Below are positions 1 to 64,000 of a stretch of DNA of 64,000 nucleotides, in pieces. The stretch spans positions 78,297-142,296 of the forward strand of contig NW_025931526.1 of assembly GCF_000764305.2 (NCBI RefSeq). The letters run 5' to 3'. This DNA is from Hyalella azteca. Its lineage: Eukaryota; Arthropoda; Malacostraca; Amphipoda; Hyalellidae. The position numbers and the translations under genes were made by a program. Position 1 is the first letter of the stretch; the number at the start of each line of letters is the position of its first letter. The notes under the pieces are model-generated. The model had not been told where the DNA came from, ran no database searches, and saw only the letters and a program-made list of their open reading frames with translations.

Positions 1-488
1 AGGAAGGAGCTTGTGGTGGGTGACGTGGTGAGGTTGAAAGCTAATTAATACACCGACCACAAGAATCGTGAGTCTCCCTACTAATACGCAGACCATCAGA
101 AATGAGGAGCTGGTGGTGGGTGATGTGGTTAGGGTGGGAGCCAATTAACATACCTATCACAGGAATTGTGTCTCCCTACTAATACGCAGACCATCAGAAG
201 TATGTCTCCCTACTAATACGCAGACCATCAGAAGTGAGGAGCTGGTGGTGGGTGACGTGGTTAGGGTGGGAGCCAATTAACATACCGACCACAAGAATCG
301 TGAGTCTCCCTACTAATACGCAGACCATCAGAAGTGAGGAGCTGGTGGTGGGTGATGTGGTGAGGGTGGTGGCCAATTAACATACCTATACAAGAACTGT
401 GTCCCCCTACTAATACGCAGACCCTCAGAAGTATGTCTCCCTACTAATACGCAGACCATCAGAAGTAAGTCTCCCTACTAATACGCAG

Positions 489-641
489 ACCGTCAGAAGT
501 GAGGAGCTGGTGGTGGGTGACGTGGTGAAGGTGGGGGCGGACGAGCAGATACCGTGCGATATGCTCCTCCTGCTCACATCAGACGGTGCGCACAAATGCT
601 CTGCCACGACCGCCAACTTGGATGGAGAGACAAACGCTAAG
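489..641 (+). CDS. P4-ATPase exon, actuator domain (LDGET)
   Basis: Phase 0 exon after the AG at 487-488. It reads [15 protein letters not shown] and ends [13 protein letters not shown]. The DGET Glu is the dephosphorylation residue of P4-ATPases. The donor gtgcac at 642 is weak. A branch-point-like ctactaat lies just upstream. The acceptor and first 30 or so exon bases are copied several times in 1-488. Confidence 0.9.
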
Positions 642-3600
642 GTGCACGACTTTGATCCCTTGCTTATTAACGTAATTTGTGTATATTGTTTATTAATTTT
701 ACATAAATTTTCAAATTTGTTTTATTTTTCAATGGGATTCACAATAAATTCGTGCTCTTGTTCGCAATAAAACGTGAATTTGTGTATATTGTTGATTAAT
801 TTTACATAAAATTTTTAAATTGTTTGATTTTTCAATGGGGTTCAAAACAAATTCGCAAAATTGTTCACAATGAAATTTTCTTTGCCACTGTTGTATCACT
901 ATTGTCAGGTTGTTCCAAGTAAATTTTTATTCGCGTGTAGTTTACTGATAAAATAATTTTTTATTGTCGTAATAGATAGAGCATGAGAGTAAACTTTTAC
1001 AGGACAACCGTTCTACAGAATAAGATTTAGGAGAGAGAGATTTCAGATCAAAGAGATTATCAGATCTCAGAGATTATAAATTATATATTCAGTGAGGCTG
1101 CTTGGATACCATGCTTTAAAATGTTGCCAAAGAAAGTTAGCATATCTAAACTGAATTTCCTATGAATGTTCATAAAATTAATGGAATTTTTATTTTGAGT
1201 ATATTGTACTATTACGGTAAATTATAATCCTATCGAAAACTTTGTATGAATTTCATAGCAATTTGAATTATTCAAATACAATATCACAAATTTTTATTAT
1301 AGCTACGTCCATTACCCATTTCTCATCAGATGTACGAACAGCCAGAGTCGCTCAAGGAACTAACGAGCTTCCGAGAAGTAGCCAGCCTCAGTGGCATCGT
1401 TCAGGCTCAGGTCAGCGTTTAGCGAGTCTCGTCGAATATTGAAACAAAATATTTTATTCGAGTTTTTCAATTTTAGTTTGGGGATCAGTTTTCGGTTACC
1501 ACGCTAGCGTCATAATCATCAAACCTTAGAGTTCTTAACTTTAATCTTTAAAAATCTTAAATCTCTTAATATGTAAATTGGATTATTTGCCAACACTAAT
1601 AAGAATTTGAATATAAATGTCTTACCAGACTCTGTATAAGTTCATTCTGCTTGGGCTGAAATGAATAAAAATTTTGTACATTGATTTCAGGACTTGCAGA
1701 AAATGCGAATTTTAACTTGTACCTTAAATACTTTTTTTTGCAGTAGGCAAAATCCATAAATAGGCCTACGTTGAATTATTTTCTGCATTAGACATCAAAG
1801 GAATTAAATATCACTAACAACAATTAAATTATATTTACAGGCTCCTCACCCGAATTTATACGACTTTAAAGGACAGATGGAGACCCTGGACAGCCGTGCG
1901 GCCGTGGCCAGTTGCTCTCTGTCGACTGAACACCTCCTGCTCAGGGGGTCGAAAATGGTTGGTCACCAACACATATACGGTAAGTAAATTGAGGAAGCTC
2001 ACGTATTATGCAATATACTGAAAACAACGGCAGTGGCAAGCCGTTCCCTGTCGACTGAACACATATACGGTGAGGGAATTGATGAAACTCACGTATGACC
2101 ATATAATATACTGAAAACAACGGCAGTGGCAAGTCGTTTCCTGTCGACTGAACACATATACGGTGAGTTAATAGATGAAACTCATGTATGTCCATACAAT
2201 ATACATAACACAATAGTTTAATACGGTAGTGGCAAGCCGTTCTTTGTCGACTGAACACATATACGGTGAGTTAATTGATAAAGCTTACGTACGACCATAC
2301 AATATACGTAACACACTGGTTTAATACGGCAGTGGCAAGCCGTTCCGTGTCGACTGAAAACATATACGGTGAGTTAATAGATGAAGCTTACGTACGGCCA
2401 TACAATATACGTAACACAATAGTTTAATAAGGTATTGGCAAACCGTTTCTTGTCGACTGAACACCTATACGGTGAGTTAATAGATTAAGCTTACGTACGA
2501 CCATACAATATACGTAACACAATAGCTTAATACGGTATTGGCAAACCGTTCCTTGTCGACTGAACACCTATATGGTTAATAAATTAATTTTTTTTCAGAT
2601 TTCGGAGTTAAGATGTTGCCGCGCATTGTAATGTATACAATTAAATAGCCATTGTTTATGGTGATAGTGTAAATTGATTATCAATTAAAAGTGTTTGCAT
2701 AGATTATGAATTGGGCCTTGACAATACGATGATATCCTACCCATAAAATATCCAAATGTAATCTATTAAAAAAGTGGGATATATAAACAGAATGAAATTT
2801 AAAGACAGTCTATTTCTTTCTTGTCACGAATATTTATTGCATACAAATGAATGAATTGTCTTTGTTTATCAGACACTTAATTTCAAAACTGTTTTGTATG
2901 TGAGGATAAAAAGGCCAAAACTTAACAAATGTTCCCGCAGGGCTTGTACTCTACACGGGCAAGGAAACAAAGATGATACTTAATACAAAGATGAAAACCG
3001 GAAAATTTTCCACCATTGAGAGGCAAGTAATTTAAACCCCCCCAAATTAAGAATTAATAAATAATGAAATAAGCCAGTTAAAATTTTCGTGAGCAATACA
3101 TTCTAATTTATACGAATAACGTACGGTAATTTGTGAACCTTTCACCGTCAAAATTTTTAATTTACGGCGGAGATTATTCCGCATGGTGAAGTCTTAAACG
3201 ATTGAATAATAATGACATACGAGCATGACATTAATCATGTGCGATTCCTTAATACCGGCCTACTTTATTGATAAAATAATCAATAAAAAATAATCTGAAT
3301 TATTTTTCTATATTATAGGTCTGCATCATACTTATTAGATCTGATATATTTTATATTCCATCCCCATTCATTCTTCAATGGATTAATTCATTTGAGGTAA
3401 TGAATTTCAGTTATAATTAATTCATGTCCACATTATATTATTTGAAATAATTTCCTAGTTCAAATGTTCAAACCAGGTTTAAATAAAGCATCTGTACAGG
3501 TCCATGAACACATACCTGCTGCTCTACCTGGTCCTAATGCTCTCCTGGATCGTGATCTGTACCATCTTAAAGTACCAGATGTATGGTAACGATAAGCTCG

Positions 3601-6600
3601 GTAAGTACCAGATGTACGGTAACGATAAGCTCGGTAAGTACCAGATGTATGGTAACGATAAGCTCGGTAAGTGCCAGATGTACGGTAACGATAAGCTCGG
3701 TAATTACCAGATGTACGGTAACGACAAGCTCTGTAAGTACCAGATGTACGGTAACGATAAGCTCGGTAAGATCCAGATGTACGGTAACGACAAGCTCTTT
3801 TTAAATACCATATGTACGGTAACGAAAAGTTCGGTAAGTACCAGGTGTACGGTAACAACAAGCTCGGTAAGTACCAGATGTACGGTAACGATAAGCTCGG
3901 TAAGTACCAGATGTATGGTAACGATAAGCTCAGTAAGTACCAGATGCACGGTAACGTCAAGCTCAGTAAGTACCAGATGTACGATAACGATAAGGTCGGT
4001 AAGTACCTGATGTATGGTAACGATAAGCTCGGTAAGTACCAGATGTATGGTAACGATAAGCGCGGTAAGTACCAGATGTATGGTAACGATAAGCTCGGTA
4101 AGTGCCAGATGTACGTTAAAGATAAGCTCGGATATTACCAGATATACGGTAACGACAAGCTCGTTGAGTACCAGATGTACGGTAACGATAAGCTCGGTAA
4201 GATCCAGATGTACGGTAACGACAAGTTCTTTTTAAATACCATATGTACGGTAACGATAAGTTCGGTAAGTACCAGGTGTACGGTAACAACAAGCTCGGTA
4301 AGTACCAGGTGTACGGTAACGATAAGCTCGGTAAGTACCAGATGTACGCTAACGACAAGCTCGTTAAGTACCACATGTACGGTAACGATAAGAGACTAGC
4401 CATGTATGCACCTACTGTTCAATGCAGAGTGTTTTTGGTTCCATTTGTGTGAGAAGAAGTCTTTTAGGTCCAACGATATCCTCTTGAATAGCTTGCTACC
4501 TGACAGTGCACCTCTAAAATTATCGTTATGTAGTTAAATGCCATCTATGTGCCCTCGTTGTTCTGGGATAACTGAATCTCATCTATGCCACATCCTAACG
4601 ACTCCTGAGAGCAAATATCTTTACATGTTACGGTCAACCACACTGACGATATTCTAGGAGAAAATATGTTTCTACTTTGAACAAACGTCAAAAGCCCCTT
4701 AATTGCATCACCCTAATAAGAAGACCATACCAGAGGGCATGTGGAGCTACCGTATCATTTTCCCCTATTATAAGTACCCTGTACTAGCCGGCATGTGTGC
4801 TCCACATACCTTTTCCTCCTCTAATAAGTACCCTGTACCAGCCGGCATGTGAGGTAGCTGATACCCATCTCCCTCTACGTCACCCTAGGTGGGTAGCTGA
4901 TACCCATCTCCCTCTACGTCACCCTAGGTGGGTAGCTGATACCCTTCTCCCTATACGTCAAACACTCACCCCATTTTTCGATAATATTTTTCCCATTTGT
5001 AAGCAATGCAAATCCCATTTGTAGTTAAAACTCGCCAATTTGTAGGTAACCTTCATCCCATTCTTAGGTAATACTTCACTCACTGTGCAAATAATTTAAT
5101 TAACGATCAGAGCCTTCCAATTTATTGCGGTTTCTGAATAATGAGATCAGATATTAATAAAAATTGTTAGAAACATACCGTTTCATCGCAAATAATGGAT
5201 ATTATTTATCAAAATTTAAAATATAAGTACATGCAGTAATTTTACGTACTGGGAGAACTTCCGAGATGTATTTCTAATGGAAAATTTTATTCAAGTATGA
5301 AATTTTAACAGAAATGCAGAAATTCGGCGGCGCCATGTTCTTTGAGTGGGACGAAGAGATGAGGCAGGGGGAGGGGGGCGACCCTCCTAAGTGCAACACT
5401 TCAGATCTCAATGAGGAGCTTGGCCAGGGGGGGGGGGGGGGGCTGCCCCTCAGGTGAAACTCTCTTGATGTTAATGAGGAGCTCGGCAGTTTGAAGAGGG
5501 GGTTGGGGGGATTACCCCCCCAGGTGCAATAATTCTCATCCTAATGAGGAATTTAGCCCGCGGATGGGGCGGTGCGACAGCTGCTTGTGGAAGAGTTTTA
5601 TAATCCTGTGCTGGTAGACACATAAAGTTATAAAGTTATAAACATAAGTTATAAAGGCCTTTATTGTTCGATTGTGATCCATGTCTTTAGTGCGGTGTTT
5701 TGGGTGGAGTCTGGCAGTTAGAGTTCTTTCAAAATTCATATTAAATGGGAATAAATATCCAAACTAAGTATACAGGTATACATAGATTCGAATAAGCCTT
5801 CAATCGGCATATTTCTAATATAGACGTATTAAATGCAGTTTATCACAGCTGAAACTTTCGCAAAGAAAACTGTACTCGTTCATACAGTATGTACAAAAAT
5901 TTTCATCATGATAATAATAAACATTTCTTGAATTTTTCCAGTGGCCATCAACAATACTTCAATTCTTGGTCTTTGAATGTTTGTTCTTAGCCATGACTCG
6001 AGCGTAATCGTATATTTAACAATAATAAATAAAATTTAGAAAAAAATTTCAATTTAATGAACGGTTATGACAGTGAACGGTCATAACAATGACATTACAT
6101 GAAATGGTCAACTTTAACGCGAGTGTAGCGAGTCTAGGGCAGAAGCTCACGCACACCGGAAAATATGTTAGAGTCAATAAGCTGGAAAATATGTTTATCT
6201 CGTCGGTGTGATAAGAAGAATTAGTTAATAATAAATATTTTGCGCAGATTGAGTACCTGTTCTGCGACAAGACGGGCACGCTAACGGAGAACCGCATGAG
6301 CTTCCGACGTTGCAGTGTGGGCACGAGGACGTACGTTCATTCCAGAGGGAGACTGTGGCACGGGCACGGGCAGCAACGCGAGCCCGTCACGTCCTTTACG
6401 GTGAACTGCGGGGTTGTATTTAATGGGAGAATATTAAGGCATTGCAAAACTGGGAGGCAAAAGAAAATTCTATGTATATGATGGTAAATATTCATTTAAA
6501 TCAGAGGGCTTATGAAAAATTTTTCTTCATCTTGAAACGCGAGTTGAATTAAATTTCTAAGCTCCATTTTCAATGTAAGCATGAACAGCTCTTTGCTCCT

Positions 6601-9600
6601 GCAGTTAACGTGCGCTAGTTTTGCTCTTTTTACAAGTTTCATTATTATTATAACGACATTTATATTATTCTCATTGTTTGGGATAATTCTCAAATTGCAG
6701 TGAAAATCGATAACGGGCAAGAAAGGGCAATTCTACGGCTCTATAATAATATATATTTTTATTCATTTTTTAAAATATCGTGTCTATTCTGGCGTAATTT
6801 TCATACATAGGATGTTTTACGTAGACTTAATTTGCAGGGAGAAATGGTGCAGTTCTTCACAAGTCTGTGTCTATGCAACACAGTGCAGACGATGTTAACT
6901 GAGGCAGGCAGTAACCCTAGCTACGTCCCCGACGTCTCGTCTACTGGACACTCCATTCAACTGGCGGCCATTAAACGCAAGTACATCTCGACGAGTCCTG
7001 ATGAAGTCGCCCTTGTCGAAACCTGCGCCAAGTGAGTGAATATTTATTTATTTACTGATAATGCTATTTTACATTACCTTAATTACATTAAAATTCATAC
7101 TAGTACATTACTTTATTTTACTTATTACTACAATCATACTCGTATTTTTCTATACTTCACTTCCTTCCATACCCATACATGTATTTAGCTTTTCTTTACT
7201 TACTTCTAGTCTCATACTAGTATCTTACTATATTTTACTTAGTTTTCATACGCAAACTACTATTTTACAATACTTTATTTACTTGCATGCTCATATTTTT
7301 AGGTTATTTGATAAAAACAACGTGTCCGACTGAATTTTCATAATAGACTTATCTTAATTTGCAAACAGAATTTTTTAAATACTGCAACCTCATATACCTT
7401 TCCGTAAATATTAAAATAATATGTAATTTCTTTAAAATTGAAATGAAAGTTCAACTTATTCGGAAAAAAATGTTGCTAAAAGTTCTCTAATGCACATTTT
7501 TTAATCGAATGTGAAGCGGACAGTTACTTAAATAAAGGTTAAATTTTCCGTAGACTGTATGCATTCTTTGAGCAAACTTTCGAATCGACGAAGCAGGTGT
7601 TAAGGAAAGCTTTGACAGATTAATTAATGCAGTGCAAGCATTAAATCTCATTTAAAAATGATTAACCTTTTCTTATCAAATCTGCCAGTGGAATTACTTC
7701 ATTTGACAGCTGGGACTATTGCATTAGAGTCAATCAATGAGTAAGACTTAAGTAATGGACGTAATAATGAGGTAATGTACGGTACGTAATGGACGTAATT
7801 GAGTAATTTTTTACTTAATAAGTACTGAAGCATATTATACTACCTCCTAATTACGCAGGTACGGTATTGTTCTACTGGGTACGCAGGAAGGTACGGTGTC
7901 CGTGGACGTGCTGGGGAAGAAAAAGACGTACAAACTCAAGCACATCTTCCATTTCCGTTCTGGTGAAAATTAGCTTGTAAATATGCAAATAATTAATATC
8001 TTGTAAGCTTTTGAAAATATTAAATTCATGTATGTTGATAATATTATGGAATTTGCATTATTCACGATTTTATGATAAGTTTATAATAGAAAATATCATG
8101 TAATATCATTTCAGCAGAAGCGTACAATGTATATGCATTGAGTAATTTATTTTTATTAAAATAAAATAATAAAAAATTTAGATAAAAATTGTTCGTACTT
8201 AACTGTGCACGACATTATAACGTATTCAGGGACTTAACAATCATTGCAATCATTTCGTGCCGACGGATAGATGAAACAGAACAAATTTGTCGAGTCACTG
8301 CTGCTCAAAATTTGGGACGTTTTTTGAATTAATTTCAAAGTCTTTATTCTTTTCTTTTCTATATTAACTATAGAGAAGAAACGTTAATGGCAAACGTTAA
8401 TAAAAATATCCTTGGATACTATAACTGATTATGGCTAAAAAACTCATTCAAAATTGATCACGATTAAGAAATGAACTTCTTCAATCTGAAATGTTTATTA
8501 CGTTTTATTGTTTAGACCACAATAGCCATAAATTTACTGGCAAACTTCATCAATCGCAAATATTAATGTTGCTGTATTATGCATCGAAAATTAAAGTATT
8601 ATTGTTACCTAAACACGAGAATTTCTGTGTGCAGAGCGGCAGAGAATGTCAGTGTGCGTACAGGCTGAGTCAGGCGACACGTGGCTGCTGAGTAAGGGGG
8701 CAGACTCTGCTATTCTGCCGCGCTGCTCTGGCGGGACAAACCTACAGAAAACTAAGGAGCATCTACACAGTTTTGCTGTGGTGAGTTTAGTGGTGAAATG
8801 TGGTGAGTTTAGTGGTGAAATATGGTGAGTTTAGTGGTGAAATAAGGTGAGTTAGTGAGGAAATATGGTGAGTTTAGTGATGATATTTGGTGATTTTGGT
8901 GATGAAATATGGTGAGTTTAGTGATGAAATATGGTTAGTTTAATGATGACATTTGGTGACTTTGGTGATAAAATATGGTGAGTTTAGTAATGAAGTATGG
9001 CGAGTTATGTGATGAAATATGATGAGTTAGTTGATGAAATATGGTGAGTTAGGAGAAGAAATATGGTGAGGAAGGTACTGAAATATGGTGAGTAGGGTGT
9101 CGAGATGTGGTGAGTTCTGTTTTAAAAGAAAATGACCATAATGTTTCACAAGCTCAATAATAATGCATAAGCATTATTAGCATAATGTTTAACAAGCTCA
9201 ATTCTGTGCAATATCTTAATTTGATGAATTGTTCAATTAATAATGAAATAGTGGCCAAATTAGTGTCCTTTCTTCACCACCGTTTACCATTGCTAGAATA
9301 GAATCTTTATTCACCTCGTGGATATTAACGTAGTTAATTTTTTAAACAATTTCCATTTATTTCCTTTACATGATAAAATTGTTGGTAGTTAGGTAACATT
9401 ATTCAAGTTCAACGTTCAAATATTATGATATATGCCTTTGTATTGTTGGGGCTCTCTGAACCACCAACTAGCCTACATGATCGTATAGGTTTATTCATTA
9501 ATGCACGATAATCAAAACACTTTATTACATAACACTTTTAAATGAACAAATAAACAATAAAGAATAACATCGGCAGATCAACACTAACACTTCATCTTGG

Positions 9601-12600
9601 ATTCTTTGCTTGCGAGCCTAACTCTCCATTTTGGGTGTAATTCTCCGATATGAGGCTAAATTTCCATTTTGAGGCTTTCCTATAAAAGAACCAAATAAAA
9701 ATAGATAAATAACTGACAGTAAACAAACATTAAAACACATATAAACTCTAAATATTCACAAATCTATCCCGCATCAAATCTATTCACATATATATTTACA
9801 TATTCACAATCTAACACAGCACATACCTCCGCTCCGGCTTTCCACGACAGAATAATCTAATCACCTCCTCCTTCCGCACTTAGCCTCCCGTAAACTCTAA
9901 ACTAAAATGACAATTTAAAATTCCGGACTATAAACAAATTATACAATCAATACTCCGATATATAAATAGCAATCATTTCTATCCCTTACAGTATCTACAC
10001 ATATTCACATGTTTTCACTATAATATGTACTTGTAATATCTATTAGTAGTTCAGAGCTGGTGAAATATTATTATAACCGGCACGTTCATGTGAATTTAAT
10101 GTTTTGAAGAAGAAATTAGAACTCACAATTTAATTAATTTCAGGTCTATAAATTATCTCAAAAACTGATAGTTAATTTCACTTAACTTTTAAGCTCTCAC
10201 GTCACTGACGACGGCATTGGAAACCTTTCAAAAGTTCTAATCAGTTTTACATTAATTAATAACTTTAAAGTTTCATAAATTGATGATAAATATCTTATAA
10301 ATATGGCGAGCCTGCAGTCAGAAAAATAAATGCGTCAAAATATCCAAACAGTGGAAAAATTTTCTACCCTCATAACAAGTAGAGGAGATGCGTAGCTTTG
10401 ATACACCTTTTTGCCGGCCCAAACAGGGTTTGGATGACCCACTTAAGAACAACATGTGCATCACAATTTGGGTTCATACTTTCAAAATTCGCTAAGTGAA
10501 CGTAAGTACTTACGCTCTATTTTCTTGTCTCTGATTGGTGGATTTTGCTTGAATGGCCGTCAATGATTGGCTGATGAACTTACGATCTCTTAACTTTTTT
10601 TGAAGGTATAGGCCGCCGTCTTGTCTATGATTGGTGGATTTTGCTTGAAAGGCCGTCAATGATTGGCTGATTAACATACGATCTCTTAACTTTTTTTTAA
10701 GGTATAGACCCTGAACAAAGTATTTAGTTCTGCGAGGGTGTCTGTGCAGGATGGCCTGCGTACGCTGGTCGTGGCCTGCAGGAAGATAACAGAGGCTGAG
10801 CTGCAGGCCATATCTCTGGACCTGGCGCAGGCTAACAAGGTCAGACATTTTAATTTCTCTAATAAATGTAATGTAATGTAATTAAAAAATGTAGTGTAAA
10901 TAAAATTATGTAATACAGTAGGTAATTTTGAGTCATGTGATAATGTTCTTTTTGTGTCATGATGTGATGGATTTTGTGCATCGTTTGATGATAGTTAATG
11001 TGTGCCGTTTATTGATGCCTTATTTGAGTTGTGTGATGATAGATATTATGCGTTCTTTGTTTGTTCCGATTCAGTGATAATCGATTTTAGGTCATGAGAA
11101 AACTTTATTAGCATTACCATAATATCCATTTTAATTCATTACTTCTAGAATACAATTAATGTTCAACCATTATTGGCTAAGACCATCCTTAATGGCATCA
11201 TTCCTTATAAATCACTGGTCATTCGTTATCAATTTCATTCCTCGCTCGTTTATAAGATGATTTGAAATCTAATGACTAACAATTAAGTAACAGTTCCCTG
11301 GAATATCAATGAAAGTAAATAAAATAATAAACTCTTAATTTCTGATAAGAACATACGGTATTAATGTTAAATTGCCCTGCTGGGAAACTGTGCTGCTTAT
11401 AGCAAGCTTTATAAAGTCTAATCAAGCCAAGGTCTTTTGCTGCGTCTTTCCCTGGATTTTAATTTGGCTGGAGCAGCGTACACTGAATCTGAACATTCGC
11501 AGGGCCTTGACAGGCGCCGTTGTTAATTGAATCTGTCTGGAAGGGGGGATTTTAGCGCCCGGCTAATTCAATTCGAAGGAGAAAACTTTAAGGCGCATAA
11601 GCTTGTTAATTTAGCACTGAGATGAAGTCGTCTTAATTGCTTGGATTGGTCGCGGGCTTTTTACCAAATCATGGGATTTGCTCGAAATTCTGAGCTTGTT
11701 TGATCGGCTACAGATTCGTCTGAAAATTGTTGCGTCACTCAGCTGCCTGTTGAAACAGGCTGATGCTTGCGTCACTCAGCTGCCTGTTGAAACAGGCTGA
11801 TGCTTGCATCACTCAGCTGCCTGTTGAAACAGGCTGATGCTTGCGTCGCTCAGCTGCCTGTTGAAACAGGCTGATTGTTGCGTCGCTCAGCTGCCTGTTG
11901 AAACAGGCTGATGCTTGCGTCGCTCAGCTGCCTGTTGAACTAGTGGTTTCGCAGTTTTAAGGTCGAAATGAAATCATTCGATGAAAATTATTCAACACCG
12001 TAATTACATTTCTTCTTTTGTAATGGAGAACTGAATTAAAATCGAATTAAGACTGGAAACAGTTTATACAAATGATCTTCTTAGAATTATGGATGAAGAA
12101 ATGGTTGTAAAAAAGCCACTCGTAATCGATATTACTTTATTTTGCCCCGTAGAAACTTGATAGTTCTAGATGGTTATCATGAAAGATGAAGAAATGCTTT
12201 ACTAAGAGACACGTAATATAATTGCAAGAATTTTGATTAGCATGCAGGAATTAAGAACAAAGTTTAAGCGCCATTTATATCAAAAAATGTCTCTGTCTTT
12301 TTATTTGATGCAGCTTCGTTTTTCTGTCGTCGGGGGCCATGAACGATGTTCAAATTTTTTTATAATTTGAAAATTGCACTAAAATTATAATGAGTTGCTT
12401 TGAGTCCAGGGATTATTTATAAAAGTTCAGTATTCGAGATTTTAAATTTCGCACTAAATTAGTTCCCGCTAAAAACGTGTCCGTCATCGTTCAATTTTCC
12501 AGTTAAGCCTTTGATCTCAGAGGCGCGCTCTCTAAAGGCGTCGCGCATTCTTCACGAACTTCAAAGACAACATGAAGAATAAAAAGATCTTTGTAAATAT

Positions 12601-15600
12601 TTGTGCGCTTACATTAAGGTAAAGACTACTCAACATTTAAACAAATTTGTTGATTTAAAATGGAATATATAAACAAAAATAATTACTGTTTTTCCTGTCT
12701 TATATTACAGTTTTCTTGCTTAATATTTGAACAAGAAGGAATAATTATTAACTGGCAATACTTCAATAGAAACGTTAAAAATTGGGTATAAACAACATTT
12801 TAAATATTAAATGTTTCAAATACCCTGTTTCCTATTAGAATGTATGTTGTCGAACTTATTTTAATTTCTTTTCGTAATTAGAGTTGCTTATTTATATCCA
12901 CGTTCTTCGTTGTTACGAATGCAAGCACAGAACGACGCGTACCGTGTAGGTCATTACAGTTAGAAGTTCCTTCCGAATTTGAATATTTTGAATTGTTCAA
13001 ACTAAGTTTATTTTACTTTGGTCGACCGAAATTACGTACAAGAAAGTATACGCATTTATTTCTATAGTGTAATTTTAAGGCAGAAATAGTAGTAAATGAC
13101 TTTACTACACTATATAGGTATAGTAAATGACTTTACTACACTATATAGGTAGAGTAAATGACTTTACTGTACTCACGGCAACACAAAACAACACATGACT
13201 TATAACACATCCACCGCATGATAGTGATAGTATACAGGATAATATTAGGCTGTATGCTAGTACATACCTGAATCTTGCACAGTTGCAGTGTTCTGTATAC
13301 TAGCATACTCATACACGCCTGAATACAGTTACAGTATTCTGTATACTAGCATACTCATACACGCCTGAATACAGTTACAGTATTCTGTATACTAGCATAC
13401 ATGTCCACGCCTGAATCTTTCAGAAAATAGTATACAGGATTAGAGTATAATAAATGGGGTAAATCTAAATCTCTCACGCGCATTTTGCTAATAAATCCGT
13501 CGTTTCACTGTAAAAAATTTCCAGCTAACTTAACTTATGTATTGCTTAATATCATTAGCATAATTATTTTGACCAAATATCTGAAATAATTGATGACTTA
13601 AAAATATTTCCTTTGACAAAAAGGAGGCGCGCGTGTCTGCGTTTTACGACAAGTTAGAAATGCGGCCTACATCAAAAATACGTGTATAATTATAATGATT
13701 TCATTGAAGACCAGAGAATTTGTTTTATTCGCAATTTTCTTATTAGTTTTTTCAATATATATTAAAAATTATATTGGAAAAACTAATAAGAAAATTGCGA
13801 ATAAAACAAATTCTCTGGTCTTCAATGAAACCTGCTTGAAAGAAGAAATTCTGCCAACCTATACTAATTATAATGATGTGCACTTGGATATTTCACAAGC
13901 ATTTCGCTTACCAATCCTTTCCTTCACTGAAAACATTTCTCCTTCTTCTTCACCTTCAGCATTAATTAACGCCTTTAAAGTATCTTTTCTAACCAATAGG
14001 AAGTAGAAGACCGCGAGACGCGCGTGTGTGCGGTGTACGACAAGTTGGTATGCGGCCTACAGCAAAATACGTGCTTAATTATAAATTTATAATCATGTGC
14101 ACTTGAATCTTTCACAAGCATTTCGTTTAGTATTACTTAATGTCTTTAAAGTATTTCTTCTAACCAATAGGAAGTAGAAGACCGGGAGGCGCGCGTGTCA
14201 GCGGTGTACGACAAGTACGAGCGCGGCCTGCGGCTGCTGGGGGCGACGGGCGTGCGGGACGACCTGCAGTCTGACGTCACCGCGACGCTGCGCGACCTCA
14301 GGGCTGCCGGTATCAAAGTAGGAATTGTCCCATGATATTGCTACGGGAGATTAAATTGTTACCATTATCCTATGATATTGCTACGGGAGATTAATTTATT
14401 GCCATTATCCTATAATATTGCTACGAGAGATTAAATTTATTGTCATTTAACCTGTGATATTACTATGAGATATGAATTTATTGCCATTACTATGATATTG
14501 CTTCGGGAGATTAATTTATTGCATTACCCTATGATATTGCTACGGGAGATTAAATTGTTACCATTATCCTATGATATTGCTACGGGAGATTAAATTTATT
14601 GTCATTATACTATGATATTGCTACGAGATATAAACTTATTGCTATTATACTATGATATTGCTACGGGAGATTAATTTATTGCCATTATCCTATGATATTG
14701 CTACGGGAGATTAATTTATTGCCATTATCCTATGATATTGCTACGGGAGATTAATTTATTGCCATTATCCTATGATATTGCTTCGAGATATGAATTTAAT
14801 AAACCCAAGGAAATTTATTACTTGATAAATTATGGTACAGAGTTGTAGCACAAGCGATAAGTTTTAAGCAACAGTAAAATTTAATATGTTTCGTATCAAT
14901 GTAAATGAAATATGATAGAACGAAAATTTTATTGTATACAACGAATTTCCTTACTTTGGCCAACTTGAAAAATTAGCTAAAAAGTAAAATTTTGATTGTT
15001 AAAAGATTTAGGATATCACCGGGAAAGAGAAATTTAAGTAGCGTCTAAGAGCTTCCAGTCTACAAATATGTTACCTCGTTGGTTGACACAAGGTAACCCG
15101 TTGTCTACGTATGCAGTACCCATCTTCAATGGTATTCGTACCTAATGGCCCGCTATGGTAACGTTGAACACCATCAGTAGTCAAAAGTTGAGACTTTATC
15201 ATCATACATTAGCCTTATTCAAGGCAGTTCATATCTACAGGCCTATAATAGCGAGTTACGAGAAATATAGTAGTAATAAGAAATAGTATTCGTGAAATAT
15301 GATGTTATTGGTACCTAAGGTCATACGTTAACGAGAGTTACCGAGTATATAGATTAATTGGTAAGAAAAATATAGATTTATTTAGAAAGATTGATATTAA
15401 AGTCACATGAGATGCGTATTACTTATCTCCCTCAGGCCTGGGTGCTTGTGCTACATGAGCTAAGTATCAAGTATCCCTAACTCCCCCAGGTCTGGGTGCT
15501 CACAGGAGACAAGCTAGAGACAGCAGTGAACGTGTCGCAGCAGTGCGGACACTTCCATCATCACATGTACGAGCTCACCGTGACGGGGACCACCAGCGCT

Positions 15601-18600
15601 GCCCACGCACAACTCCTGCTAGACAATGCGCGGTAACCTTTAATTATTGTTTCCAATCAATTTTAATCATAAACAGATCGATTAATATCGGCAGGGTGGC
15701 CCAGTGGTTACAGTTCAGAGTACCAAGATTGGCGCAGAGATCCCAGCTCTGTGCGCCAGTTTCTGGTCAGAATCGGCGAGGAGGCCGGGCGGTTAAGCAC
15801 AGCAGAATTTGAATCAGTGAGTTGTGAGTTCGAGACCGCAACAAGCTGTGAATGTTCTGCGGTGTTAAGAATCGGCGATAGGCCTACGGCCTACTAACGC
15901 TGAAACCGCTATATATGTATAATTTGTAATTACAAACAGATTGAATAATTTAATCAACTATAATTATCATAATCAAATCAATTTACAGGCTTCGTTAGCT
16001 CTGATCGACAATGTGTGGTATCGAGACTTATTATTCTTAATCAATAATAATCAACCAATAAGCAGATTTATCAATGATGGATTTACTAAATAATATCCCT
16101 CTTTTATCTTCAAGTGCTGAGATCGTCGTCATCTCCTTGTCCATCAAATTTTATTCTCCCATTAAATGAAGCAAAATAGTTTTTTTGGGAAGTCTGTTAA
16201 ATGTGGGTTTGAAATAATTTCTTTTAAACGGAATTAGTGATTATTATTAAAACTTACTAATAGAATCCGGAATGACGTGATCTATTAATAATTAAAATGA
16301 AAAAATTATTGATGCAGGATAACGTCGGGCTAAATTGCCTCTAAACTATAACAAAATATTTGAGTGAGACAATACTAAAATAAAAACTCAGTGATGACTT
16401 AACGAGGATTCAAACAGCAATTTCTGCGCAATGAGAATCCTAATTAATTACTTTTTTTAATTCAAATAATATAATTTTTATCAGTGTTTATTGCAACAAC
16501 GTTCCACTCAATAATTTATTTATCGCAAATTATAACGCGATACGATATTTAAGTAAATAGTAGCCAATGAGGTTAATAGAGTCATTCTTATTAACAACCC
16601 GCAAACTCTCAAAATTTTTAGAAGCTTCTAAGTACACAAGATATCGCAAAAATACAAGAATTTACCATTATCCTGTTTTTAGAGGGGTCTCCCCTCGCGG
16701 CAGTCTCCCCCTTCCCTCGATAATGGCAATTTAGTCGAATTACCGACAAACAAACCGCGCCTCGAACACCGCGTCAAAACATCCTTATTATTTCTTAAGA
16801 AAATCAATGAACAAAATCAATGGAGACCCCAAGCGAGAAAACAAGCGTTAGGCCCTCGTCCCCCCCCCCCTACCTCATCTTATTTGTAGTTCCCACCCTT
16901 AGTTGTAGTTAAAAAATAATTACAGTCGGTCTACCAAAGCCGATAATAACTTGAAATGATACTCACAAATATTATATTATACCTTGGCCTCATAAGAATA
17001 AATATGTTAGTAAAAGAAATGCTTATTTTACCAATTCTCAAAAGTTGTATTTTACAGACACTAGTTACTTAACAACAGTCGTGTTTCATCAATATGCATG
17101 TTTTATCGACACTCGTGTTTTACCAACACTCGTGTTTACCAACACTCGTGTTTACCAACACTCGTGTTTACCAACACTCGTGTTTAGTGTTTACCAACAC
17201 TCGTGTTTACCAACACTCGTGTTTACCAACACTCGTGTTTACCAACACTCGTGTTTACCAACACTCGTGTTTACCAACACTAGTGTTTACCAACACTCGT
17301 GTTTACTAACACTCGTGTTTACCAACACTCGTGCTTACCAACACTCGTGTTCATGTTTACCAACACTCATGTTTTACAGACGTCCATATTTTATTGGTGG
17401 TCATGAAGCAGCTGAGCTCGTAAAAAATATCGACCGCGTTTTATCGACCAGAAATTAGCAGAAACTCGTCTTCTCCATCAAAATTTCTTCATATTTCGAT
17501 TTTCTATTTCGACCAAAGCGCCAAAACAAGCCAAGCAAAAACTCCAATAAGAATTTTTCGGCTTCGTAATTAATCTGGACTGATGAACGGCGAAGCGCGT
17601 CAGTCGGCGACCATGACTGATGATCAGACATTTCTTTGTGTTTGTTCTTGTTTGTGCGTCCTCAGTGACGTTTGATTTTGTGTGTTTGTGTATGTTTGTC
17701 TGTGTTTGTTGGTCCACTGTGATATTCGTTTTTGTATATATAGTATTAGGTGGCAGAATAAGCTTGTTTAAACACGAGTTTTTAATGAACAGAGAATTCA
17801 TTGATTTTAATTTTCATGGTCAAACAATATCCTTCAGATGACGTTTGTTTATCAAAATGCAGGTTTAAGGAAGTAATTTTAATTTATTAAGAACATTTCA
17901 AATGATACAAAAAACCTTCGAGTTTTATGGGGCATTGAATACAGAAATTTCAGCGGAAATAAGTACATGATACACTTAAATATGATACAACACAAAAATT
18001 TGTTACCGTGAAAATAACTCCAAAACAATCTCAAAGTTCAGAATATACGGTGGTTGTGAGATAGATGCTGTAGTCCAATCCGTAGAGATGAGGGCTTCAC
18101 TTATCGCGGGTCGGATGGTGTCTGGGCGCTGCATGATCGAAGACGATGCTGGTGGGTTCCTCCAGCACAGTGCGAGTGACAGTCTTAGAATAGAATAGAA
18201 TAGAAGTGTCGGCACTGAAGAAATAGGCCCATGGCCTGTTGCCGATTCTTGTTCATAGAATATAATAGAAGTGTCGGCACTGAAGAAATAGGCCCATGGC
18301 CTGTTGCCGATTCTTGAACTTTTCGTGACTTGATTCACAAGGGATCCGGCCTTTGGAACCCGATCTTTCCATAGCTGACGATTGATTGAGATAGCTTGTC
18401 TTGTTGAGTTGGACGTTGTCAAGGGTGTCACAGAGCCTGCTGAATTCATTGCTGATCTTGAGATGAATTTGCTCGAGTGAAATAATTTGCGACACTTCTA
18501 ATATGATATCAAAGTTTCCAAATTTCTTATTTCTGAGGTCACTGTTGGCTAGTGTGGTTTTTAACGGAATTAGTTCAGCTCTGTGTCTCAGAGTTATCAT

Positions 18601-21600
18601 TTCGTCTCTCGCTGCCTGGTCATGCTTGCAGAAATTAGCATTAGATGGCAGGATTAATTTGTTTAATTAAACACGGGTTGTTCATGAGTCACCCGTGAGA
18701 CTTGAGAATGTTTTGGAGTTATTTCACAGTTTCCAAAATTTTTGTGTTGCATGATATTTACATGAATCATCTAATTATCTCCACAAAAATTTCGTAAACT
18801 GTATTTATGCATGTTTTTTAACGTTTGTGCGTCTTCTATGACGTTCGTTTTTTGTGTACTGTGTGTGATTGTCTACGTTTGTGAGGAGTAATATACGTTT
18901 GTTTCTTGCTTGAGGTTGTTTGTGCTTATTTTTTATTTGGCTGTGTTTGAATTTCTTCAGTTGTGTTCGTTCTTGGAATATTTTGTATTTGCGAGTTCTA
19001 ATTTCCGCTTGTTTTCTTTTTGCGACAGTTTGTGGATATTTTTTTATATGGTTGTGTTATTAATTCCTTGTATTGTGTATGTTTGATTGTGTTTACCTAT
19101 GTTTGTACGTATTTGTTTCCTCTACCACGTGTCTGTGAGATAAAGTTTGAATTTCATTTGGTTATAAAATTAAGATCGTGCTTGTTTTGGTGCTTAGAAG
19201 TTTGTCAGTGTTTGAGGGAGCTTTTGTTGCTCCAAGAGTTTCTCCCTGTTTGTTCGGGAACTTGGCGTCCGTTGTAATGCAAACAGGATTGTGGTACAAA
19301 CAGGAATTCATTAAAAACAGGAATATACTACAACAAGAATGTAGTACAAACAGCCCAGGAATGTATTAAAAACAGGAATATATTATAAACAGAAATGTAG
19401 TACAAGTATAGGAATGCAGTACAAACAGGAGTATAAAAGAAATAGGAATGTAGTATAAAGAGGAATACGTATAAACAGGAATGTAATACAAACACAGTAA
19501 TGTATGGCAAACAGAGGAATGTAGTACAGACAGGAATATATAAGAATATTATTCAACAAATGAGACTTGCATTGAGAATTCCTAATCATGCAAGTGAGGA
19601 AATACGAGTAGGCCTAATTTGATGAATTCGCTACTTATTTGGAGGAAAATTAATTTGCTTGTATTTAAAATGGAATTTTCCCATAAATGATGAAGTTTGA
19701 TTGCTAAGTATTCTGAAGAATAACGAATGAATGAATTAGACTTTGACTTAGGCTGGTGCTCTAATATCTTTTCTGACGAGATTTTTTAAAACTAAAAGTG
19801 TCGAAAGTAGCTCAGTTTCACATGAGCTTTTTCTTATCGTTCAGACGTCGCAGAAAACTGAATAATTTCGAGTGTAAACTAAAATATCATTTACACATGA
19901 AGCTCATGGCTAGATAAGTTTGCTGCTTCATAGCGATTATTTGACATTTTTACAAATATAGGCCAATGTTTAGCATTTTACCCTGGGCCCATACTTTCAA
20001 AAAAAGTTCAGGTCCGTAAGGTCTTGCACATCAACATTAATTGTCCGCAACACCGACTTTATCGTCCACATTTGAGAATTTATTTTGAAGTATTTTCCGG
20101 TAATTAAATTGAAAATATCTCGTGTATTTTTCAGGCAGGAAAGTGCAATGTTCTTTGGACGAGAGAAGAGGTTGATCGTAGACGGAGTTTCCCTCGTCCA
20201 TCTTCTCACGAAGGATCACATTAGAGCGTTAGTCTCATCTGTTGATAATTTCACATTAACGGGCACTACAATAACTACGTTAAGTGTAGTGAAGCCACTC
20301 TTCCAAATAAGTATTTATAATGTCTACATACTGAGTATAAATAGGTAGCGAGTCAAGATTTTGTACCGAGAGTTTAATTATTGAATTTTCTTCAGGTTCC
20401 GCGATGTGGCCATGCGGTGTGAAGCTGTTCTGTGCTGCCGCTTGTCTCCTAAACAGAAAGCCGAGGTGTGACACGATCATTATATTTTAATTATACTATC
20501 TTAACGATAATTATATTCAAGAAGAATTTTTGGGTAAATAACGTTCAAAATTACATGCACTTCAATCCATCGCCTGAATTAGTTCCTAACTTTTCGTTTC
20601 TAGTCATTAAAATATGATATCATCATTCTATATCATTTCAATTTTCGTTAATATTTAACTGAACCTATTGTTTTTTCTACATTATCACCCCATAATCCCC
20701 ATTAAATTGATCACAATTTCCTAGGTCGTGCGCATGGTGAAGACCTCCTACAGGAGACCAATTACGGCCGCCATCGGGGATGGTGCTAACGACGTATCCA
20801 TGATACAGGAGGCACACGTCGGCATCGGTAACTCAATTAAATTGTGGCATGTTCATGCTCGGAGACACAGTTCATGCCATCATTTAATGTTCACACAGTT
20901 CATGTTATTTGTTATCACAGTTCATGTTATCACAGTTCATGATATCACAGTTCATGCTATCACAGTTCATGATATCACAGTTCATGATATCACAGTTCAT
21001 GAATTTCATGATATCACAGTTCATGTTATCACAGTTAGTTCATGATATCACAGTTCATGATATCACAGTTCATGTTATCACAGTTCATGATATCACACTT
21101 CCTGATAGGATCGATTACAGTAACAAACTGATGAGCCTTTTGCCACATAAGGGTGAAATGTGCTTCGCTATTTGAACAACGTCTCACTCATTTTAATGAG
21201 TGTTTTTCCTGTATATCATAACGGTTGACGATGACCTTACACTTATGGAGACATACGCAGTTAGAAAACACAGTTAACTGTTGTATGTTTGGTAAGTCTA
21301 GAACCTAACTTTATATGTTGCAGGTATCATGGGTTCTGAAGGCAGGCAAGCGGTTTTGTGTTCAGACTTCGGGTTCTCGCGGTTCAAGTACCTGCGTAAA
21401 GCCCTGCTGGTACACGGCCACTGGTACTACGTACGCGTCACACTCCTGGTACATTACTCCTTCTACAAGAACGTAGCATTCATCACCCCGCAGCTCTTCT
21501 ACGCCTTCTACAGCGCTCTGTCAACTCAAGTATCTCCTGCCATAATATTACAAACATGTTGTGTATACGGGGTATGTATATGAGGTATGTATACGGGGTA

Positions 21601-24600
21601 TGTATACGGGGTATGTAAACGGGATATGTAGACGGGATATGTGTACGAGATGTGTATACGGGATATGTACACGGGATATGTGTACGGGATATGTATACGG
21701 GATATGTGAACGGGATATGTATTCGTGATATGCACATGGGATATGTACACGGGTATGTACACGGGATATGTACACGGGATATGTATACGGGATATGTCTA
21801 TTTTGTACTTTCACTGTCACATCGCCAGTTGGTATCTGGCGCTGTACAACCTAACGCTGTCCACTACAATCCCCGCAGACGGTGTATGCCAGCTGGTATC
21901 TGACGCTGTACACTACACTCCCTACAGACGGTATACGCCAGCTGGTATCTGACGCTGTACACTACACTCCCTACAGACGGTATACGCCAGTCGGTATCTG
22001 ACGCTGTACACTACACTACCTACAGACGGTATACGCCAGCTGGTATCTGACGCCTGTCTCTTATACACATCTAGATGTGTATAAGAGACAGACCTAACGC
22101 TGTACAACCTAACGCTGTCTACTACAATCCCCGCAGACGGTATACGCCAGCTGGTATCTGACGCTGTACAACCTAACGCTGTACACTACACTACCTACAG
22201 ACGGTGTACGCCAGCTGGTATCTGACGCTGTACAACCTGACGTTCGCTGGTCTGCCCATCCTGGTCTACGGGCTGCTGGAGCAGAACTACTCGCAGCAGC
22301 AGCTGCTGATGCGGCCGCGCCTCTACAACAGCATTAGCAGGGACGCTCGGATGACCTGGGGCGCCTTCCTGTTGTGGCTGGTGCTAGGTGGGTGCTGGGA
22401 GGTGCTGGGAGGTGCTAGGTGGGTGCTGGGAGCTGCTAGGTGGGCATTAGTTGCATGATAGGTCCAATGAAGTAATAGGCGGGCCACCGGTGAATGATAC
22501 GAGGTGAGAGCGTAAAATAAGTTCCACGGTCTGCCGATGGCGCTAGGATCGTTTTCTATGCGCGGCTATGGCAACACAGGCAGGTTGTTTGATTCCCCAA
22601 CTCCAATCCCTTACCAAGCCAGCGTCCCTGCGACGCTTGGTCTTGCTCCAGCAGGCGTCAGCGATGGAGCTTCCTCTTGCGTCTTCCGCCAGCTGCGAGT
22701 TGCGGTCTGTTACTTGTTCCCTGCCGCTCAGGCGAAATAGGCGATGGAAATTCACGTAAAACTTCGTCAAGTGTATAGGGAAAAGTGTATGAGCTCCGGG
22801 ATGGTGGGCAGATCCAAGCGTTGCAGGGAGGCTGGCTTGGTATGGGATTGGAGTTGAGGAATCAAACACCCTGCCTCTGTTGCCCAGCCGCGCATATAAA
22901 CGATCCTAGCGCCAGCGGCAGCCCGTGGAACTTATTTTACGCACTCGCCTCGAAGAATGGGTACTCGGTAGTTACGTAACGATCGTTAATCGTAAGTAAA
23001 TTGTGTAGGTTGGAAATATACAAGAGTTGGACAGAATAAGGAAAGCCCCTAACATTTCGAGATCTGTAGTGTTTGAATATAATATCCTAGTGTATAATCT
23101 CCTAGCTGAGAGATATTATAATTCCTTTGAGATTATTAGGTGTAAATCTGTCTTTTGTCACATTGTTAATACCGTAAATATTCACGATGCTAGTGAACTC
23201 TGGCTGATAGTCGTAACAAGTAAACTAAAATAAAAATAATCATCATTGTAAGCCAGTTAACAATGGCCAGTTTTGATATTTATAGATCCGATAGTTTTAA
23301 GATTTTATAATAACAGTTATTTTGTGTGATCATAGTTGACTCTAAAACAAAACTAAGGAACCAAGCGCGATGGGAGCAGGTATATAAGATGGGAGCAAAT
23401 TAGATTGCTAAGTAACGTTCTACAGCCTCAAAACCACTCATTCCATGAACGACAGGATATCTTATGGTATAACCTATTTCAATGGTTCATATCAAACTTT
23501 ATTAGTAGTATCTATGGTAAAATACTATCCATATATCAACCATTGACTACTGAACGTTGCTTGTAGCGCTGTGGCACGCTGCCGTGATGTACTATGGCCT
23601 GTTGATTACCGTGTATCCTGGAGACACACCGGTCACGGTATCGGGACAGACACTGGGCATGGACCCTTATGGTACTATGCTGGTTACCATGTGCGTCATA
23701 GTCGTCAACATGAAGGTAATGTATGTCTCAATCTGTTATGACGCTGTTACACTGTTAGAAAAATGACCGTTAACGGTATTACCGGCATTTCAGTGGCCGG
23801 TTGGCACGTGAAAAGAAACACCGTTTCACCGTTTTTATTCCAATTTAACACCAGAATTCCGTAAAACATCGGATAAAAACGGCAAAACAGTTTATTTTCA
23901 TGGGGCGACCGGCCACTAGGATGCCGGTGGGACCGTTTTTTCATCGTTTTTTCTAACAGTGTATAGTCATCAACATGAAAATAGTTTATACCGCTGTACT
24001 CTGCCGTGTATTTTATTGTCGTGAACATTATGATCCTAAGTGCATAGTTTACTGTTATTTTCTTCTATTGATGTGATAAACATGTATTGAGTAAGTAAAA
24101 TAGTCATTGAACATTCAGATTGACAATTTTCAAATATTAATTAGTATATACTAGATATAATCGGTATCCAGTTATAATTGATAATAGTATATGTTGAATA
24201 AATAATTACAACTTGTAACTTTAAAATATTGTTCACTAGCTGCTACTAGAAGCCTACCACCTAGACATCCTCCTTGTTGGTTCCTTCATCATCACTCTCG
24301 TGGGCTACGTCATCACACTCGCCATCTACACCTTCCCTTTCCCGTGGGTAACATCATTGCTTACGTTATCTTAATGTTCAGTGTGATGACACATGCACTA
24401 TACAATTGTGATTGTAATATGGGGAGGCTTGGTGGAAGAGGTAGGTAATGTGGGGGAGGCTTGGTGGAAGAGGTAGGTAATGTGGGGGAGGCTTCGTGGA
24501 AGAGGAAGGTAATGAGGGGAGGCTTGGTGGAAGAGGTAGGTAATGTGGGGGGAGGCTTGGTGGAAGCACACATTACCTACCCCTTGGTGGAAGGGGTAGG

Positions 24601-25966
24601 TAATGTGAGGGAGGCTTGGTGGAAGAGGTGGGTAATGTGAGGGAGGCTTGGTGGAAGAGGTAGGTAATGGGGGGAGGCTTGGTGGAAGAGGTAGGTAATG
24701 TGAGGGAGGCTTGATGGAAGAGGTAGGTAATGTGGGGGAGGCTTGGTGGAAGAGGTAGGTAATGTGGGGGAGGCTTGGTGGAAGAGGTAGGTAATGTGGG
24801 GGAGGCTTGGTTGAAGAAGCTGGTTATGTAGAGAAGGTTTGGTGGAAGAGGCTGGTTATGTAGAGAAGGCTTGGTGGAAGAGGAAGGTTATTTAGAGAAG
24901 GCTTGGTGGAAGAGGAAGGTTATTTAGAGAAGGTTTGGTGGAAGATGTAGGTAAGGTGAAGATCACTCAGAGAAATTAGTAGATGAAGATCTTAAATAGA
25001 GATGAACTATATGCCCCTGAGTGGGTCATCCTAATCCAGTTTGTAATGTCAAAAGGAACGCATCAGCGTAACGTTCGCATTATGTTTATGCTGTGGTAAA
25101 AAGTGTGTAACTATTTCAACAATATGACCAATTCATTTTTTTCTTAGGTAAAGGCTTGGTAAAGAAGATATGTAATTTATTTGAGGAACGTTTTATATGC
25201 GAATAATATGTTAATTTGCGTTGAAAGTTAATAATACATTGATAAGGTGGAAACTATAGATCTGTTTCAGTTAATGACCAGAGCATAAAAAATCTCACCT
25301 CATGTCACATTATATTCACAGCCTTTTATTCTTTACCGTAAAATTTTCGTATTTAGGGAGTTGCTCGCTTTCAAAATTGATAATAAGATTAGGATTTTAA
25401 ATTTGTTTGTAAGCGTTGAATCAATTTTCTTATCAATCATTTAATCTCCCGGTGCAATTTTATCTCCAGTTATGTAAAATTTTTGTATTGTTCCCCCCAA
25501 CAAAATTTATTGATGAAAATTGTCATATAATGCTGATTCTTCTTCTTAATTGCAATCTAACTTCCTTAAATTAATTATCATAGTATGGTGATTAGCACCA
25601 CAGCACGAGCCTGGTGTGTGAAACATCACACATCAATTGCTAAATATTACTTATCAAGTTATCATAGTATGGTGACTATCACCACAGCACGAGCCTAGTG
25701 TGTTAAACATAAACATCACACATCAATCACTAAACATTACATATCATAGTATGGTGATTATGACCACAGCACGAGCCTAGTGTGTTAATCATCACACATC
25801 AATCACTAAACATTACATATCATAGTATGGTGATTATGACCACAGCACGAGCCGAGTGTGTGGTGACATGCTGCTCATAGTGAAGTCACCATGTCTGCTC
25901 TTCACCATCCTGCTGCTGTGTGTAGTGTCACTACTGCCTGACGCCACCATACTCTCCTACAAGGCG
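489..25966 (+). CDS. P4-ATPase (phospholipid flippase), ATP11/class VI-like, partial gene of 22 placed exons
   Basis: This gene encodes an ATP-driven lipid flippase that moves aminophospholipids from the outer to the cytosolic leaflet, normally with a CDC50 partner. Exons seen in order give the actuator loop LDGET, TM3, the P4-type TM4 motif IPISLYVT, the phosphorylated Asp in CDKTGTLT, the nucleotide-domain motifs SPDE and SKGAD, then [17 protein letters not shown] and TM5 to TM10. CGHFH, EQP...LY and VHGHWYY resemble ATP11A/B/C more than ATP8, ATP9 or ATP10. Intron phases agree between nearly all neighbouring exons, so the order is reliable. About 910 residues are visible against roughly 1100 to 1200 in the family. 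TM1-2 lies off the left edge. Part of the TM3-TM4 loop and the first half of TM4 are not found, and the tail after TM10 is not found. The gene is very repeat-rich and several splice junctions are tandemly copied. Confidence 0.93.
1330..1410 (+). CDS. P4-ATPase exon, actuator domain continued
   Basis: 27 codons, phase 0 to phase 0, between ttctcatcag and gtcagc. It reads [20 protein letters not shown] and continues to IVQAQ. In ATP11 proteins the segment after DGESN leads to the EQP motif. The internal ATG is not a start codon. Confidence 0.8.
1841..1979 (+). CDS. P4-ATPase exon, LYDF...[10 protein letters not shown] segment
   Basis: Begins [12 protein letters not shown] and runs through [15 protein letters not shown] to HIY, ending in phase 1 before gtaagt. 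The family equivalent is PDLYxFxGxI...LxxENLLLRGA. The 3' end with its donor is repeated downstream to about 2578. Confidence 0.92.
2941..3022 (+). CDS. P4-ATPase exon, [11 protein letters not shown] segment, GC donor
   Basis: Follows ttcccgcag and reads [20 protein letters not shown], then GKFSTIER. It matches the family's VYTGxETKMALN. It ends in phase 2 as gagag before gcaagt, so the intron is of the minor GC-AG kind, with otherwise perfect donor context. Confidence 0.9.
3500..3600 (+). CDS. P4-ATPase exon, TM3
   Basis: Completes the split Arg codon, then [16 protein letters not shown] and [17 protein letters not shown], ending in phase 1 at the first gtaagt (3601). SMNT, the hydrophobic TM3 and ILKY are conserved in ATP11. 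The exon end and donor are then repeated about 24 times as a 33-bp array, so the true 3' boundary could be any later donor. Confidence 0.85.
3577..4393 (+). repeat. 33-bp minisatellite made of an exon end plus gtaagt donor (about 24 units)
   Basis: Each unit holds the last 27 or so bases of the TM3 exon ([10 protein letters not shown]) and the donor ctcg|gtaagt. Because 33 is a multiple of 3, the first block stays open for several units after the exon (to about 3800). Variants include a diverged block at about 3800 and 4230 (ttctttttaaatacc), showing a higher-order repeat of about 430 bp. The ORFs read through it are repeat translation unless later donors are used. Confidence 0.93.
4525..4665 (+). 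pseudogene. Decayed non-LTR retrotransposon C-terminal fragment
   Basis: After an in-frame stop the frame reads [20 protein letters not shown]. Upstream in the same frame is [14 protein letters not shown]. This resembles the Cys/His motif at the end of many LINE reverse transcriptases (CPRC...ET..H...C). It is short and broken and lies in the intron before the TM4 micro-exon. The call is tentative. Confidence 0.35.
4766..4852. repeat. Two copies of a roughly 60-bp intronic unit
   Basis: The segment ataagtaccctgta..agccggcatgtg occurs twice, ending just upstream of the TM4 micro-exon. No coding content is apparent. Confidence 0.6.
4849..4962 (+). repeat. 39-bp triplication containing the TM4 micro-exon
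   Basis: Units start at about 4858, 4897 and 4936. The first two are identical across the coding part and gtgggtag; the third diverges after ata ccc. Only eight bases (gtgggtag) separate successive exon copies, too short to be spliced as an intron, so at most one copy can sit in a transcript normally. Confidence 0.85.
4858..4888 (+). CDS. P4-ATPase TM4 micro-exon (IPISLYVT)
   Basis: Codons ctg to cta plus g read [10 protein letters not shown], the proline-containing PISL motif of TM4 that replaces the cation site in P4-ATPases. The phase 1 end joins the next exon (aa atg cag) to give VTLEMQKF, exactly as in the family. It is only 31 nt, flanked by gtag and gtgggt. The first half of TM4 should be in an upstream exon that I cannot find. 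A second and a decayed third copy follow at 4897 and 4936. Confidence 0.7.
5312..5427 (+). CDS. P4-ATPase exon, EMQKF to NEELGQ
   Basis: After taacag, aa completes Glu, then [20 protein letters not shown] and later [12 protein letters not shown]. In the family NEELGQ directly precedes (V/I)EY.F.DKTGT, and the next exon begins [11 protein letters not shown] in phase 0. There is no GT after the cag at 5427: a run of about 17 G follows. The donor may be hidden by a homopolymer error or by the local duplication. Confidence 0.8.
5386..5560 (+). repeat. Degenerate tandem copies of the NEELGQ exon end
   Basis: Three related units contain aatgaggagct (Asn-Glu-Glu-Leu), at 5410, about 5471 and about 5540, each followed by G-rich and C-rich sequence and a potential ag|gtg donor. 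The first belongs to the exon; the other two are frame-broken. Confidence 0.75.
5561..6247. other. Intron, no feature seen
   Basis: AT-rich intron before the phosphorylation-site exon. Short tta/taa-rich stretches occur, but I see no gene, array or transposon end. Confidence 0.6.
6248..6400 (+). CDS. P4-ATPase exon, phosphorylation site DKTGTLT
   Basis: Begins after tgcgcag with [19 protein letters not shown]. The Asp of DKTGT accepts the phosphate from ATP. It continues [15 protein letters not shown] and ends VTSFT in phase 0 before gtgaac (6401). The following exon starts in phase 0, which supports this donor. The frame stays open for about 80 more bases past the donor. Confidence 0.93.
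6838..7031 (+). CDS. P4-ATPase exon, nucleotide-binding domain (SPDE)
   Basis: Between atttgcag and gtgagt; 194 nt, phase 0 to 2. It reads [17 protein letters not shown] and later [17 protein letters not shown]. It matches the FF..LxLCHTVQ and SPDExALV landmarks of the P4 N-domain. The linker between them is shorter than in vertebrate ATP11. Confidence 0.93.
7859..7962 (+). CDS. P4-ATPase exon, N-domain (YGIVLLG)
   Basis: Completes Lys and reads [20 protein letters not shown], later [11 protein letters not shown], ending in phase 1. The family equivalent is GIVFxG...LG....Y.LLHILEF. The donor gtgaaa at 7963 is moderate. Confidence 0.92.
8635..8780 (+). CDS. P4-ATPase exon, RMSV...SKGAD
   Basis: After gtgtgcag the exon reads [20 protein letters not shown] then [15 protein letters not shown] and KGA(D/E) line the ATP pocket. 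It ends in HSFAV at a gtgagt donor, phase 0. The donor region seeds a 22-bp array. Confidence 0.94.
8781..9115 (+). repeat. 22-bp minisatellite seeded at a splice donor (about 15 units)
   Basis: The unit gtgagtttagtggtgaaata plus tg restates the exon end (gctgtg|gtgagttta) and is repeated with drift. Most units retain a usable-looking gtgagt. Confidence 0.9.
9116..10469. other. Intron, no gene seen
   Basis: AT-rich intronic sequence. The stretch 9595-9675 repeats the idea ttttgaggct/ttgcgagcct with no clear unit. No coding signal, hairpin or transposon terminus was recognised. Confidence 0.5.
10470..10710. mobile_element. MITE with GGGCCATACTTTCAAAA-type ends, internally duplicated copy
   Basis: The left end resembles gggttcatactttcaaaa and the right end ttttttaaggtatagaccc, which are inverted. 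The middle (attggtggattttgcttgaa, gccgtcaatgattggctgat) occurs twice. Related copies lie at 42778 and 50250. The element ends about 40 bases before an exon acceptor. Confidence 0.75.
10750..10839 (+). CDS. P4-ATPase exon, [12 protein letters not shown]
   Basis: Thirty codons, phase 0 to 0, between ctgtgcag and gtcaga. It reads [20 protein letters not shown], later LAQANK. It matches the conserved KGLRTLCxAYR of the N-domain. Confidence 0.93.
10840..11730. other. Intron, no gene seen
   Basis: Starts with a short atgtaatgtaat-like stretch. The rest is unremarkable AT-rich sequence. Confidence 0.5.
11731..11945. repeat. 37-bp tandem repeat with an internal hairpin (about 6 units)
   Basis: Units begin tgcgtcactcagctgcc, at 11731, 11768 and so on. 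Each contains gcctgttgaaacaggc, an inverted repeat able to form a short hairpin. Single-base variants (gcatcac, gcgtcgc) distinguish units. Confidence 0.9.
11946..13090. other. Intron, no gene seen
   Basis: AT-rich. No repeat or coding exon recognised. Confidence 0.5.
13091..13440. repeat. Two adjoining arrays, about 29 bp x3 and about 58 bp x3
   Basis: First gtaaatgactttactacact repeats (13095-13170), then a longer unit carrying ctgtatactagcatactcat and cacgcctgaatacagttaca (13255-13425). No coding content. Confidence 0.8.
13620..13665 (+). pseudogene. Decayed partial copy of the exon at 14171
   Basis: gaggcgcgcgtgtctgcg and tacgacaagtta correspond to [11 protein letters not shown] of the intact exon. 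It stops at atgcggcctac and lacks the LLGATG part. It is the older of two upstream copies. Confidence 0.75.
13699..13830. repeat. Perfect 53-bp inverted repeat with 26-bp loop (foldback element)
   Basis: Arms 13699-13751 and 13778-13830 are exact reverse complements; they start tttcattgaagaccagagaa. The flank to about 13870 (cctgcttgaaag, attctgccaa) is shared with the related hairpin at 63620. It could be a foldback MITE or a structured RNA. It sits in an ATPase intron between two partial exon copies. Confidence 0.95.
13988..14060 (+). pseudogene. Second partial copy of the exon at 14171 with its acceptor
   Basis: taaccaataggaagtagaag is shared exactly with the real exon's acceptor region. 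Then come gacgcgcgtgtgtgcggtgt and acgacaagttgg, after which similarity to the exon is lost. Direct repetition with 14092-14220 covers about 100 bases of upstream intron too. Confidence 0.85.
14171..14317 (+). CDS. P4-ATPase exon, [12 protein letters not shown] (P-domain)
   Basis: After aaccaatag the exon reads [16 protein letters not shown] then [15 protein letters not shown] and LRAAGIK; 49 codons, phase 0 to 0, donor gtagga. It matches LLGATAVEDRLQ and ALRxAGIK of the family. It is markedly GC-rich compared with its introns. Confidence 0.95.
14325..14800. repeat. About 40-bp minisatellite (about 12 units)
   Basis: The unit is cctatgatattgctacggga plus gattaatttattgccattat. It begins within ten bases of the exon donor but, unlike others here, contains no exon sequence. 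Confidence 0.93.
14801..15420. other. Intron, no gene seen
   Basis: AT-rich sequence with no recognised repeat or exon. Confidence 0.5.
15428..15475 (+). repeat. Weak copy of the following exon's 5' edge
   Basis: ctccctcaggcctgggtgct resembles ctcccccag|gtctgggtgct at the real acceptor 60 bases downstream. The similarity then decays. It is probably a partial duplication. Confidence 0.5.
15490..15632 (+). CDS. P4-ATPase exon, VWVLTGDK
   Basis: [20 protein letters not shown] then [14 protein letters not shown] binds nucleotide and phosphate in the P-domain. CGHFH followed by M..LEL is typical of ATP11. 143 nt, phase 0 to 2, donor gtaacc. Confidence 0.95.
15690..15860 (+). mobile_element. tRNA-derived SINE (candidate)
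   Basis: An A-box-like ggtggcccagtggttacagt and a B-box-like gagttcgagaccgc are present, plus a second A-like gccgggcggttaagcac. The spacing is longer than in a tRNA and the arms do not pair well, so a SINE fits better than a tRNA gene. Confidence 0.5.
15861..17100. other. Intron, no gene seen
   Basis: AT-rich. It holds a C-run at about 16861 and a palindromic gaggggtctcccctc at 16681. No coding exon recognised. Confidence 0.5.
17105..17365. repeat. 16-bp minisatellite (about 15 units)
   Basis: Unit ttaccaacactcgtgt, with rare variants (ctagtg, cgtgct). Open frames through it are artefacts of the repeat. Confidence 0.93.
17366..18180. other. Intron, low-complexity GTTTGTG-rich part
   Basis: The stretch 17630-17720 is rich in tgtttgtg, as is 18830-18970. 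No gene seen. Confidence 0.45.
18183..18610 (-). mobile_element. LINE 3' end (CR1/L2-like), minus strand
   Basis: At the low-coordinate end lies an attct-type tail (gaatagaatagaatagaa on the plus strand) and a unit ggcactgaagaaataggccc present twice. A related copy at 45080-45660 reads into a reverse-transcriptase C-terminus. A minus-strand frame of about 115 codons covers 18253-18600 and includes [18 protein letters not shown]. Confidence 0.6.
18611..19265. other. Intron, no gene seen
   Basis: T/G-rich low complexity (tttgtgt), otherwise nothing recognised. Confidence 0.45.
19270..19545. repeat. Degenerate minisatellite of about 20 bp
   Basis: The core aggaatgtagtacaaacag is repeated with much drift. 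Confidence 0.8.
19546..20134. other. Intron, no gene seen
   Basis: At 19982 gggcccatactttcaaaa matches one end of the MITE family seen at 42778, possibly a solo fragment. Nothing else recognised. Confidence 0.45.
20135..20227 (+). CDS. P4-ATPase exon, LIVDGVSL
   Basis: Completes Arg, then [20 protein letters not shown] and TKDHIR, ending in phase 2 at gttagt. The family equivalent is LVVDGxSL.xAL. Phase agrees with both neighbours. Confidence 0.88.
20396..20465 (+). CDS. P4-ATPase exon, [13 protein letters not shown]
   Basis: [20 protein letters not shown] then KAE, ending in phase 0 at gtgtga. SAVLCCR.(A/S)PxQKA is a hallmark of the P4 P-domain. The acceptor is ttcttcag. Confidence 0.94.
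20725..20827 (+). CDS. P4-ATPase exon, hinge [11 protein letters not shown]
   Basis: [20 protein letters not shown] then [14 protein letters not shown]. The GDGxNDxxM loop coordinates Mg2+ and the catalytic Asp. Phase 0 to 1, donor gtaact. Confidence 0.96.
20885..21105. repeat. 15-bp minisatellite (about 14 units)
   Basis: Unit tcacagttcatgata/tta. It begins about 60 bases after the exon and has no exon content. Confidence 0.92.
21324..21529 (+). CDS. P4-ATPase exon, GREGRQA-type loop to TM6
   Basis: [20 protein letters not shown] then [16 protein letters not shown] and [17 protein letters not shown]. It matches GIxGxEGxQAxxxSDF, LLxVHGHxxYxR and FYKN of P4-ATPases and covers TM5. Phase 1 to 0, donor gtatct. 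Confidence 0.96.
21545..21800. repeat. 12 to 14-bp minisatellite
   Basis: Unit gggatatgtatac/gtacac, about 20 copies, followed directly by the exon-edge array. Confidence 0.92.
21820..22200 (+). repeat. Tandem copies of the next exon's 5' edge with acceptor (6 to 7 units of about 50 bp)
   Basis: Each unit restates (cag)acggtatacgccagctgg plus tatctgacgctgtaca, the start of the real exon at 22201, with an upstream acceptor-like ccctacag or ccccgcag. A Nextera junction adapter at 22054-22091 interrupts the array, so the unit count is unreliable. Confidence 0.92.
22054..22091. other. Residual Nextera mate-pair junction adapter (artefact)
   Basis: Two back-to-back 19-bp Tn5 mosaic ends: CTGTCTCTTATACACATCT and its reverse complement. 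It is a laboratory sequence left in the assembly. On the minus strand it translates to the well-known contaminant peptide [10 protein letters not shown]. Confidence 0.98.
22201..22387 (+). CDS. P4-ATPase exon, TM7 region (YLTLYN)
   Basis: [20 protein letters not shown] then [16 protein letters not shown] and [20 protein letters not shown], phase 0 to 1. It matches YLTLYN..FTSLPI..Y.LLEQ of ATP11. Both edges are tandemly copied in the flanking introns. Confidence 0.95.
22378..22447 (+). repeat. Copies of the exon's 3' edge with donor
   Basis: ggtgctaggtgggtgctggga is repeated about three times with one shorter unit. Units keep the ctag|gtgggt junction. Confidence 0.85.
22500..22955. mobile_element. 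MITE with long terminal inverted repeats (about 130 to 150 bp)
   Basis: Left arm from about 22500 (gcgtaaaataagttccacgg at 22510) and right arm to about 22955 (ending ccgtggaacttattttacgc at 22942) are imperfect reverse complements out to ccaagcgt(c/t)... near the centre. The middle of roughly 170 bp encodes nothing recognisable. The superfamily is unknown. Confidence 0.88.
22956..23566. other. Intron, no gene seen
   Basis: AT-rich sequence without recognisable features. Confidence 0.5.
23567..23715 (+). CDS. P4-ATPase exon, TM8 region
   Basis: [20 protein letters not shown] then [20 protein letters not shown] and VVNMK. The position and hydrophobic pattern fit the family's TM7-TM8 segment with G.....G. 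Phase 1 to 0, donor gtaatg. Confidence 0.88.
23748..23963. mobile_element. MITE with CACTGTTAGAAAAA termini, TA target
   Basis: Terminal inverted repeats cactgttagaaaaa and ttttttctaacagtg bound 23750-23961 and are flanked by TA on both sides. Internal ccgttaacgg is palindromic. A second copy lies at 31978-32228. Right of it, atagtcatcaacatgaa echoes the end of the exon at 23715. Confidence 0.92.
24240..24347 (+). CDS. P4-ATPase exon, TM9 region
   Basis: [20 protein letters not shown] then [16 protein letters not shown], 36 codons, phase 0 to 0 between ttcactag and gtaaca. The family's ALET..W....H...WGS precedes a TM helix here. Confidence 0.88.
24415..24950. repeat. About 31-bp minisatellite (about 17 units)
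   Basis: Unit gtaatgtgggggaggcttgg plus tggaagaggta. It has a short inverted unit at 24570 (cacattacctacccc) and diverged tttagagaagg units at the right end. Confidence 0.93.
24951..25575. other. Intron, no gene seen
   Basis: AT-rich; nothing recognised. Confidence 0.5.
25578..25825 (+). repeat. Three tandem copies of the TM10 exon's 5' edge (76 to 84 bp)
   Basis: Copies of cat(ag)tatggtgatta...accacagcacgagcc start at about 25581, 25665 and 25747, before the real exon at 25826. Each keeps the tag acceptor and about 40 exon bases, then diverges into acatcacacatcaat. Confidence 0.92.
25826..25966 (+). CDS. P4-ATPase exon, TM10
   Basis: [20 protein letters not shown] then [19 protein letters not shown]. 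The helix followed by LLPD is the typical last membrane segment of P4-ATPases. 47 codons, phase 0 to 0. The donor gtcagt implies at least one more, cytosolic-tail exon, not identified. Confidence 0.9.
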
Positions 25967-26660
25967 GTCAGTCTCACCATTATTCATAAAACAACCATGA
26001 CTATACATGACTAAAAAAATTATATTTATGTATAATTTTAATACATACACTTCTGTTATTATCAAAATGATCTTAGCCGAGGTATGCGTGCATTATTCAC
26101 ATACGTGTATTATCTTTAGTTAAACCTGAGCATTTTGAAATTCATGTTCCGATTGTAATGGTCATAATTCAGTATACCGATAGCACTATTATTATCACTT
26201 GTGTTAAGTTACTATACCTAATCATTACTCGATTAATTGATAAGAACATTGAAAATTTTATCAGAAGAATTATTCTGTCTTCTTTTAATTTCATAGACAA
26301 TCGTCGTTATAATAATATAATTAGCATGTATATGTATAAGTTGTTCTTACAGATACATAAACTGCACTTGTTTATCGTAATATGTTAACTGTACATACGA
26401 ATTGAGTATGTTTTAGTTCCAAACAATAATTATGACTTTCATTTGAATTGGTCTATTTTACATGTCAATTGTACATTATGCCCGAGAAATGTTAACCATT
26501 CATTTTAATTTTTTACATGATTTTACGAGCAGATGTTGCGGGCTCGAAATCAACGGCGCGATACGGCGATTACAGACGAACAACATCAACAGTTTTCATA
26601 GCATATCGTATTGTATGACAGTATATAATAATAACGTTCAAACTAACAATTCTAATTCAA
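25967..26660. other. No gene seen
   Basis: AT-rich sequence downstream of the last placed ATPase exon. The tail exon might lie here or beyond, but no convincing coding segment was found. Confidence 0.4.
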
Positions 26661-27060
26661 AGCGCAGTGGCCAGAACGCAGATGGCAACAATTACAATGT
26701 TGAGATTAACAATCACGAGATTGAGATAAGGAATCATGACGTCGAAAGCATCAATCACAACATCGTGAGTTGCAATCGCGATGTAGAAATTTACTGTTTT
26801 TAAGTCAAGATGTCAATCTTGATGTCGTGTGCATCAATCAGGACACAGTGCAGGAACCACGGCGTTGGTCTTCGCAATTACAGAGTCAAGGTTAGCAATC
26901 ATCACGTCGTGGAAAGCAATCAAATTTTCTCTAGTAGTATTGGCGGTGCAACAAGCAACAATCATTACGCAGGTGACTGCAATCACCACAAGGAAATAAG
27001 AAAGTACAAAATCTGGTTAGCAATCTCCATGCTAATCAGCGGAAGCAATCACCAACTTGC
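26660..27060. repeat. Old degenerate tandem repeat, about 24 to 30 bp
   Basis: The core gcaatcac/aacaatcac with following cgtcg or atcgtgag recurs irregularly. The Asn-rich open frames across it follow from the repeat. Confidence 0.55.
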
Positions 27061-27755
27061 GTGGGTATATTCACTGATTTTACTACTACACTACAGGTTG
27101 ATAGGTTAGTACAGGTTACTACAGGTTGATTACACCAAAGAATTTTTATCATGAAGAAAGAAGTTTTGGTCCTTGGGAGATTGGTTAAAGTTGTTATTTC
27201 ACTATTTATAAGCTTATAATATAGCAGATAGCTCTCTGTATATAAGTTGTTGTTTGTTATTTATTTTTCTCGATTGTCAACCAACCAATGATAACATTGT
27301 TATTAATTAGTTTCTAAAGAATTTTAGCCGCTCATGATAATTAAATTCATACATGATATATTAGATCAATAATGCATGAAACAGAAATTTTCTCCTATTT
27401 TCTAGTGTTTTTCCTATTTGAATCACTTGTAAAATAGGGATTACATGAAGTTATGTTTTCATATTCATTGTACTGAATCCCTTTGACATGATTATTATTA
27501 ATCGTGTCTGCTTTGATATTGTTGAGCCAGCAGTCGAAAATAATTAAATTAGATTATATTTTATGCAAAGCAAAAAGTTTCCAAAGTTCAGCTTTGATAT
27601 CGTGTTGAAGAAAGATAATGGATAAGTGAATTGAGATATTAATATTTTAATATTTCTTTCATTATTGATATTATATTCAAATATACTCTCTGTTATTCCT
27701 TCGTAGTACAAATATTTTAAAACACTTTTAGGATCAATTTTCACCCGTGACGCAC
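27061..27755. other. No gene seen
   Basis: AT-rich intergenic or intronic sequence. Confidence 0.45.
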
Positions 27756-28132
27756 CCACCTAGCTCCTTATCCGTTTCCACCCGTTTACCCCCGTGACAC
27801 CCGTTAAGAACAATTCATCCGTTTCCACCCGTTTACACCCGTGACATACCCGTTTACACCCGTGACTCACCCGTTTACACCCGTGACACACTCGTTTACA
27901 CCCGTGACACACCCGTTTACACCCGTGACACACCCGTTTACACCCGTGACACACTCGTTTACACCCGTGACACACCCGTTTACACCCGTGACACACCCGT
28001 TTACACCCGTGACACACTCGTTTACACCCGTGACACACCCGTTTACACCCGTGACACACCCGTTTAGGACAACTCATCCGTTTCTACCCTTTTAAACCCG
28101 TTTACACCCGTTTACACCCGTTTACACCCGTG
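27756..28132. repeat. 21-bp minisatellite (about 16 units)
   Basis: Unit cccgtttacacccgtgacaca. 21 is a multiple of 3, so both strands show open frames (PFTPVTH and KRVCHGC), which I regard as non-coding. Confidence 0.94.
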
Positions 28133-28274
28133 TCACAGTGAAGTTTTCCTAAAAAAGTTTTAACTGGAAAAGTTATTTTCTTATCCTATGAGCGCGAGAG
28201 CTGTCAAGTGAACGCCGATGGCTGAACAGAAATTAACTTGTTTATTCAGGTGAATAGTTCAGCCCTTGCCTCAT

Positions 28275-28390
28275 GCGGGACACGAGTAATATGATTCAAA
28301 ACTTGGATCGATCATTTGAGTTGATTAGAGTGATCATTAAAGACGATCATTCAAGTCGATCATTTAAATCTATCATTCGTGGGTATGATG
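28275..28390. repeat. Degenerate GATCATTTGAGTC repeat, first locus
   Basis: Repeats of cgatcatttgagt/gatcattaaag. The same family reappears at 30120-30410. Confidence 0.65.
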
Positions 28391-30115
28391 TCGGTTATAT
28401 TTATGAGTTTACTGTTTCATATTTATTGCAGTTTAAGAATTACTTCTCGCTCCTAGAGCATTAAAAACTCGTTAATATTGGCAGCGCATATCTGGCCCTA
28501 GACAGCCAATTAGGGGCTTTTTTGAAGGCACTCTATAAGAATTGATCGCGACAAATTAAGTGCATGAGGGTCCAAATAAAACACTTTTACACTTGAAATT
28601 AAAATGGCGAAAATCAAGTTCACATCCCATGTTAACGAAATCACTGCTCCAGGAATGATAATATTGTAAGTAAATTCATAACATGAAATTGATCACTATT
28701 GAAACCTCACTCTAAACGATTAAAGCAAAGAATTGAATAAATCACTTCAAAATTACAAATCAGTGATCGCTGTTCGACTTTCCTACTTAAATTGACGTGG
28801 AGACGTTCATCCGTAACGAGAGCCCATGTAGTACCGTTGCTATGCCGAGACCGTATCGATCGCTAAAGGTTTATGCTGTAATAAATTTCCAAGTAGCCAT
28901 AACGTTGTTTTACTTGTAGAGCCGCAATCTCAAAAGATTTTTAAAATTCCGCATTGCCGTAGATTTATAGGCGGGCTCATTTTGAAATGGCAGCGATGGT
29001 TTCCACTTTAGTGACGTTGCTGCTAGCTCGTGGCTGAACTGCTGCTAGTATATCCGACCGAACTTTCAGCGTTACTTGAATGGATTGTCGGCGGTGTAAT
29101 CGCTCATCTTCTGGTTTCTTCTGCAGCTTTCTTGTGATAATTATTGAATAACGACCGCTGCGGCCGTTGCGGAGTTGCTGGCCGTACAGAAATATAGCGA
29201 CGATGAGGCTGTCACTTGTGTATTGTAGAATGTAGATGCTCTAGCAGGAATAGCAGCTGTATCGACGAGTTGAAGTTTCTCGTGTTAGGCGGCCATATAT
29301 AGCACCAACTGACTGATTATATATTTCTACCTGAGGACAGGAATTCGTTGACTATATAAGCGCGTGAATGATAAGTAAGACACCATCTCTCTAGAGAACA
29401 TATCTTGATCCGGAGTGGATACATGAAGGTTATATTAGAGGTACAAGGCTAAGACGTCGACCGTTAGTTACATGGCGACGCGCTAGTTTGTTACTGGGGG
29501 CCTTACTAAGGTTCCCAGCCCTTATATAGAATCACGACTTCTGTCCACTACTGAGGTTTTGATCGCGTGATGTTATCCATTCTGACTCAATCAGGGTCAG
29601 TACTTTTCCATCAATCTCTATCACGTCTAGTGAATATCACGTCTCAATTACAGATGATCAAATCTTAGAATATAATTATAAAGAATGGAATGAGACGTTC
29701 TATTGACATCGGACACTCGCGACTGTTAATGTTCGAAAAAAAGCGTTATTAAGCGATGGCCTCCCGGTCGCGGCCGTCACAATGTCCGCATTTTGCAAAC
29801 TGTGTTCCGTGACCTCCAAAGAACCAAGAACCAAGAATCGCTCCTTGTATACGTCGCCAGCGCGCACAGTTTGCCTTTGCCCTCCAAAGGGACGCCGAAT
29901 CCCTCAAAAGATGAAATTTCCCTCGTAATGGTTGCCTACGTTCAACGTAAACAATGGTCGGTCTCTAGAACAATTGTGTCTCACACACACTTCACTGTGT
30001 GTGTGAGACACACCCTTAGCCTTCTCAACACACAATCTTTTCATGTAATTCACAGCGTAAGTAATTAATAATTCGCCCTGGAACTACGTTCTATACATGC
30101 ACTTGTCGGCCGTTC
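28391..30115. other. No gene recognised; moderately GC-rich stretch
   Basis: 28920-29560 is richer in CpG than its surroundings and carries short open frames, none with family resemblance. A hairpin gtgtctcacacacac/gtgtgtgtgagacacac sits at 29977-30012. Confidence 0.4.
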
Positions 30116-30119
30116 GACT

Positions 30120-30410
30120 CGATCTTTTACGTGGATCATTTGATTTAATCGTTTGTGTCGCGATCAATAGCGTCGATCAACTGAGTCGAATCACGCCGTT
30201 CATTTGCTTACAGTATTTTCAACAATCAATTGCATTGGTCATTTATTTTGATCGTTTGATCTTTAACGATCGAGCGTCGATCGTTCAAGTCGGTTATTTA
30301 CTGCGATCATTTGTGTCGATTATTGGCGTCGATCGGTTGAGTTGATCATTTGTGTTGATCATTTGAGTCGATCATTCATGTTGATCATCTGAGTCAGCCA
30401 TTTGTTCGAT
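30120..30410. repeat. Degenerate GATCATTTGAGTC repeat, second locus
   Basis: About 15-bp units such as gatcatttgtgtcgat and gatcatttgagtcgat. Confidence 0.7.
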
Positions 30411-30439
30411 CAATAAATCCATTAGCAACTGGCAAGATC

Positions 30440-31530
30440 TTTCAGTCGATAATGCAGTGATTGGTGTAAAGTACATCATTAATCTCATGCACCATCCCAT
30501 CATTTTAGCACCTTTCGTCATCCAATATAAGCGGCCAATCTTCCCAATTGCGTCTACAAAACAGTCTATCTTATCGGTGGCCAAACAACGGCCATCGATA
30601 TCTCACCAATAACTCAGCTATGATTCTCTAAGTTGATTAAGTGATACTCACCCTGTCTTGACTTGAACAAAATTTATCGGAGATTTTAGCGCGTACTTCA
30701 GTGGCCGCTCTTTATACGACCATGGGCCTCCGGTAAACCACCTCAAATTATTATTGTTCATTTGTGAATACATTAGCAGCATTTGAAGCCAGCCTTATCA
30801 TTGATATTGAACTCGTCAATAATTCTGGTCTTAAGTTTTTGTCGGTAAGTAGTGAAGCGACTTTAAAGTGAACTTTAGGCTACGTTTAAATGAGACTTTT
30901 CGAGAATATCTCTTCATTTCTCGGTAATGCTGGTCACGTGTAGTGCATAAAATCGTTGTTCGAACGCACCAAGCCAATACACATGAACGTTTGATGTCGA
31001 ACAACTAGAATAGCATTTTCCGGATTCCTTTTTAACGTAGAGCTTGAATGATTTACTTAATCATTTAAAGTACACGCACGACCTGCAAAGCAGTCTGTTA
31101 AGAAATGAATGATATGCATGCACTTAAGCCGAAGTGAAAAATACCACGTGAGGAGTTTGAAATTTTTTTTACTCTCTTTCATTCGATGCGCATAAAAAAT
31201 TTCACATGGTCTTATTGAAATTATATCACGAATATAAATATATCATTTGATATATATATGTATATCTTGTTCAAAATAAATCACCAAAATTTTTATTACA
31301 ATTGATTTAGACTCGGTAATGTTGTGAAAATCATGCTAAAGTAGTATTTGATATACAAGAATTACCGAAAATTACACAGTGAAGTTTGCTGCAGTTCGCT
31401 GTCAAATTTAAATAAATTGTGGTGCCTTGGAGTTGAATTAACTTAACGACTTCTCGGTTGATGGAAGGGGTTAATAAACACCCTTCACTAATGCACCCTT
31501 CACTAATGCACCCTTCACTAATGAATGCAG
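30440..31530. repeat. Segmental tandem duplication, first copy
   Basis: aatgcagtgattggtgtaaa at 30451 to the cttcactaatgcaccc cluster at 31482 is repeated from about 31525 to 32840. Point differences are frequent, so the event is not recent. The Mite site near 30930 is empty in this copy. Confidence 0.9.
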
Positions 31531-32740
31531 TGATTGGTGTAAAGTACATCATAAATTATGATGAACCATCCCATCATTTTGGCTTCTTTTGCCGTCCACT
31601 ATAAGCGGCCAATCTTCCCAATTGCGTCTACAAAACAGTCTATCTTATCGGTGGCCAAATAACGGCCATCGATATCTCACCAATAACTCAGCTATGATTC
31701 TTTAGGTTGTTTAAGTGATACTCACCCTGTCTTGACGTAAATATAATTTATCGGAGATTTTAACACGCATTTCAGTACTCATACGACCATGGGCCTCTGG
31801 TGAAGCACCTTAAGTTATTATTGTTAATTTTTGGATACATTAGCAGCATATGAAGCCAGTCTTGTCGTTGATATTGAACTCGTCAATAATTCAGGTTTTA
31901 AATTTTTGTCGATAAGTAATGAAGCGACTTTAGAGTGAACTTTAGGCGGCGTTCAAATGAGGCTCTTTGAATGCTGGACAGTTAGAAAAATTACCGTTAA
32001 CGGTATTACCGGCGTTTCAGTGGCCGGTCGGCACGTTAAAAGAAACACCGTGTCGCCGTTTTTATTGTAATTTAACACTAGAAATCCGTAAAACATCTGA
32101 TAAAAACGGCGAAACAGCTTATTTTCACGGGACGACCGGCCACTAGAAGCTAGATCGTTTTTTCGCCGTTTTTCTAGAACCGTTTTTTTCGAACTAGAAC
32201 CGTTTTTTCGCCGTTTTTTCTAACAGTGTGGTCACGTGTAATGATTTAACTCGTTGTTCAAACTCTTCAAGCTAATACCCATGAACGTTTGATGTCGAAC
32301 AACAAGAACTGCATTTTCCAAATTCCTTTTTAACGTAGACCTTGAATGATTGACTTAATCATTTAAATTGCACGCATGAACTACAGGGCAATCTGTTAAT
32401 AAATGAATGATATGTATGCAGTTAAGCCGCAGTGAAAAATACCACGTGAGAAGTTTGAAAATTTTTTCCTTTCTTCTTTTCGTTGAGCAGAAAAACTGTC
32501 AATGGATCTTATTCAAATTACATATCATGAAAGTCATTGAAATCAAAAATTTTTAATACAACTGATTTAGAATCGAGTAATGCTGTGGAAATAATGCAAA
32601 AGTTGTATTTGAAATACAAGAATTACCGAAAATTACACAGTGAAGTTTGCTGCAGTTCGATGTCATATTTGGATAAATTGTGGTGCCTTGGAGTTGAATT
32701 ACCTTAACGACTTCTTTCTTGATGGAAGGGGTTAATAAAC
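31525..32740. repeat. Segmental tandem duplication, second copy
   Basis: This copy matches 30451-31480 (shared landmarks: gcggccaatcttcccaattg, gatggaaggggttaataaac). It is longer because of the MITE inserted at 31978. Confidence 0.9.
31978..32228. mobile_element. MITE with TAACAGTG ends, second copy; empty site known
   Basis: acagttagaaaaattaccgt at the left and gttttttctaacagtg at the right match the element at 23750. The duplicate locus reads aatgctggtcacgtg uninterrupted (30926-30940), while here aatgctgg and tggtcacgtg flank the element, giving a 2 to 3-bp target duplication. The right end carries an extra cgttttttcg(a/c) duplication. Confidence 0.93.
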
Positions 32741-32847
32741 ACCCTTCACTAATGCACCCTTCACTAATGCACCCTTCACTAATGTACCCTTCACTAATGC
32801 ACCCTTCACTAATGCACCCTTCACTAATGCACCCTTCACTAATGCAC
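32735..32847. repeat. 15-bp array running into an assembly gap
   Basis: Unit acccttcactaatgc, eight copies, then Ns. A three-unit version lies at the duplicate position 31480-31523. Confidence 0.93.
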
Positions 32848-33012
32848 NNNNNNNNNNNNNNNNNNNNNNNNNNNNNNNNNNNNNNNNNNNNNNNNNNNNN
32901 NNNNNNNNNNNNNNNNNNNNNNNNNNNNNNNNNNNNNNNNNNNNNNNNNNNNNNNNNNNNNNNNNNNNNNNNNNNNNNNNNNNNNNNNNNNNNNNNNNNN
33001 NNNNNNNNNNNN
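32848..33012. other. Assembly gap (165 N)
   Basis: Ns between two different minisatellites; the true length is unknown. Confidence 0.99.
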
Positions 33013-33123
33013 GATACTTGACCTCACCGATACTTGACCTCACCGATACTTGACCTCACCGATACTTGACCTCACCGTTACTTGACCTCACCGATACTTG
33101 ACCTCACCGTTACTTGACATCAC
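33013..33123. repeat. 16-bp minisatellite at the right edge of the gap
   Basis: Unit gatacttgacctcacc, about seven copies. Confidence 0.93.
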
Positions 33124-33240
33124 CATCATCGTTGGCTTCATTATCATCGTATATCGTATAATCGCACAGCATGCATGTCACCGCTCGTGATACTCCGTCG
33201 TTATAGTGTGTTTATTATATAGTACAAAAGTCTATTGATA

Positions 33241-33505
33241 TTAATACTGCCAAGGAATAATACTTTATTGCTTCAGTAAGAGCGTTAATACTGCCAAGGA
33301 ATAATACTTTATTGCTTCAGTAAGAGCGTTAATACTGCCAAGGAATAATACTTTATTGCATCAGTAAGAGCGTTAATACTGCTAAGTATTAATACTTTAT
33401 TGCTTCAGTAAGAGCGGTAATACTGCTAAGTATTAATACTTTATTGCTTCAGTAAGAGCGTTAATACTGCTAAGTATTAATACTTTATTGCTTCAGTAAG
33501 AGCGG
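33241..33505. repeat. 44-bp tandem repeat (6 units)
   Basis: Unit ttaatactgccaaggaataa plus tactttattgcttcagtaagagcg. The last three units share the variant gctaagtattaatac. Confidence 0.93.
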
Positions 33506-33614
33506 TTCGCAATAAGCAGTGTAGAGGGCAGCGGCACTCTCCACCCGCCCTCTGTCCAGGGCAGACGTGCGTCGCAGCGCTTCTTCCAAGAAACTTATTT
33601 TGGTGTGCGATAAC

Positions 33615-33930
33615 CGCTAGAAATATCGTTGAAATTGTTCAAATTTACAGATATTTTCGTGTTCGATCACCGGTAGAAATATCGTTGAAATTGTTCAAAT
33701 TTACAGATATTTTCGTGTAGATCACCGGTAGAAATATCGTTGAAATTGTTCAAATTTACAGATATCTTCGTGTTCGATCACCGGTGGAAATATCGTTGAA
33801 ATTTTTCAAATTTACAGATATTTTCGTGTTCGATCACCGGTAGAAATATCGTTGAAATTGTTCAAATTTACAGATATTTTCGTGTTCGATCACCGGTAGA
33901 AATATCGTTTAAATTGTTCAAATTCACAGA
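33615..33930. repeat. 56-bp tandem repeat (about 6 units)
   Basis: Unit contains gatcaccggtagaaatatcg and ttgttcaaatttacagatat. A stray unit lies at 34283-34350. Confidence 0.92.
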
Positions 33931-34690
33931 CATCGTTAAAAAGTTTAAATTCAGTTCATTGATCAATTTGATTGTATTTGTTCGGGCAGTTTGGTGGCGC
34001 TTTTCTATTAGTGTTTGCCGTACGAATCGTTATTAGGAATCAATGATAGTTTTATTCTAAGTTGATTTCACCGACAATAAAATAAGGCTTCACTTACCTT
34101 TAATTGATTAGTAAGTGTAAGAAACAAGCCTATGAGTTTCCCTCATACTGATGGGTTTGGTTAGGAAATGAATGGTAATACGTACCATACATTTTCTCTT
34201 ATATTCTATTGAATAATTCCAAATGAACGTGATAGAAATAGCACACTCAATTTCAACAACACGAAATAAATATTAATTAATCAAATTTACAGATATTTTC
34301 GTGTGCGATCACCGGTAGAAATATCGTTGAAATTGTTCAAATTTACAGACATCGTTGAGAAGTTTATATTCAGTTCATTTCGGGACATCGTTGAAAAGTT
34401 AGAATTTAGTTCATTGATGAATTTAATTGTTTTGTTCGTGTAGTTTGGTGGCGCTTTTGTATTAATGTTTGTCGTAAAATTTGTCATTAGGAATCAATGA
34501 TAGGTTTATTCTAAGTTGATTTCACTGTCAATAAAATAAAGCTTCACTTACCTCTAATTGATTAGTAAGTGAAAGAAACTAGCCTATGAGTTCAACTCAT
34601 ACTGATGGGTTTGGTTAGGGAAATGAATGTTAATACGTGCCATACATTTTTTGTTATACTCTACAGAATAATTCAAATGAACGTGATATA
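33930..34690. repeat. Direct duplication of about 330 bp (33935-34250 and 34360-34690)
   Basis: Both copies share gtttggtggcgcttt, tcattgattcctaa-type sequence (as aggaatcaatgata), ctaattgattagtaagtg and catactgatgggtttggtta. It lies just upstream of the lectin gene. Confidence 0.88.
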
Positions 34691-34694
34691 AATA
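34686..34694 (+). promoter_or_regulatory. Possible TATA box of the lectin gene
   Basis: tataaatag occurs about 200 bases before the ATG at 34891. The corresponding place in the upstream duplicate is altered (gatagaaatag). It is a chance match unless a start site about 30 bases downstream is shown. Confidence 0.25.
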
Positions 34695-34890
34695 GACAAA
34701 AAAAACAGCACGGAATAAATATTATTTATTACTGATGTATAGTTAATTTCTGTTGACTGTCATACAGACAATTATTATAATTAATAATTAAATGACAATA
34801 ACTTACTAATTATTTCGGTCTATCGCCTGAAAAATAATTTACTGTAAAAATAATTGAAGGAATTAACGTTAAAGAAAGCAGAGAGAAAAA

Positions 34891-35029
34891 ATGCATTTTT
34901 TGTTGTTGTTTGTGACGTTGGGCGGGGTCTTGGGAGGTCTAACAGACCCTAGAACTCAATACTCTGCATTCAGAGACATGAGGCTGCAGACCAGCTACGT
35001 CGTGGACTACAAGCAGACCCCTACTTTGT
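34891..35029 (+). CDS. Lectin exon 1, start codon and signal peptide
   Basis: The ATG follows agagagaaaaa. The hydrophobic leader is followed by LTDPRTQYSAFRDMRLQTSY and ends KQTPTL plus one base at gtgagt. The end and its donor are copied four more times downstream. Confidence 0.8.
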
Positions 35030-38000
35030 GTGAGTACACGTAGACCCCTGCTTTGTGTGAGTACACGTAGAACCCTGCTTTGTGTGAGTACACGTAGACC
35101 CCTGCTTTGTGTGAGTACACGTAGACCCCTGCTTTGTGTGAGTACACGTAGACTTGGGGTTGTACATTATGTACTTCTTAGTACTCACCGTAAACAAAAT
35201 CTTGAGCACAACACTGCGCAGCACAATGCACCACGCGACAATATGTTGCAGGATTTTATCTAACACAATTTTACGCTACACATATTTTGTATCTCATGTG
35301 TATCTTTCCATTGAGTAATTAGTCTTACAAAATTGTGTTACATTGAGTCTGTAAAATTTCTGTATGAATATATACAAAGAACTAAAGTAGCTTTTCGTGT
35401 ATTTAAGTGTCCGACATTTAAGTGTTCAAGTCGCTATCATGTAACAACCGCAATGCATTGATTTGACACGAAATGATAATGATGATAAAGTATATTCACC
35501 GCATTGGATTCTCTATATGATGATTTCATTGATTTTATAAATCAACCAAAATCCAGAATTTTACTAAAAAATAAATAACGCTCGAAATATCTATAGGTTT
35601 AGCAGTAACGTGAAATAATGTTCTTCACATTGAATAGAAAATTAATGTTGAGTTATATGCGGACAACCAACCCCTGTCCCTGTGCGTTATTCTCAACATT
35701 ATCATTCCCCTAAAGAATAACAGTCTTGATCGTCATCCATCACATGAGTTTGCACGCTTGTCCATATTCAGCCGCAATTTTATTCACTGCAGGCGCAGTT
35801 TAGCATTTTTCTGCGTCTGAAAAATAGGTTTACCGACGAAATGATCTCGATGAATACAGTTCAATATACCTTCGATGGGCAATAACTGAGAATTATTAGA
35901 AGTGTCTGGGGCTTGCAAGGTTTCTTGTTTTGCCGAGTATATCGTTTGCCCTGAGTAAATCTGTTCTACGAATACGATTCTGTGAGTGAGTGTAGTTCGT
36001 TGATTTATTCTTTGTTTATGAAGCGTGACCTGCATGATGAAGCTCTGTTGGAAAATTGGCTATTCAGCCTTAGAAGATTACTTGATCGATCTAGCAAATA
36101 GGGCAAAGATAATGAGGCTACTGGTATTTGAAGTTGACCTCAGTGCTCATACCGATTTGTGTTGATGTACTGTATCGTCGGAGTGTTTCAATGAATTTTT
36201 AGAAGAAAATCAGTGATTATTTTTCCCGAGACACATTTCAACGATAAGATATGAGTGTAGGTCATAATAATGTGCGTTTAAAAATTAATTTTTTTAAAGA
36301 CAACACTTCTAAAGAGGCTAGTGTCTCCGATGTTGCACATGTACAATGATATTCTTATTTTGTTTTTGAATATTTGAAAAATATTCTAATTTTTCTTTAT
36401 TATATAAAAAAACAATTTTTAAATTATTTATTCTGTCAATTTATTCCTGTATTGTCTCCGACTTTATGCAAGTGTGATTGAATTTCAGATCGAACGAATA
36501 GGTAAGTACGTTAAATATCGAATATAAGTTTTGTGGCGCGCAAACAAACAAACAGCAGGAAGTAAAGTTAAAAGAAAAGTGTTGTAAAAAGGAAGTTTAT
36601 TTACCATTAGACTGGATACGCTATGTTGGGTAAATTATATCCTTGGTATTCTAGAATCTATATAGATTTCATGTTTCGGTCACACTCTAGCACTGAATTT
36701 TACTTAAATATTGTGACGTATTAAATATTGTTCGAATAACCCAAGGAAATTTAATTTTAATTTCCCGAATCATTAAATATTCAATAAACTTCTTCTAACG
36801 ACAGGTCAATGCGTCACATCTTGCCGCACCTCAGCCACATGCTACGGTGTGGCATACGGCCCCATGTACGCCACATCGGCCACCCTCGCCACCGGCACAT
36901 CCGGCGTCTGCCACATAGCCACGCAGCCACAGGTGCCGTCCGGCCTCGTCAACTACACCGGCTACACCGCCCTCATCCGCGGCAGGGTCGACTCAGGTGT
37001 AAAAGTATTCATTTCTACTTTTAAAGCCATCATTATTTTTTTAATTCAGGCCTTCAACCCGCAACATGCAGAGCATGAATAAAGTCTTAAGGCTTGTATT
37101 GAGAACCGCCCGAACTCCAGAGCGAGCTTTCCCGAATCTGCTGCCGTGACTTGTGAGGGCTGACTATCTTACGTCTGGCCGGCGTGGTGCTACAGGAATG
37201 TCGTGCTGCCGTGACTTGTGAGGGCTGACTATCTTACGTCTGGCCGGCGTGGTGCCACAGGAATGTCGTGCTGCCGTGACTTGTGAGGGCTGACTATCTT
37301 ACGTCTGTGAGATCATGGCAATCATTGGCATTCACCCCAGCAACTTGATTACTTACGGAGTTGAGACTAGGATTTCAATCCTTTTTTGTACGCGTTTTTC
37401 TTGCAGCGACATGGTGACTGCTTGACTGGTGAAAACCTAAGCCAAACCATGCAGTTGAACTTGAGTGAACTGGCATTTCCACACATGGATCCAGCTTTCT
37501 CGATGAGATAGAAATTAAAACCTGAAGTATATGGACACGAGCAGCTAAAATAACATGATCATGTAAGCATACCTCGAGTTAAAAATTTCCATTCCTGTGG
37601 TGCCACAGGAATGTCGTGCGAGCGCAGGCTTGTGTCTCGCTGCACCACACAATATCCCTGCACTTGACTAGAGCACAAGCTATCAATGAACTTTGACTAC
37701 TACCAGTAAACTTTCTGCTATTTACAGCTCGTCCATTATGAGGTGCTGTCAATTTAAAAAATTTTATTACTTAATTTTATTTTTCCGGTTAAAGGACGTA
37801 ATTATGATAATTTATAGCAAAAAAGTAGTGTAGGCTTTGATACACGTTTTCTCAAATAAACCACATTATTAATTATAATGTGGTTTATCAAATCAAATAA
37901 ACCACATAATATACCACATTATTTAAATTTGTACAAATAAAATGACTTAAATAATTATACTGATGCAACATAACATTGGAAGAGACGCTACGGAGCAGCG

Positions 38001-41000
38001 TACAGGTAAAGCTAAGCCTTAAGGGGACCGGCTACCCTAAAATTTTCAATTTTGGCGTTTTCCGGTTTTGTGCTCATCTGAAAGCTGGAATTCTGCTCTT
38101 TCCAATGGTACCACTGCCATCGCTGTACGCCAATATTTACGTTCATGACGTCTCTTTAAAGGGAAGCGGGTGGGAGAGTTCTTCAACTAATTAGATATAA
38201 AGTAATTAACTGCTGAAATCTTTGAATATAGTTTCTACTTGAGTTGTGCTGCAGTTACATGCTTAGTCTCATCTTAAAGCTGACATTCTGAGCTTTTCAG
38301 CGATACTACTGCGATCCATGTACGGCAATATTGACGCACACAGCCGGGCTTTAACGGGTTGGAGTTCCTTCAGTAAATAGACCTAAGAAAATTAGAGCGG
38401 CAAGACTACATATATTGGCGTATCTGGCATCTGAGCTCAGTCACCCTCCAAACTTTGTACGGAGAAGTGCGCTACAAGTTGCTGCTAGCATCCTTGAGTG
38501 GATTAAGCTACAGAAGCCAGTAGTTTGGTATCCATGCTACATTGAGTGCCTATTTCGAGGCGCGCGGGACTTTGTCGCGCCGTCCTGAAAAGTTCAACTT
38601 ATTGTCACGGAAAACCTATTTCCTCCTACAGTTTTCAAGCTACAGCAATGAGACACATACCATTCGACTCGCAAAGACCATACCTATCGATTTGAACATC
38701 ACTTTTTTTAATTTCTGTCTGGTTCGTTTTTTATATGGGGAGGAGGGGGGGGGTTGGGGAAAAATGAATGGGGGAGAAGAAGGGGGGGGGGAGGGAGGAA
38801 AATGAGAAAAATGGGAAAAACGCGCATAAAAAAAACTATGGGGAAAATGAAAAAACCCATGTTTGAATCGACAGGTATGGTCTTTACAAATAGAATGATA
38901 CGTGTCTCGATGTTGTAGAATGATATTTGTAGGAGGAGATAGATTTTCTAAAGTACCCGTTTTTAGCCGTTTTCTATGGATTTCACGTTTTCAATCAATT
39001 TTTTCGCAAAATTCATAGAAGCAAAATGTTATTTTTTTACATTTTACGTATGTATGTGAAGTTTCATGATGATCGGATAATAACTGTAGAAGTTTTTCTG
39101 GAGGGTAGCCGGTCCCCTTAAACCTCGACCTTATATCTGACATCCTCCTCTCTCCCATCGTCTAAGATATGCCGATGTCGCTCACTGTAATATGAGCTTA
39201 GACTTCAAGCCAAATAGACTGTTTTCAAACAGTTATATTCTCATCTTCATAATATAAATGCATCACATTCGACACCTAAATAATTTTGATGATATTTATT
39301 TTATAAAGTACAAATTTCTGACAGAAAGACATACTGTCACTAGACTATTAATTAAATTTTCGTGATATAAGCACTTCAAGAGAAGGTTACAGAAAGGCGA
39401 CGAAATTTTAACCTTAAACAGGCAATTAAGATCTATCAAACTACAGAGACAGCAATTGAGGCTGTTCACTCAATGTTTGCAGACTCTCAGCTCAGCTCGA
39501 AAAGAGGGTGCAGGGTGGGGGGAGGAGTACGGCAGCAGGGGTATAGAGACAGAAGGGGAAGTTGTGAAACCGCATCCGGGGTTTTTGGAGGGTGTGGGGC
39601 TGAAATATTGTGAGGCTCTTTGTTCCCATATCGTTAGGGGTATCATGCTTTCAAAAGGTGTTTCGATCCATTTGTCACTGATACGTTGCTCGTATTTATG
39701 ATATGTGTATTGAGTATTGAAATGAACGCTGAATGATCCCAAAAATTCTGAAGCTTGCTGTCTCCCGATGCCTATAGCTAGGGCTCCTGAAACTGTCGAA
39801 TAATTTGATGAATGAACCCCACCCTCAGGACTTTCTTTTTCAGTTCTGACACACATTCTTAATTTACGCATTCTACATTAAATTCAAATGTTGCGTAAAT
39901 CTCTCGTCGGACCTCTCTTGCAAAAATAAAATTGTAGAATGAATGCATGTTTGTATAATTCAACGCCATTTTACACACATCGGTAAAAAGATTTTCGACA
40001 TCGAAGAGCCTCCTACCACTTAATGGTTGTAACGCATTTTGGGACACTCGTATAGAATATCACTGATATAATTAGGCCCGCCACTGCTACTGGGGGAGGG
40101 AACAAGAGAACGCCTGACGACAACAGCAGTAGCTCCTGTGTCGCGCAGAACCTTGACGCTCTTGCCATTACAAGTTCCATTAGAAATAGGGAGGTAACTA
40201 TTATAGTCAGGATTGGACAAAGATGCATTCACATTAAAAGTATCATCCTTCCTGCTTAATCTCACGTCTCCAGATTTCTGATCAGGTTCAGACTTGCGTT
40301 TCTCTGGGCAAAATCTAGAAAAGTGACCGATTGACCCACAATTAAAGCACTTCTTTTCATTAGTGTCATTTGACGGCGCACCATGCGTCGCACTCTGGAT
40401 CGAAGGCACGTCATTCGGCGATCCACCTGATTTAGATCTACAAAATTTAGCGATATGTCCTGGCTTATTGCATCGCAAACACACCGATGACATTCTCGCA
40501 TTAACATCAGAACTGGCAGGTTTAGGTGGACGATGAATAGCTTGAAAGTTGTCTGCCATCTCTATCACTGAATCCAAATCGCGTCTGAAGATATCACGCT
40601 CCTTCGAATACTCGGCTAAAGGGCGTTCAGCAGCACGTAAAATCTGGTCTTTCAACAACAGTTCTTCCATCTTCTTTACATCGTTATTCACCTCTGCAAT
40701 CTGGCACATCTTACTGAAATTTTCTCTCAAATATAATACAAATTGTCTGAATGAACCACTCTTCTGCTTGGCATTCCTGAATCTGGACTGGTAGTCGTAA
40801 ATTGTATAACCAAATGTCTTTACGATCTGGTGCTTAATTTCAGCATACGTAGACTCCAATGGTAACGTATTGAGGAAAAAACTAACCTTGGTGTTAGCGA
40901 AACCATTTAACAAGGCCGTAACGGCGATGGTATCACTCCACTGATTGGCTTCTTTAACCTTCTCAAAAGTGTTCAAATAAATTGAGACATCTTCTCCATC

Positions 41001-44000
41001 CTTGTAGCCGGCCAACTTTATAACAGATCGGCTTCCAGAAGAATTAGTTGGATTGGAGTTAGCTTGTAATCTCGCAAGTTCAAGCTGAGCTTCACGTGCC
41101 TGCCGCTCGTCCTGCAGTTTGAGCTTCTCCAGCTCGAGCGCTCGTAGGTCACGTTCGTGAGCTCGCTTCTCTCTCTCAATCTCCTGCTCAGCTCTCTCTC
41201 TCGCTCCTTCCCGCGTTAATTCTAATTTACGCAACTCGCGCTCTTCCTCTTCGGATCTACGATATTCTACTTTACGTTCTTTAACATAATCGCGCAATTC
41301 TTGCCAATTCAAATCCTAAGTTTTTCCCGTCCGTAATGAAAGTTGAGTCTAGTGACATCCTGAAATTTACCGCAATAGATAGCAATCAAAATTGAATAAT
41401 AAAGTGAACAAATTAACAAATTCCGCCCGTGACAAATTAATTACAACTGACCATCCCCATACTGGCCACCAAATGTGACGAACTAATCTTGAATAATAGC
41501 TAATCAATCGCGTCACCTCAAAGTTCGGATGGTCTAATTGTCACGTCCACCAATGACCGGAAATTAAATTCAACTTCCCTATTGGTTTTATCAGCAAGAG
41601 CTTGGACTGAGCGGATAGTTACTCGTACAAACGTTTAAGTTTATTAAAGATAAACGGCAAATAAATATAAACAAATAACACTAATGATTTACAGAGGTGC
41701 GGCATATGAAACGAAGTAACAAATTAAATGTGGAGGAAGTTAAAGCGCGATGAGCAAAATGCGAGGAGAGAGCTGGAGCATTGAGATCTGAGAAAACGCA
41801 CGATCCTACAACAGAAAACAAAGTAAATATCTAAGCATGACAAGTCGTATACACACAAAAATCACGATATTCCATCAAGTATTCCAATTTAAATTTCACC
41901 ACAAAAGCAGCAACTTACCCTGGCGTCTGAGTCAAAATCCTATAGGAGAGGAACCAGGACGCAAGTCGGGATCGGCATAGTATCTGACGACTATAATCAA
42001 TTCAACACCGACGTCAGAGTCGGTCCTACTTAAACTTCGTAGTCTGACATACAGTAGTGGGAAATTTGCAGCAACACTTCATTACACCTTTACTGATTCG
42101 TGGTGATGAAAGGTACAGATTTTTCGATTTCTTGTGGGAGAAACGCATGTTGCCACCAGTGTTCTCGCACACGAACAATGGAGGGTTGTAATTTAAACGT
42201 GCTTGCCTCTTAACGCCAGGCAGCCAAAAAGGTGAAGGGGTAAGGAGGATGAAGAGGCTGTTCCTCTACCCCCAAGGAAGAGGGTAAACTAGGACTATGT
42301 CACTTCACGCGAGCTGATTTATGAGCGTCTGGGAAGGTATCGCTAGAACGGTGCGACACTTTAAACATGCTCAGGGCCAGCTTCAAAAGTAAATGGGAAA
42401 TCTACGATTCAGGAGTGATGAAAAAGTATCTTGTTAGAAAATTTCTACAAAATGGAGGGTGATTTAAAAATGACTTTAATACCGATCAATAGAGAAAAAA
42501 TAGTACTACTTCCTTATGTCTAAAAAAATTAGGTAAGTCGCATGTATAAACAGTATAATGAACATCGATGTACAACATTTTCATTATCATAACTGATGTT
42601 ATACAAAATTTACATCTATCTTTTAACTGTAGGGAAATGTTAAATAAATAGCTGAATAAGCATGAAGAAATATAGACTGATATTTAATTTACGGGCGGAG
42701 TTATAATGACTATACGTAGTAATAGAATCTCATAGGGATCCAGCTGAGCCCGCCTGAGGGCTCGCGGTTCTCAATCAGGGGCCATACTTTCAAAACTCGC
42801 TAAGTGAACGTAAGTACTTATGCTCTATTTTCTGTCTATGTTTGGTGGATTTTGCTTGAAAGGCCGTCAATGATTGGCTGATGAACTTACGATTTCTTAA
42901 CTATTTTGAAAGTATGGGCCCAGAGCCTTAAGTCAGCCCGCAACAGCGACCTCATTTTTTCTACATTTTCAACAAACTGAGGCTAATATTAAGTCATGTG
43001 GTCTTTTAAAAAACACAGTTTAATTTTTATCCGTTTACCCGCGGAAAAATATATGAACTGGATTCATTAAAATAGTTCGTTCAACCGAAAATAGTTCGTT
43101 CAGCCGAGTCGACTCAACTGTCAAAAGCTATATTTTAACCTTTAGAAACAATGAATTCTATCAATAATAATATGTTTCCGAACCGAAAACAACTATTGAC
43201 ATCCAACTAACCCGACCGAAATAGAAATTAATTAATTTCAGTTGCTACAGCTCCCTCATCCGTGGCTTAGTGCGCTATATGCAACACAAAGCTTTATTTA
43301 AATATCTTTGAGCCTTTGTTTTATTTTCATGTTAATTACTTATAATATAATTGCTTCCATTTTTACTGGTATAATTGGGAAACAAGAGACTTGAGGAACA
43401 CTTTTTCATACCAATGATATTATCTCAGTTATTTTCAATAATAATTATCAGGAGCAATAATCTCCTAAATCGTCGTAACATCGCACAAACCAGCATTAGC
43501 TGGACCGCTATTTGTTAACAAATGCAGTATAGCCTTTAAATGAGCTTAAATCAGAACTGACTGGCGAAAACAACATAACTACTTTTTGCAAGGACATAAC
43601 TACTACACATAACTCATTTTTTGCAAGGACATAACTACTAAACATAACTACTTTTTGCAAGGACATAAATACTAAACATAACTACTTTTAGCAAGGACAT
43701 AACTACTAAACATAACTGCTTTGCAAGGAAGTTAGAAATTTTACATCAGTCAATACATCACTGAGGGAACATGTTTTTTTACCGCATTTTTTCTATATTA
43801 TTTAGTTTACTCTAACTGCGTATGTGAATAAAGTGGTAATTGTAAATTTAAACACATCCGGATTCTAAACCAAAGACGAATTTAGCTGTAAATTCTTGTT
43901 TTAATTAATTTTAGACGTTTGATTCGAGGCCATTTTTCTGAATGCAATATTTTTTCTTGAGTTTCAGCTGAAGGTAATTTATATTTTGGGTTGAAGGTTG

Positions 44001-46108
44001 CGACGAGATCCTTGGTTACGAGAAGTTTGGTGCAGCGGGCTGCATTTGGTTGTCAGACGTCACCCTTGACCGGGACTCCGGGCAAGCCGCGTGCCAAGCA
44101 AGGGGCGGCAACTTGGCAGTTCTTGACACGACTGACAAGTACGACGCTGTTGCCAATCGGCTGCTGGCTATACGTAAGATACATTTCTTTTTATAATATA
44201 TTTCATATATTTCGTTACACTTCAATTCTCACATTAATTAAAGAAGTTATAATGTAAGCTATTTGTGAAATAGACCATTTAAATGAATGATTTGGTCACA
44301 AATTTAGCGTATCTAATAATAATTTTAAAGACGAGCCAACAATGTACCACCCTATGACAGTGTAGCTCAGTGTATCTGCTGTTACAGTGTAGCTCCGTGT
44401 ATTTGCTGGTACAGGGTAGCTCAGTGTATCTGCTGGTACAGTGTAGCTCAGTGTATCTGCTGGTACAGTGTAGCTCAGTGTATCTGCTGGTACAGTGTAG
44501 CTCCTGTCTCTTATACACATCTAGATGTGTATAAGAGACAGGTGTAGCTCAGTGTATCTGCTGCTACAGTGTAGCTCAGTGTATCTGCTGCTACAGTGTA
44601 GCTCAGTGTATCTGCTGCTACAGTGTAGCTCAGTGTATCTGCTGGTACAACACAGCGTGGGCACGCAGCACGCGCATTACTGGAGTGCGCATCAATGAAG
44701 TAATCAATGGCCGGCGACGGTTGAAAGCGACTTCGATTTACCTTCAAATTTGCCTAGCATGAAATCGTGCACTTGATCTTCACCTGAACTTGCTGCTTCA
44801 TTAGTGTGCCGAAATTATCTTTAAGATTTTATGCGCAAGGTGCGAAATAAAATGAAAGAGACTCGATGTACATAGATTACCCACAATGAAACTAAATGAA
44901 TTAAAATTACAAATGGCCGATTTATTCAAGTGTTTCTTCCGTACGTAAGATCGTGCAACTGAGTGTTTCATTCATGCTTCTAGTGGGTGCGTATGAATGA
45001 ATTCCGCACACGCGATAAACGACCGGCCACATCGATGCGCGGCAAGTCATTCATAAAATAAAATATTGAGCACCGGCACGCAATGAATAGAATAGAATAG
45101 AAATGTCGGCACTGAAGAAATAGGCCCATATGGCCTGTTGCCGATTCTTGAATTTTTCGTGACTTGATTCACAAGGGATCCGGCCTTTGGAACCCGATCT
45201 TTCCATAACTGACGATTGATTGAGATAGCTGCTGGACTTATTGCCTGGTCCGTAATTTGCTAGGCATTTTAAGTCTGAAAATATGCTCCTGCATAGCTTC
45301 GTCTAGTCTATTCTAGAAGGCGTTCATACTCGGAGCGTCAACGATGTCATTGGGGAGGCTGTTCCACATGTCGGTGACTCGAAGCGAGAAGAAATGTTGT
45401 CGTATGGATGTGTTACAACGCAGTTTTTTTAGTTTATAGCTGTGGCCCCTGGTGTTGGTTCTTGTTTCAAATTCTAGTAATCCTTCTGGGACCTTGTATA
45501 AGCCATGAGTATACTTGTAAGCTTCAATGAGTTCCCCACGCAGACGTCGATAACTGAGGCTTGGAAGCTTCATAATCTTTAATCTTTCCTCATAGGACTT
45601 GCCTTTCAAGCCCGGAACTATCCTTGTTGCGCGTCTTTGAACACTCTCTACTAAATTTTTGTCCTTTTCAAATTTCGGTGACTACACGACCTGTCTCTTA
45701 TACACATCTAGATGTGTATAAGAGACAAGGTATGGTCTTTACGAATAGAATGATACGTGTCTTGATGTTGTAGGATGATATTTGTAGGAGGAGATAGATT
45801 TTCTAAAGTACCCGTTTTTAGCAGTTTTATATGAATTTCACGTTTTCTATCAATTTTAATTTAATTAATTTCCTCCCATACAGAACCGAAGCCCGGCCAC
45901 CACTGGGTGGACGCCTATTATACCTTTAATTCCCGCTGGTTGGCGCTGGCTACAAATGACATATGTGACAGGACCCTGGGCCCCGGGACAGCCAGCTTTC
46001 ATGGCGGGCGCTCATGCCATCATGAACAGCGACATGAACTTTATGCTAGCCAACCAGTGGGGCTCAGCCAAGTACAACTTCGTGTGCCAGATGCCCGCCA
46101 AGTGGTAA
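34891..46108 (+). CDS. Secreted C-type lectin with apple/PAN-like N-terminal part; four exons, last exon frame-broken
   Basis: The protein starts with a signal peptide (MHFLLLFVTLGGVLGG). It then has a Cys-rich segment (CVTSC..TSATCYGVAY...SGVCHI) like an apple/PAN fold. Next comes a C-type lectin domain: EKFGAAGCIWLSD, AACQARGGNLAVL, then WRWLQ, WAPGQP and FVCQ near the end. C-type lectins bind glycans or other ligands; here the calcium/sugar motif (EPN or QPD) is not evident. Exon phases 1-1-1 agree. The inner disulphide cysteines of the fold are absent (AHAIM and NQWGSA where Cys is usual). In the last exon the spliced frame gives HHWVDAYYTFNSRW, but the lectin continues in another frame from WRWLQ on, so a one-base shift exists or the exon is misassembled. 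Total about 240 residues. Confidence 0.82.
35015..35152 (+). repeat. 27-bp minisatellite made of the lectin exon 1 end plus donor (5 units)
   Basis: Unit acccctgctttgt|gtgagt plus acacgtag. The first is the real junction (acccctactttgt). All five keep gtgagt. Confidence 0.95.
35156..36804. other. Lectin intron 1, nothing recognised
   Basis: AT-rich, no repeat or transposon terminus seen. Confidence 0.5.
36805..36996 (+). CDS. Lectin exon 2, Cys-rich apple/PAN-like segment
   Basis: Completes Cys, then QCVTSCRTSATCYGVAYGPM and later SGVCHIATQPQVPSG and LIRGRVDS, phase 1 to 1. The spacing C..SC.....C....Y..........C.I resembles PAN/apple repeats. GC-rich relative to the introns. Confidence 0.85.
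37139..37318. repeat. 65-bp tandem repeat (2.7 units)
   Basis: gctgccgtgacttgtgaggg, ctgactatcttacgtctggc and cggcgtggtgccacaggaat repeat. The tail ggtgccacaggaatgtcgtg also recurs at 37600. Confidence 0.9.
37855..37925. repeat. Short palindrome around an attaattataat centre
   Basis: aaataaaccacattattaat pairs with the following ataatgtggttta; a further inverted fragment follows. Confidence 0.8.
38019..39121. mobile_element. 1.1-kb TTAA-flanked MITE (piggyBac-like ends)
   Basis: Both ends read TTAAGGGGACCGGCTACCCT inwards. TTAA is the piggyBac target. Inside are only short frames and low-complexity ggggagg. Partial relatives are at 45728, 48258 and 53330, so it is a family. Confidence 0.92.
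39122..40019. other. Lectin intron 2, nothing recognised
   Basis: 39456-39871 has open frames on both strands, rich in g or c runs, without family resemblance. Confidence 0.4.
40020..41312 (-). CDS. LTR-retrotransposon gag with start of protease (truncated polyprotein)
   Basis: A 430-codon frame. Residues about 10-85 are a highly charged coiled coil. About 95-265 resemble the capsid-like gag domain of Ty3/gypsy-type elements. Two CCHC zinc knuckles follow (CLRCNKPGHIAKFC and CFNCGSIGHFSRFC), then the beginning of an aspartic protease with DTGA. The frame ends soon after, and no reverse transcriptase or integrase is found further left, so the element is truncated. It lies antisense in lectin intron 2. 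It is placed with LTR 41474-42358, which sits at its 5' side. Confidence 0.9.
   Translation of the reverse strand: MNWQELRDYVKERKVEYRRSEEEERELRKLELTREGARERAEQEIEREKRAHERDLRALELEKLKLQDERQAREAQLELARLQANSNPTNSSGSRSVIKLAGYKDGEDVSIYLNTFEKVKEANQWSDTIAVTALLNGFANTKVSFFLNTLPLESTYAEIKHQIVKTFGYTIYDYQSRFRNAKQKSGSFRQFVLYLRENFSKMCQIAEVNNDVKKMEELLLKDQILRAAERPLAEYSKERDIFRRDLDSVIEMADNFQAIHRPPKPASSDVNARMSSVCLRCNKPGHIAKFCRSKSGGSPNDVPSIQSATHGAPSNDTNEKKCFNCGSIGHFSRFCPEKRKSEPDQKSGDVRLSRKDDTFNVNASLSNPDYNSYLPISNGTCNGKSVKVLRDTGATAVVVRRSLVPSPSSSGGPNYISDILYECPKMRYNH
41440..41473 (-). other. Probable tRNA primer-binding site of the LTR element
   Basis: On the minus strand the bases right after the LTR end read tttggtggccagtatgggga; the tgg matches a tRNA 3' CCA end as in retroviral-type elements. 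Confidence 0.5.
41474..42358 (-). mobile_element. 5' LTR (885 bp)
   Basis: On the minus strand it begins TGTCGCACCG and ends GTTCGTCACA, i.e. TG...CA. It stands between flanking DNA and the gag leader. No second LTR is present in the window, so the 3' part is lost. Confidence 0.75.
42359..42777. other. Lectin intron 2, nothing recognised
   Basis: AT-rich flanking sequence. Confidence 0.5.
42778..42922. mobile_element. 145-bp MITE with GGGCCATACTTTCAAAA ends
   Basis: ggggccatactttcaaaact and ttttgaaagtatgggccc are inverted ends; the interior aagtgaacgtaagtactta and gaacttacgatttcttaact also pair in part. Relatives at 10470 and 50250. Confidence 0.9.
42923..43574. other. Lectin intron 2, nothing recognised
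   Basis: AT-rich sequence. Confidence 0.5.
43575..43725. repeat. About 35-bp tandem repeat (4 units)
   Basis: ggacataactactaaacata plus actactttttgcaa repeats with slight changes. Confidence 0.88.
43997..44173 (+). CDS. Lectin exon 3, first half of the C-type lectin domain
   Basis: After gggttgaag it reads GCDEILGYEKFGAAGCIWLS then SGQAACQARGGNLAVLDTTD and ends LLAI plus one base at gtaaga. CD...GC is the extra N-terminal disulphide of long-form domains; AAC is the first core cysteine; GGNLA and the acidic turn are typical. Confidence 0.92.
44350..44650. repeat. 27-bp minisatellite (about 11 units) broken by an adapter
   Basis: Unit cagtgtagctcagtgtatct plus gctggta. Units left of the adapter mostly have ctggta, units right have ctgcta, so the two sides may come from different places in a longer array. 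Confidence 0.93.
44504..44541. other. Residual Nextera mate-pair junction adapter (artefact)
   Basis: Two inverted 19-bp Tn5 mosaic ends inside the 27-bp array. Confidence 0.98.
45080..45665 (-). mobile_element. LINE 3' end with reverse-transcriptase C-terminus
   Basis: The minus-strand frame 45609-45313 reads RRLRGELIEAYK, then TNTRGHSYKLKKL and FFSLRVTDMWNSLPNDIVDA, the familiar C-terminal end of CR1/jockey-group ORF2. The element ends at an attct tail (gaatagaatagaatag on plus) near 45085. The left 120 bases match 18210-18385. Confidence 0.85.
45691..45727. other. Residual Nextera mate-pair junction adapter (artefact)
   Basis: Inverted Tn5 mosaic ends lacking the last base. The sequence jumps from LINE to a fragment of the TTAA MITE here, a likely false join. 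Confidence 0.97.
45728..45868. mobile_element. Fragment of the TTAA MITE family
   Basis: ggtatggtctttacgaatag through tagattttctaaagtacccg is nearly identical to 38876-39000. It starts exactly at the adapter. Confidence 0.85.
45884..46108 (+). CDS. Lectin exon 4, end of C-type lectin domain, with frame break
   Basis: Between ccatacag and TAA 46106-46108. The frame ending at that stop reads WRWLQMTYVTGPWAPGQPAF and YNFVCQMPAKW. The frame required by the phase 1 splice gives QPKPGHHWVDAYYTFNSRW and would run on to 46161. The switch lies near tggttggcgctgg (about 45945), where one extra T would explain it. It could be an assembly error, since an adapter lies 157 bases upstream. Confidence 0.75.
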   Translation, partial: NRSPATTGWTPIIPLIPAGWRWLQMTYVTGPWAPGQPAFMAGAHAIMNSDMNFMLANQWGSAKYNFVCQMPAKW

Positions 46109-46114
46109 CTCAAA

Positions 46115-46997
46115 TTCTGGTTTTACTTCATCTGTTAATTGGCGTTTTAACGGAGCTTTGATAACGCATCCAATGGTCTTTTTCTTCCTTTATTGGTGTT
46201 TTAAAGGAGCTTTGAAAACGCATCCAATGGTCTACTTCTCTTCTTCTTTTAATTGGTGTTTTAAAGGAGCTTTGAAAACGCATCCAATGGTCTTATTCTT
46301 CTTTTAATTGGTGTTTTAAAGGAGCTTTGAAAACGCATCCAATGGTCTTCTTCTCTTCTTCTTTTAATTGGTGTTTAAAGGAGCTTTGAAAACTCATCCA
46401 ATGGTCTTTTTCTTCCTTCAATTGGTGTTTTAATTGAGCTTTGAAAATGCATCCAATGGTGTTCTTCTCTATTCAATTGGTATTTTGAAGGTGCTTTGAA
46501 AACGCATCTAATGGTCTTCTTCTTCTTCTTTAAATTGGTGTTTCAAAGGAGCTTTGAAAACGCCTATAAGAGTCTTCTTTTTCTTTTGATTGGTGTTTAA
46601 AAGAAGATTTGAAAACGTTTCCAATGGTTTTCTTCTTTTAATTGGTGTTTTAAAGGAGCTACGAAAACGCATCCAATCTTCTTCTTCTTTTAATTGGTGT
46701 TTTAAAATAGCTTTGAAAACGCATCCAATGGTCTTCTTCTTCTTCTCTTAATTGGTGTTTTAAAGGAACTTTGAAAACGCATCCAATGGTCTTCTTCTTC
46801 TTTTAATTGGTGTTTTAAAAGAGCTTTCAAAACGCATCCAATCTTCATCTTCTTTTAATTGGTGTTTTACAATAGCTTTGAAAACGCATCCAATGGTCTT
46901 CTTCTTCTTTTAGTTGGTGTTTTAAAGGAGCTTTGAAAACCCATCCAGTGGTCTTCTCTTTCTTTTGATTGGTGTTTTAAAGGAGCTTTGAAAACGC
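46115..46997. repeat. About 55 to 60-bp minisatellite (about 15 units) after the lectin stop codon
   Basis: Unit aattggtgttttaaaggagc, tttgaaaacgcatccaatgg, then a variable ttcttc tract. It starts within ten bases of the stop, so the 3' UTR may include it. It resumes at 49329 after the hAT insertion. Confidence 0.93.
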
Positions 46998-47388
46998 CAG
47001 GGTTGGCAATGATTAAATCAAAATGATTAAATCATGTGATTAAATCACTTGATATTTTATAAAAAAATCATGATTTTTTTATTTTTTGCTGTTTTCATAT
47101 ATTTAAATATATTGAGTGGCAGTCTTTAATTTATATTGAGGTATTGTTAATCATGGTTTAGTATAAATGTACTATGAAAGACAAATTGGTATATAAACTT
47201 GTTGCCTTTAGTGTGTATTAGGTTCCAATAAATTGAATGTTTTTGGTACAGAGACATCAAGTATGCAATACATTGTACGTAGCTAGCAGCTTAGCTAATT
47301 CTTATAAGGCTATAAGTAGTCTTTAACTATTTGACTATTTGTTAAATATTAATTAAACTATACAATTTAAATGTGTTAGCTAGCTTAT

Positions 47389-48020
47389 ACAGGGTGGGGC
47401 AGAACTGATTGATCAGTTTTGAGGCAAAATAAAAGAGTAATGGAGCTACGTAAAGAAGAAAGTTTATTTTCCTCAAGATTAGCATAACATACCATTTAAA
47501 ATACTTATGTTTTGGAGGAAGGAAGATGGGGGCCGTTAGCTGCAACACACTGTTGAGTCGTTCTCGGAAGTTTCCTACAGCACGTTCACACATATGGCAA
47601 GGTATGGCCATAACCTCTGCTGCAGTAATCCGTTCCCTTAGCTGTGGTAGTGTGTGAGGGCGACTTCTGAACGTAGGGTATGATGGCGACTCTTTTAGCT
47701 GTCCCCAAAGAAAGAAATCGCAAATGCTCAAATCAGGTGACCTTGCAGGCCACTGTAAATCACCCCTCAAGATCGTGACACCAGACGTCCGTGAAACATG
47801 CGTTTCAAAACATTGAGTGGCATTCAGGCTGTGTTAGCTGTAGCCCCATCCTGCTGGAACCACACGTCTCTGAATGCTTCATTTTCAACAATGTTTTCCA
47901 TCATGGGCTGCAAGAAATTTTGCAACATTGCAGCATAGCGATCAGAATTCACTGTTACGGTTACTCCCTCTTCTGAGAACGACTCCAACAGTGTGTTGCA
48001 GCTAACAGCCCCCATCTTCC
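47389..48020 (-). pseudogene. Tc1/mariner-superfamily transposase, broken
   Basis: From high to low coordinates the minus strand shows VTVNSDRYAAML, then VWFQQDGATA (second catalytic Asp), then after a frame change QWPARSPDLSICDFFLWG (third catalytic Asp) and RNFRERLNSVLQL. Frame shifts and stops separate the parts. The N-terminal DNA-binding region is absent. A terminal repeat tacagggtggggcagaactg is at 47389 next to TA. Confidence 0.85.
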
Positions 48021-48054
48021 AGATATTGTTTTCAAAACATAAGTATTCTAAATG
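47975..48054. repeat. Inverted copy of the transposase 3' end (mate at 47490-47575)
   Basis: caacagtgtgttgcagctaa and cagcccccatcttcc here are the reverse complement of ggaagatgggggccg and ttagctgcaacacactgttg at 47522. The shared stretch is about 75 bases. It is unusual for a mariner element and could reflect misjoining. Confidence 0.85.
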
Positions 48055-48055
48055 N

Positions 48056-48238
48056 ATGAAGTAGATACGGGATGAAGTAGATACGGGATGAAGTAGATAC
48101 GGGATGAAGTAGATACGGGATGAAGTAGATACGGGATGAAGTAGATACGGGATGAAGTAGATACGGGATGAAGTAGATACGGGATGAAGTAGATACGGGA
48201 TGAAGTAGATACGGGATGAAGTAGATACGGGATGAAGT
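48056..48238. repeat. 16-bp minisatellite between an N and an adapter
   Basis: Unit atgaagtagatacggg, 11 to 12 copies, near-perfect. It is bounded by a single N (48055) and by a mosaic end (48239), so its placement is doubtful. Confidence 0.9.
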
Positions 48239-48257
48239 CTGTCTCTTATACACATCT
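48239..48257. other. Single Tn5 mosaic end (artefact)
   Basis: CTGTCTCTTATACACATCT, half of the mate-pair junction. It produces the contaminant peptide MCIRDR on the minus strand. Confidence 0.97.
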
Positions 48258-48746
48258 TCTAAAAAACGCCATCTTAAAAAAATTATAACTCCAACAGTTT
48301 TCAAGCTACGGCAATGAGAGACATACCATTCGATTTGTAAAAACAATACCTAGCGACTCTAGAGACTTTTTTTTAATATGTGCATGGTTTGACTTATATA
48401 TGGGAGGGGGAGGAAGGTAGGGGGGTAAAAATGTGAAATAATGGGAAAAACGCGAAAAAAACGATGAGGAAAATCAAAAATCGGGGCTCTACAGTCGCTA
48501 GATATTGTTGTTACAAATCGAATGATATGTGTCTCGACATTGTAGCATGTGATTTGCAAAAGTTATAAATTTTTTTAGAGTACCTCTTATATGCCGTTTT
48601 CTATTAATTCCACGTTTTCTTTCTTTTTTTTTAAATTTACATGAACAAAAAGGTCTTACATTGTGTTCTACATATGTGTACCAAGTTTCAAAACGATCCG
48701 TCTGTAAACAAAGAAGTTTTGTTGGAGGGTAGCCGGCCCCTTTAAG
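48258..48746. mobile_element. Partial copy of the TTAA MITE family
   Basis: caacagttttcaagctacgg, gacataccattcga and the end ggagggtagccggccccttt aag match the right half of 38019-39121. The left half is absent. Confidence 0.88.
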
Positions 48747-49389
48747 TAAAATATAAAGGCTTTATCTATAAATGTAGCGATAGCGCTGTAGCGGCAAAAC
48801 CTCGTATCGCTACTTAAATATGTAGCAGGCGCTACCGCTACCGCTACATTGCCTTAAATGTAGAGCCGCTACCGCTACCGCTACTGAAAATGTAGCGCGC
48901 TACTGCCCACCTCTGGCTATCAGCTACCTATCCGTTATGTGACTCTTCAATGTTTAGAAGATCTGCATTCTTGAAGTGTTTTTGTATATTGAAGCCAGTT
49001 AAATGGTCAATATTTAGCTCATTACCTTGCTCCATACAAACTTTACAAAGCTAATGAATAGATTTATCAATAATTGTTTACCCAAAAATCCCTAAGTGGT
49101 AAGCACCACCTTGGCCTGTTGGCCATTATTGAAGGCAATAAGTGCCCTTTTTAGCCATCCATTATGATCCATATACTGTTATTGTTAGTAGGCTAATTCC
49201 AACATAAAAAATAACACTTCAAAAAGACAAAAAAAGCTGAAAAAATAAATAAAAAAAATCATGAAAAAAAAAACAAAAAAATAATTGATTTTTTGATTTT
49301 TTTTAAATCAAAAAAATCACCAACCCTGGAAAACGCATCCAATGGTCTTCTTTTAATTTGTGTTTTAAAGGAGCTCTCAAAACGCGTAC

Positions 49390-50249
49390 ATGTAGCCCAA
49401 AGACATGAAATAGTTTGGGGAGCAGCACAGCGGGATGTCGTTGGAACATTTAAAGGACCAGTGACCCTATGTCCGTCATCCCACCTTCGATGAATTATGA
49501 ATTTGTTATCTGCCAGAGATATTTAAAGTACTAAAAATTAACTAAAGAATTTTCAGACTAATTTAAAATCTGGTAAACAATTAACTCAATTATAAATAAA
49601 TACATATTTGTTCATTAATTTGAATGTCATTAATCTGCTTATTGGAAAGTACCATTGATTCTGATGTTACTTTAAAGTTTCTTTCCTAAATGAAAGACTG
49701 GGTTTTATTTAACCGTCAATATTCTTGTACGGTTGAGGACATAAAGGCTTGATTCCGAGATAATTTAACCGGTACCGAATTTATAGCCTAGTGAATGGGA
49801 TGCAACGTGATTAATAAAGTTCTGATAACGATGAGTGGAAATTCGGTTGCATGATTAACCTGCAAAAATGATCTATTCGATAAATGAAAAAAATTAAAGT
49901 TAACTGAAAGCATCGTTTTTTAACTTTTCAACTTCGAACTTCTTGAATCGATAATGCAATGACAACGAAATGCAATATGTTACATGCTAATCTTGACATC
50001 AGGAATGAAACCAAGTTCTTTTTTTAAACGTAAACGGAAACAAAAATTCTACAACAGCATTTGAATTTATTACGCAATTATAACTAACTAAAAAATGAAT
50101 AAATTGGGACGGAAGAACGCGACTCGAATCTGATGTAAATAGGCGTTCGAGCATTAATTCTGCACTATAAACTTTGCGTGAATGCATTAAGTTTGCTGGC
50201 TGCTCATTATATTTAACAATGATGGAGTGTAACTACAATGGATCTGTTC
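49390..50249. other. No gene seen
   Basis: AT-rich intergenic sequence after the last unit of the lectin-flank array. Confidence 0.5.
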
Positions 50250-50396
50250 CTTACTTTCGAAAAGTTAAGAGATCGTAAGTTCAGCAGCCAATCATTGACG
50301 GCCTTTCAAGCAAAATCCACCAGTCATGGACAAGAAAATAGAGCGTATATATAAGTACTGACGTTCACTTAGCAAGTTTTCAAAGTATGGCCCCAT
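50250..50396. mobile_element. GGGCCATAC-type MITE, inverted copy
   Basis: ttactttcgaaaagttaaga to tttcaaagtatggcccc is the reverse complement of the element at 42778, with about 85 to 90 percent agreement by eye. Confidence 0.85.
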
Positions 50397-50504
50397 AGTG
50401 CAATAATTTCACTGCACGCCATCCAAGAGAAATGTTTTCATGCCATATATTCTGAGCTAGAGTGCCTATGTTTACCTGTTATGTAGATCACTCAGGGTTT
50501 AGAG

Positions 50505-51205
50505 TGTACATAGAGTGTAGGTATAAACCCTAACCCTGTCAACGATTTAGGCTGTTAACCCTAACCCTGTCAACTGTTTAGGCTGTTAACCCTAACCCTG
50601 TCAACTATTTAGGTTGTTAACCGTAACCCTGTCATCTGTTTAGGCTGCTGACCCTAACCCTGTCAAATATTTAGGCCGTTAACCCTAACCCTGACAACTA
50701 TTTAGACTGTTAACCCTAACCCTGTCAACAATTAAGACTGCTAACCCTAACCCAGTCAACTATTTAGACTGTTAACCTTAACCCTGTCAAGTATTTAGAC
50801 TGTTAAACCTAACCCCGTAAACTATTTAGACTGTTAATCCTAACCCTGCCAACTATTTAGACTGTTAACCCTAACCCAGTCAACTATTTAGACTGTTAAC
50901 CCTAACCCTGTCAACTGTTTAGACTGTTAACCCTAACCCTGTAAATTATTTAGACTGTTAACCCTAACCCTGCCAACTATTTAGACTGTTAACCCTAACC
51001 CAGTCAACTATTTAGACTGTTAACCCTAACCCTGTCAACTATTTAGACTGTTAACCCTAACCCTGTCAACAATTTAGACTATTAACCCTAACCCTGTCAA
51101 CTGTTTAGACTGTTAACCCTAACCCTGTCCCCTATTTAGGCTGTTAACCCTAACTCTGTCAACTATGTAGGCTGTAAACGCTGAGCCTGCCAACTATTTA
51201 GACTA
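50505..51205. repeat. 31-bp minisatellite with CCCTAACCCT core (about 22 units)
   Basis: Unit ttaaccctaaccctgtcaac plus tatttagactg. aaccctaaccct equals two vertebrate-type telomere repeats in a 31-bp unit. Arthropod telomeres usually use TTAGG, so this is not a telomere by itself. Confidence 0.94.
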
Positions 51206-52560
51206 GTCACCCGACCTGAGGCTCGCCCAGAGCGACTGTCGCGCAAAGTTTGCGTTGCAGTACCGCACAAAACTTGATGCTTGTGGAAGTGCTTGCACTA
51301 TTTAATATATTCCGCGCACATTAAGTAAGATAACTTGCAAGACAATTGGGTCTAACACGCATCAAAAAACACAGCTGTGGTAATGAATCAGCGAACGTAA
51401 AAGATCTTCGCTAAAAAGTATATCAGTAATGCCACGACTGAAAAACTTTTCGTTGAATTCGTCCACTCATTGAATACTGTTGCCTATTATTGTTGAATAT
51501 TAGTCAATTACCGGATGCTTATAAGAAGATTCACCTATTATTTCAAGAAGTGCAACGTTGAATGTTTATCAAACAAGTATATCCGATCTTAAATACTTAC
51601 CTTACCTGTACACTCGATCTTAAATTCTTATCTTACGTTTTCACGATATGAATAAATTGGTTGTGTGTATATTTCTTGTATTTATTTCATTGACGGAATC
51701 TTTCTTCAGGTGACATAGGCGATAGACTCAAGACAAGTTCCGAGCACCGTCTTATTTGTTATCTAATATAGGACGTTCAATCAATAATTTTAATCTTCCT
51801 CAAAGACAACTCCCGTACAGTCTAAATTCTACAAATTTCCCTGCAGGATAGTTTGGCAGACCTGATGTACAATAATAGCCCAAGAGTAGGAGAGTCTCCC
51901 ACAAAATCACCCCATCATGATCTGGCAGGACGAAGTGTCGTGGTCAACGTGTTTGACGTACAGCATTACATTGCTTACGTCACTTACACATGACACTCAG
52001 AGACATGTGTGGGTCGTCCAAATGATGACTTATATTCTGCACGGAGCGCTGATAAGTCCATTTTTAGGCTAAACTTGGTGTGCATGACCCACACAAGGGC
52101 AAAATGTAGGTCGCTGTTTGGACATACTATCACTCATTTATCTGAATAGACCGACAAAACAATTAACAGAAGTAAACCATGACCATATATTAATATTTCC
52201 TTGAGTTACCTTCGCAATATATACAAATATTTCCTTGAGTAATACAATACTCAATATATACAAATATTTTCCCCCGCAACTCATTTTATACGAACGAAAG
52301 GAAATTACCAGTTGATCCTGAAAGGTGGGTAACTCAGCAGTTACCCACCAACCCGAACTTATTATTATCCATGTCAATTCATTCATCAGCATTAGCATGT
52401 ACCAAGTGTGATTTAAAATATTTACATAACTGTAATTGCCTATGTGATGTGCACGGCCTTTAAATTATTATTGGACTCTTCGAGACAAGAGACATTACTT
52501 CGTCTGTAATGCTGGAAAATGATAATCAATTGTAAGACGTTAGCGCCCTCTGATTACTCG
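51206..52560. other. No gene seen
   Basis: Short inverted motif caacgaac-type sequences only; ggtgggtaactcagcagttacccacc at 52323 is a near-perfect palindrome. No coding region recognised. Confidence 0.45.
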
Positions 52561-52561
52561 A

Positions 52562-52700
52562 TTGTGACTGCAGTCGCCTGCGGTGCAGTGGTGAGAGACT
52601 CAATCTCTGACACCCAGCTCCCTGGTTCGAGTCCCACTGAGGACAAGTTCTTCCGGGAAGCTCAGCTCATGGTCAACTCAGCCATTCATCCAACTCTGGT
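52562..52700 (+). mobile_element. tRNA-derived SINE head (candidate)
   Basis: A-box-like tgcagtggtgagagactc and B-box ggttcgagtcc at tRNA spacing. The T arm does not pair, so it is not a functional tRNA. A caa microsatellite at about 52880 could be its tail. Confidence 0.55.
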
Positions 52701-53081
52701 TAAGAAATGAGTACCTGGCTTGTTCAGGGTGTTGTGTAATGCAATATAACGACTCTGGCGAGTCAGCGAGTCATTGATGGTCGTAGAACTAACAGTGGAG
52801 ACAAGTGGGCCCAGAAAAACTGACCCATCACCCCCACCTCCCCTCCCTATAGTCGCCACAACCAGTATAGTCTATTACAACAACAACAACAACAACAACA
52901 CTCGACTGTGATGCTTAATCATACCAACCAGTTCTAACGTACAAGTAAACGCTACGCATGATCTAGACCTTCAAGTCCCCAGACACGCTCGAACGTTAGG
53001 TGGGCAGCTCGCACCGATCGCTTGACGCGAGCTTCTATCAACGGATGCAAACAATACATGCAGATTGTGGAAAGAAATGGT

Positions 53082-53300
53082 CCTACTGAGAGTCAATAGT
53101 CCTACTGAGAGTCTATAGTCCTGCTGAGAGTCAATAGTCCTACTGAGAGTCAATAGTCCTACTGAGAGTCAATAGTCCTACTGAGAGTCAATAGTCCTAC
53201 TGAGGGTCAATAGTCCTACTGAGAGTCAATAGTCCTACTGAGAGTCAATAGTCCTACTGAGAGTCAATAGTCCTACTGAGAGTCAATAGTCCTGCTTTAG
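53082..53300. repeat. 19-bp minisatellite (about 11 units)
   Basis: Unit agtcctactgagagtcaat. Confidence 0.95.
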
Positions 53301-53329
53301 TCCCCCCGTGGGCAATAGTCCCCCCGCCA

Positions 53330-53874
53330 CCCCCCTTTTTGCAGAATAAAATCCAAACTATAACGAAATCAGAAAAACGCATACATCATTTTGTAGATCT
53401 ATTCTTTCCGAATCGAATGGTATATGTCTCATTGATGTAGCTTCAAAACTCTAGGAGGAGATAGGTTTGCAGTGACAATAAGTTAACTTTTCAGTAGGGC
53501 CCGACAAAGTCGCGCGCGCCTCGAAAAAGACATTCAAGGGTGCAAGGTTGCAAGTCCAGATGATATTGGAGCTCAATTTCTGTAAAGGATGGTGCGAACG
53601 ACGGCACGAGAACCATCCCATATGACTGCAGGTGGATAACTGAAGCAGTGTGTTCAGACTAGCTATTCAAGTGTGCTAATGGTAATTTCGGCCTATCTTA
53701 AATGTTAAAGAACTACACCACCCCTAACCCTTTCGCGATCTGTCTTGAACGCGTAAATAAACGTACAAAGATGGTTTTGGTACCGTTAGATGCGTCAAAA
53801 TGTAAGCTTTAACATGAGTATAAAAACCGAAAATTTTCGATTTTAACCCTGACGCTCCCCTTAAGTAGATGAAC
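53330..53874. mobile_element. TTAA MITE family, inverted partial copy
   Basis: Read on the minus strand, cttaagggga at 53875 and aaaattttcg start the copy; gtcgcgcgcgcctcgaa pairs with 38560-38575. It stops in the middle of the element beside a C-rich stretch. Confidence 0.8.
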
Positions 53875-53875
53875 T

Positions 53876-54528
53876 AACAAGATTGATCATCCATTTACAT
53901 TTCTCATTTTTTTTTTTTTTAGCGGGAAACACACTCGAAACTTGCGTTCTCTCCATAGCATCATCCGTGTGGGCTGTCTGTAGAATATTCTTGCCAGTTT
54001 TTTAGAAAAGAAAGCCAATTCTGAGGGATGCCTTCTGCTCACGAAAATTAGTCATCAAAAAACGACGAGCGCGCAAAACTGGCAGAAAAAAAATGGGATG
54101 GAACAACAAGGCCTCCTAGGGCAGCGATGCTCGGCACACTAACTACGGAGTGTCAGTAACATTTGCACGTGCTGGGAAAAGGTGGTACTACCAAAACTAC
54201 GCCCCCACACAGTCAGTCCGTTATTTTTTCGTGGTCCCGCTTTCGTACACGTTATTTAATATACACAATATACACGTCATCTATACACATAATACTCGTC
54301 ATTTTTGTATATGATTTTTCTGAAAGTCACCACTGTAGCGAAAAATCTCATGAATGTAAATGTTTTTATCATTCGTTTCATAGACTTTAAAACTAATCAT
54401 TTTAAAAATTTGTTCAATTTGAATGGCTTGGTTGAAAAGGAAGAAATACACTATTTTCAGATTATTACGATTTTACTGATGTCGTTTTATGTCCAGTCAG
54501 AACGTTAATTTATGCTATGATGCAGAGT
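53876..54528. other. No gene seen; SDR gene 3' flank
   Basis: T-run at 53910; otherwise nothing recognised. Confidence 0.45.
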
Positions 54529-54529
54529 A

Positions 54530-54535
54530 TTTATT
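54530..54535 (-). terminator. Candidate polyadenylation signal AATAAA of the SDR gene
   Basis: tttatt on the plus strand, 162 bases beyond the stop codon at 54697 on the minus strand. Confidence 0.45.
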
Positions 54536-54589
54536 CGTCCACGCTGCACCAGCGCGAGCCTCGGGTTTACCGTTATATTGACTCGTATA

Positions 54590-54730
54590 TATTGGCCTCA
54601 TGAGTTATATTATTGTTCCCCCCTTGTGCAGAGTTATATATTGGCCTCATGAGGCGCAAGTTTGACGACAAGTTTGACGTCCCCCGTTGTGCAGAGTTAT
54701 ATATTGGCCTCATGAGGCGCAAGTTTGACG
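54590..54730 (-). repeat. Tandem copies of the SDR stop-codon region
   Basis: ctcatgaggccaatatata plus actctgcac (minus) occurs three times in full or part. The real stop is in the first unit; the others form 3' UTR. A plus-strand frame through these units is a shadow. Confidence 0.85.
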
Positions 54731-54801
54731 TCGCGTTCACTGGTCGCCCAGAGTTTAGCGGCGAGGCTGTCGTCGTTGGCCAGCCTGTAGGTCCGTAGCT
54801 C
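54697..54801 (-). CDS. SDR last exon
   Basis: After acatcccag it reads [20 protein letters not shown] then [14 protein letters not shown] and TAA. A..LW..SE is the usual C-terminus of RDH proteins. Confidence 0.92.
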   Translation of the reverse strand, partial: ELRTYRLANDDSLAAKLWATSERDVKLAPHEANI

Positions 54802-57800
54802 CTGGGATGTCGGGGCATCACAACAACTAATTTAAAATTTTAATAATTTTAAATAAAATATGTGTAAACACAAATAAAACAAATGCATGGTTTATATGTG
54901 AAGAACAAATTTAAATTTTTCAAATAAAATTGTGTAAAACACAAATTAGAAAATGCATGGTTTAGAAAAAATACATGATAATTGATTGACAGTGGAATTT
55001 GTCCTACCGACATTGATAGTGACATTACATATATCAGCTGATGAATGTGAACTACCTAACAAATAAGACTAAAGCCTTCATTATTTCACTGTTACCCTAA
55101 CAAATATTAAGTTATAGTATGGCTTAGTTTACTGAGCAAAATGCAGTTCAGAAATGTACGGGAGAAATATGCTTATAAATAAATAGCTCATGATGGCTCG
55201 AATGGCTGCATGGTAGTACAGTGACAGTATATGCACAGTATTCACACTACAGTCATTGTACATGTACTGTAATCACCCTACACTCACTGTACATGTACTG
55301 TACTCACCCTACAGTCACTGTACATGCACTGTACTCACCCTATAGTCACTGTTCATGCAGTGTACTCACCCTACAGTCACTGTACATGTACTGTAATCAC
55401 CCTAAAGTAACTGTACATGTACTGTACTCACCCTAAAGTAACTGCACATGTACTGTACTCACCCTACAGTCACTGTACATGTAATAGAGTCACCCTACAG
55501 TCACTGTACATGTACTGTGCTCACCCTACAGTCACTGTACATGTACTGTACTCACCCTACAGTCACTGTACATGTACTGTACTCGCCCCACAGTCACTGT
55601 ACTTGTACTGTACTCACCCTACAGTCACTGTAAATCTACTGTACTCACCCTACAGTCACTGTACATGTACTGTACTCACCCTACAGTCACTGTACATGTA
55701 TTGTACTCACCCTACAGTAACAGTACATGTACTGTACTCACCCTACAGTCACTGTACATGTACTGTACTCACCCTACAGTCACTGTACATGTACTTTACT
55801 CGCCCTACAGTCACTGTACATGTACTATACTTACCATCCAGTCACTTTACATGTACTGTACTCACCCTACAATCATTGTACATGCACTGTACTCACACTA
55901 CAGTCACTGTACATGTACTGTACTCATCCTAAAGTAACTGTACATGTACTGTACTCACCCTACTGTCACTATACATGTACTGTACTCACCCTACAGTAAC
56001 TGTACATGTACTGTACTCATCCTACAGTCACTGTACATGTACTGTACTCACCCTACAGTCACTGTACATGTACTGCACTCACCCTACAGTTACTGTACAT
56101 GTACTGTACTCACCCTACAGTCACTGTAGTAACGGCCGCTCTGGTGTGCTACTGCATCGTCTACTGCACAGTAGATGTTGGTCTGTGCGCCCAGCTCAGC
56201 ACTCTGGTAGACAAATACACTCTCATCTACTTAGTATATATAGCTTCATCTACTTCGAATATACCCTCATCTACTTAGTATATAGCCTTATCTACTTCTA
56301 AACCCTCATCTACTCGTAGAATATCGCATCGTTGGCCTGAATAAAATAAGAGTATGTCACGTAAATTCATGCAAATTAAATAAAGTAAGTAAAGGCTCAC
56401 GAAAAAGCAGCTCCTAATAGCAGGAATTGCCCGCAAAACTGTCGTACTGACACGATTGTAAACTTGATAAATGATAAACAATTTTTTTGGAAATTTTGAA
56501 ATAAATTTCTAGCTTGGCGTTTCACAAAACTCTGGTGCAGAGGGAATGCCAAGGTTATTTTACTTCAGGATATTTTGATGACAAATCAAGTGCAGCGATT
56601 GTTTCTAATAAACATCTAGTACCAAGTAAATAATAGTTATTAGGTAACAAGAACTAGTCAGGTTAACCATGATAGTTAATTAAATAAGTCCATTACACCT
56701 TTAATTATTTTTCGTTGCTTCTAAAATATCAACAAATAATGTATTTTGTAAATATTTTATTGCAAAGTCAAAGTAGATGCTGGTGCTATTCTATAGAAAA
56801 TCTAGTTTTATTCAGGAACATGAAGAATTATTCAATTATAACACAGTCATGTGCATTAAAAACAGATTCTTACTTGATCATGTCATAATTTATTCATTCG
56901 AGTAAGATAACAAGTAACGTAATTAAAATTTCCCGATTATAGAGTTAGGCTAAAGAAACACACTTAGATAGTAAATCTGTGATGGTGATACTTGGCTGTG
57001 AGAAAAATAAAAATGTTTATCTGAACTCGAAATATGGCCGACAGAAGATTCTACATTAGTTTCTTTGAATATGTCTGTAAAATATATCTTGGTATACATC
57101 AATACAGGCTCGTCATGTATACGACTGTATGAGTAAAACTTCCATTCCTCTAAACAGGTGTGTACTCACATAACTCATACGTGTACGTGTACACATACAT
57201 ACGTATAAACACACACGCACGTACGTACAAGCGTACACGTTGCAGTGTACTCACCTTACCCATGAAGCACATGAAGTTAGCAAACCAGTCTGCCACCATC
57301 ACCGAGTTCTTGTGGAATATTTCGGTGGCCACGAAGCCGGGGTGTACGGAGTACGTAGTTACACCTGTACACATGTACGGAGTACGTAGTTACACCTGTA
57401 CACATGTACGGAGTACGTAGTTACACGTGTACACATGTTCGGAGTTGTCCGACAGTACAACAAGTTCTAATGTGTTTACCAACAGACCTAGTTAGCTATT
57501 AGGTCCACGGTGTCACTGAGACCTTGCCATACAGCATATGTGTCACAGAGACACGTGATCGATCACGCGATCAAGACCTTAGCGAAGCTTATAAAAGGCT
57601 TAGTAAACTTAAGCAATCCCCCCAGTAGCTGATGAGCACTCAGCGATGTAGCGTGTAGCTTGAGTTCTCCGACCTTACGGTCGATGCCGTAGCTTATTCC
57701 TCTGTATCGCAACTCTGTATTACCAAGATACGTTATCTGTATCTGTATACAAGATACGTTATCTGGACTGATGTGTCTTACTTATCCCTCACTACCTTAG

Positions 57801-60800
57801 TCAACGAAACCCGATCCTCAGGTAGAGCTTAATATGATGAGTTCAACGTCTTGAGCGCAACCTCGGACAGAGTACGTTGTTACATCTGTACGCTCGTACT
57901 TCTGTGTTTAATTACTACTTCTGTTGGTACTTCATGTAGAATAGCGGCAAAGTGTATATAAAATAGCATAATTATAGTATAATACATATTATTAACACAT
58001 ATAAATTATTAATAATACTGAACATGCTTTTTCACTGCACGTTAGGTGATTGAATGTACAATTTCGAACGTTCATATTACCATTTGATAAGTTCAACAAA
58101 TTACTATCGATATCAATTTAGACAAACTCTTCGCTACAAGTAAAATAAAAAGACAACTTCCTGACATTTCAACATGATTATACTTATTATAAGTTTTTTC
58201 GCATAAATCTAATTTCTACAAAAAATTTGCGCTGAATAAAAAATTTTGCGGAACTTTAGAACGAAAACGACTCATTTTATTTACCAGTCCCCTGCAGTTC
58301 TCTCCCCAGTCCCCTGCAGTTCTCTCACCAGTCCCCTGCAGTTCTCTCCCCAGTCCCCTGCAGTTCTCTCACCAGTCCCCTGCAGTTCTCTCACCAGTCC
58401 CCTCCAGTTCTCTCACCAGCCCCCTGCAGTTCTCTCACCAGTCCCCTCCAGTCTTCTCGCCAGTTCTCGAGTCATGAGGATGTTGGCCAGTTTGCTGAGG
58501 CTGTAAGCTCTGTAGTCGCCGTATGGAATGTTTCTGAAGTTCAAGTCCTCAACATCCATTTTTCCAGTCCAGAAGTAAGCAAGGGAAGCCACGCACACCA
58601 CTCTACTTGGAGCTCCGTTCTTCAGTAGCTTGCCTGGGTTCGTGTTAATCAAATTAAATTAATGAGGATAAAGTTTACACATTAATATCTGAACAGGCAG
58701 TGTTGAACGCGGTCATCCTTACGTCTGTTGAACTTATGTATTAAAGCAAGACATCACCTGTGCCAGCATTACGAGTTGTGATCCGATCGTCGATCAGCAT
58801 TATAATGATAAATAAATTATTGATTTCAGAAATGAATTATGTTATTGTCTAAAATTTCTCGAATTGGTTCTTATACTATGTAATTTGTATTGATAAACAA
58901 AAAATGATCAATAATCAAAACGAAACCGCGTCTCCCTTTATTGTCCTGTGAGAACATGAAGGGTTTACATGAACATTCTTTACAAGCAACTTAAACTTTC
59001 TTCTTTTACAAGCAACTTATATTCCGTGACCTGGTTAATCCTATCCCATGATATGATGTGAAAATACATGATAGTTGGAAATTAAATCCATTGTTATCGA
59101 AAATTACTTCTAGCTGCAGCAGGAGGTAAAGGCAATACAGAATCGTTGACCACCGAGCTCTAGTAGAGGCATATTGAAGGCAGGTAGAGGCATATTGAAG
59201 GCAGGTAGAGGCATATTGAAGGCAGGTAGAGGCATATTGAAGGCAGGTAGAGGCATACCTAAAACAAATTCTGTACCTAATAGTTCATTTCGGCTCAGCT
59301 TATTCATGTTTATCATGTTTCATGGGGTTATCTTTATATTCTAATAGAATTTCCAGTTATTAAGTATTACGCCAAAACAAACCAGATTCTGCTTGTCATT
59401 ATTTCACTTTAAAACATTTCTCAGAATAATTGTCAGTGACTGGCTCAGCTCCTTGATATAAGAGACTGGCCAGAAAACCGGTAATATATCTTATCGAAAC
59501 CTGTTCTGTCATGAACGAGGAAGTGCATGTTTTTTAGCGCATTTTCTCATTTATGGAAAAAGGCGCTATTTTGGTCGCCATGTCCGTCTGTCTGTCCGTC
59601 CGTCCGTCCGTGACTTCACGTTTTCGTCGACGAGAAAATGCGCCCTCTGTCACTCACTGCAGTGAGTACTGAGTTACATTTCTGGTTTTTCCAAACTGGT
59701 TTGGTAATAGACCGCTAGTGGTAGTCTCCTACCTAGCATGTTGGTGAGTAAGAAGTGACCGTAGTGGTTGGATGCCATGGTTAACTCGAATCCATCTTCA
59801 CTCATTTGCTTCTGCACAGATCCACCAATTCCGGCGTTGTTTACCTGCAATCAATTGTGCATGTAAATGAAAAATTTTAATATGGAAAATTTTTATATTA
59901 ATTGTTGAACAATTGTAAGCATCGCCTAGTGCTATATTAGATCATATAAAAAATTAGTTAATCAACTTGTTTATTTCTCTATTATAAATCGTTTTTTCAT
60001 CTCGATATCGCTAATTCTCATCATGAATAAATTAGACGTCTCTCGGTAATTTTCTTATACAAGCAAGAGATTATGCGAACTAAACGATAATCTTCTAGTA
60101 ATGATTCTTTCAGCCGTTTACATCATTAATTTCATGTAATTTATTCTAAAATTTACAACTAGTATTTCTAAAGCGTATCTAAACGTTTAAATCGCCTCAG
60201 TCCTTGTTAAATACTCTAAGCACATGTTTTCATTCCTACGAATAATTTTATACACTGAAGGCATTCAGAAATGTTTTCTTCCTAGACTACGTTTCTTATG
60301 AAGGTAGCGAGTGCAGCGGCGACTTTAACATCATAAAGTAGTTACAGGCTTACCAAGATGTGCAAGGCAGTCCCATTAAAGGCAATAACTTACCAAGATG
60401 TGCAAGGCAGTCTCATTAAAGGCAATAACAGACTTACCAAGATGTGCAAGGCAGTCTCGGTCTGTAGGATGTCGTTGCAGAACGCACGAACGGAAGCCAG
60501 TGACGCCAGATCAAGTTTTTTCACAGTTACCGCTTCATTTCCAGACATTCTCTTTATATTGTCTGCAACAAAATGAATAATATTAGTTATTAATATGTTA
60601 ATAATATTATATATGTGTATTGAATTATTTCCAAAATTTCAATGTATGCAAATTTCTGACAATTTTCGTGAGTTTGATGATATTTTTCAGGTATGTAACA
60701 CGATTAAGGCCGCGCAGCCTGACAATGAAAATAAACATTTAATATAATGTTGATGAAAGTTTTATTCAATATGGGAAGTAAGTATATAAAAATTTTCCAA

Positions 60801-60911
60801 TATGTAAAAAATATTCACCGGCGACTCGTTGGGCTTTCTCCAAATTTCTGCAGGCCATGATGACGCGCGCCCCTCTCCTGGCGAAGTCCAAACATGTCTC
60901 TGCTCCTATGC
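54697..60911 (-). CDS. Retinol-dehydrogenase-like short-chain dehydrogenase (SDR), seven exons, N-terminus missing
   Basis: This is an NAD(P)-dependent oxidoreductase of the RDH11-14 type, which reduces or oxidises retinoids or related lipid aldehydes, usually at membranes. Exons in transcript order give [15 protein letters not shown] (end of the Rossmann TGxxxGIG loop), [26 protein letters not shown] (catalytic Ser), YSLSK (catalytic Tyr and Lys of YxxxK), [29 protein letters not shown] and [10 protein letters not shown], ending EANI. The phases all agree. The first exon(s), with the start codon and TGxxx part, were not found up to 64000. About 255 residues are visible. Four of seven exons have tandem copies of an edge in the adjoining intron, and the region around the stop codon of the last exon is also copied. 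Confidence 0.95.
54840..55220. other. SDR intron, nothing recognised
   Basis: Contains a pair of diverged copies of acaaataaaacaaatgcatg/acacaaattagaaaatgcatg. Confidence 0.5.
55222..56130 (-). repeat. 31-bp minisatellite made of an SDR exon end plus donor (about 29 units)
   Basis: Minus-strand unit tacagtgactgtagg|gtgag plus tacagtacatg repeats the end YSDCR and its gtgagt donor. It begins at the true junction (56114). Long plus-strand frames across it are repeat translation. Confidence 0.95.
56114..56203 (-). CDS. SDR exon, [11 protein letters not shown]
   Basis: Thirty codons, phase 0 to 0: [20 protein letters not shown] then [10 protein letters not shown]. It matches S.EEGAQT.IYLA.......SGKYFSDC of RDH enzymes. 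Confidence 0.95.
56215..56325. repeat. About 21-bp repeat ctcatctacttagtatatag
   Basis: Five or so diverged units; same family as 61760-61945. Confidence 0.8.
56310..57175. repeat. Duplicated intron segment, copy 1 (mate 61935-62800)
   Basis: tcgtagaatatcgcatcg, aaagcagctcctaatagcag and aaagaaacacacttagatag recur in order in the second segment with about 10 to 15 percent differences. Confidence 0.9.
57255..57364 (-). CDS. SDR exon, VHPGFVATE
   Basis: Completes Gly, then [20 protein letters not shown] and [15 protein letters not shown], phase 1 to 0, donor gtgagt. VHPG.V.TE follows the active site in RDH proteins. Confidence 0.95.
57340..57438 (-). repeat. 31-bp copies of this exon's 5' edge with acceptor (3 units)
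   Basis: catgtgtacag|gtgtaacta plus cgtactccgta; the lowest-coordinate unit is the real exon start. Confidence 0.93.
57440..58284. other. SDR intron, nothing recognised
   Basis: A short tandem (gatacgttatctgtatctgtat) is near 57730. No coding sequence. Confidence 0.5.
58284..58452 (-). repeat. 22-bp minisatellite made of an SDR exon end plus donor (about 8 units)
   Basis: Minus-strand unit ggggactg|gtgagagaactg plus ca, starting at the true junction 58439. Units differ by single bases. Confidence 0.94.
58439..58633 (-). CDS. SDR exon with catalytic Ser and YxxxK
   Basis: [20 protein letters not shown] then MDVEDLNF and [20 protein letters not shown]. The Ser of VAS, the Tyr and the Lys of YSLSK form the catalytic set. 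Phase 1 to 1; donor gtgaga. Confidence 0.96.
58634..59155. other. SDR intron, nothing recognised
   Basis: AT-rich. Confidence 0.5.
59158..59260. repeat. 21-bp minisatellite (5 units)
   Basis: Unit ggcatattgaaggcaggtaga. Confidence 0.95.
59533..59695. mobile_element. Dispersed repeat with gtccgtctgt core, copy 1
   Basis: agcgcattttctcatttatg, a cgtccgtccgt microsatellite and cacgttttcgtcgacgagaa reappear in reverse at 62990-63140. Confidence 0.8.
59733..59844 (-). CDS. SDR exon, NNAG
   Basis: [20 protein letters not shown] then [15 protein letters not shown], phase 0 to 1, donor gtagga. NNAG stabilises the central sheet; N.(L/Y)GHFLLT is typical of RDH11-14. Confidence 0.96.
59845..60345. 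repeat. Duplicated intron segment, copy 1 (mate 61048-61700)
   Basis: Landmarks caattgtgcatgta, caactagtatttct and tcgcctcagtcctt match the segment upstream of the duplicate NNAG exon. Confidence 0.85.
60348..60470 (-). repeat. About 41-bp copies of an SDR exon end plus donor (3 units)
   Basis: gactgccttgcacatcttg|gtaagt and intron ttattgcctttaatgag repeat; the real junction is the unit at 60438. Confidence 0.94.
60438..60562 (-). CDS. SDR exon, [13 protein letters not shown]
   Basis: Completes Asp, then [20 protein letters not shown] and [15 protein letters not shown], phase 1 to 0. DLASLASVR is a family hallmark. Confidence 0.95.
60819..60911 (-). CDS. SDR exon, GIG loop of the nucleotide-binding fold
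   Basis: After atattacag it reads [20 protein letters not shown] then [11 protein letters not shown], phase 1 to 1. It is the second half of TGxxxGIG with the ACRN signature that favours NADP. The preceding exon is not in the window as far as I can see. Confidence 0.95.
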
Positions 60912-60938
60912 CTGTAATATAGCAACATGTTAAACAAA

Positions 60939-61047
60939 GCATGTTGGTGAGTAAGAAGTGACCGTAGTGGTTGGATGCCATGGTTAACTCGAATCCATCT
61001 TCACTCATTTGCTTCTGCACAGATCCACCAATACCAGCGTTGTTTAC
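60939..61047 (-). pseudogene. Duplicate SDR NNAG exon, misplaced and lacking a donor
   Basis: It is nearly identical to 59733-59844 ([32 protein letters not shown]) but lies upstream of the GIG exon. The homology stops where the donor should be; atgctttgttta replaces atgctag|gtagga, and only 27 bases later comes the acceptor of the next exon, so both exons read in one frame. Confidence 0.93.
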
Positions 61048-61760
61048 CTGCAAGCAATTGTGCATGTACATGTATAATTTTAATTTATAAATTTTATTAT
61101 TAATATTAATTGCTGAACGATTTTAAACTTATGTAAAATTTTAATTTAGAAATGTTATTATTAATATTAACTGCTGAACGATTTTAAATTTAGTCTAGTC
61201 CTAAATTAAAGCTACAGCGAATGATAAGGTAATCAATTTGTTTATTCATTTTATACTTCTTTATTATTAATCGTTATTTATCTCGACATCGCAAATTCTC
61301 TTCACGAATAAATCAAACGTTTCTAGGTTATTTTCTTATTTAAGCAAAAGATGATGTGAGCTAAACAATAATCATTCTTAATAATGATTATTGGTGATTC
61401 TTAATAATGATTATTGATGATGATTCTTAATAATGATTATTTAGATGATGTGAGCTAAACAATAATCATTATTTAACATCATTAATTTCATGTGCTTTAT
61501 TATAAAATTTACAACTAGTGTTTCTCTAGCGTATCGAAACGTTTTCATCGCCTCAGTCCTAATTAAGTCCTTTACGCACATGTTTTCATTCCTTCGTCTA
61601 ATTTTAGACACTGAAGGTATTCAGAAAAATTTTCCCTCCTTGCCTACGTTTATTATAAAATAGGCCAGTGCATCGGCGACTTTAGCATCATTAAAGGCAA
61701 TAACAGGCTTACCAAGATGCGCAAGGCAGTCTCATTAAAGGCAATAACAGGCTTACCAAG
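61048..61760. repeat. Duplicated intron segment, copy 2 (mate 59845-60440)
   Basis: Follows the duplicate exon and ends with two copies of the exon edge (cttaccaagatg(c/t)gcaa) at 61707 and 61753. A local aataatgattattg repeat lies at 61370-61470. Confidence 0.9.
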
Positions 61761-61761
61761 A

Positions 61762-61948
61762 TGTGCAAATCTACTTAGTATATACCCTCATCTACTTAGT
61801 GTATAGCCTCATCTACTTAGTATATACCCTCATCTACTTAGTATATAGCCTCATCTACTTAGTATATAGCCTCATCTACTTAGTATATAGCCTCATCTAC
61901 TTAGTGTATAGCCTCATCTACTTAGTATATACCCTCATCTACTCGTAG
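61762..61948. repeat. 21-bp minisatellite (about 8 units)
   Basis: Unit ctcatctacttagtatatagc. Confidence 0.95.
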
Positions 61949-62800
61949 AGTATCGCATCGTGGGATTGAATAAAATAAGTGAATGACAATTAAATTCATA
62001 CAAATTAAATAAAGTAATATATTGGCTCACGAAAAAGCTGCTCCTAATAGCAGGAATGGTTCGCAAAACTGTCGTACTGACACGACTTGATAAATTTTAA
62101 CTTGATAAACAACACACAAAATGTTTTTGTCCTTAACACAACTTGATAAATGTTAACAAAATTGGTCAAAATGTTTGAATACATTTTCAATTTGGCATTT
62201 CACAAAACTCTGGTGCGTAGGGAATGCTTAGGCCATTTTACTTATGCATATTTCGATGACAAATCAAGTTCCCCTCTAATAAACATCTAATACCTAGTAA
62301 ATATTAGGTGTTAGGTAACCAGAACTAGTCAGATTAACCATGATAGTTAACTAAGGAAGTCCATTACGCCTATTATTACTTTCCGTTGCTGCTAAACTAT
62401 TAACAATTAATCTATTTTTAAAATATTTTATTGTGAAATTCGAAGTAGATGAAAGAAAATCTAGTTTTATTCTGGAACATGCAGAATTATTCAATAATAT
62501 CATAGTCATGTGCACTAAAAACCGATGCTTACTTTCATTATGTCATAATTTATTTATTCCAGTAAGATAACAATAATTTTAATTAGATTTTGCTGCTTAT
62601 AGAGTTAAGCTAAAGAAACACACTTACATATTAAATTTATTATAGTAATACATGGCTGTGAGAAAAATAAAAATGTTTGCAGAAGACCAATGCAAAAGAT
62701 TCTGCATTGGTTCGTTTGAATATGTCTATAAAATATGTATTGTATGCATTCATACAGGCTCGTAATGTATACGACTGTATGAATAAATACTGTCATTCAT
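61935..62800. repeat. Duplicated intron segment, copy 2 (mate 56310-57175)
   Basis: Matches the intron between the SAELGAQT and VHPG exons; the join to the other duplicated segment is near 61765. Confidence 0.9.
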
Positions 62801-62804
62801 CTAA

Positions 62805-62871
62805 ATATGAGAACTCATACAACTCTTAGTATGTGAGTACTCACACAACTCTTAGTATGTGAGTACTCACA
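62805..62871. repeat. 26-bp array, left part
   Basis: Unit ctcttagtatgtgagtactc plus acacaa. It is interrupted by an adapter and resumes at 63343. Confidence 0.93.
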
Positions 62872-62909
62872 CTGTCTCTTATACACATCTAGATGTGTAT
62901 AAGAGACAG
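62872..62909. other. Residual Nextera mate-pair junction adapter (artefact)
   Basis: Two inverted 19-bp Tn5 mosaic ends. 62910-63342, up to an N, is probably an alien insert within the array. Confidence 0.98.
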
Positions 62910-62984
62910 GTACCGGACCCCAGCGACGGGGTCTGATCGGCCAGTGGCCCGCTCCCGGTCCTTGATAAACTGTTAAAAAAATAT

Positions 62985-63140
62985 AACTCAGTACTCACTG
63001 CAATAAGTGACAGAGTGCGCATTTTCTCGTCGACGAAAACGTGAAGTCACGGACGGACGGATGGACAGACAGACGGACGGACATGATGAGCACAATAGGG
63101 CATTTTTTCCATAAATGAGAAAAACCGCTAAAAAACCAAA
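62985..63140. mobile_element. Dispersed repeat with gtccgtctgt core, inverted copy 2
   Basis: Reverse complement of 59533-59695 (ttctcgtcgacgaaaacgtg, gacggacggac). Confidence 0.8.
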
Positions 63141-63342
63141 TGGCCGCCTCATAATCAAAACTTGTCTAGTTGCATGTATATAGCGGCCTATATTCACGTG
63201 TAGAGGCCAATGCACAAGTAGTGGCTTGAATACACGTTTAGCCAAGTGCCTAATAGACGATAGGTTATTAACCCAAAACATTTGTAATGGTATTTATATA
63301 ATAGAGGCAGCTTCGGTGTGGTTGTAGATAACAGCGACTGTN

Positions 63343-63500
63343 CTCTTAGTATGTGAGTACTCACACAGCTCTTAGTATGTGAGTACTCACACAGCTCTTA
63401 GTATGTGAGTACTCACACAGCTCTTAGTATGTGAGTGCTCACACAACTCTTAGTATGTGAGTACTCACACAACTCTTAGTATGTGAGTAAACACATGTAC
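63343..63500. repeat. 26-bp array, right part (about 6 units)
   Basis: ctcttagtatgtgagtactc plus acacag; gtgagtactcac is itself palindromic. Confidence 0.93.
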
Positions 63501-63619
63501 GAATATGTGAGTACGTTCTGTATGAGTTCACACAGAACGAATACGTGGAAGTGAGTTTATATGTACACGTATGTATGTATGTACACGTATGTATATGTAT
63601 ACGTACACGTATATACGTA

Positions 63620-63743
63620 CTTTAATGCAGGTTTCATTGAAGACCAGAGAGTATTTCTTATTAACAATTTTCTTTTTGTGAAAACAATAAGAAAATTGTC
63701 AATAAGAAATACTCTCTGGTCTTCACTGAAACCTGCATTAAAG
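63620..63743. repeat. 55-bp inverted repeat with 14-bp loop, relative of 13699-13830
   Basis: Arms 63620-63674 and 63689-63743 pair with two mismatches. gtttcattgaagaccagaga is shared with the first hairpin, as is the flank cagcttctgccaa. Confidence 0.95.
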
Positions 63744-63814
63744 AACAGCTTCTGCCAAACTACACAAATGTATATACGTACATGTATACATGCACATTTA
63801 TATACGAGAGAACA

Positions 63815-64000
63815 CATATTACTCTTGTAACATGTACTCCTGTACTCACTTTACTCTTGTAACATGTACTCCTGTACTCACTTTACTCTTGTAACATGTA
63901 CTCCTGTACTCACTTTACTCTTGTAACATGTACTCCTGTACTCACTTTACTCATGTAACATGTACTCCTGTACTCACTTTACTCATGTAACATGTACTCC
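63815..64000. repeat. 32-bp minisatellite, runs off the window
   Basis: Unit tgtactcctgtactcacttt plus actcttgtaaca; about five units. Confidence 0.95.

Follow-up and report, generated by a model that had tools for sequence, protein, structure and literature searches.

Tandem arrays whose units are copies of splice junctions were found at exon borders in three unrelated genes of the small freshwater amphipod Hyalella azteca, all within one stretch of 64,000 nucleotides (the window). The most probable reading, to which we assign a probability of about 0.72, is that these arrays are splice-junction minisatellites of the kind described as mirages in amphioxus and that they start at exon-intron borders more often than random seeding would predict. 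The phenomenon is already known from amphioxus; the present arrays would add a crustacean host, together with a measured excess of border-spanning events per array.

The window is part of a 158,590-bp contig in a genome of 519 Mb. A P4-ATPase gene, a lectin-like gene and a short-chain dehydrogenase gene were recognised in it. The best named matches of the P4-ATPase, among those listed, were phospholipid-transporting ATPase IF and IF-like proteins of decapods. The second gene corresponded to a predicted NCBI protein of H. azteca, LOC108681984 (99% identity and 87% query coverage in a protein search), a paralog of which (P0124) has Lectin_C, and the third gene is presumably RDH-like. Placement of 33 exons over the three genes yielded 63 splice borders, 3 of which were uncertain. 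Borders were checked with a custom spliced aligner that was fed homologous proteins. Up to 10839, this aligner reproduced 18 of 24 P4-ATPase borders exactly and, with one of two reference proteins (P0049), it gave a further 18 exact P4-ATPase borders from 10839 to 25826; it also introduced some spurious short exons and assigned the exon fragment ending at 4888 to the next array copy.

An earlier note on this DNA had named 15 exon edges as being copied in adjoining arrays, and same-strand copies were detected at all 15 of these, with four edges (8780, 22387, 5427 and 4888) being weak or damaged. Using a 28-base junction probe (14 exon and 14 intron bases; a match of at least 20/28 within 2.6 kb on the same strand), at least one extra copy was observed at 14 of the 15 named edges and also at the unlisted edge 15490. 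At edge 5427, the probe matched a G-run only, and it was the last 24 exon bases that recurred. Both sides of exons were affected, with 8 donor-spanning and 4 acceptor-spanning arrays in the window. The involvement of three unrelated genes and the copying of a stop-codon region, both of which had been reported in the same note, were confirmed (Table 1).

Table 1. Arrays and copied exon edges, in window positions; counts of junction copies include the real junction.
Position	Strand	Unit or type	Exon or edge	Junction copies	Remarks
1-500	+	34/100-bp units	acceptor of P4-ATPase exon 489-641	7	units hold branch-point-like sequence, acceptor and first exon bases
1968-2576	+	103-bp array	donor of exon 1841-1979	7	all GT
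3570-4392	+	33-bp array	donor of exon 3500-3600	22	19 GT
4853-4960	+	39-bp array	exon fragment 4858-4888 and donor		site probably misassembled
5404-5560	+	degenerate exon-tail copies	exon 5312-5427		donor not canonical (G-run); copies match at 18/24 and 17/24
8779-9093	+	22-bp array	begins at donor of exon 8635-8780		each unit includes 2-3 exon bases
13609-14220	+	diverged 5'-edge copies	exon 14171-14317		35/50 at 13609, 43/50 at 14000
15422-15503	+	single extra acceptor copy	exon 15490-15632		21/28; absent from earlier list
21854-22242	+	49/64-bp array	acceptor of exon 22201-22387	6	all AG; broken by sequencing adapter at 22054-22091
22381-22444	+	short array (10/21 bp)	donor of exon 22201-22387		weak; a single additional junction copy
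25577-25861	+	76-bp array	acceptor of exon 25826-25966	4	all AG
35008-35153	+	27-bp array	donor of LOC108681984 first exon (34891-35029)	5	
54628-54760	-	duplicated stop-codon region	dehydrogenase gene		one recurrence, 35/35
55217-56128	-	31-bp array	donor of exon 56203-56114	29	25 GT
57343-57445	-	31-bp array	acceptor of exon 57364-57255		
58283-58464	-	22-bp array	donor of exon 58633-58439	8	6 GT
60343-60458	-	40-44-bp array	donor of exon 60562-60438		same donor arrayed in L003 paralog
60819-60911	-	exon with single acceptor			acceptor amplified (42-bp unit) in L003 paralog; another exon-like stretch 27 bases upstream

Tandem Repeats Finder returned 101 rows for the window; merging of these rows gave 66 arrays, of which 39 lay within gene spans. 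The claim that arrays overlap borders more often than random placement would allow held per array and failed per position. Counted by position, 12 of the 60 certain borders (0.20) lay in arrays, compared to 0.21 of intron positions, and hence no excess was detected; a version performed without the repeat finder placed 15 of 62 borders (0.24) in arrays, the corresponding fractions being 0.19 for intron positions and 0.04 for positions inside exons. Under a null in which each array is one seed unit placed randomly outside exon interiors, 12 of the 39 gene-span arrays spanned a certain border compared to 2.8 expected (binomial P = 1.2e-5), in the three genes that had given rise to the hypothesis. 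The excess persisted with a margin of 5 bases on each side (11/39 versus 2.4 expected) and under an alternative merging rule (10/39 versus 2.3 expected). Weighting by GC content lifted the expected count by only ~15%, indicating that a GC preference of the arrays explains little. The two ways of counting are compatible, because a multi-copy array occupies a large number of intron bases but reaches one border through its terminal copy only, so that parity per position implies an excess per event.

In order to extend the sample beyond the window, the genome was searched with a shrimp P4-ATPase, which resulted in 31 exon matches, and parts of four paralogs (C3938, C875, C2319 and C1460) were used together with a stretch lying upstream of the window and forming part of its P4-ATPase gene. 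This sample thus represents one gene family, with one of its five loci belonging to the window's own gene. Spliced alignments of six homologous proteins were made at each locus and a border was accepted with the support of at least three, except in the upstream stretch, where the borders, four in number, were placed manually; alignments scoring <200 and exons of <40 bases were left out. A border was spanned by 9 of the 28 arrays in this DNA compared to 2.67 expected (P = 8e-4), and the result was retained when support from four proteins (8/28; P = 1.3e-3) or five proteins (6/28; P = 0.012) was required. One of the nine, at the donor D2635 of C1460, had three of six alignments behind its border, with another picking 2629, and was lost under the stricter support. 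Pooling of the window and the outside DNA gave 21 border-spanning arrays among 67, compared to about 6 expected, with an excess of about four times inside the window and about three times outside it. These results support the earlier suggestion that borders are repeatedly amplified in this genome, and an excess of arrays at borders is supported within a narrow sample of genes.

At position 3941 of C3938, about five copies of an exon tail plus ten intron bases were present. Left uncounted as possible border arrays were those at the exon ends 10625 (C3938) and 9925 (C875) and the acceptor copies upstream of exon 8032 (L002). In the upstream stretch, an array that ends up outside the count holds copies of the 5' edge of the following P4 exon, from which it is separated by 250 bp. 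An array of C875 (7797-8473), which would have raised the count to 10/28, was rejected because of a false exon set within it by the aligner. A 34-bp array with a sequence similar to that of the first array in Table 1 was seen upstream, outside the window (L002, 9775-9903).

The strength of the effect differed between genes. None of the 17 c2, c3 and c4 exons of the lectin family was spanned by an array, and no placed edge of an AMPK-like gene was spanned, with one array being present in the whole span of that gene. The edges of the coding segments of a Na/H-exchanger-like gene (L010) and of L014 were likewise without arrays. Exon finding by codon usage in random stretches recovered few recognisable genes (the AMPK-like gene, the Na/H-exchanger-like gene and a dehydrogenase paralog), and few of the short coding segments from these stretches were named by Pfam. 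The rate of border arrays therefore varies between genes and the phenomenon is not universal. These unaffected genes would fit an explanation with no border preference at all, in which H. azteca is simply rich in minisatellites, some of these fall on splice sites, and readers notice the copies that contain exon sequence. The equal frequencies of borders and intron positions in arrays would fit as well, as would the abundance of arrays, which filled 1 to 34% of each of 16 sampled 10-kb stretches (eight from other contigs). We regard this explanation as unlikely on account of the fourfold and threefold excesses per array, and the parity per position is itself a sign of an excess per event.

Another explanation is that the arrays mark introns that were born through tandem duplication of AG|GT sequence, a route for which published models exist (PMC3087553, PMC4974935). 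One array-bearing intron could be examined in this respect. At reference position 803.1, the P4-ATPase intron of the C3938 paralog carries a donor array, the corresponding intron of the C2319 paralog lacks one, and the two paralogs agree in the position and phase of this intron against two reference proteins. The presence of the intron in both of these distant paralogs indicated that it predates its array. The link to intron gain drawn in the earlier note was therefore without support in the single case that allowed it to be judged, and birth of the introns by duplication is improbable as a general account of the arrays. Other arrays were common to paralogs. The donor array of the lectin-like first exon was present both in the window and in contig C2243, with differing unit variants and 5.4 and 4.3 units, respectively, the latter array being cut by an adapter. 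The dehydrogenase donor array at 60438 was also found in a paralog located just past the window (L003). Donor arrays shared in this way suggested that the origin of some arrays may precede the gene duplications.

Several arrays were associated with a sequence that we take to be a mate-pair adapter. The window contained this sequence five times, on four occasions within or next to arrays; the other checked loci (excluding L018 to L037) contained nine instances, five of which were within or next to arrays. In C2243, the adapter links the junction array directly to DNA whose counterpart in the window is located upstream of the gene, and exon 1 is missing from the stretch examined. Furthermore, about 33 P4-ATPase residues that are present in the homolog P0001 are missing upstream of the exon fragment 4858-4888, beside two arrays. 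These defects indicated that copy numbers and some exon fragments cannot be trusted, and the loss of exon pieces beside arrays means that genes of H. azteca may be misannotated. They could also be taken as a sign that the arrays themselves were largely created by errors of short-read assembly and gap filling. This is very improbable, since aligned copies deviate from their consensus at ~7% of positions and the same junctions are arrayed in paralogs elsewhere, a combination that argues for real arrays. In addition, the amphioxus precedents were backed by RT-PCR, trace data or resequencing in the accessible parts of the reports (PMC3087553, PMC3902484).

The fate of the extra splice sites was assessed in 107 aligned copies from 11 arrays. 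At the splice dinucleotides, 198 of 214 bases agreed with the consensus, compared to 3,029 of 3,256 bases elsewhere in the copies (P = 0.78). The GT and AG bases are thus conserved to the same extent as their neighbours, and no sign of purging or of retention of the extra sites was detected. A GT or AG was intact in 92 of the 107 copies, as would be anticipated if extra splice sites were selected for redundancy or for the tuning of splicing, but this level of retention is the same as that of the neighbouring positions and such selection is accordingly a very doubtful explanation. The extra sites look neutral, a finding that supports the earlier proposal that the copies are harmless. In the NCBI protein of the lectin-like gene (P0121), exons 1 and 2 are connected through the first donor in the array, and this one gene model suggests that the functional splice site is the copy beside the exon body.

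An uneven distribution of the arrays between donors and acceptors was observed. Arrays spanning donors outnumbered those spanning acceptors by 17 to 4 (8:4 in the window and 9:0 outside, all nine outside border arrays being at donors), and inclusion of two arrays from L003 gave 18 to 5 (P = 0.011). A survival rule, under which one working site has to be kept, would by itself favour donors by 1.7 to 2.4:1. Splice motifs were counted in 189 arrays remaining after most border arrays had been removed; three paralog border arrays were still included, which would have raised the counts, if anything. No enrichment was detected for GGTRAGT (2 observed, 1.4 expected), GTRAGT (10 and 7.4) or YYNCAGG (6 and 9.6). 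The idea that the donor motif promotes duplication irrespective of its location draws on the preponderance of donors and is the least probable of the explanations, given the lack of motif enrichment in these arrays and the donor bias predicted by the survival rule alone.

The motif alone therefore seems not to be the reason for the excess at borders. It is conceivable, although we hold this suggestion to be doubtful, that exon-intron borders of amphipods act as duplication hot spots through events of transcription or splicing, and some property of exon sequence may be responsible instead. If borders do act in this manner, their duplication would be a general and measurable mutation process that gives rise to redundancy of splice sites in distant animal lineages.

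Under our preferred reading of the arrays as mirages that start preferentially at borders, a short segment across an exon edge would be duplicated in tandem, after which slippage or unequal exchange would enlarge and homogenise the array. The copy adjoining the intact exon body would stay a working splice site, and the remaining copies, being intronic, would be spliced out with the intron and drift neutrally. Arrays started at borders about 3 to 4 times more often than predicted by random seeding in the genes examined.

In amphioxus, mirages are minisatellite-like tandem duplications that span exon-intron boundaries, and the accessible text describes them in Adh3, the globins BflGb6 and BflGb9, troponin C and PGBD5 (PMC3087553, PMC3902484). 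The arrays of H. azteca resemble them in affecting donors and acceptors, in occurring in several unrelated genes and in the retention of AG or GT in many copies; amphioxus units are given as tens to ~160 bp. They differ in their crustacean host and in that an excess at the level of events and the neutral decay of the extra sites were measured here. Length polymorphism and correct splicing are reported for the amphioxus mirages, whereas the arrays of H. azteca are known from assembly sequence. Among the matches listed in a search of the crustacean and Hyalella literature, which covered few subscription journals, no report of splice-junction minisatellites in arthropods was found, and the accessible accounts place mirages in lancelets. 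A second and very distant lineage with many mirages, some common to paralogs and some differing between them, would make the origin, turnover and splicing effect of such arrays measurable, and the arrays lend themselves to studying the duplication and tolerance of splice sites in genomes.

Related repeats have been described in other animals, according to the parts of the reports that were available. In human genes of segmental duplications, boundary minisatellites differ between recent paralogs and have been tied to new introns; half of the internal tandem repeats lie in coding exons, whereas the copies in H. azteca lie in introns beside splice sites (PMC2812944). The model of intron gain by tandem genomic duplication invokes the same duplication of AG|GT sequence (PMC3087553, PMC4974935), but the intron was older than its array in the case described above. 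Introns of earthworm metallothionein genes contain minisatellites, with tandem exon duplications in one clone; these minisatellites are intronic as in H. azteca, but units that span splice sites are not described in the available part of that report (PMC12783039). In a prawn lectin family, tandem repeats are located within the coding region (PMC7536079).

The acceptor of the dehydrogenase exon at 60819-60911 differed between the window and L003. The L003 paralog has five copies of a 42-bp acceptor-spanning unit; next comes a stretch resembling a retroelement fragment, in which no Pfam match was found, and the real acceptor lies after it. Six acceptor junctions were thus present in L003 compared to one in the window, where the site is rearranged or misassembled. 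An interpretation of this pair as states before and after amplification, with short direct repeats, was rejected, as the window copy runs into an exon-like stretch 27 bases upstream, so that the pair gives no order of the single and the amplified state. An eight-base repeat seen in L003 was a consequence of the array itself.

The five adapter-like insertions in the window, which we take to be mate-pair junction adapter sequence, lay for the most part within or next to repeats, with tandem arrays containing or adjoining four of the sites. Adapter was also detected in L043, a stretch of another contig (C2243:5600-6700) that shares the donor array of the lectin first exon with the window. In this stretch, the donor array was fused to upstream sequence via the adapter, and lectin exon 1 was not found. 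The adapter join and the absence of exon 1 at L043 may account for the partial state of NCBI LOC108668287.

Adapter-like sequence, open frame and 31-bp array in the window
Feature	Position	Strand	Details
Adapter-like sequence	22054-22091, 44504-44541, 45691-45728, 48239-48257, 62872-62909		Still in assembly
431-residue open frame	40020-41315	minus	Zinc-knuckle match; weak aspartyl-protease match
31-bp array, ~22 copies	50526-51204		Unit includes AACCCTAACCCT

In the dehydrogenase gene, 27 bases separate the acceptor of exon 60911-60819 from upstream sequence that is a copy of another dehydrogenase exon (window 60911-61070, minus strand). Further dehydrogenase exon copies adjoined the window's copy of the gene (window 60938-61760 and L003, the stretch just beyond the window, which carries a dehydrogenase paralog), and an array was present in the L003 paralog at the matching place. 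The join at the window site is a rearrangement or a misjoin. Between two arrays in the P4-ATPase gene (window 3600-4858), ∼33 P4-ATPase residues of the homolog P0001 were absent, and this gap probably represents exon sequence dropped during assembly. This gene also has a GC-AG intron with a GCAAGT donor (window 3022). On a contig with a P4-ATPase paralog, a 17-bp pyrimidine-rich array stopped 6 bases 5' of an exon (L041, C2319:286001-290000; 1167-1472 in the minus-strand reading) and looks as if it would act as the polypyrimidine tract of this exon.

The matches of the open frame identify it as a putative retroelement gag-like gene. A hairpin with a perfect 50-base arm was detected at window 13716-13840, and the same check found no perfect 30-base arm in a similar-looking element at window 63640-63760. 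In the lectin-like gene LOC108681984, the reading frame of the last exon (window 45884-46108) was shifted relative to that of the paralog LOC108669137, in which the C-terminus was intact.
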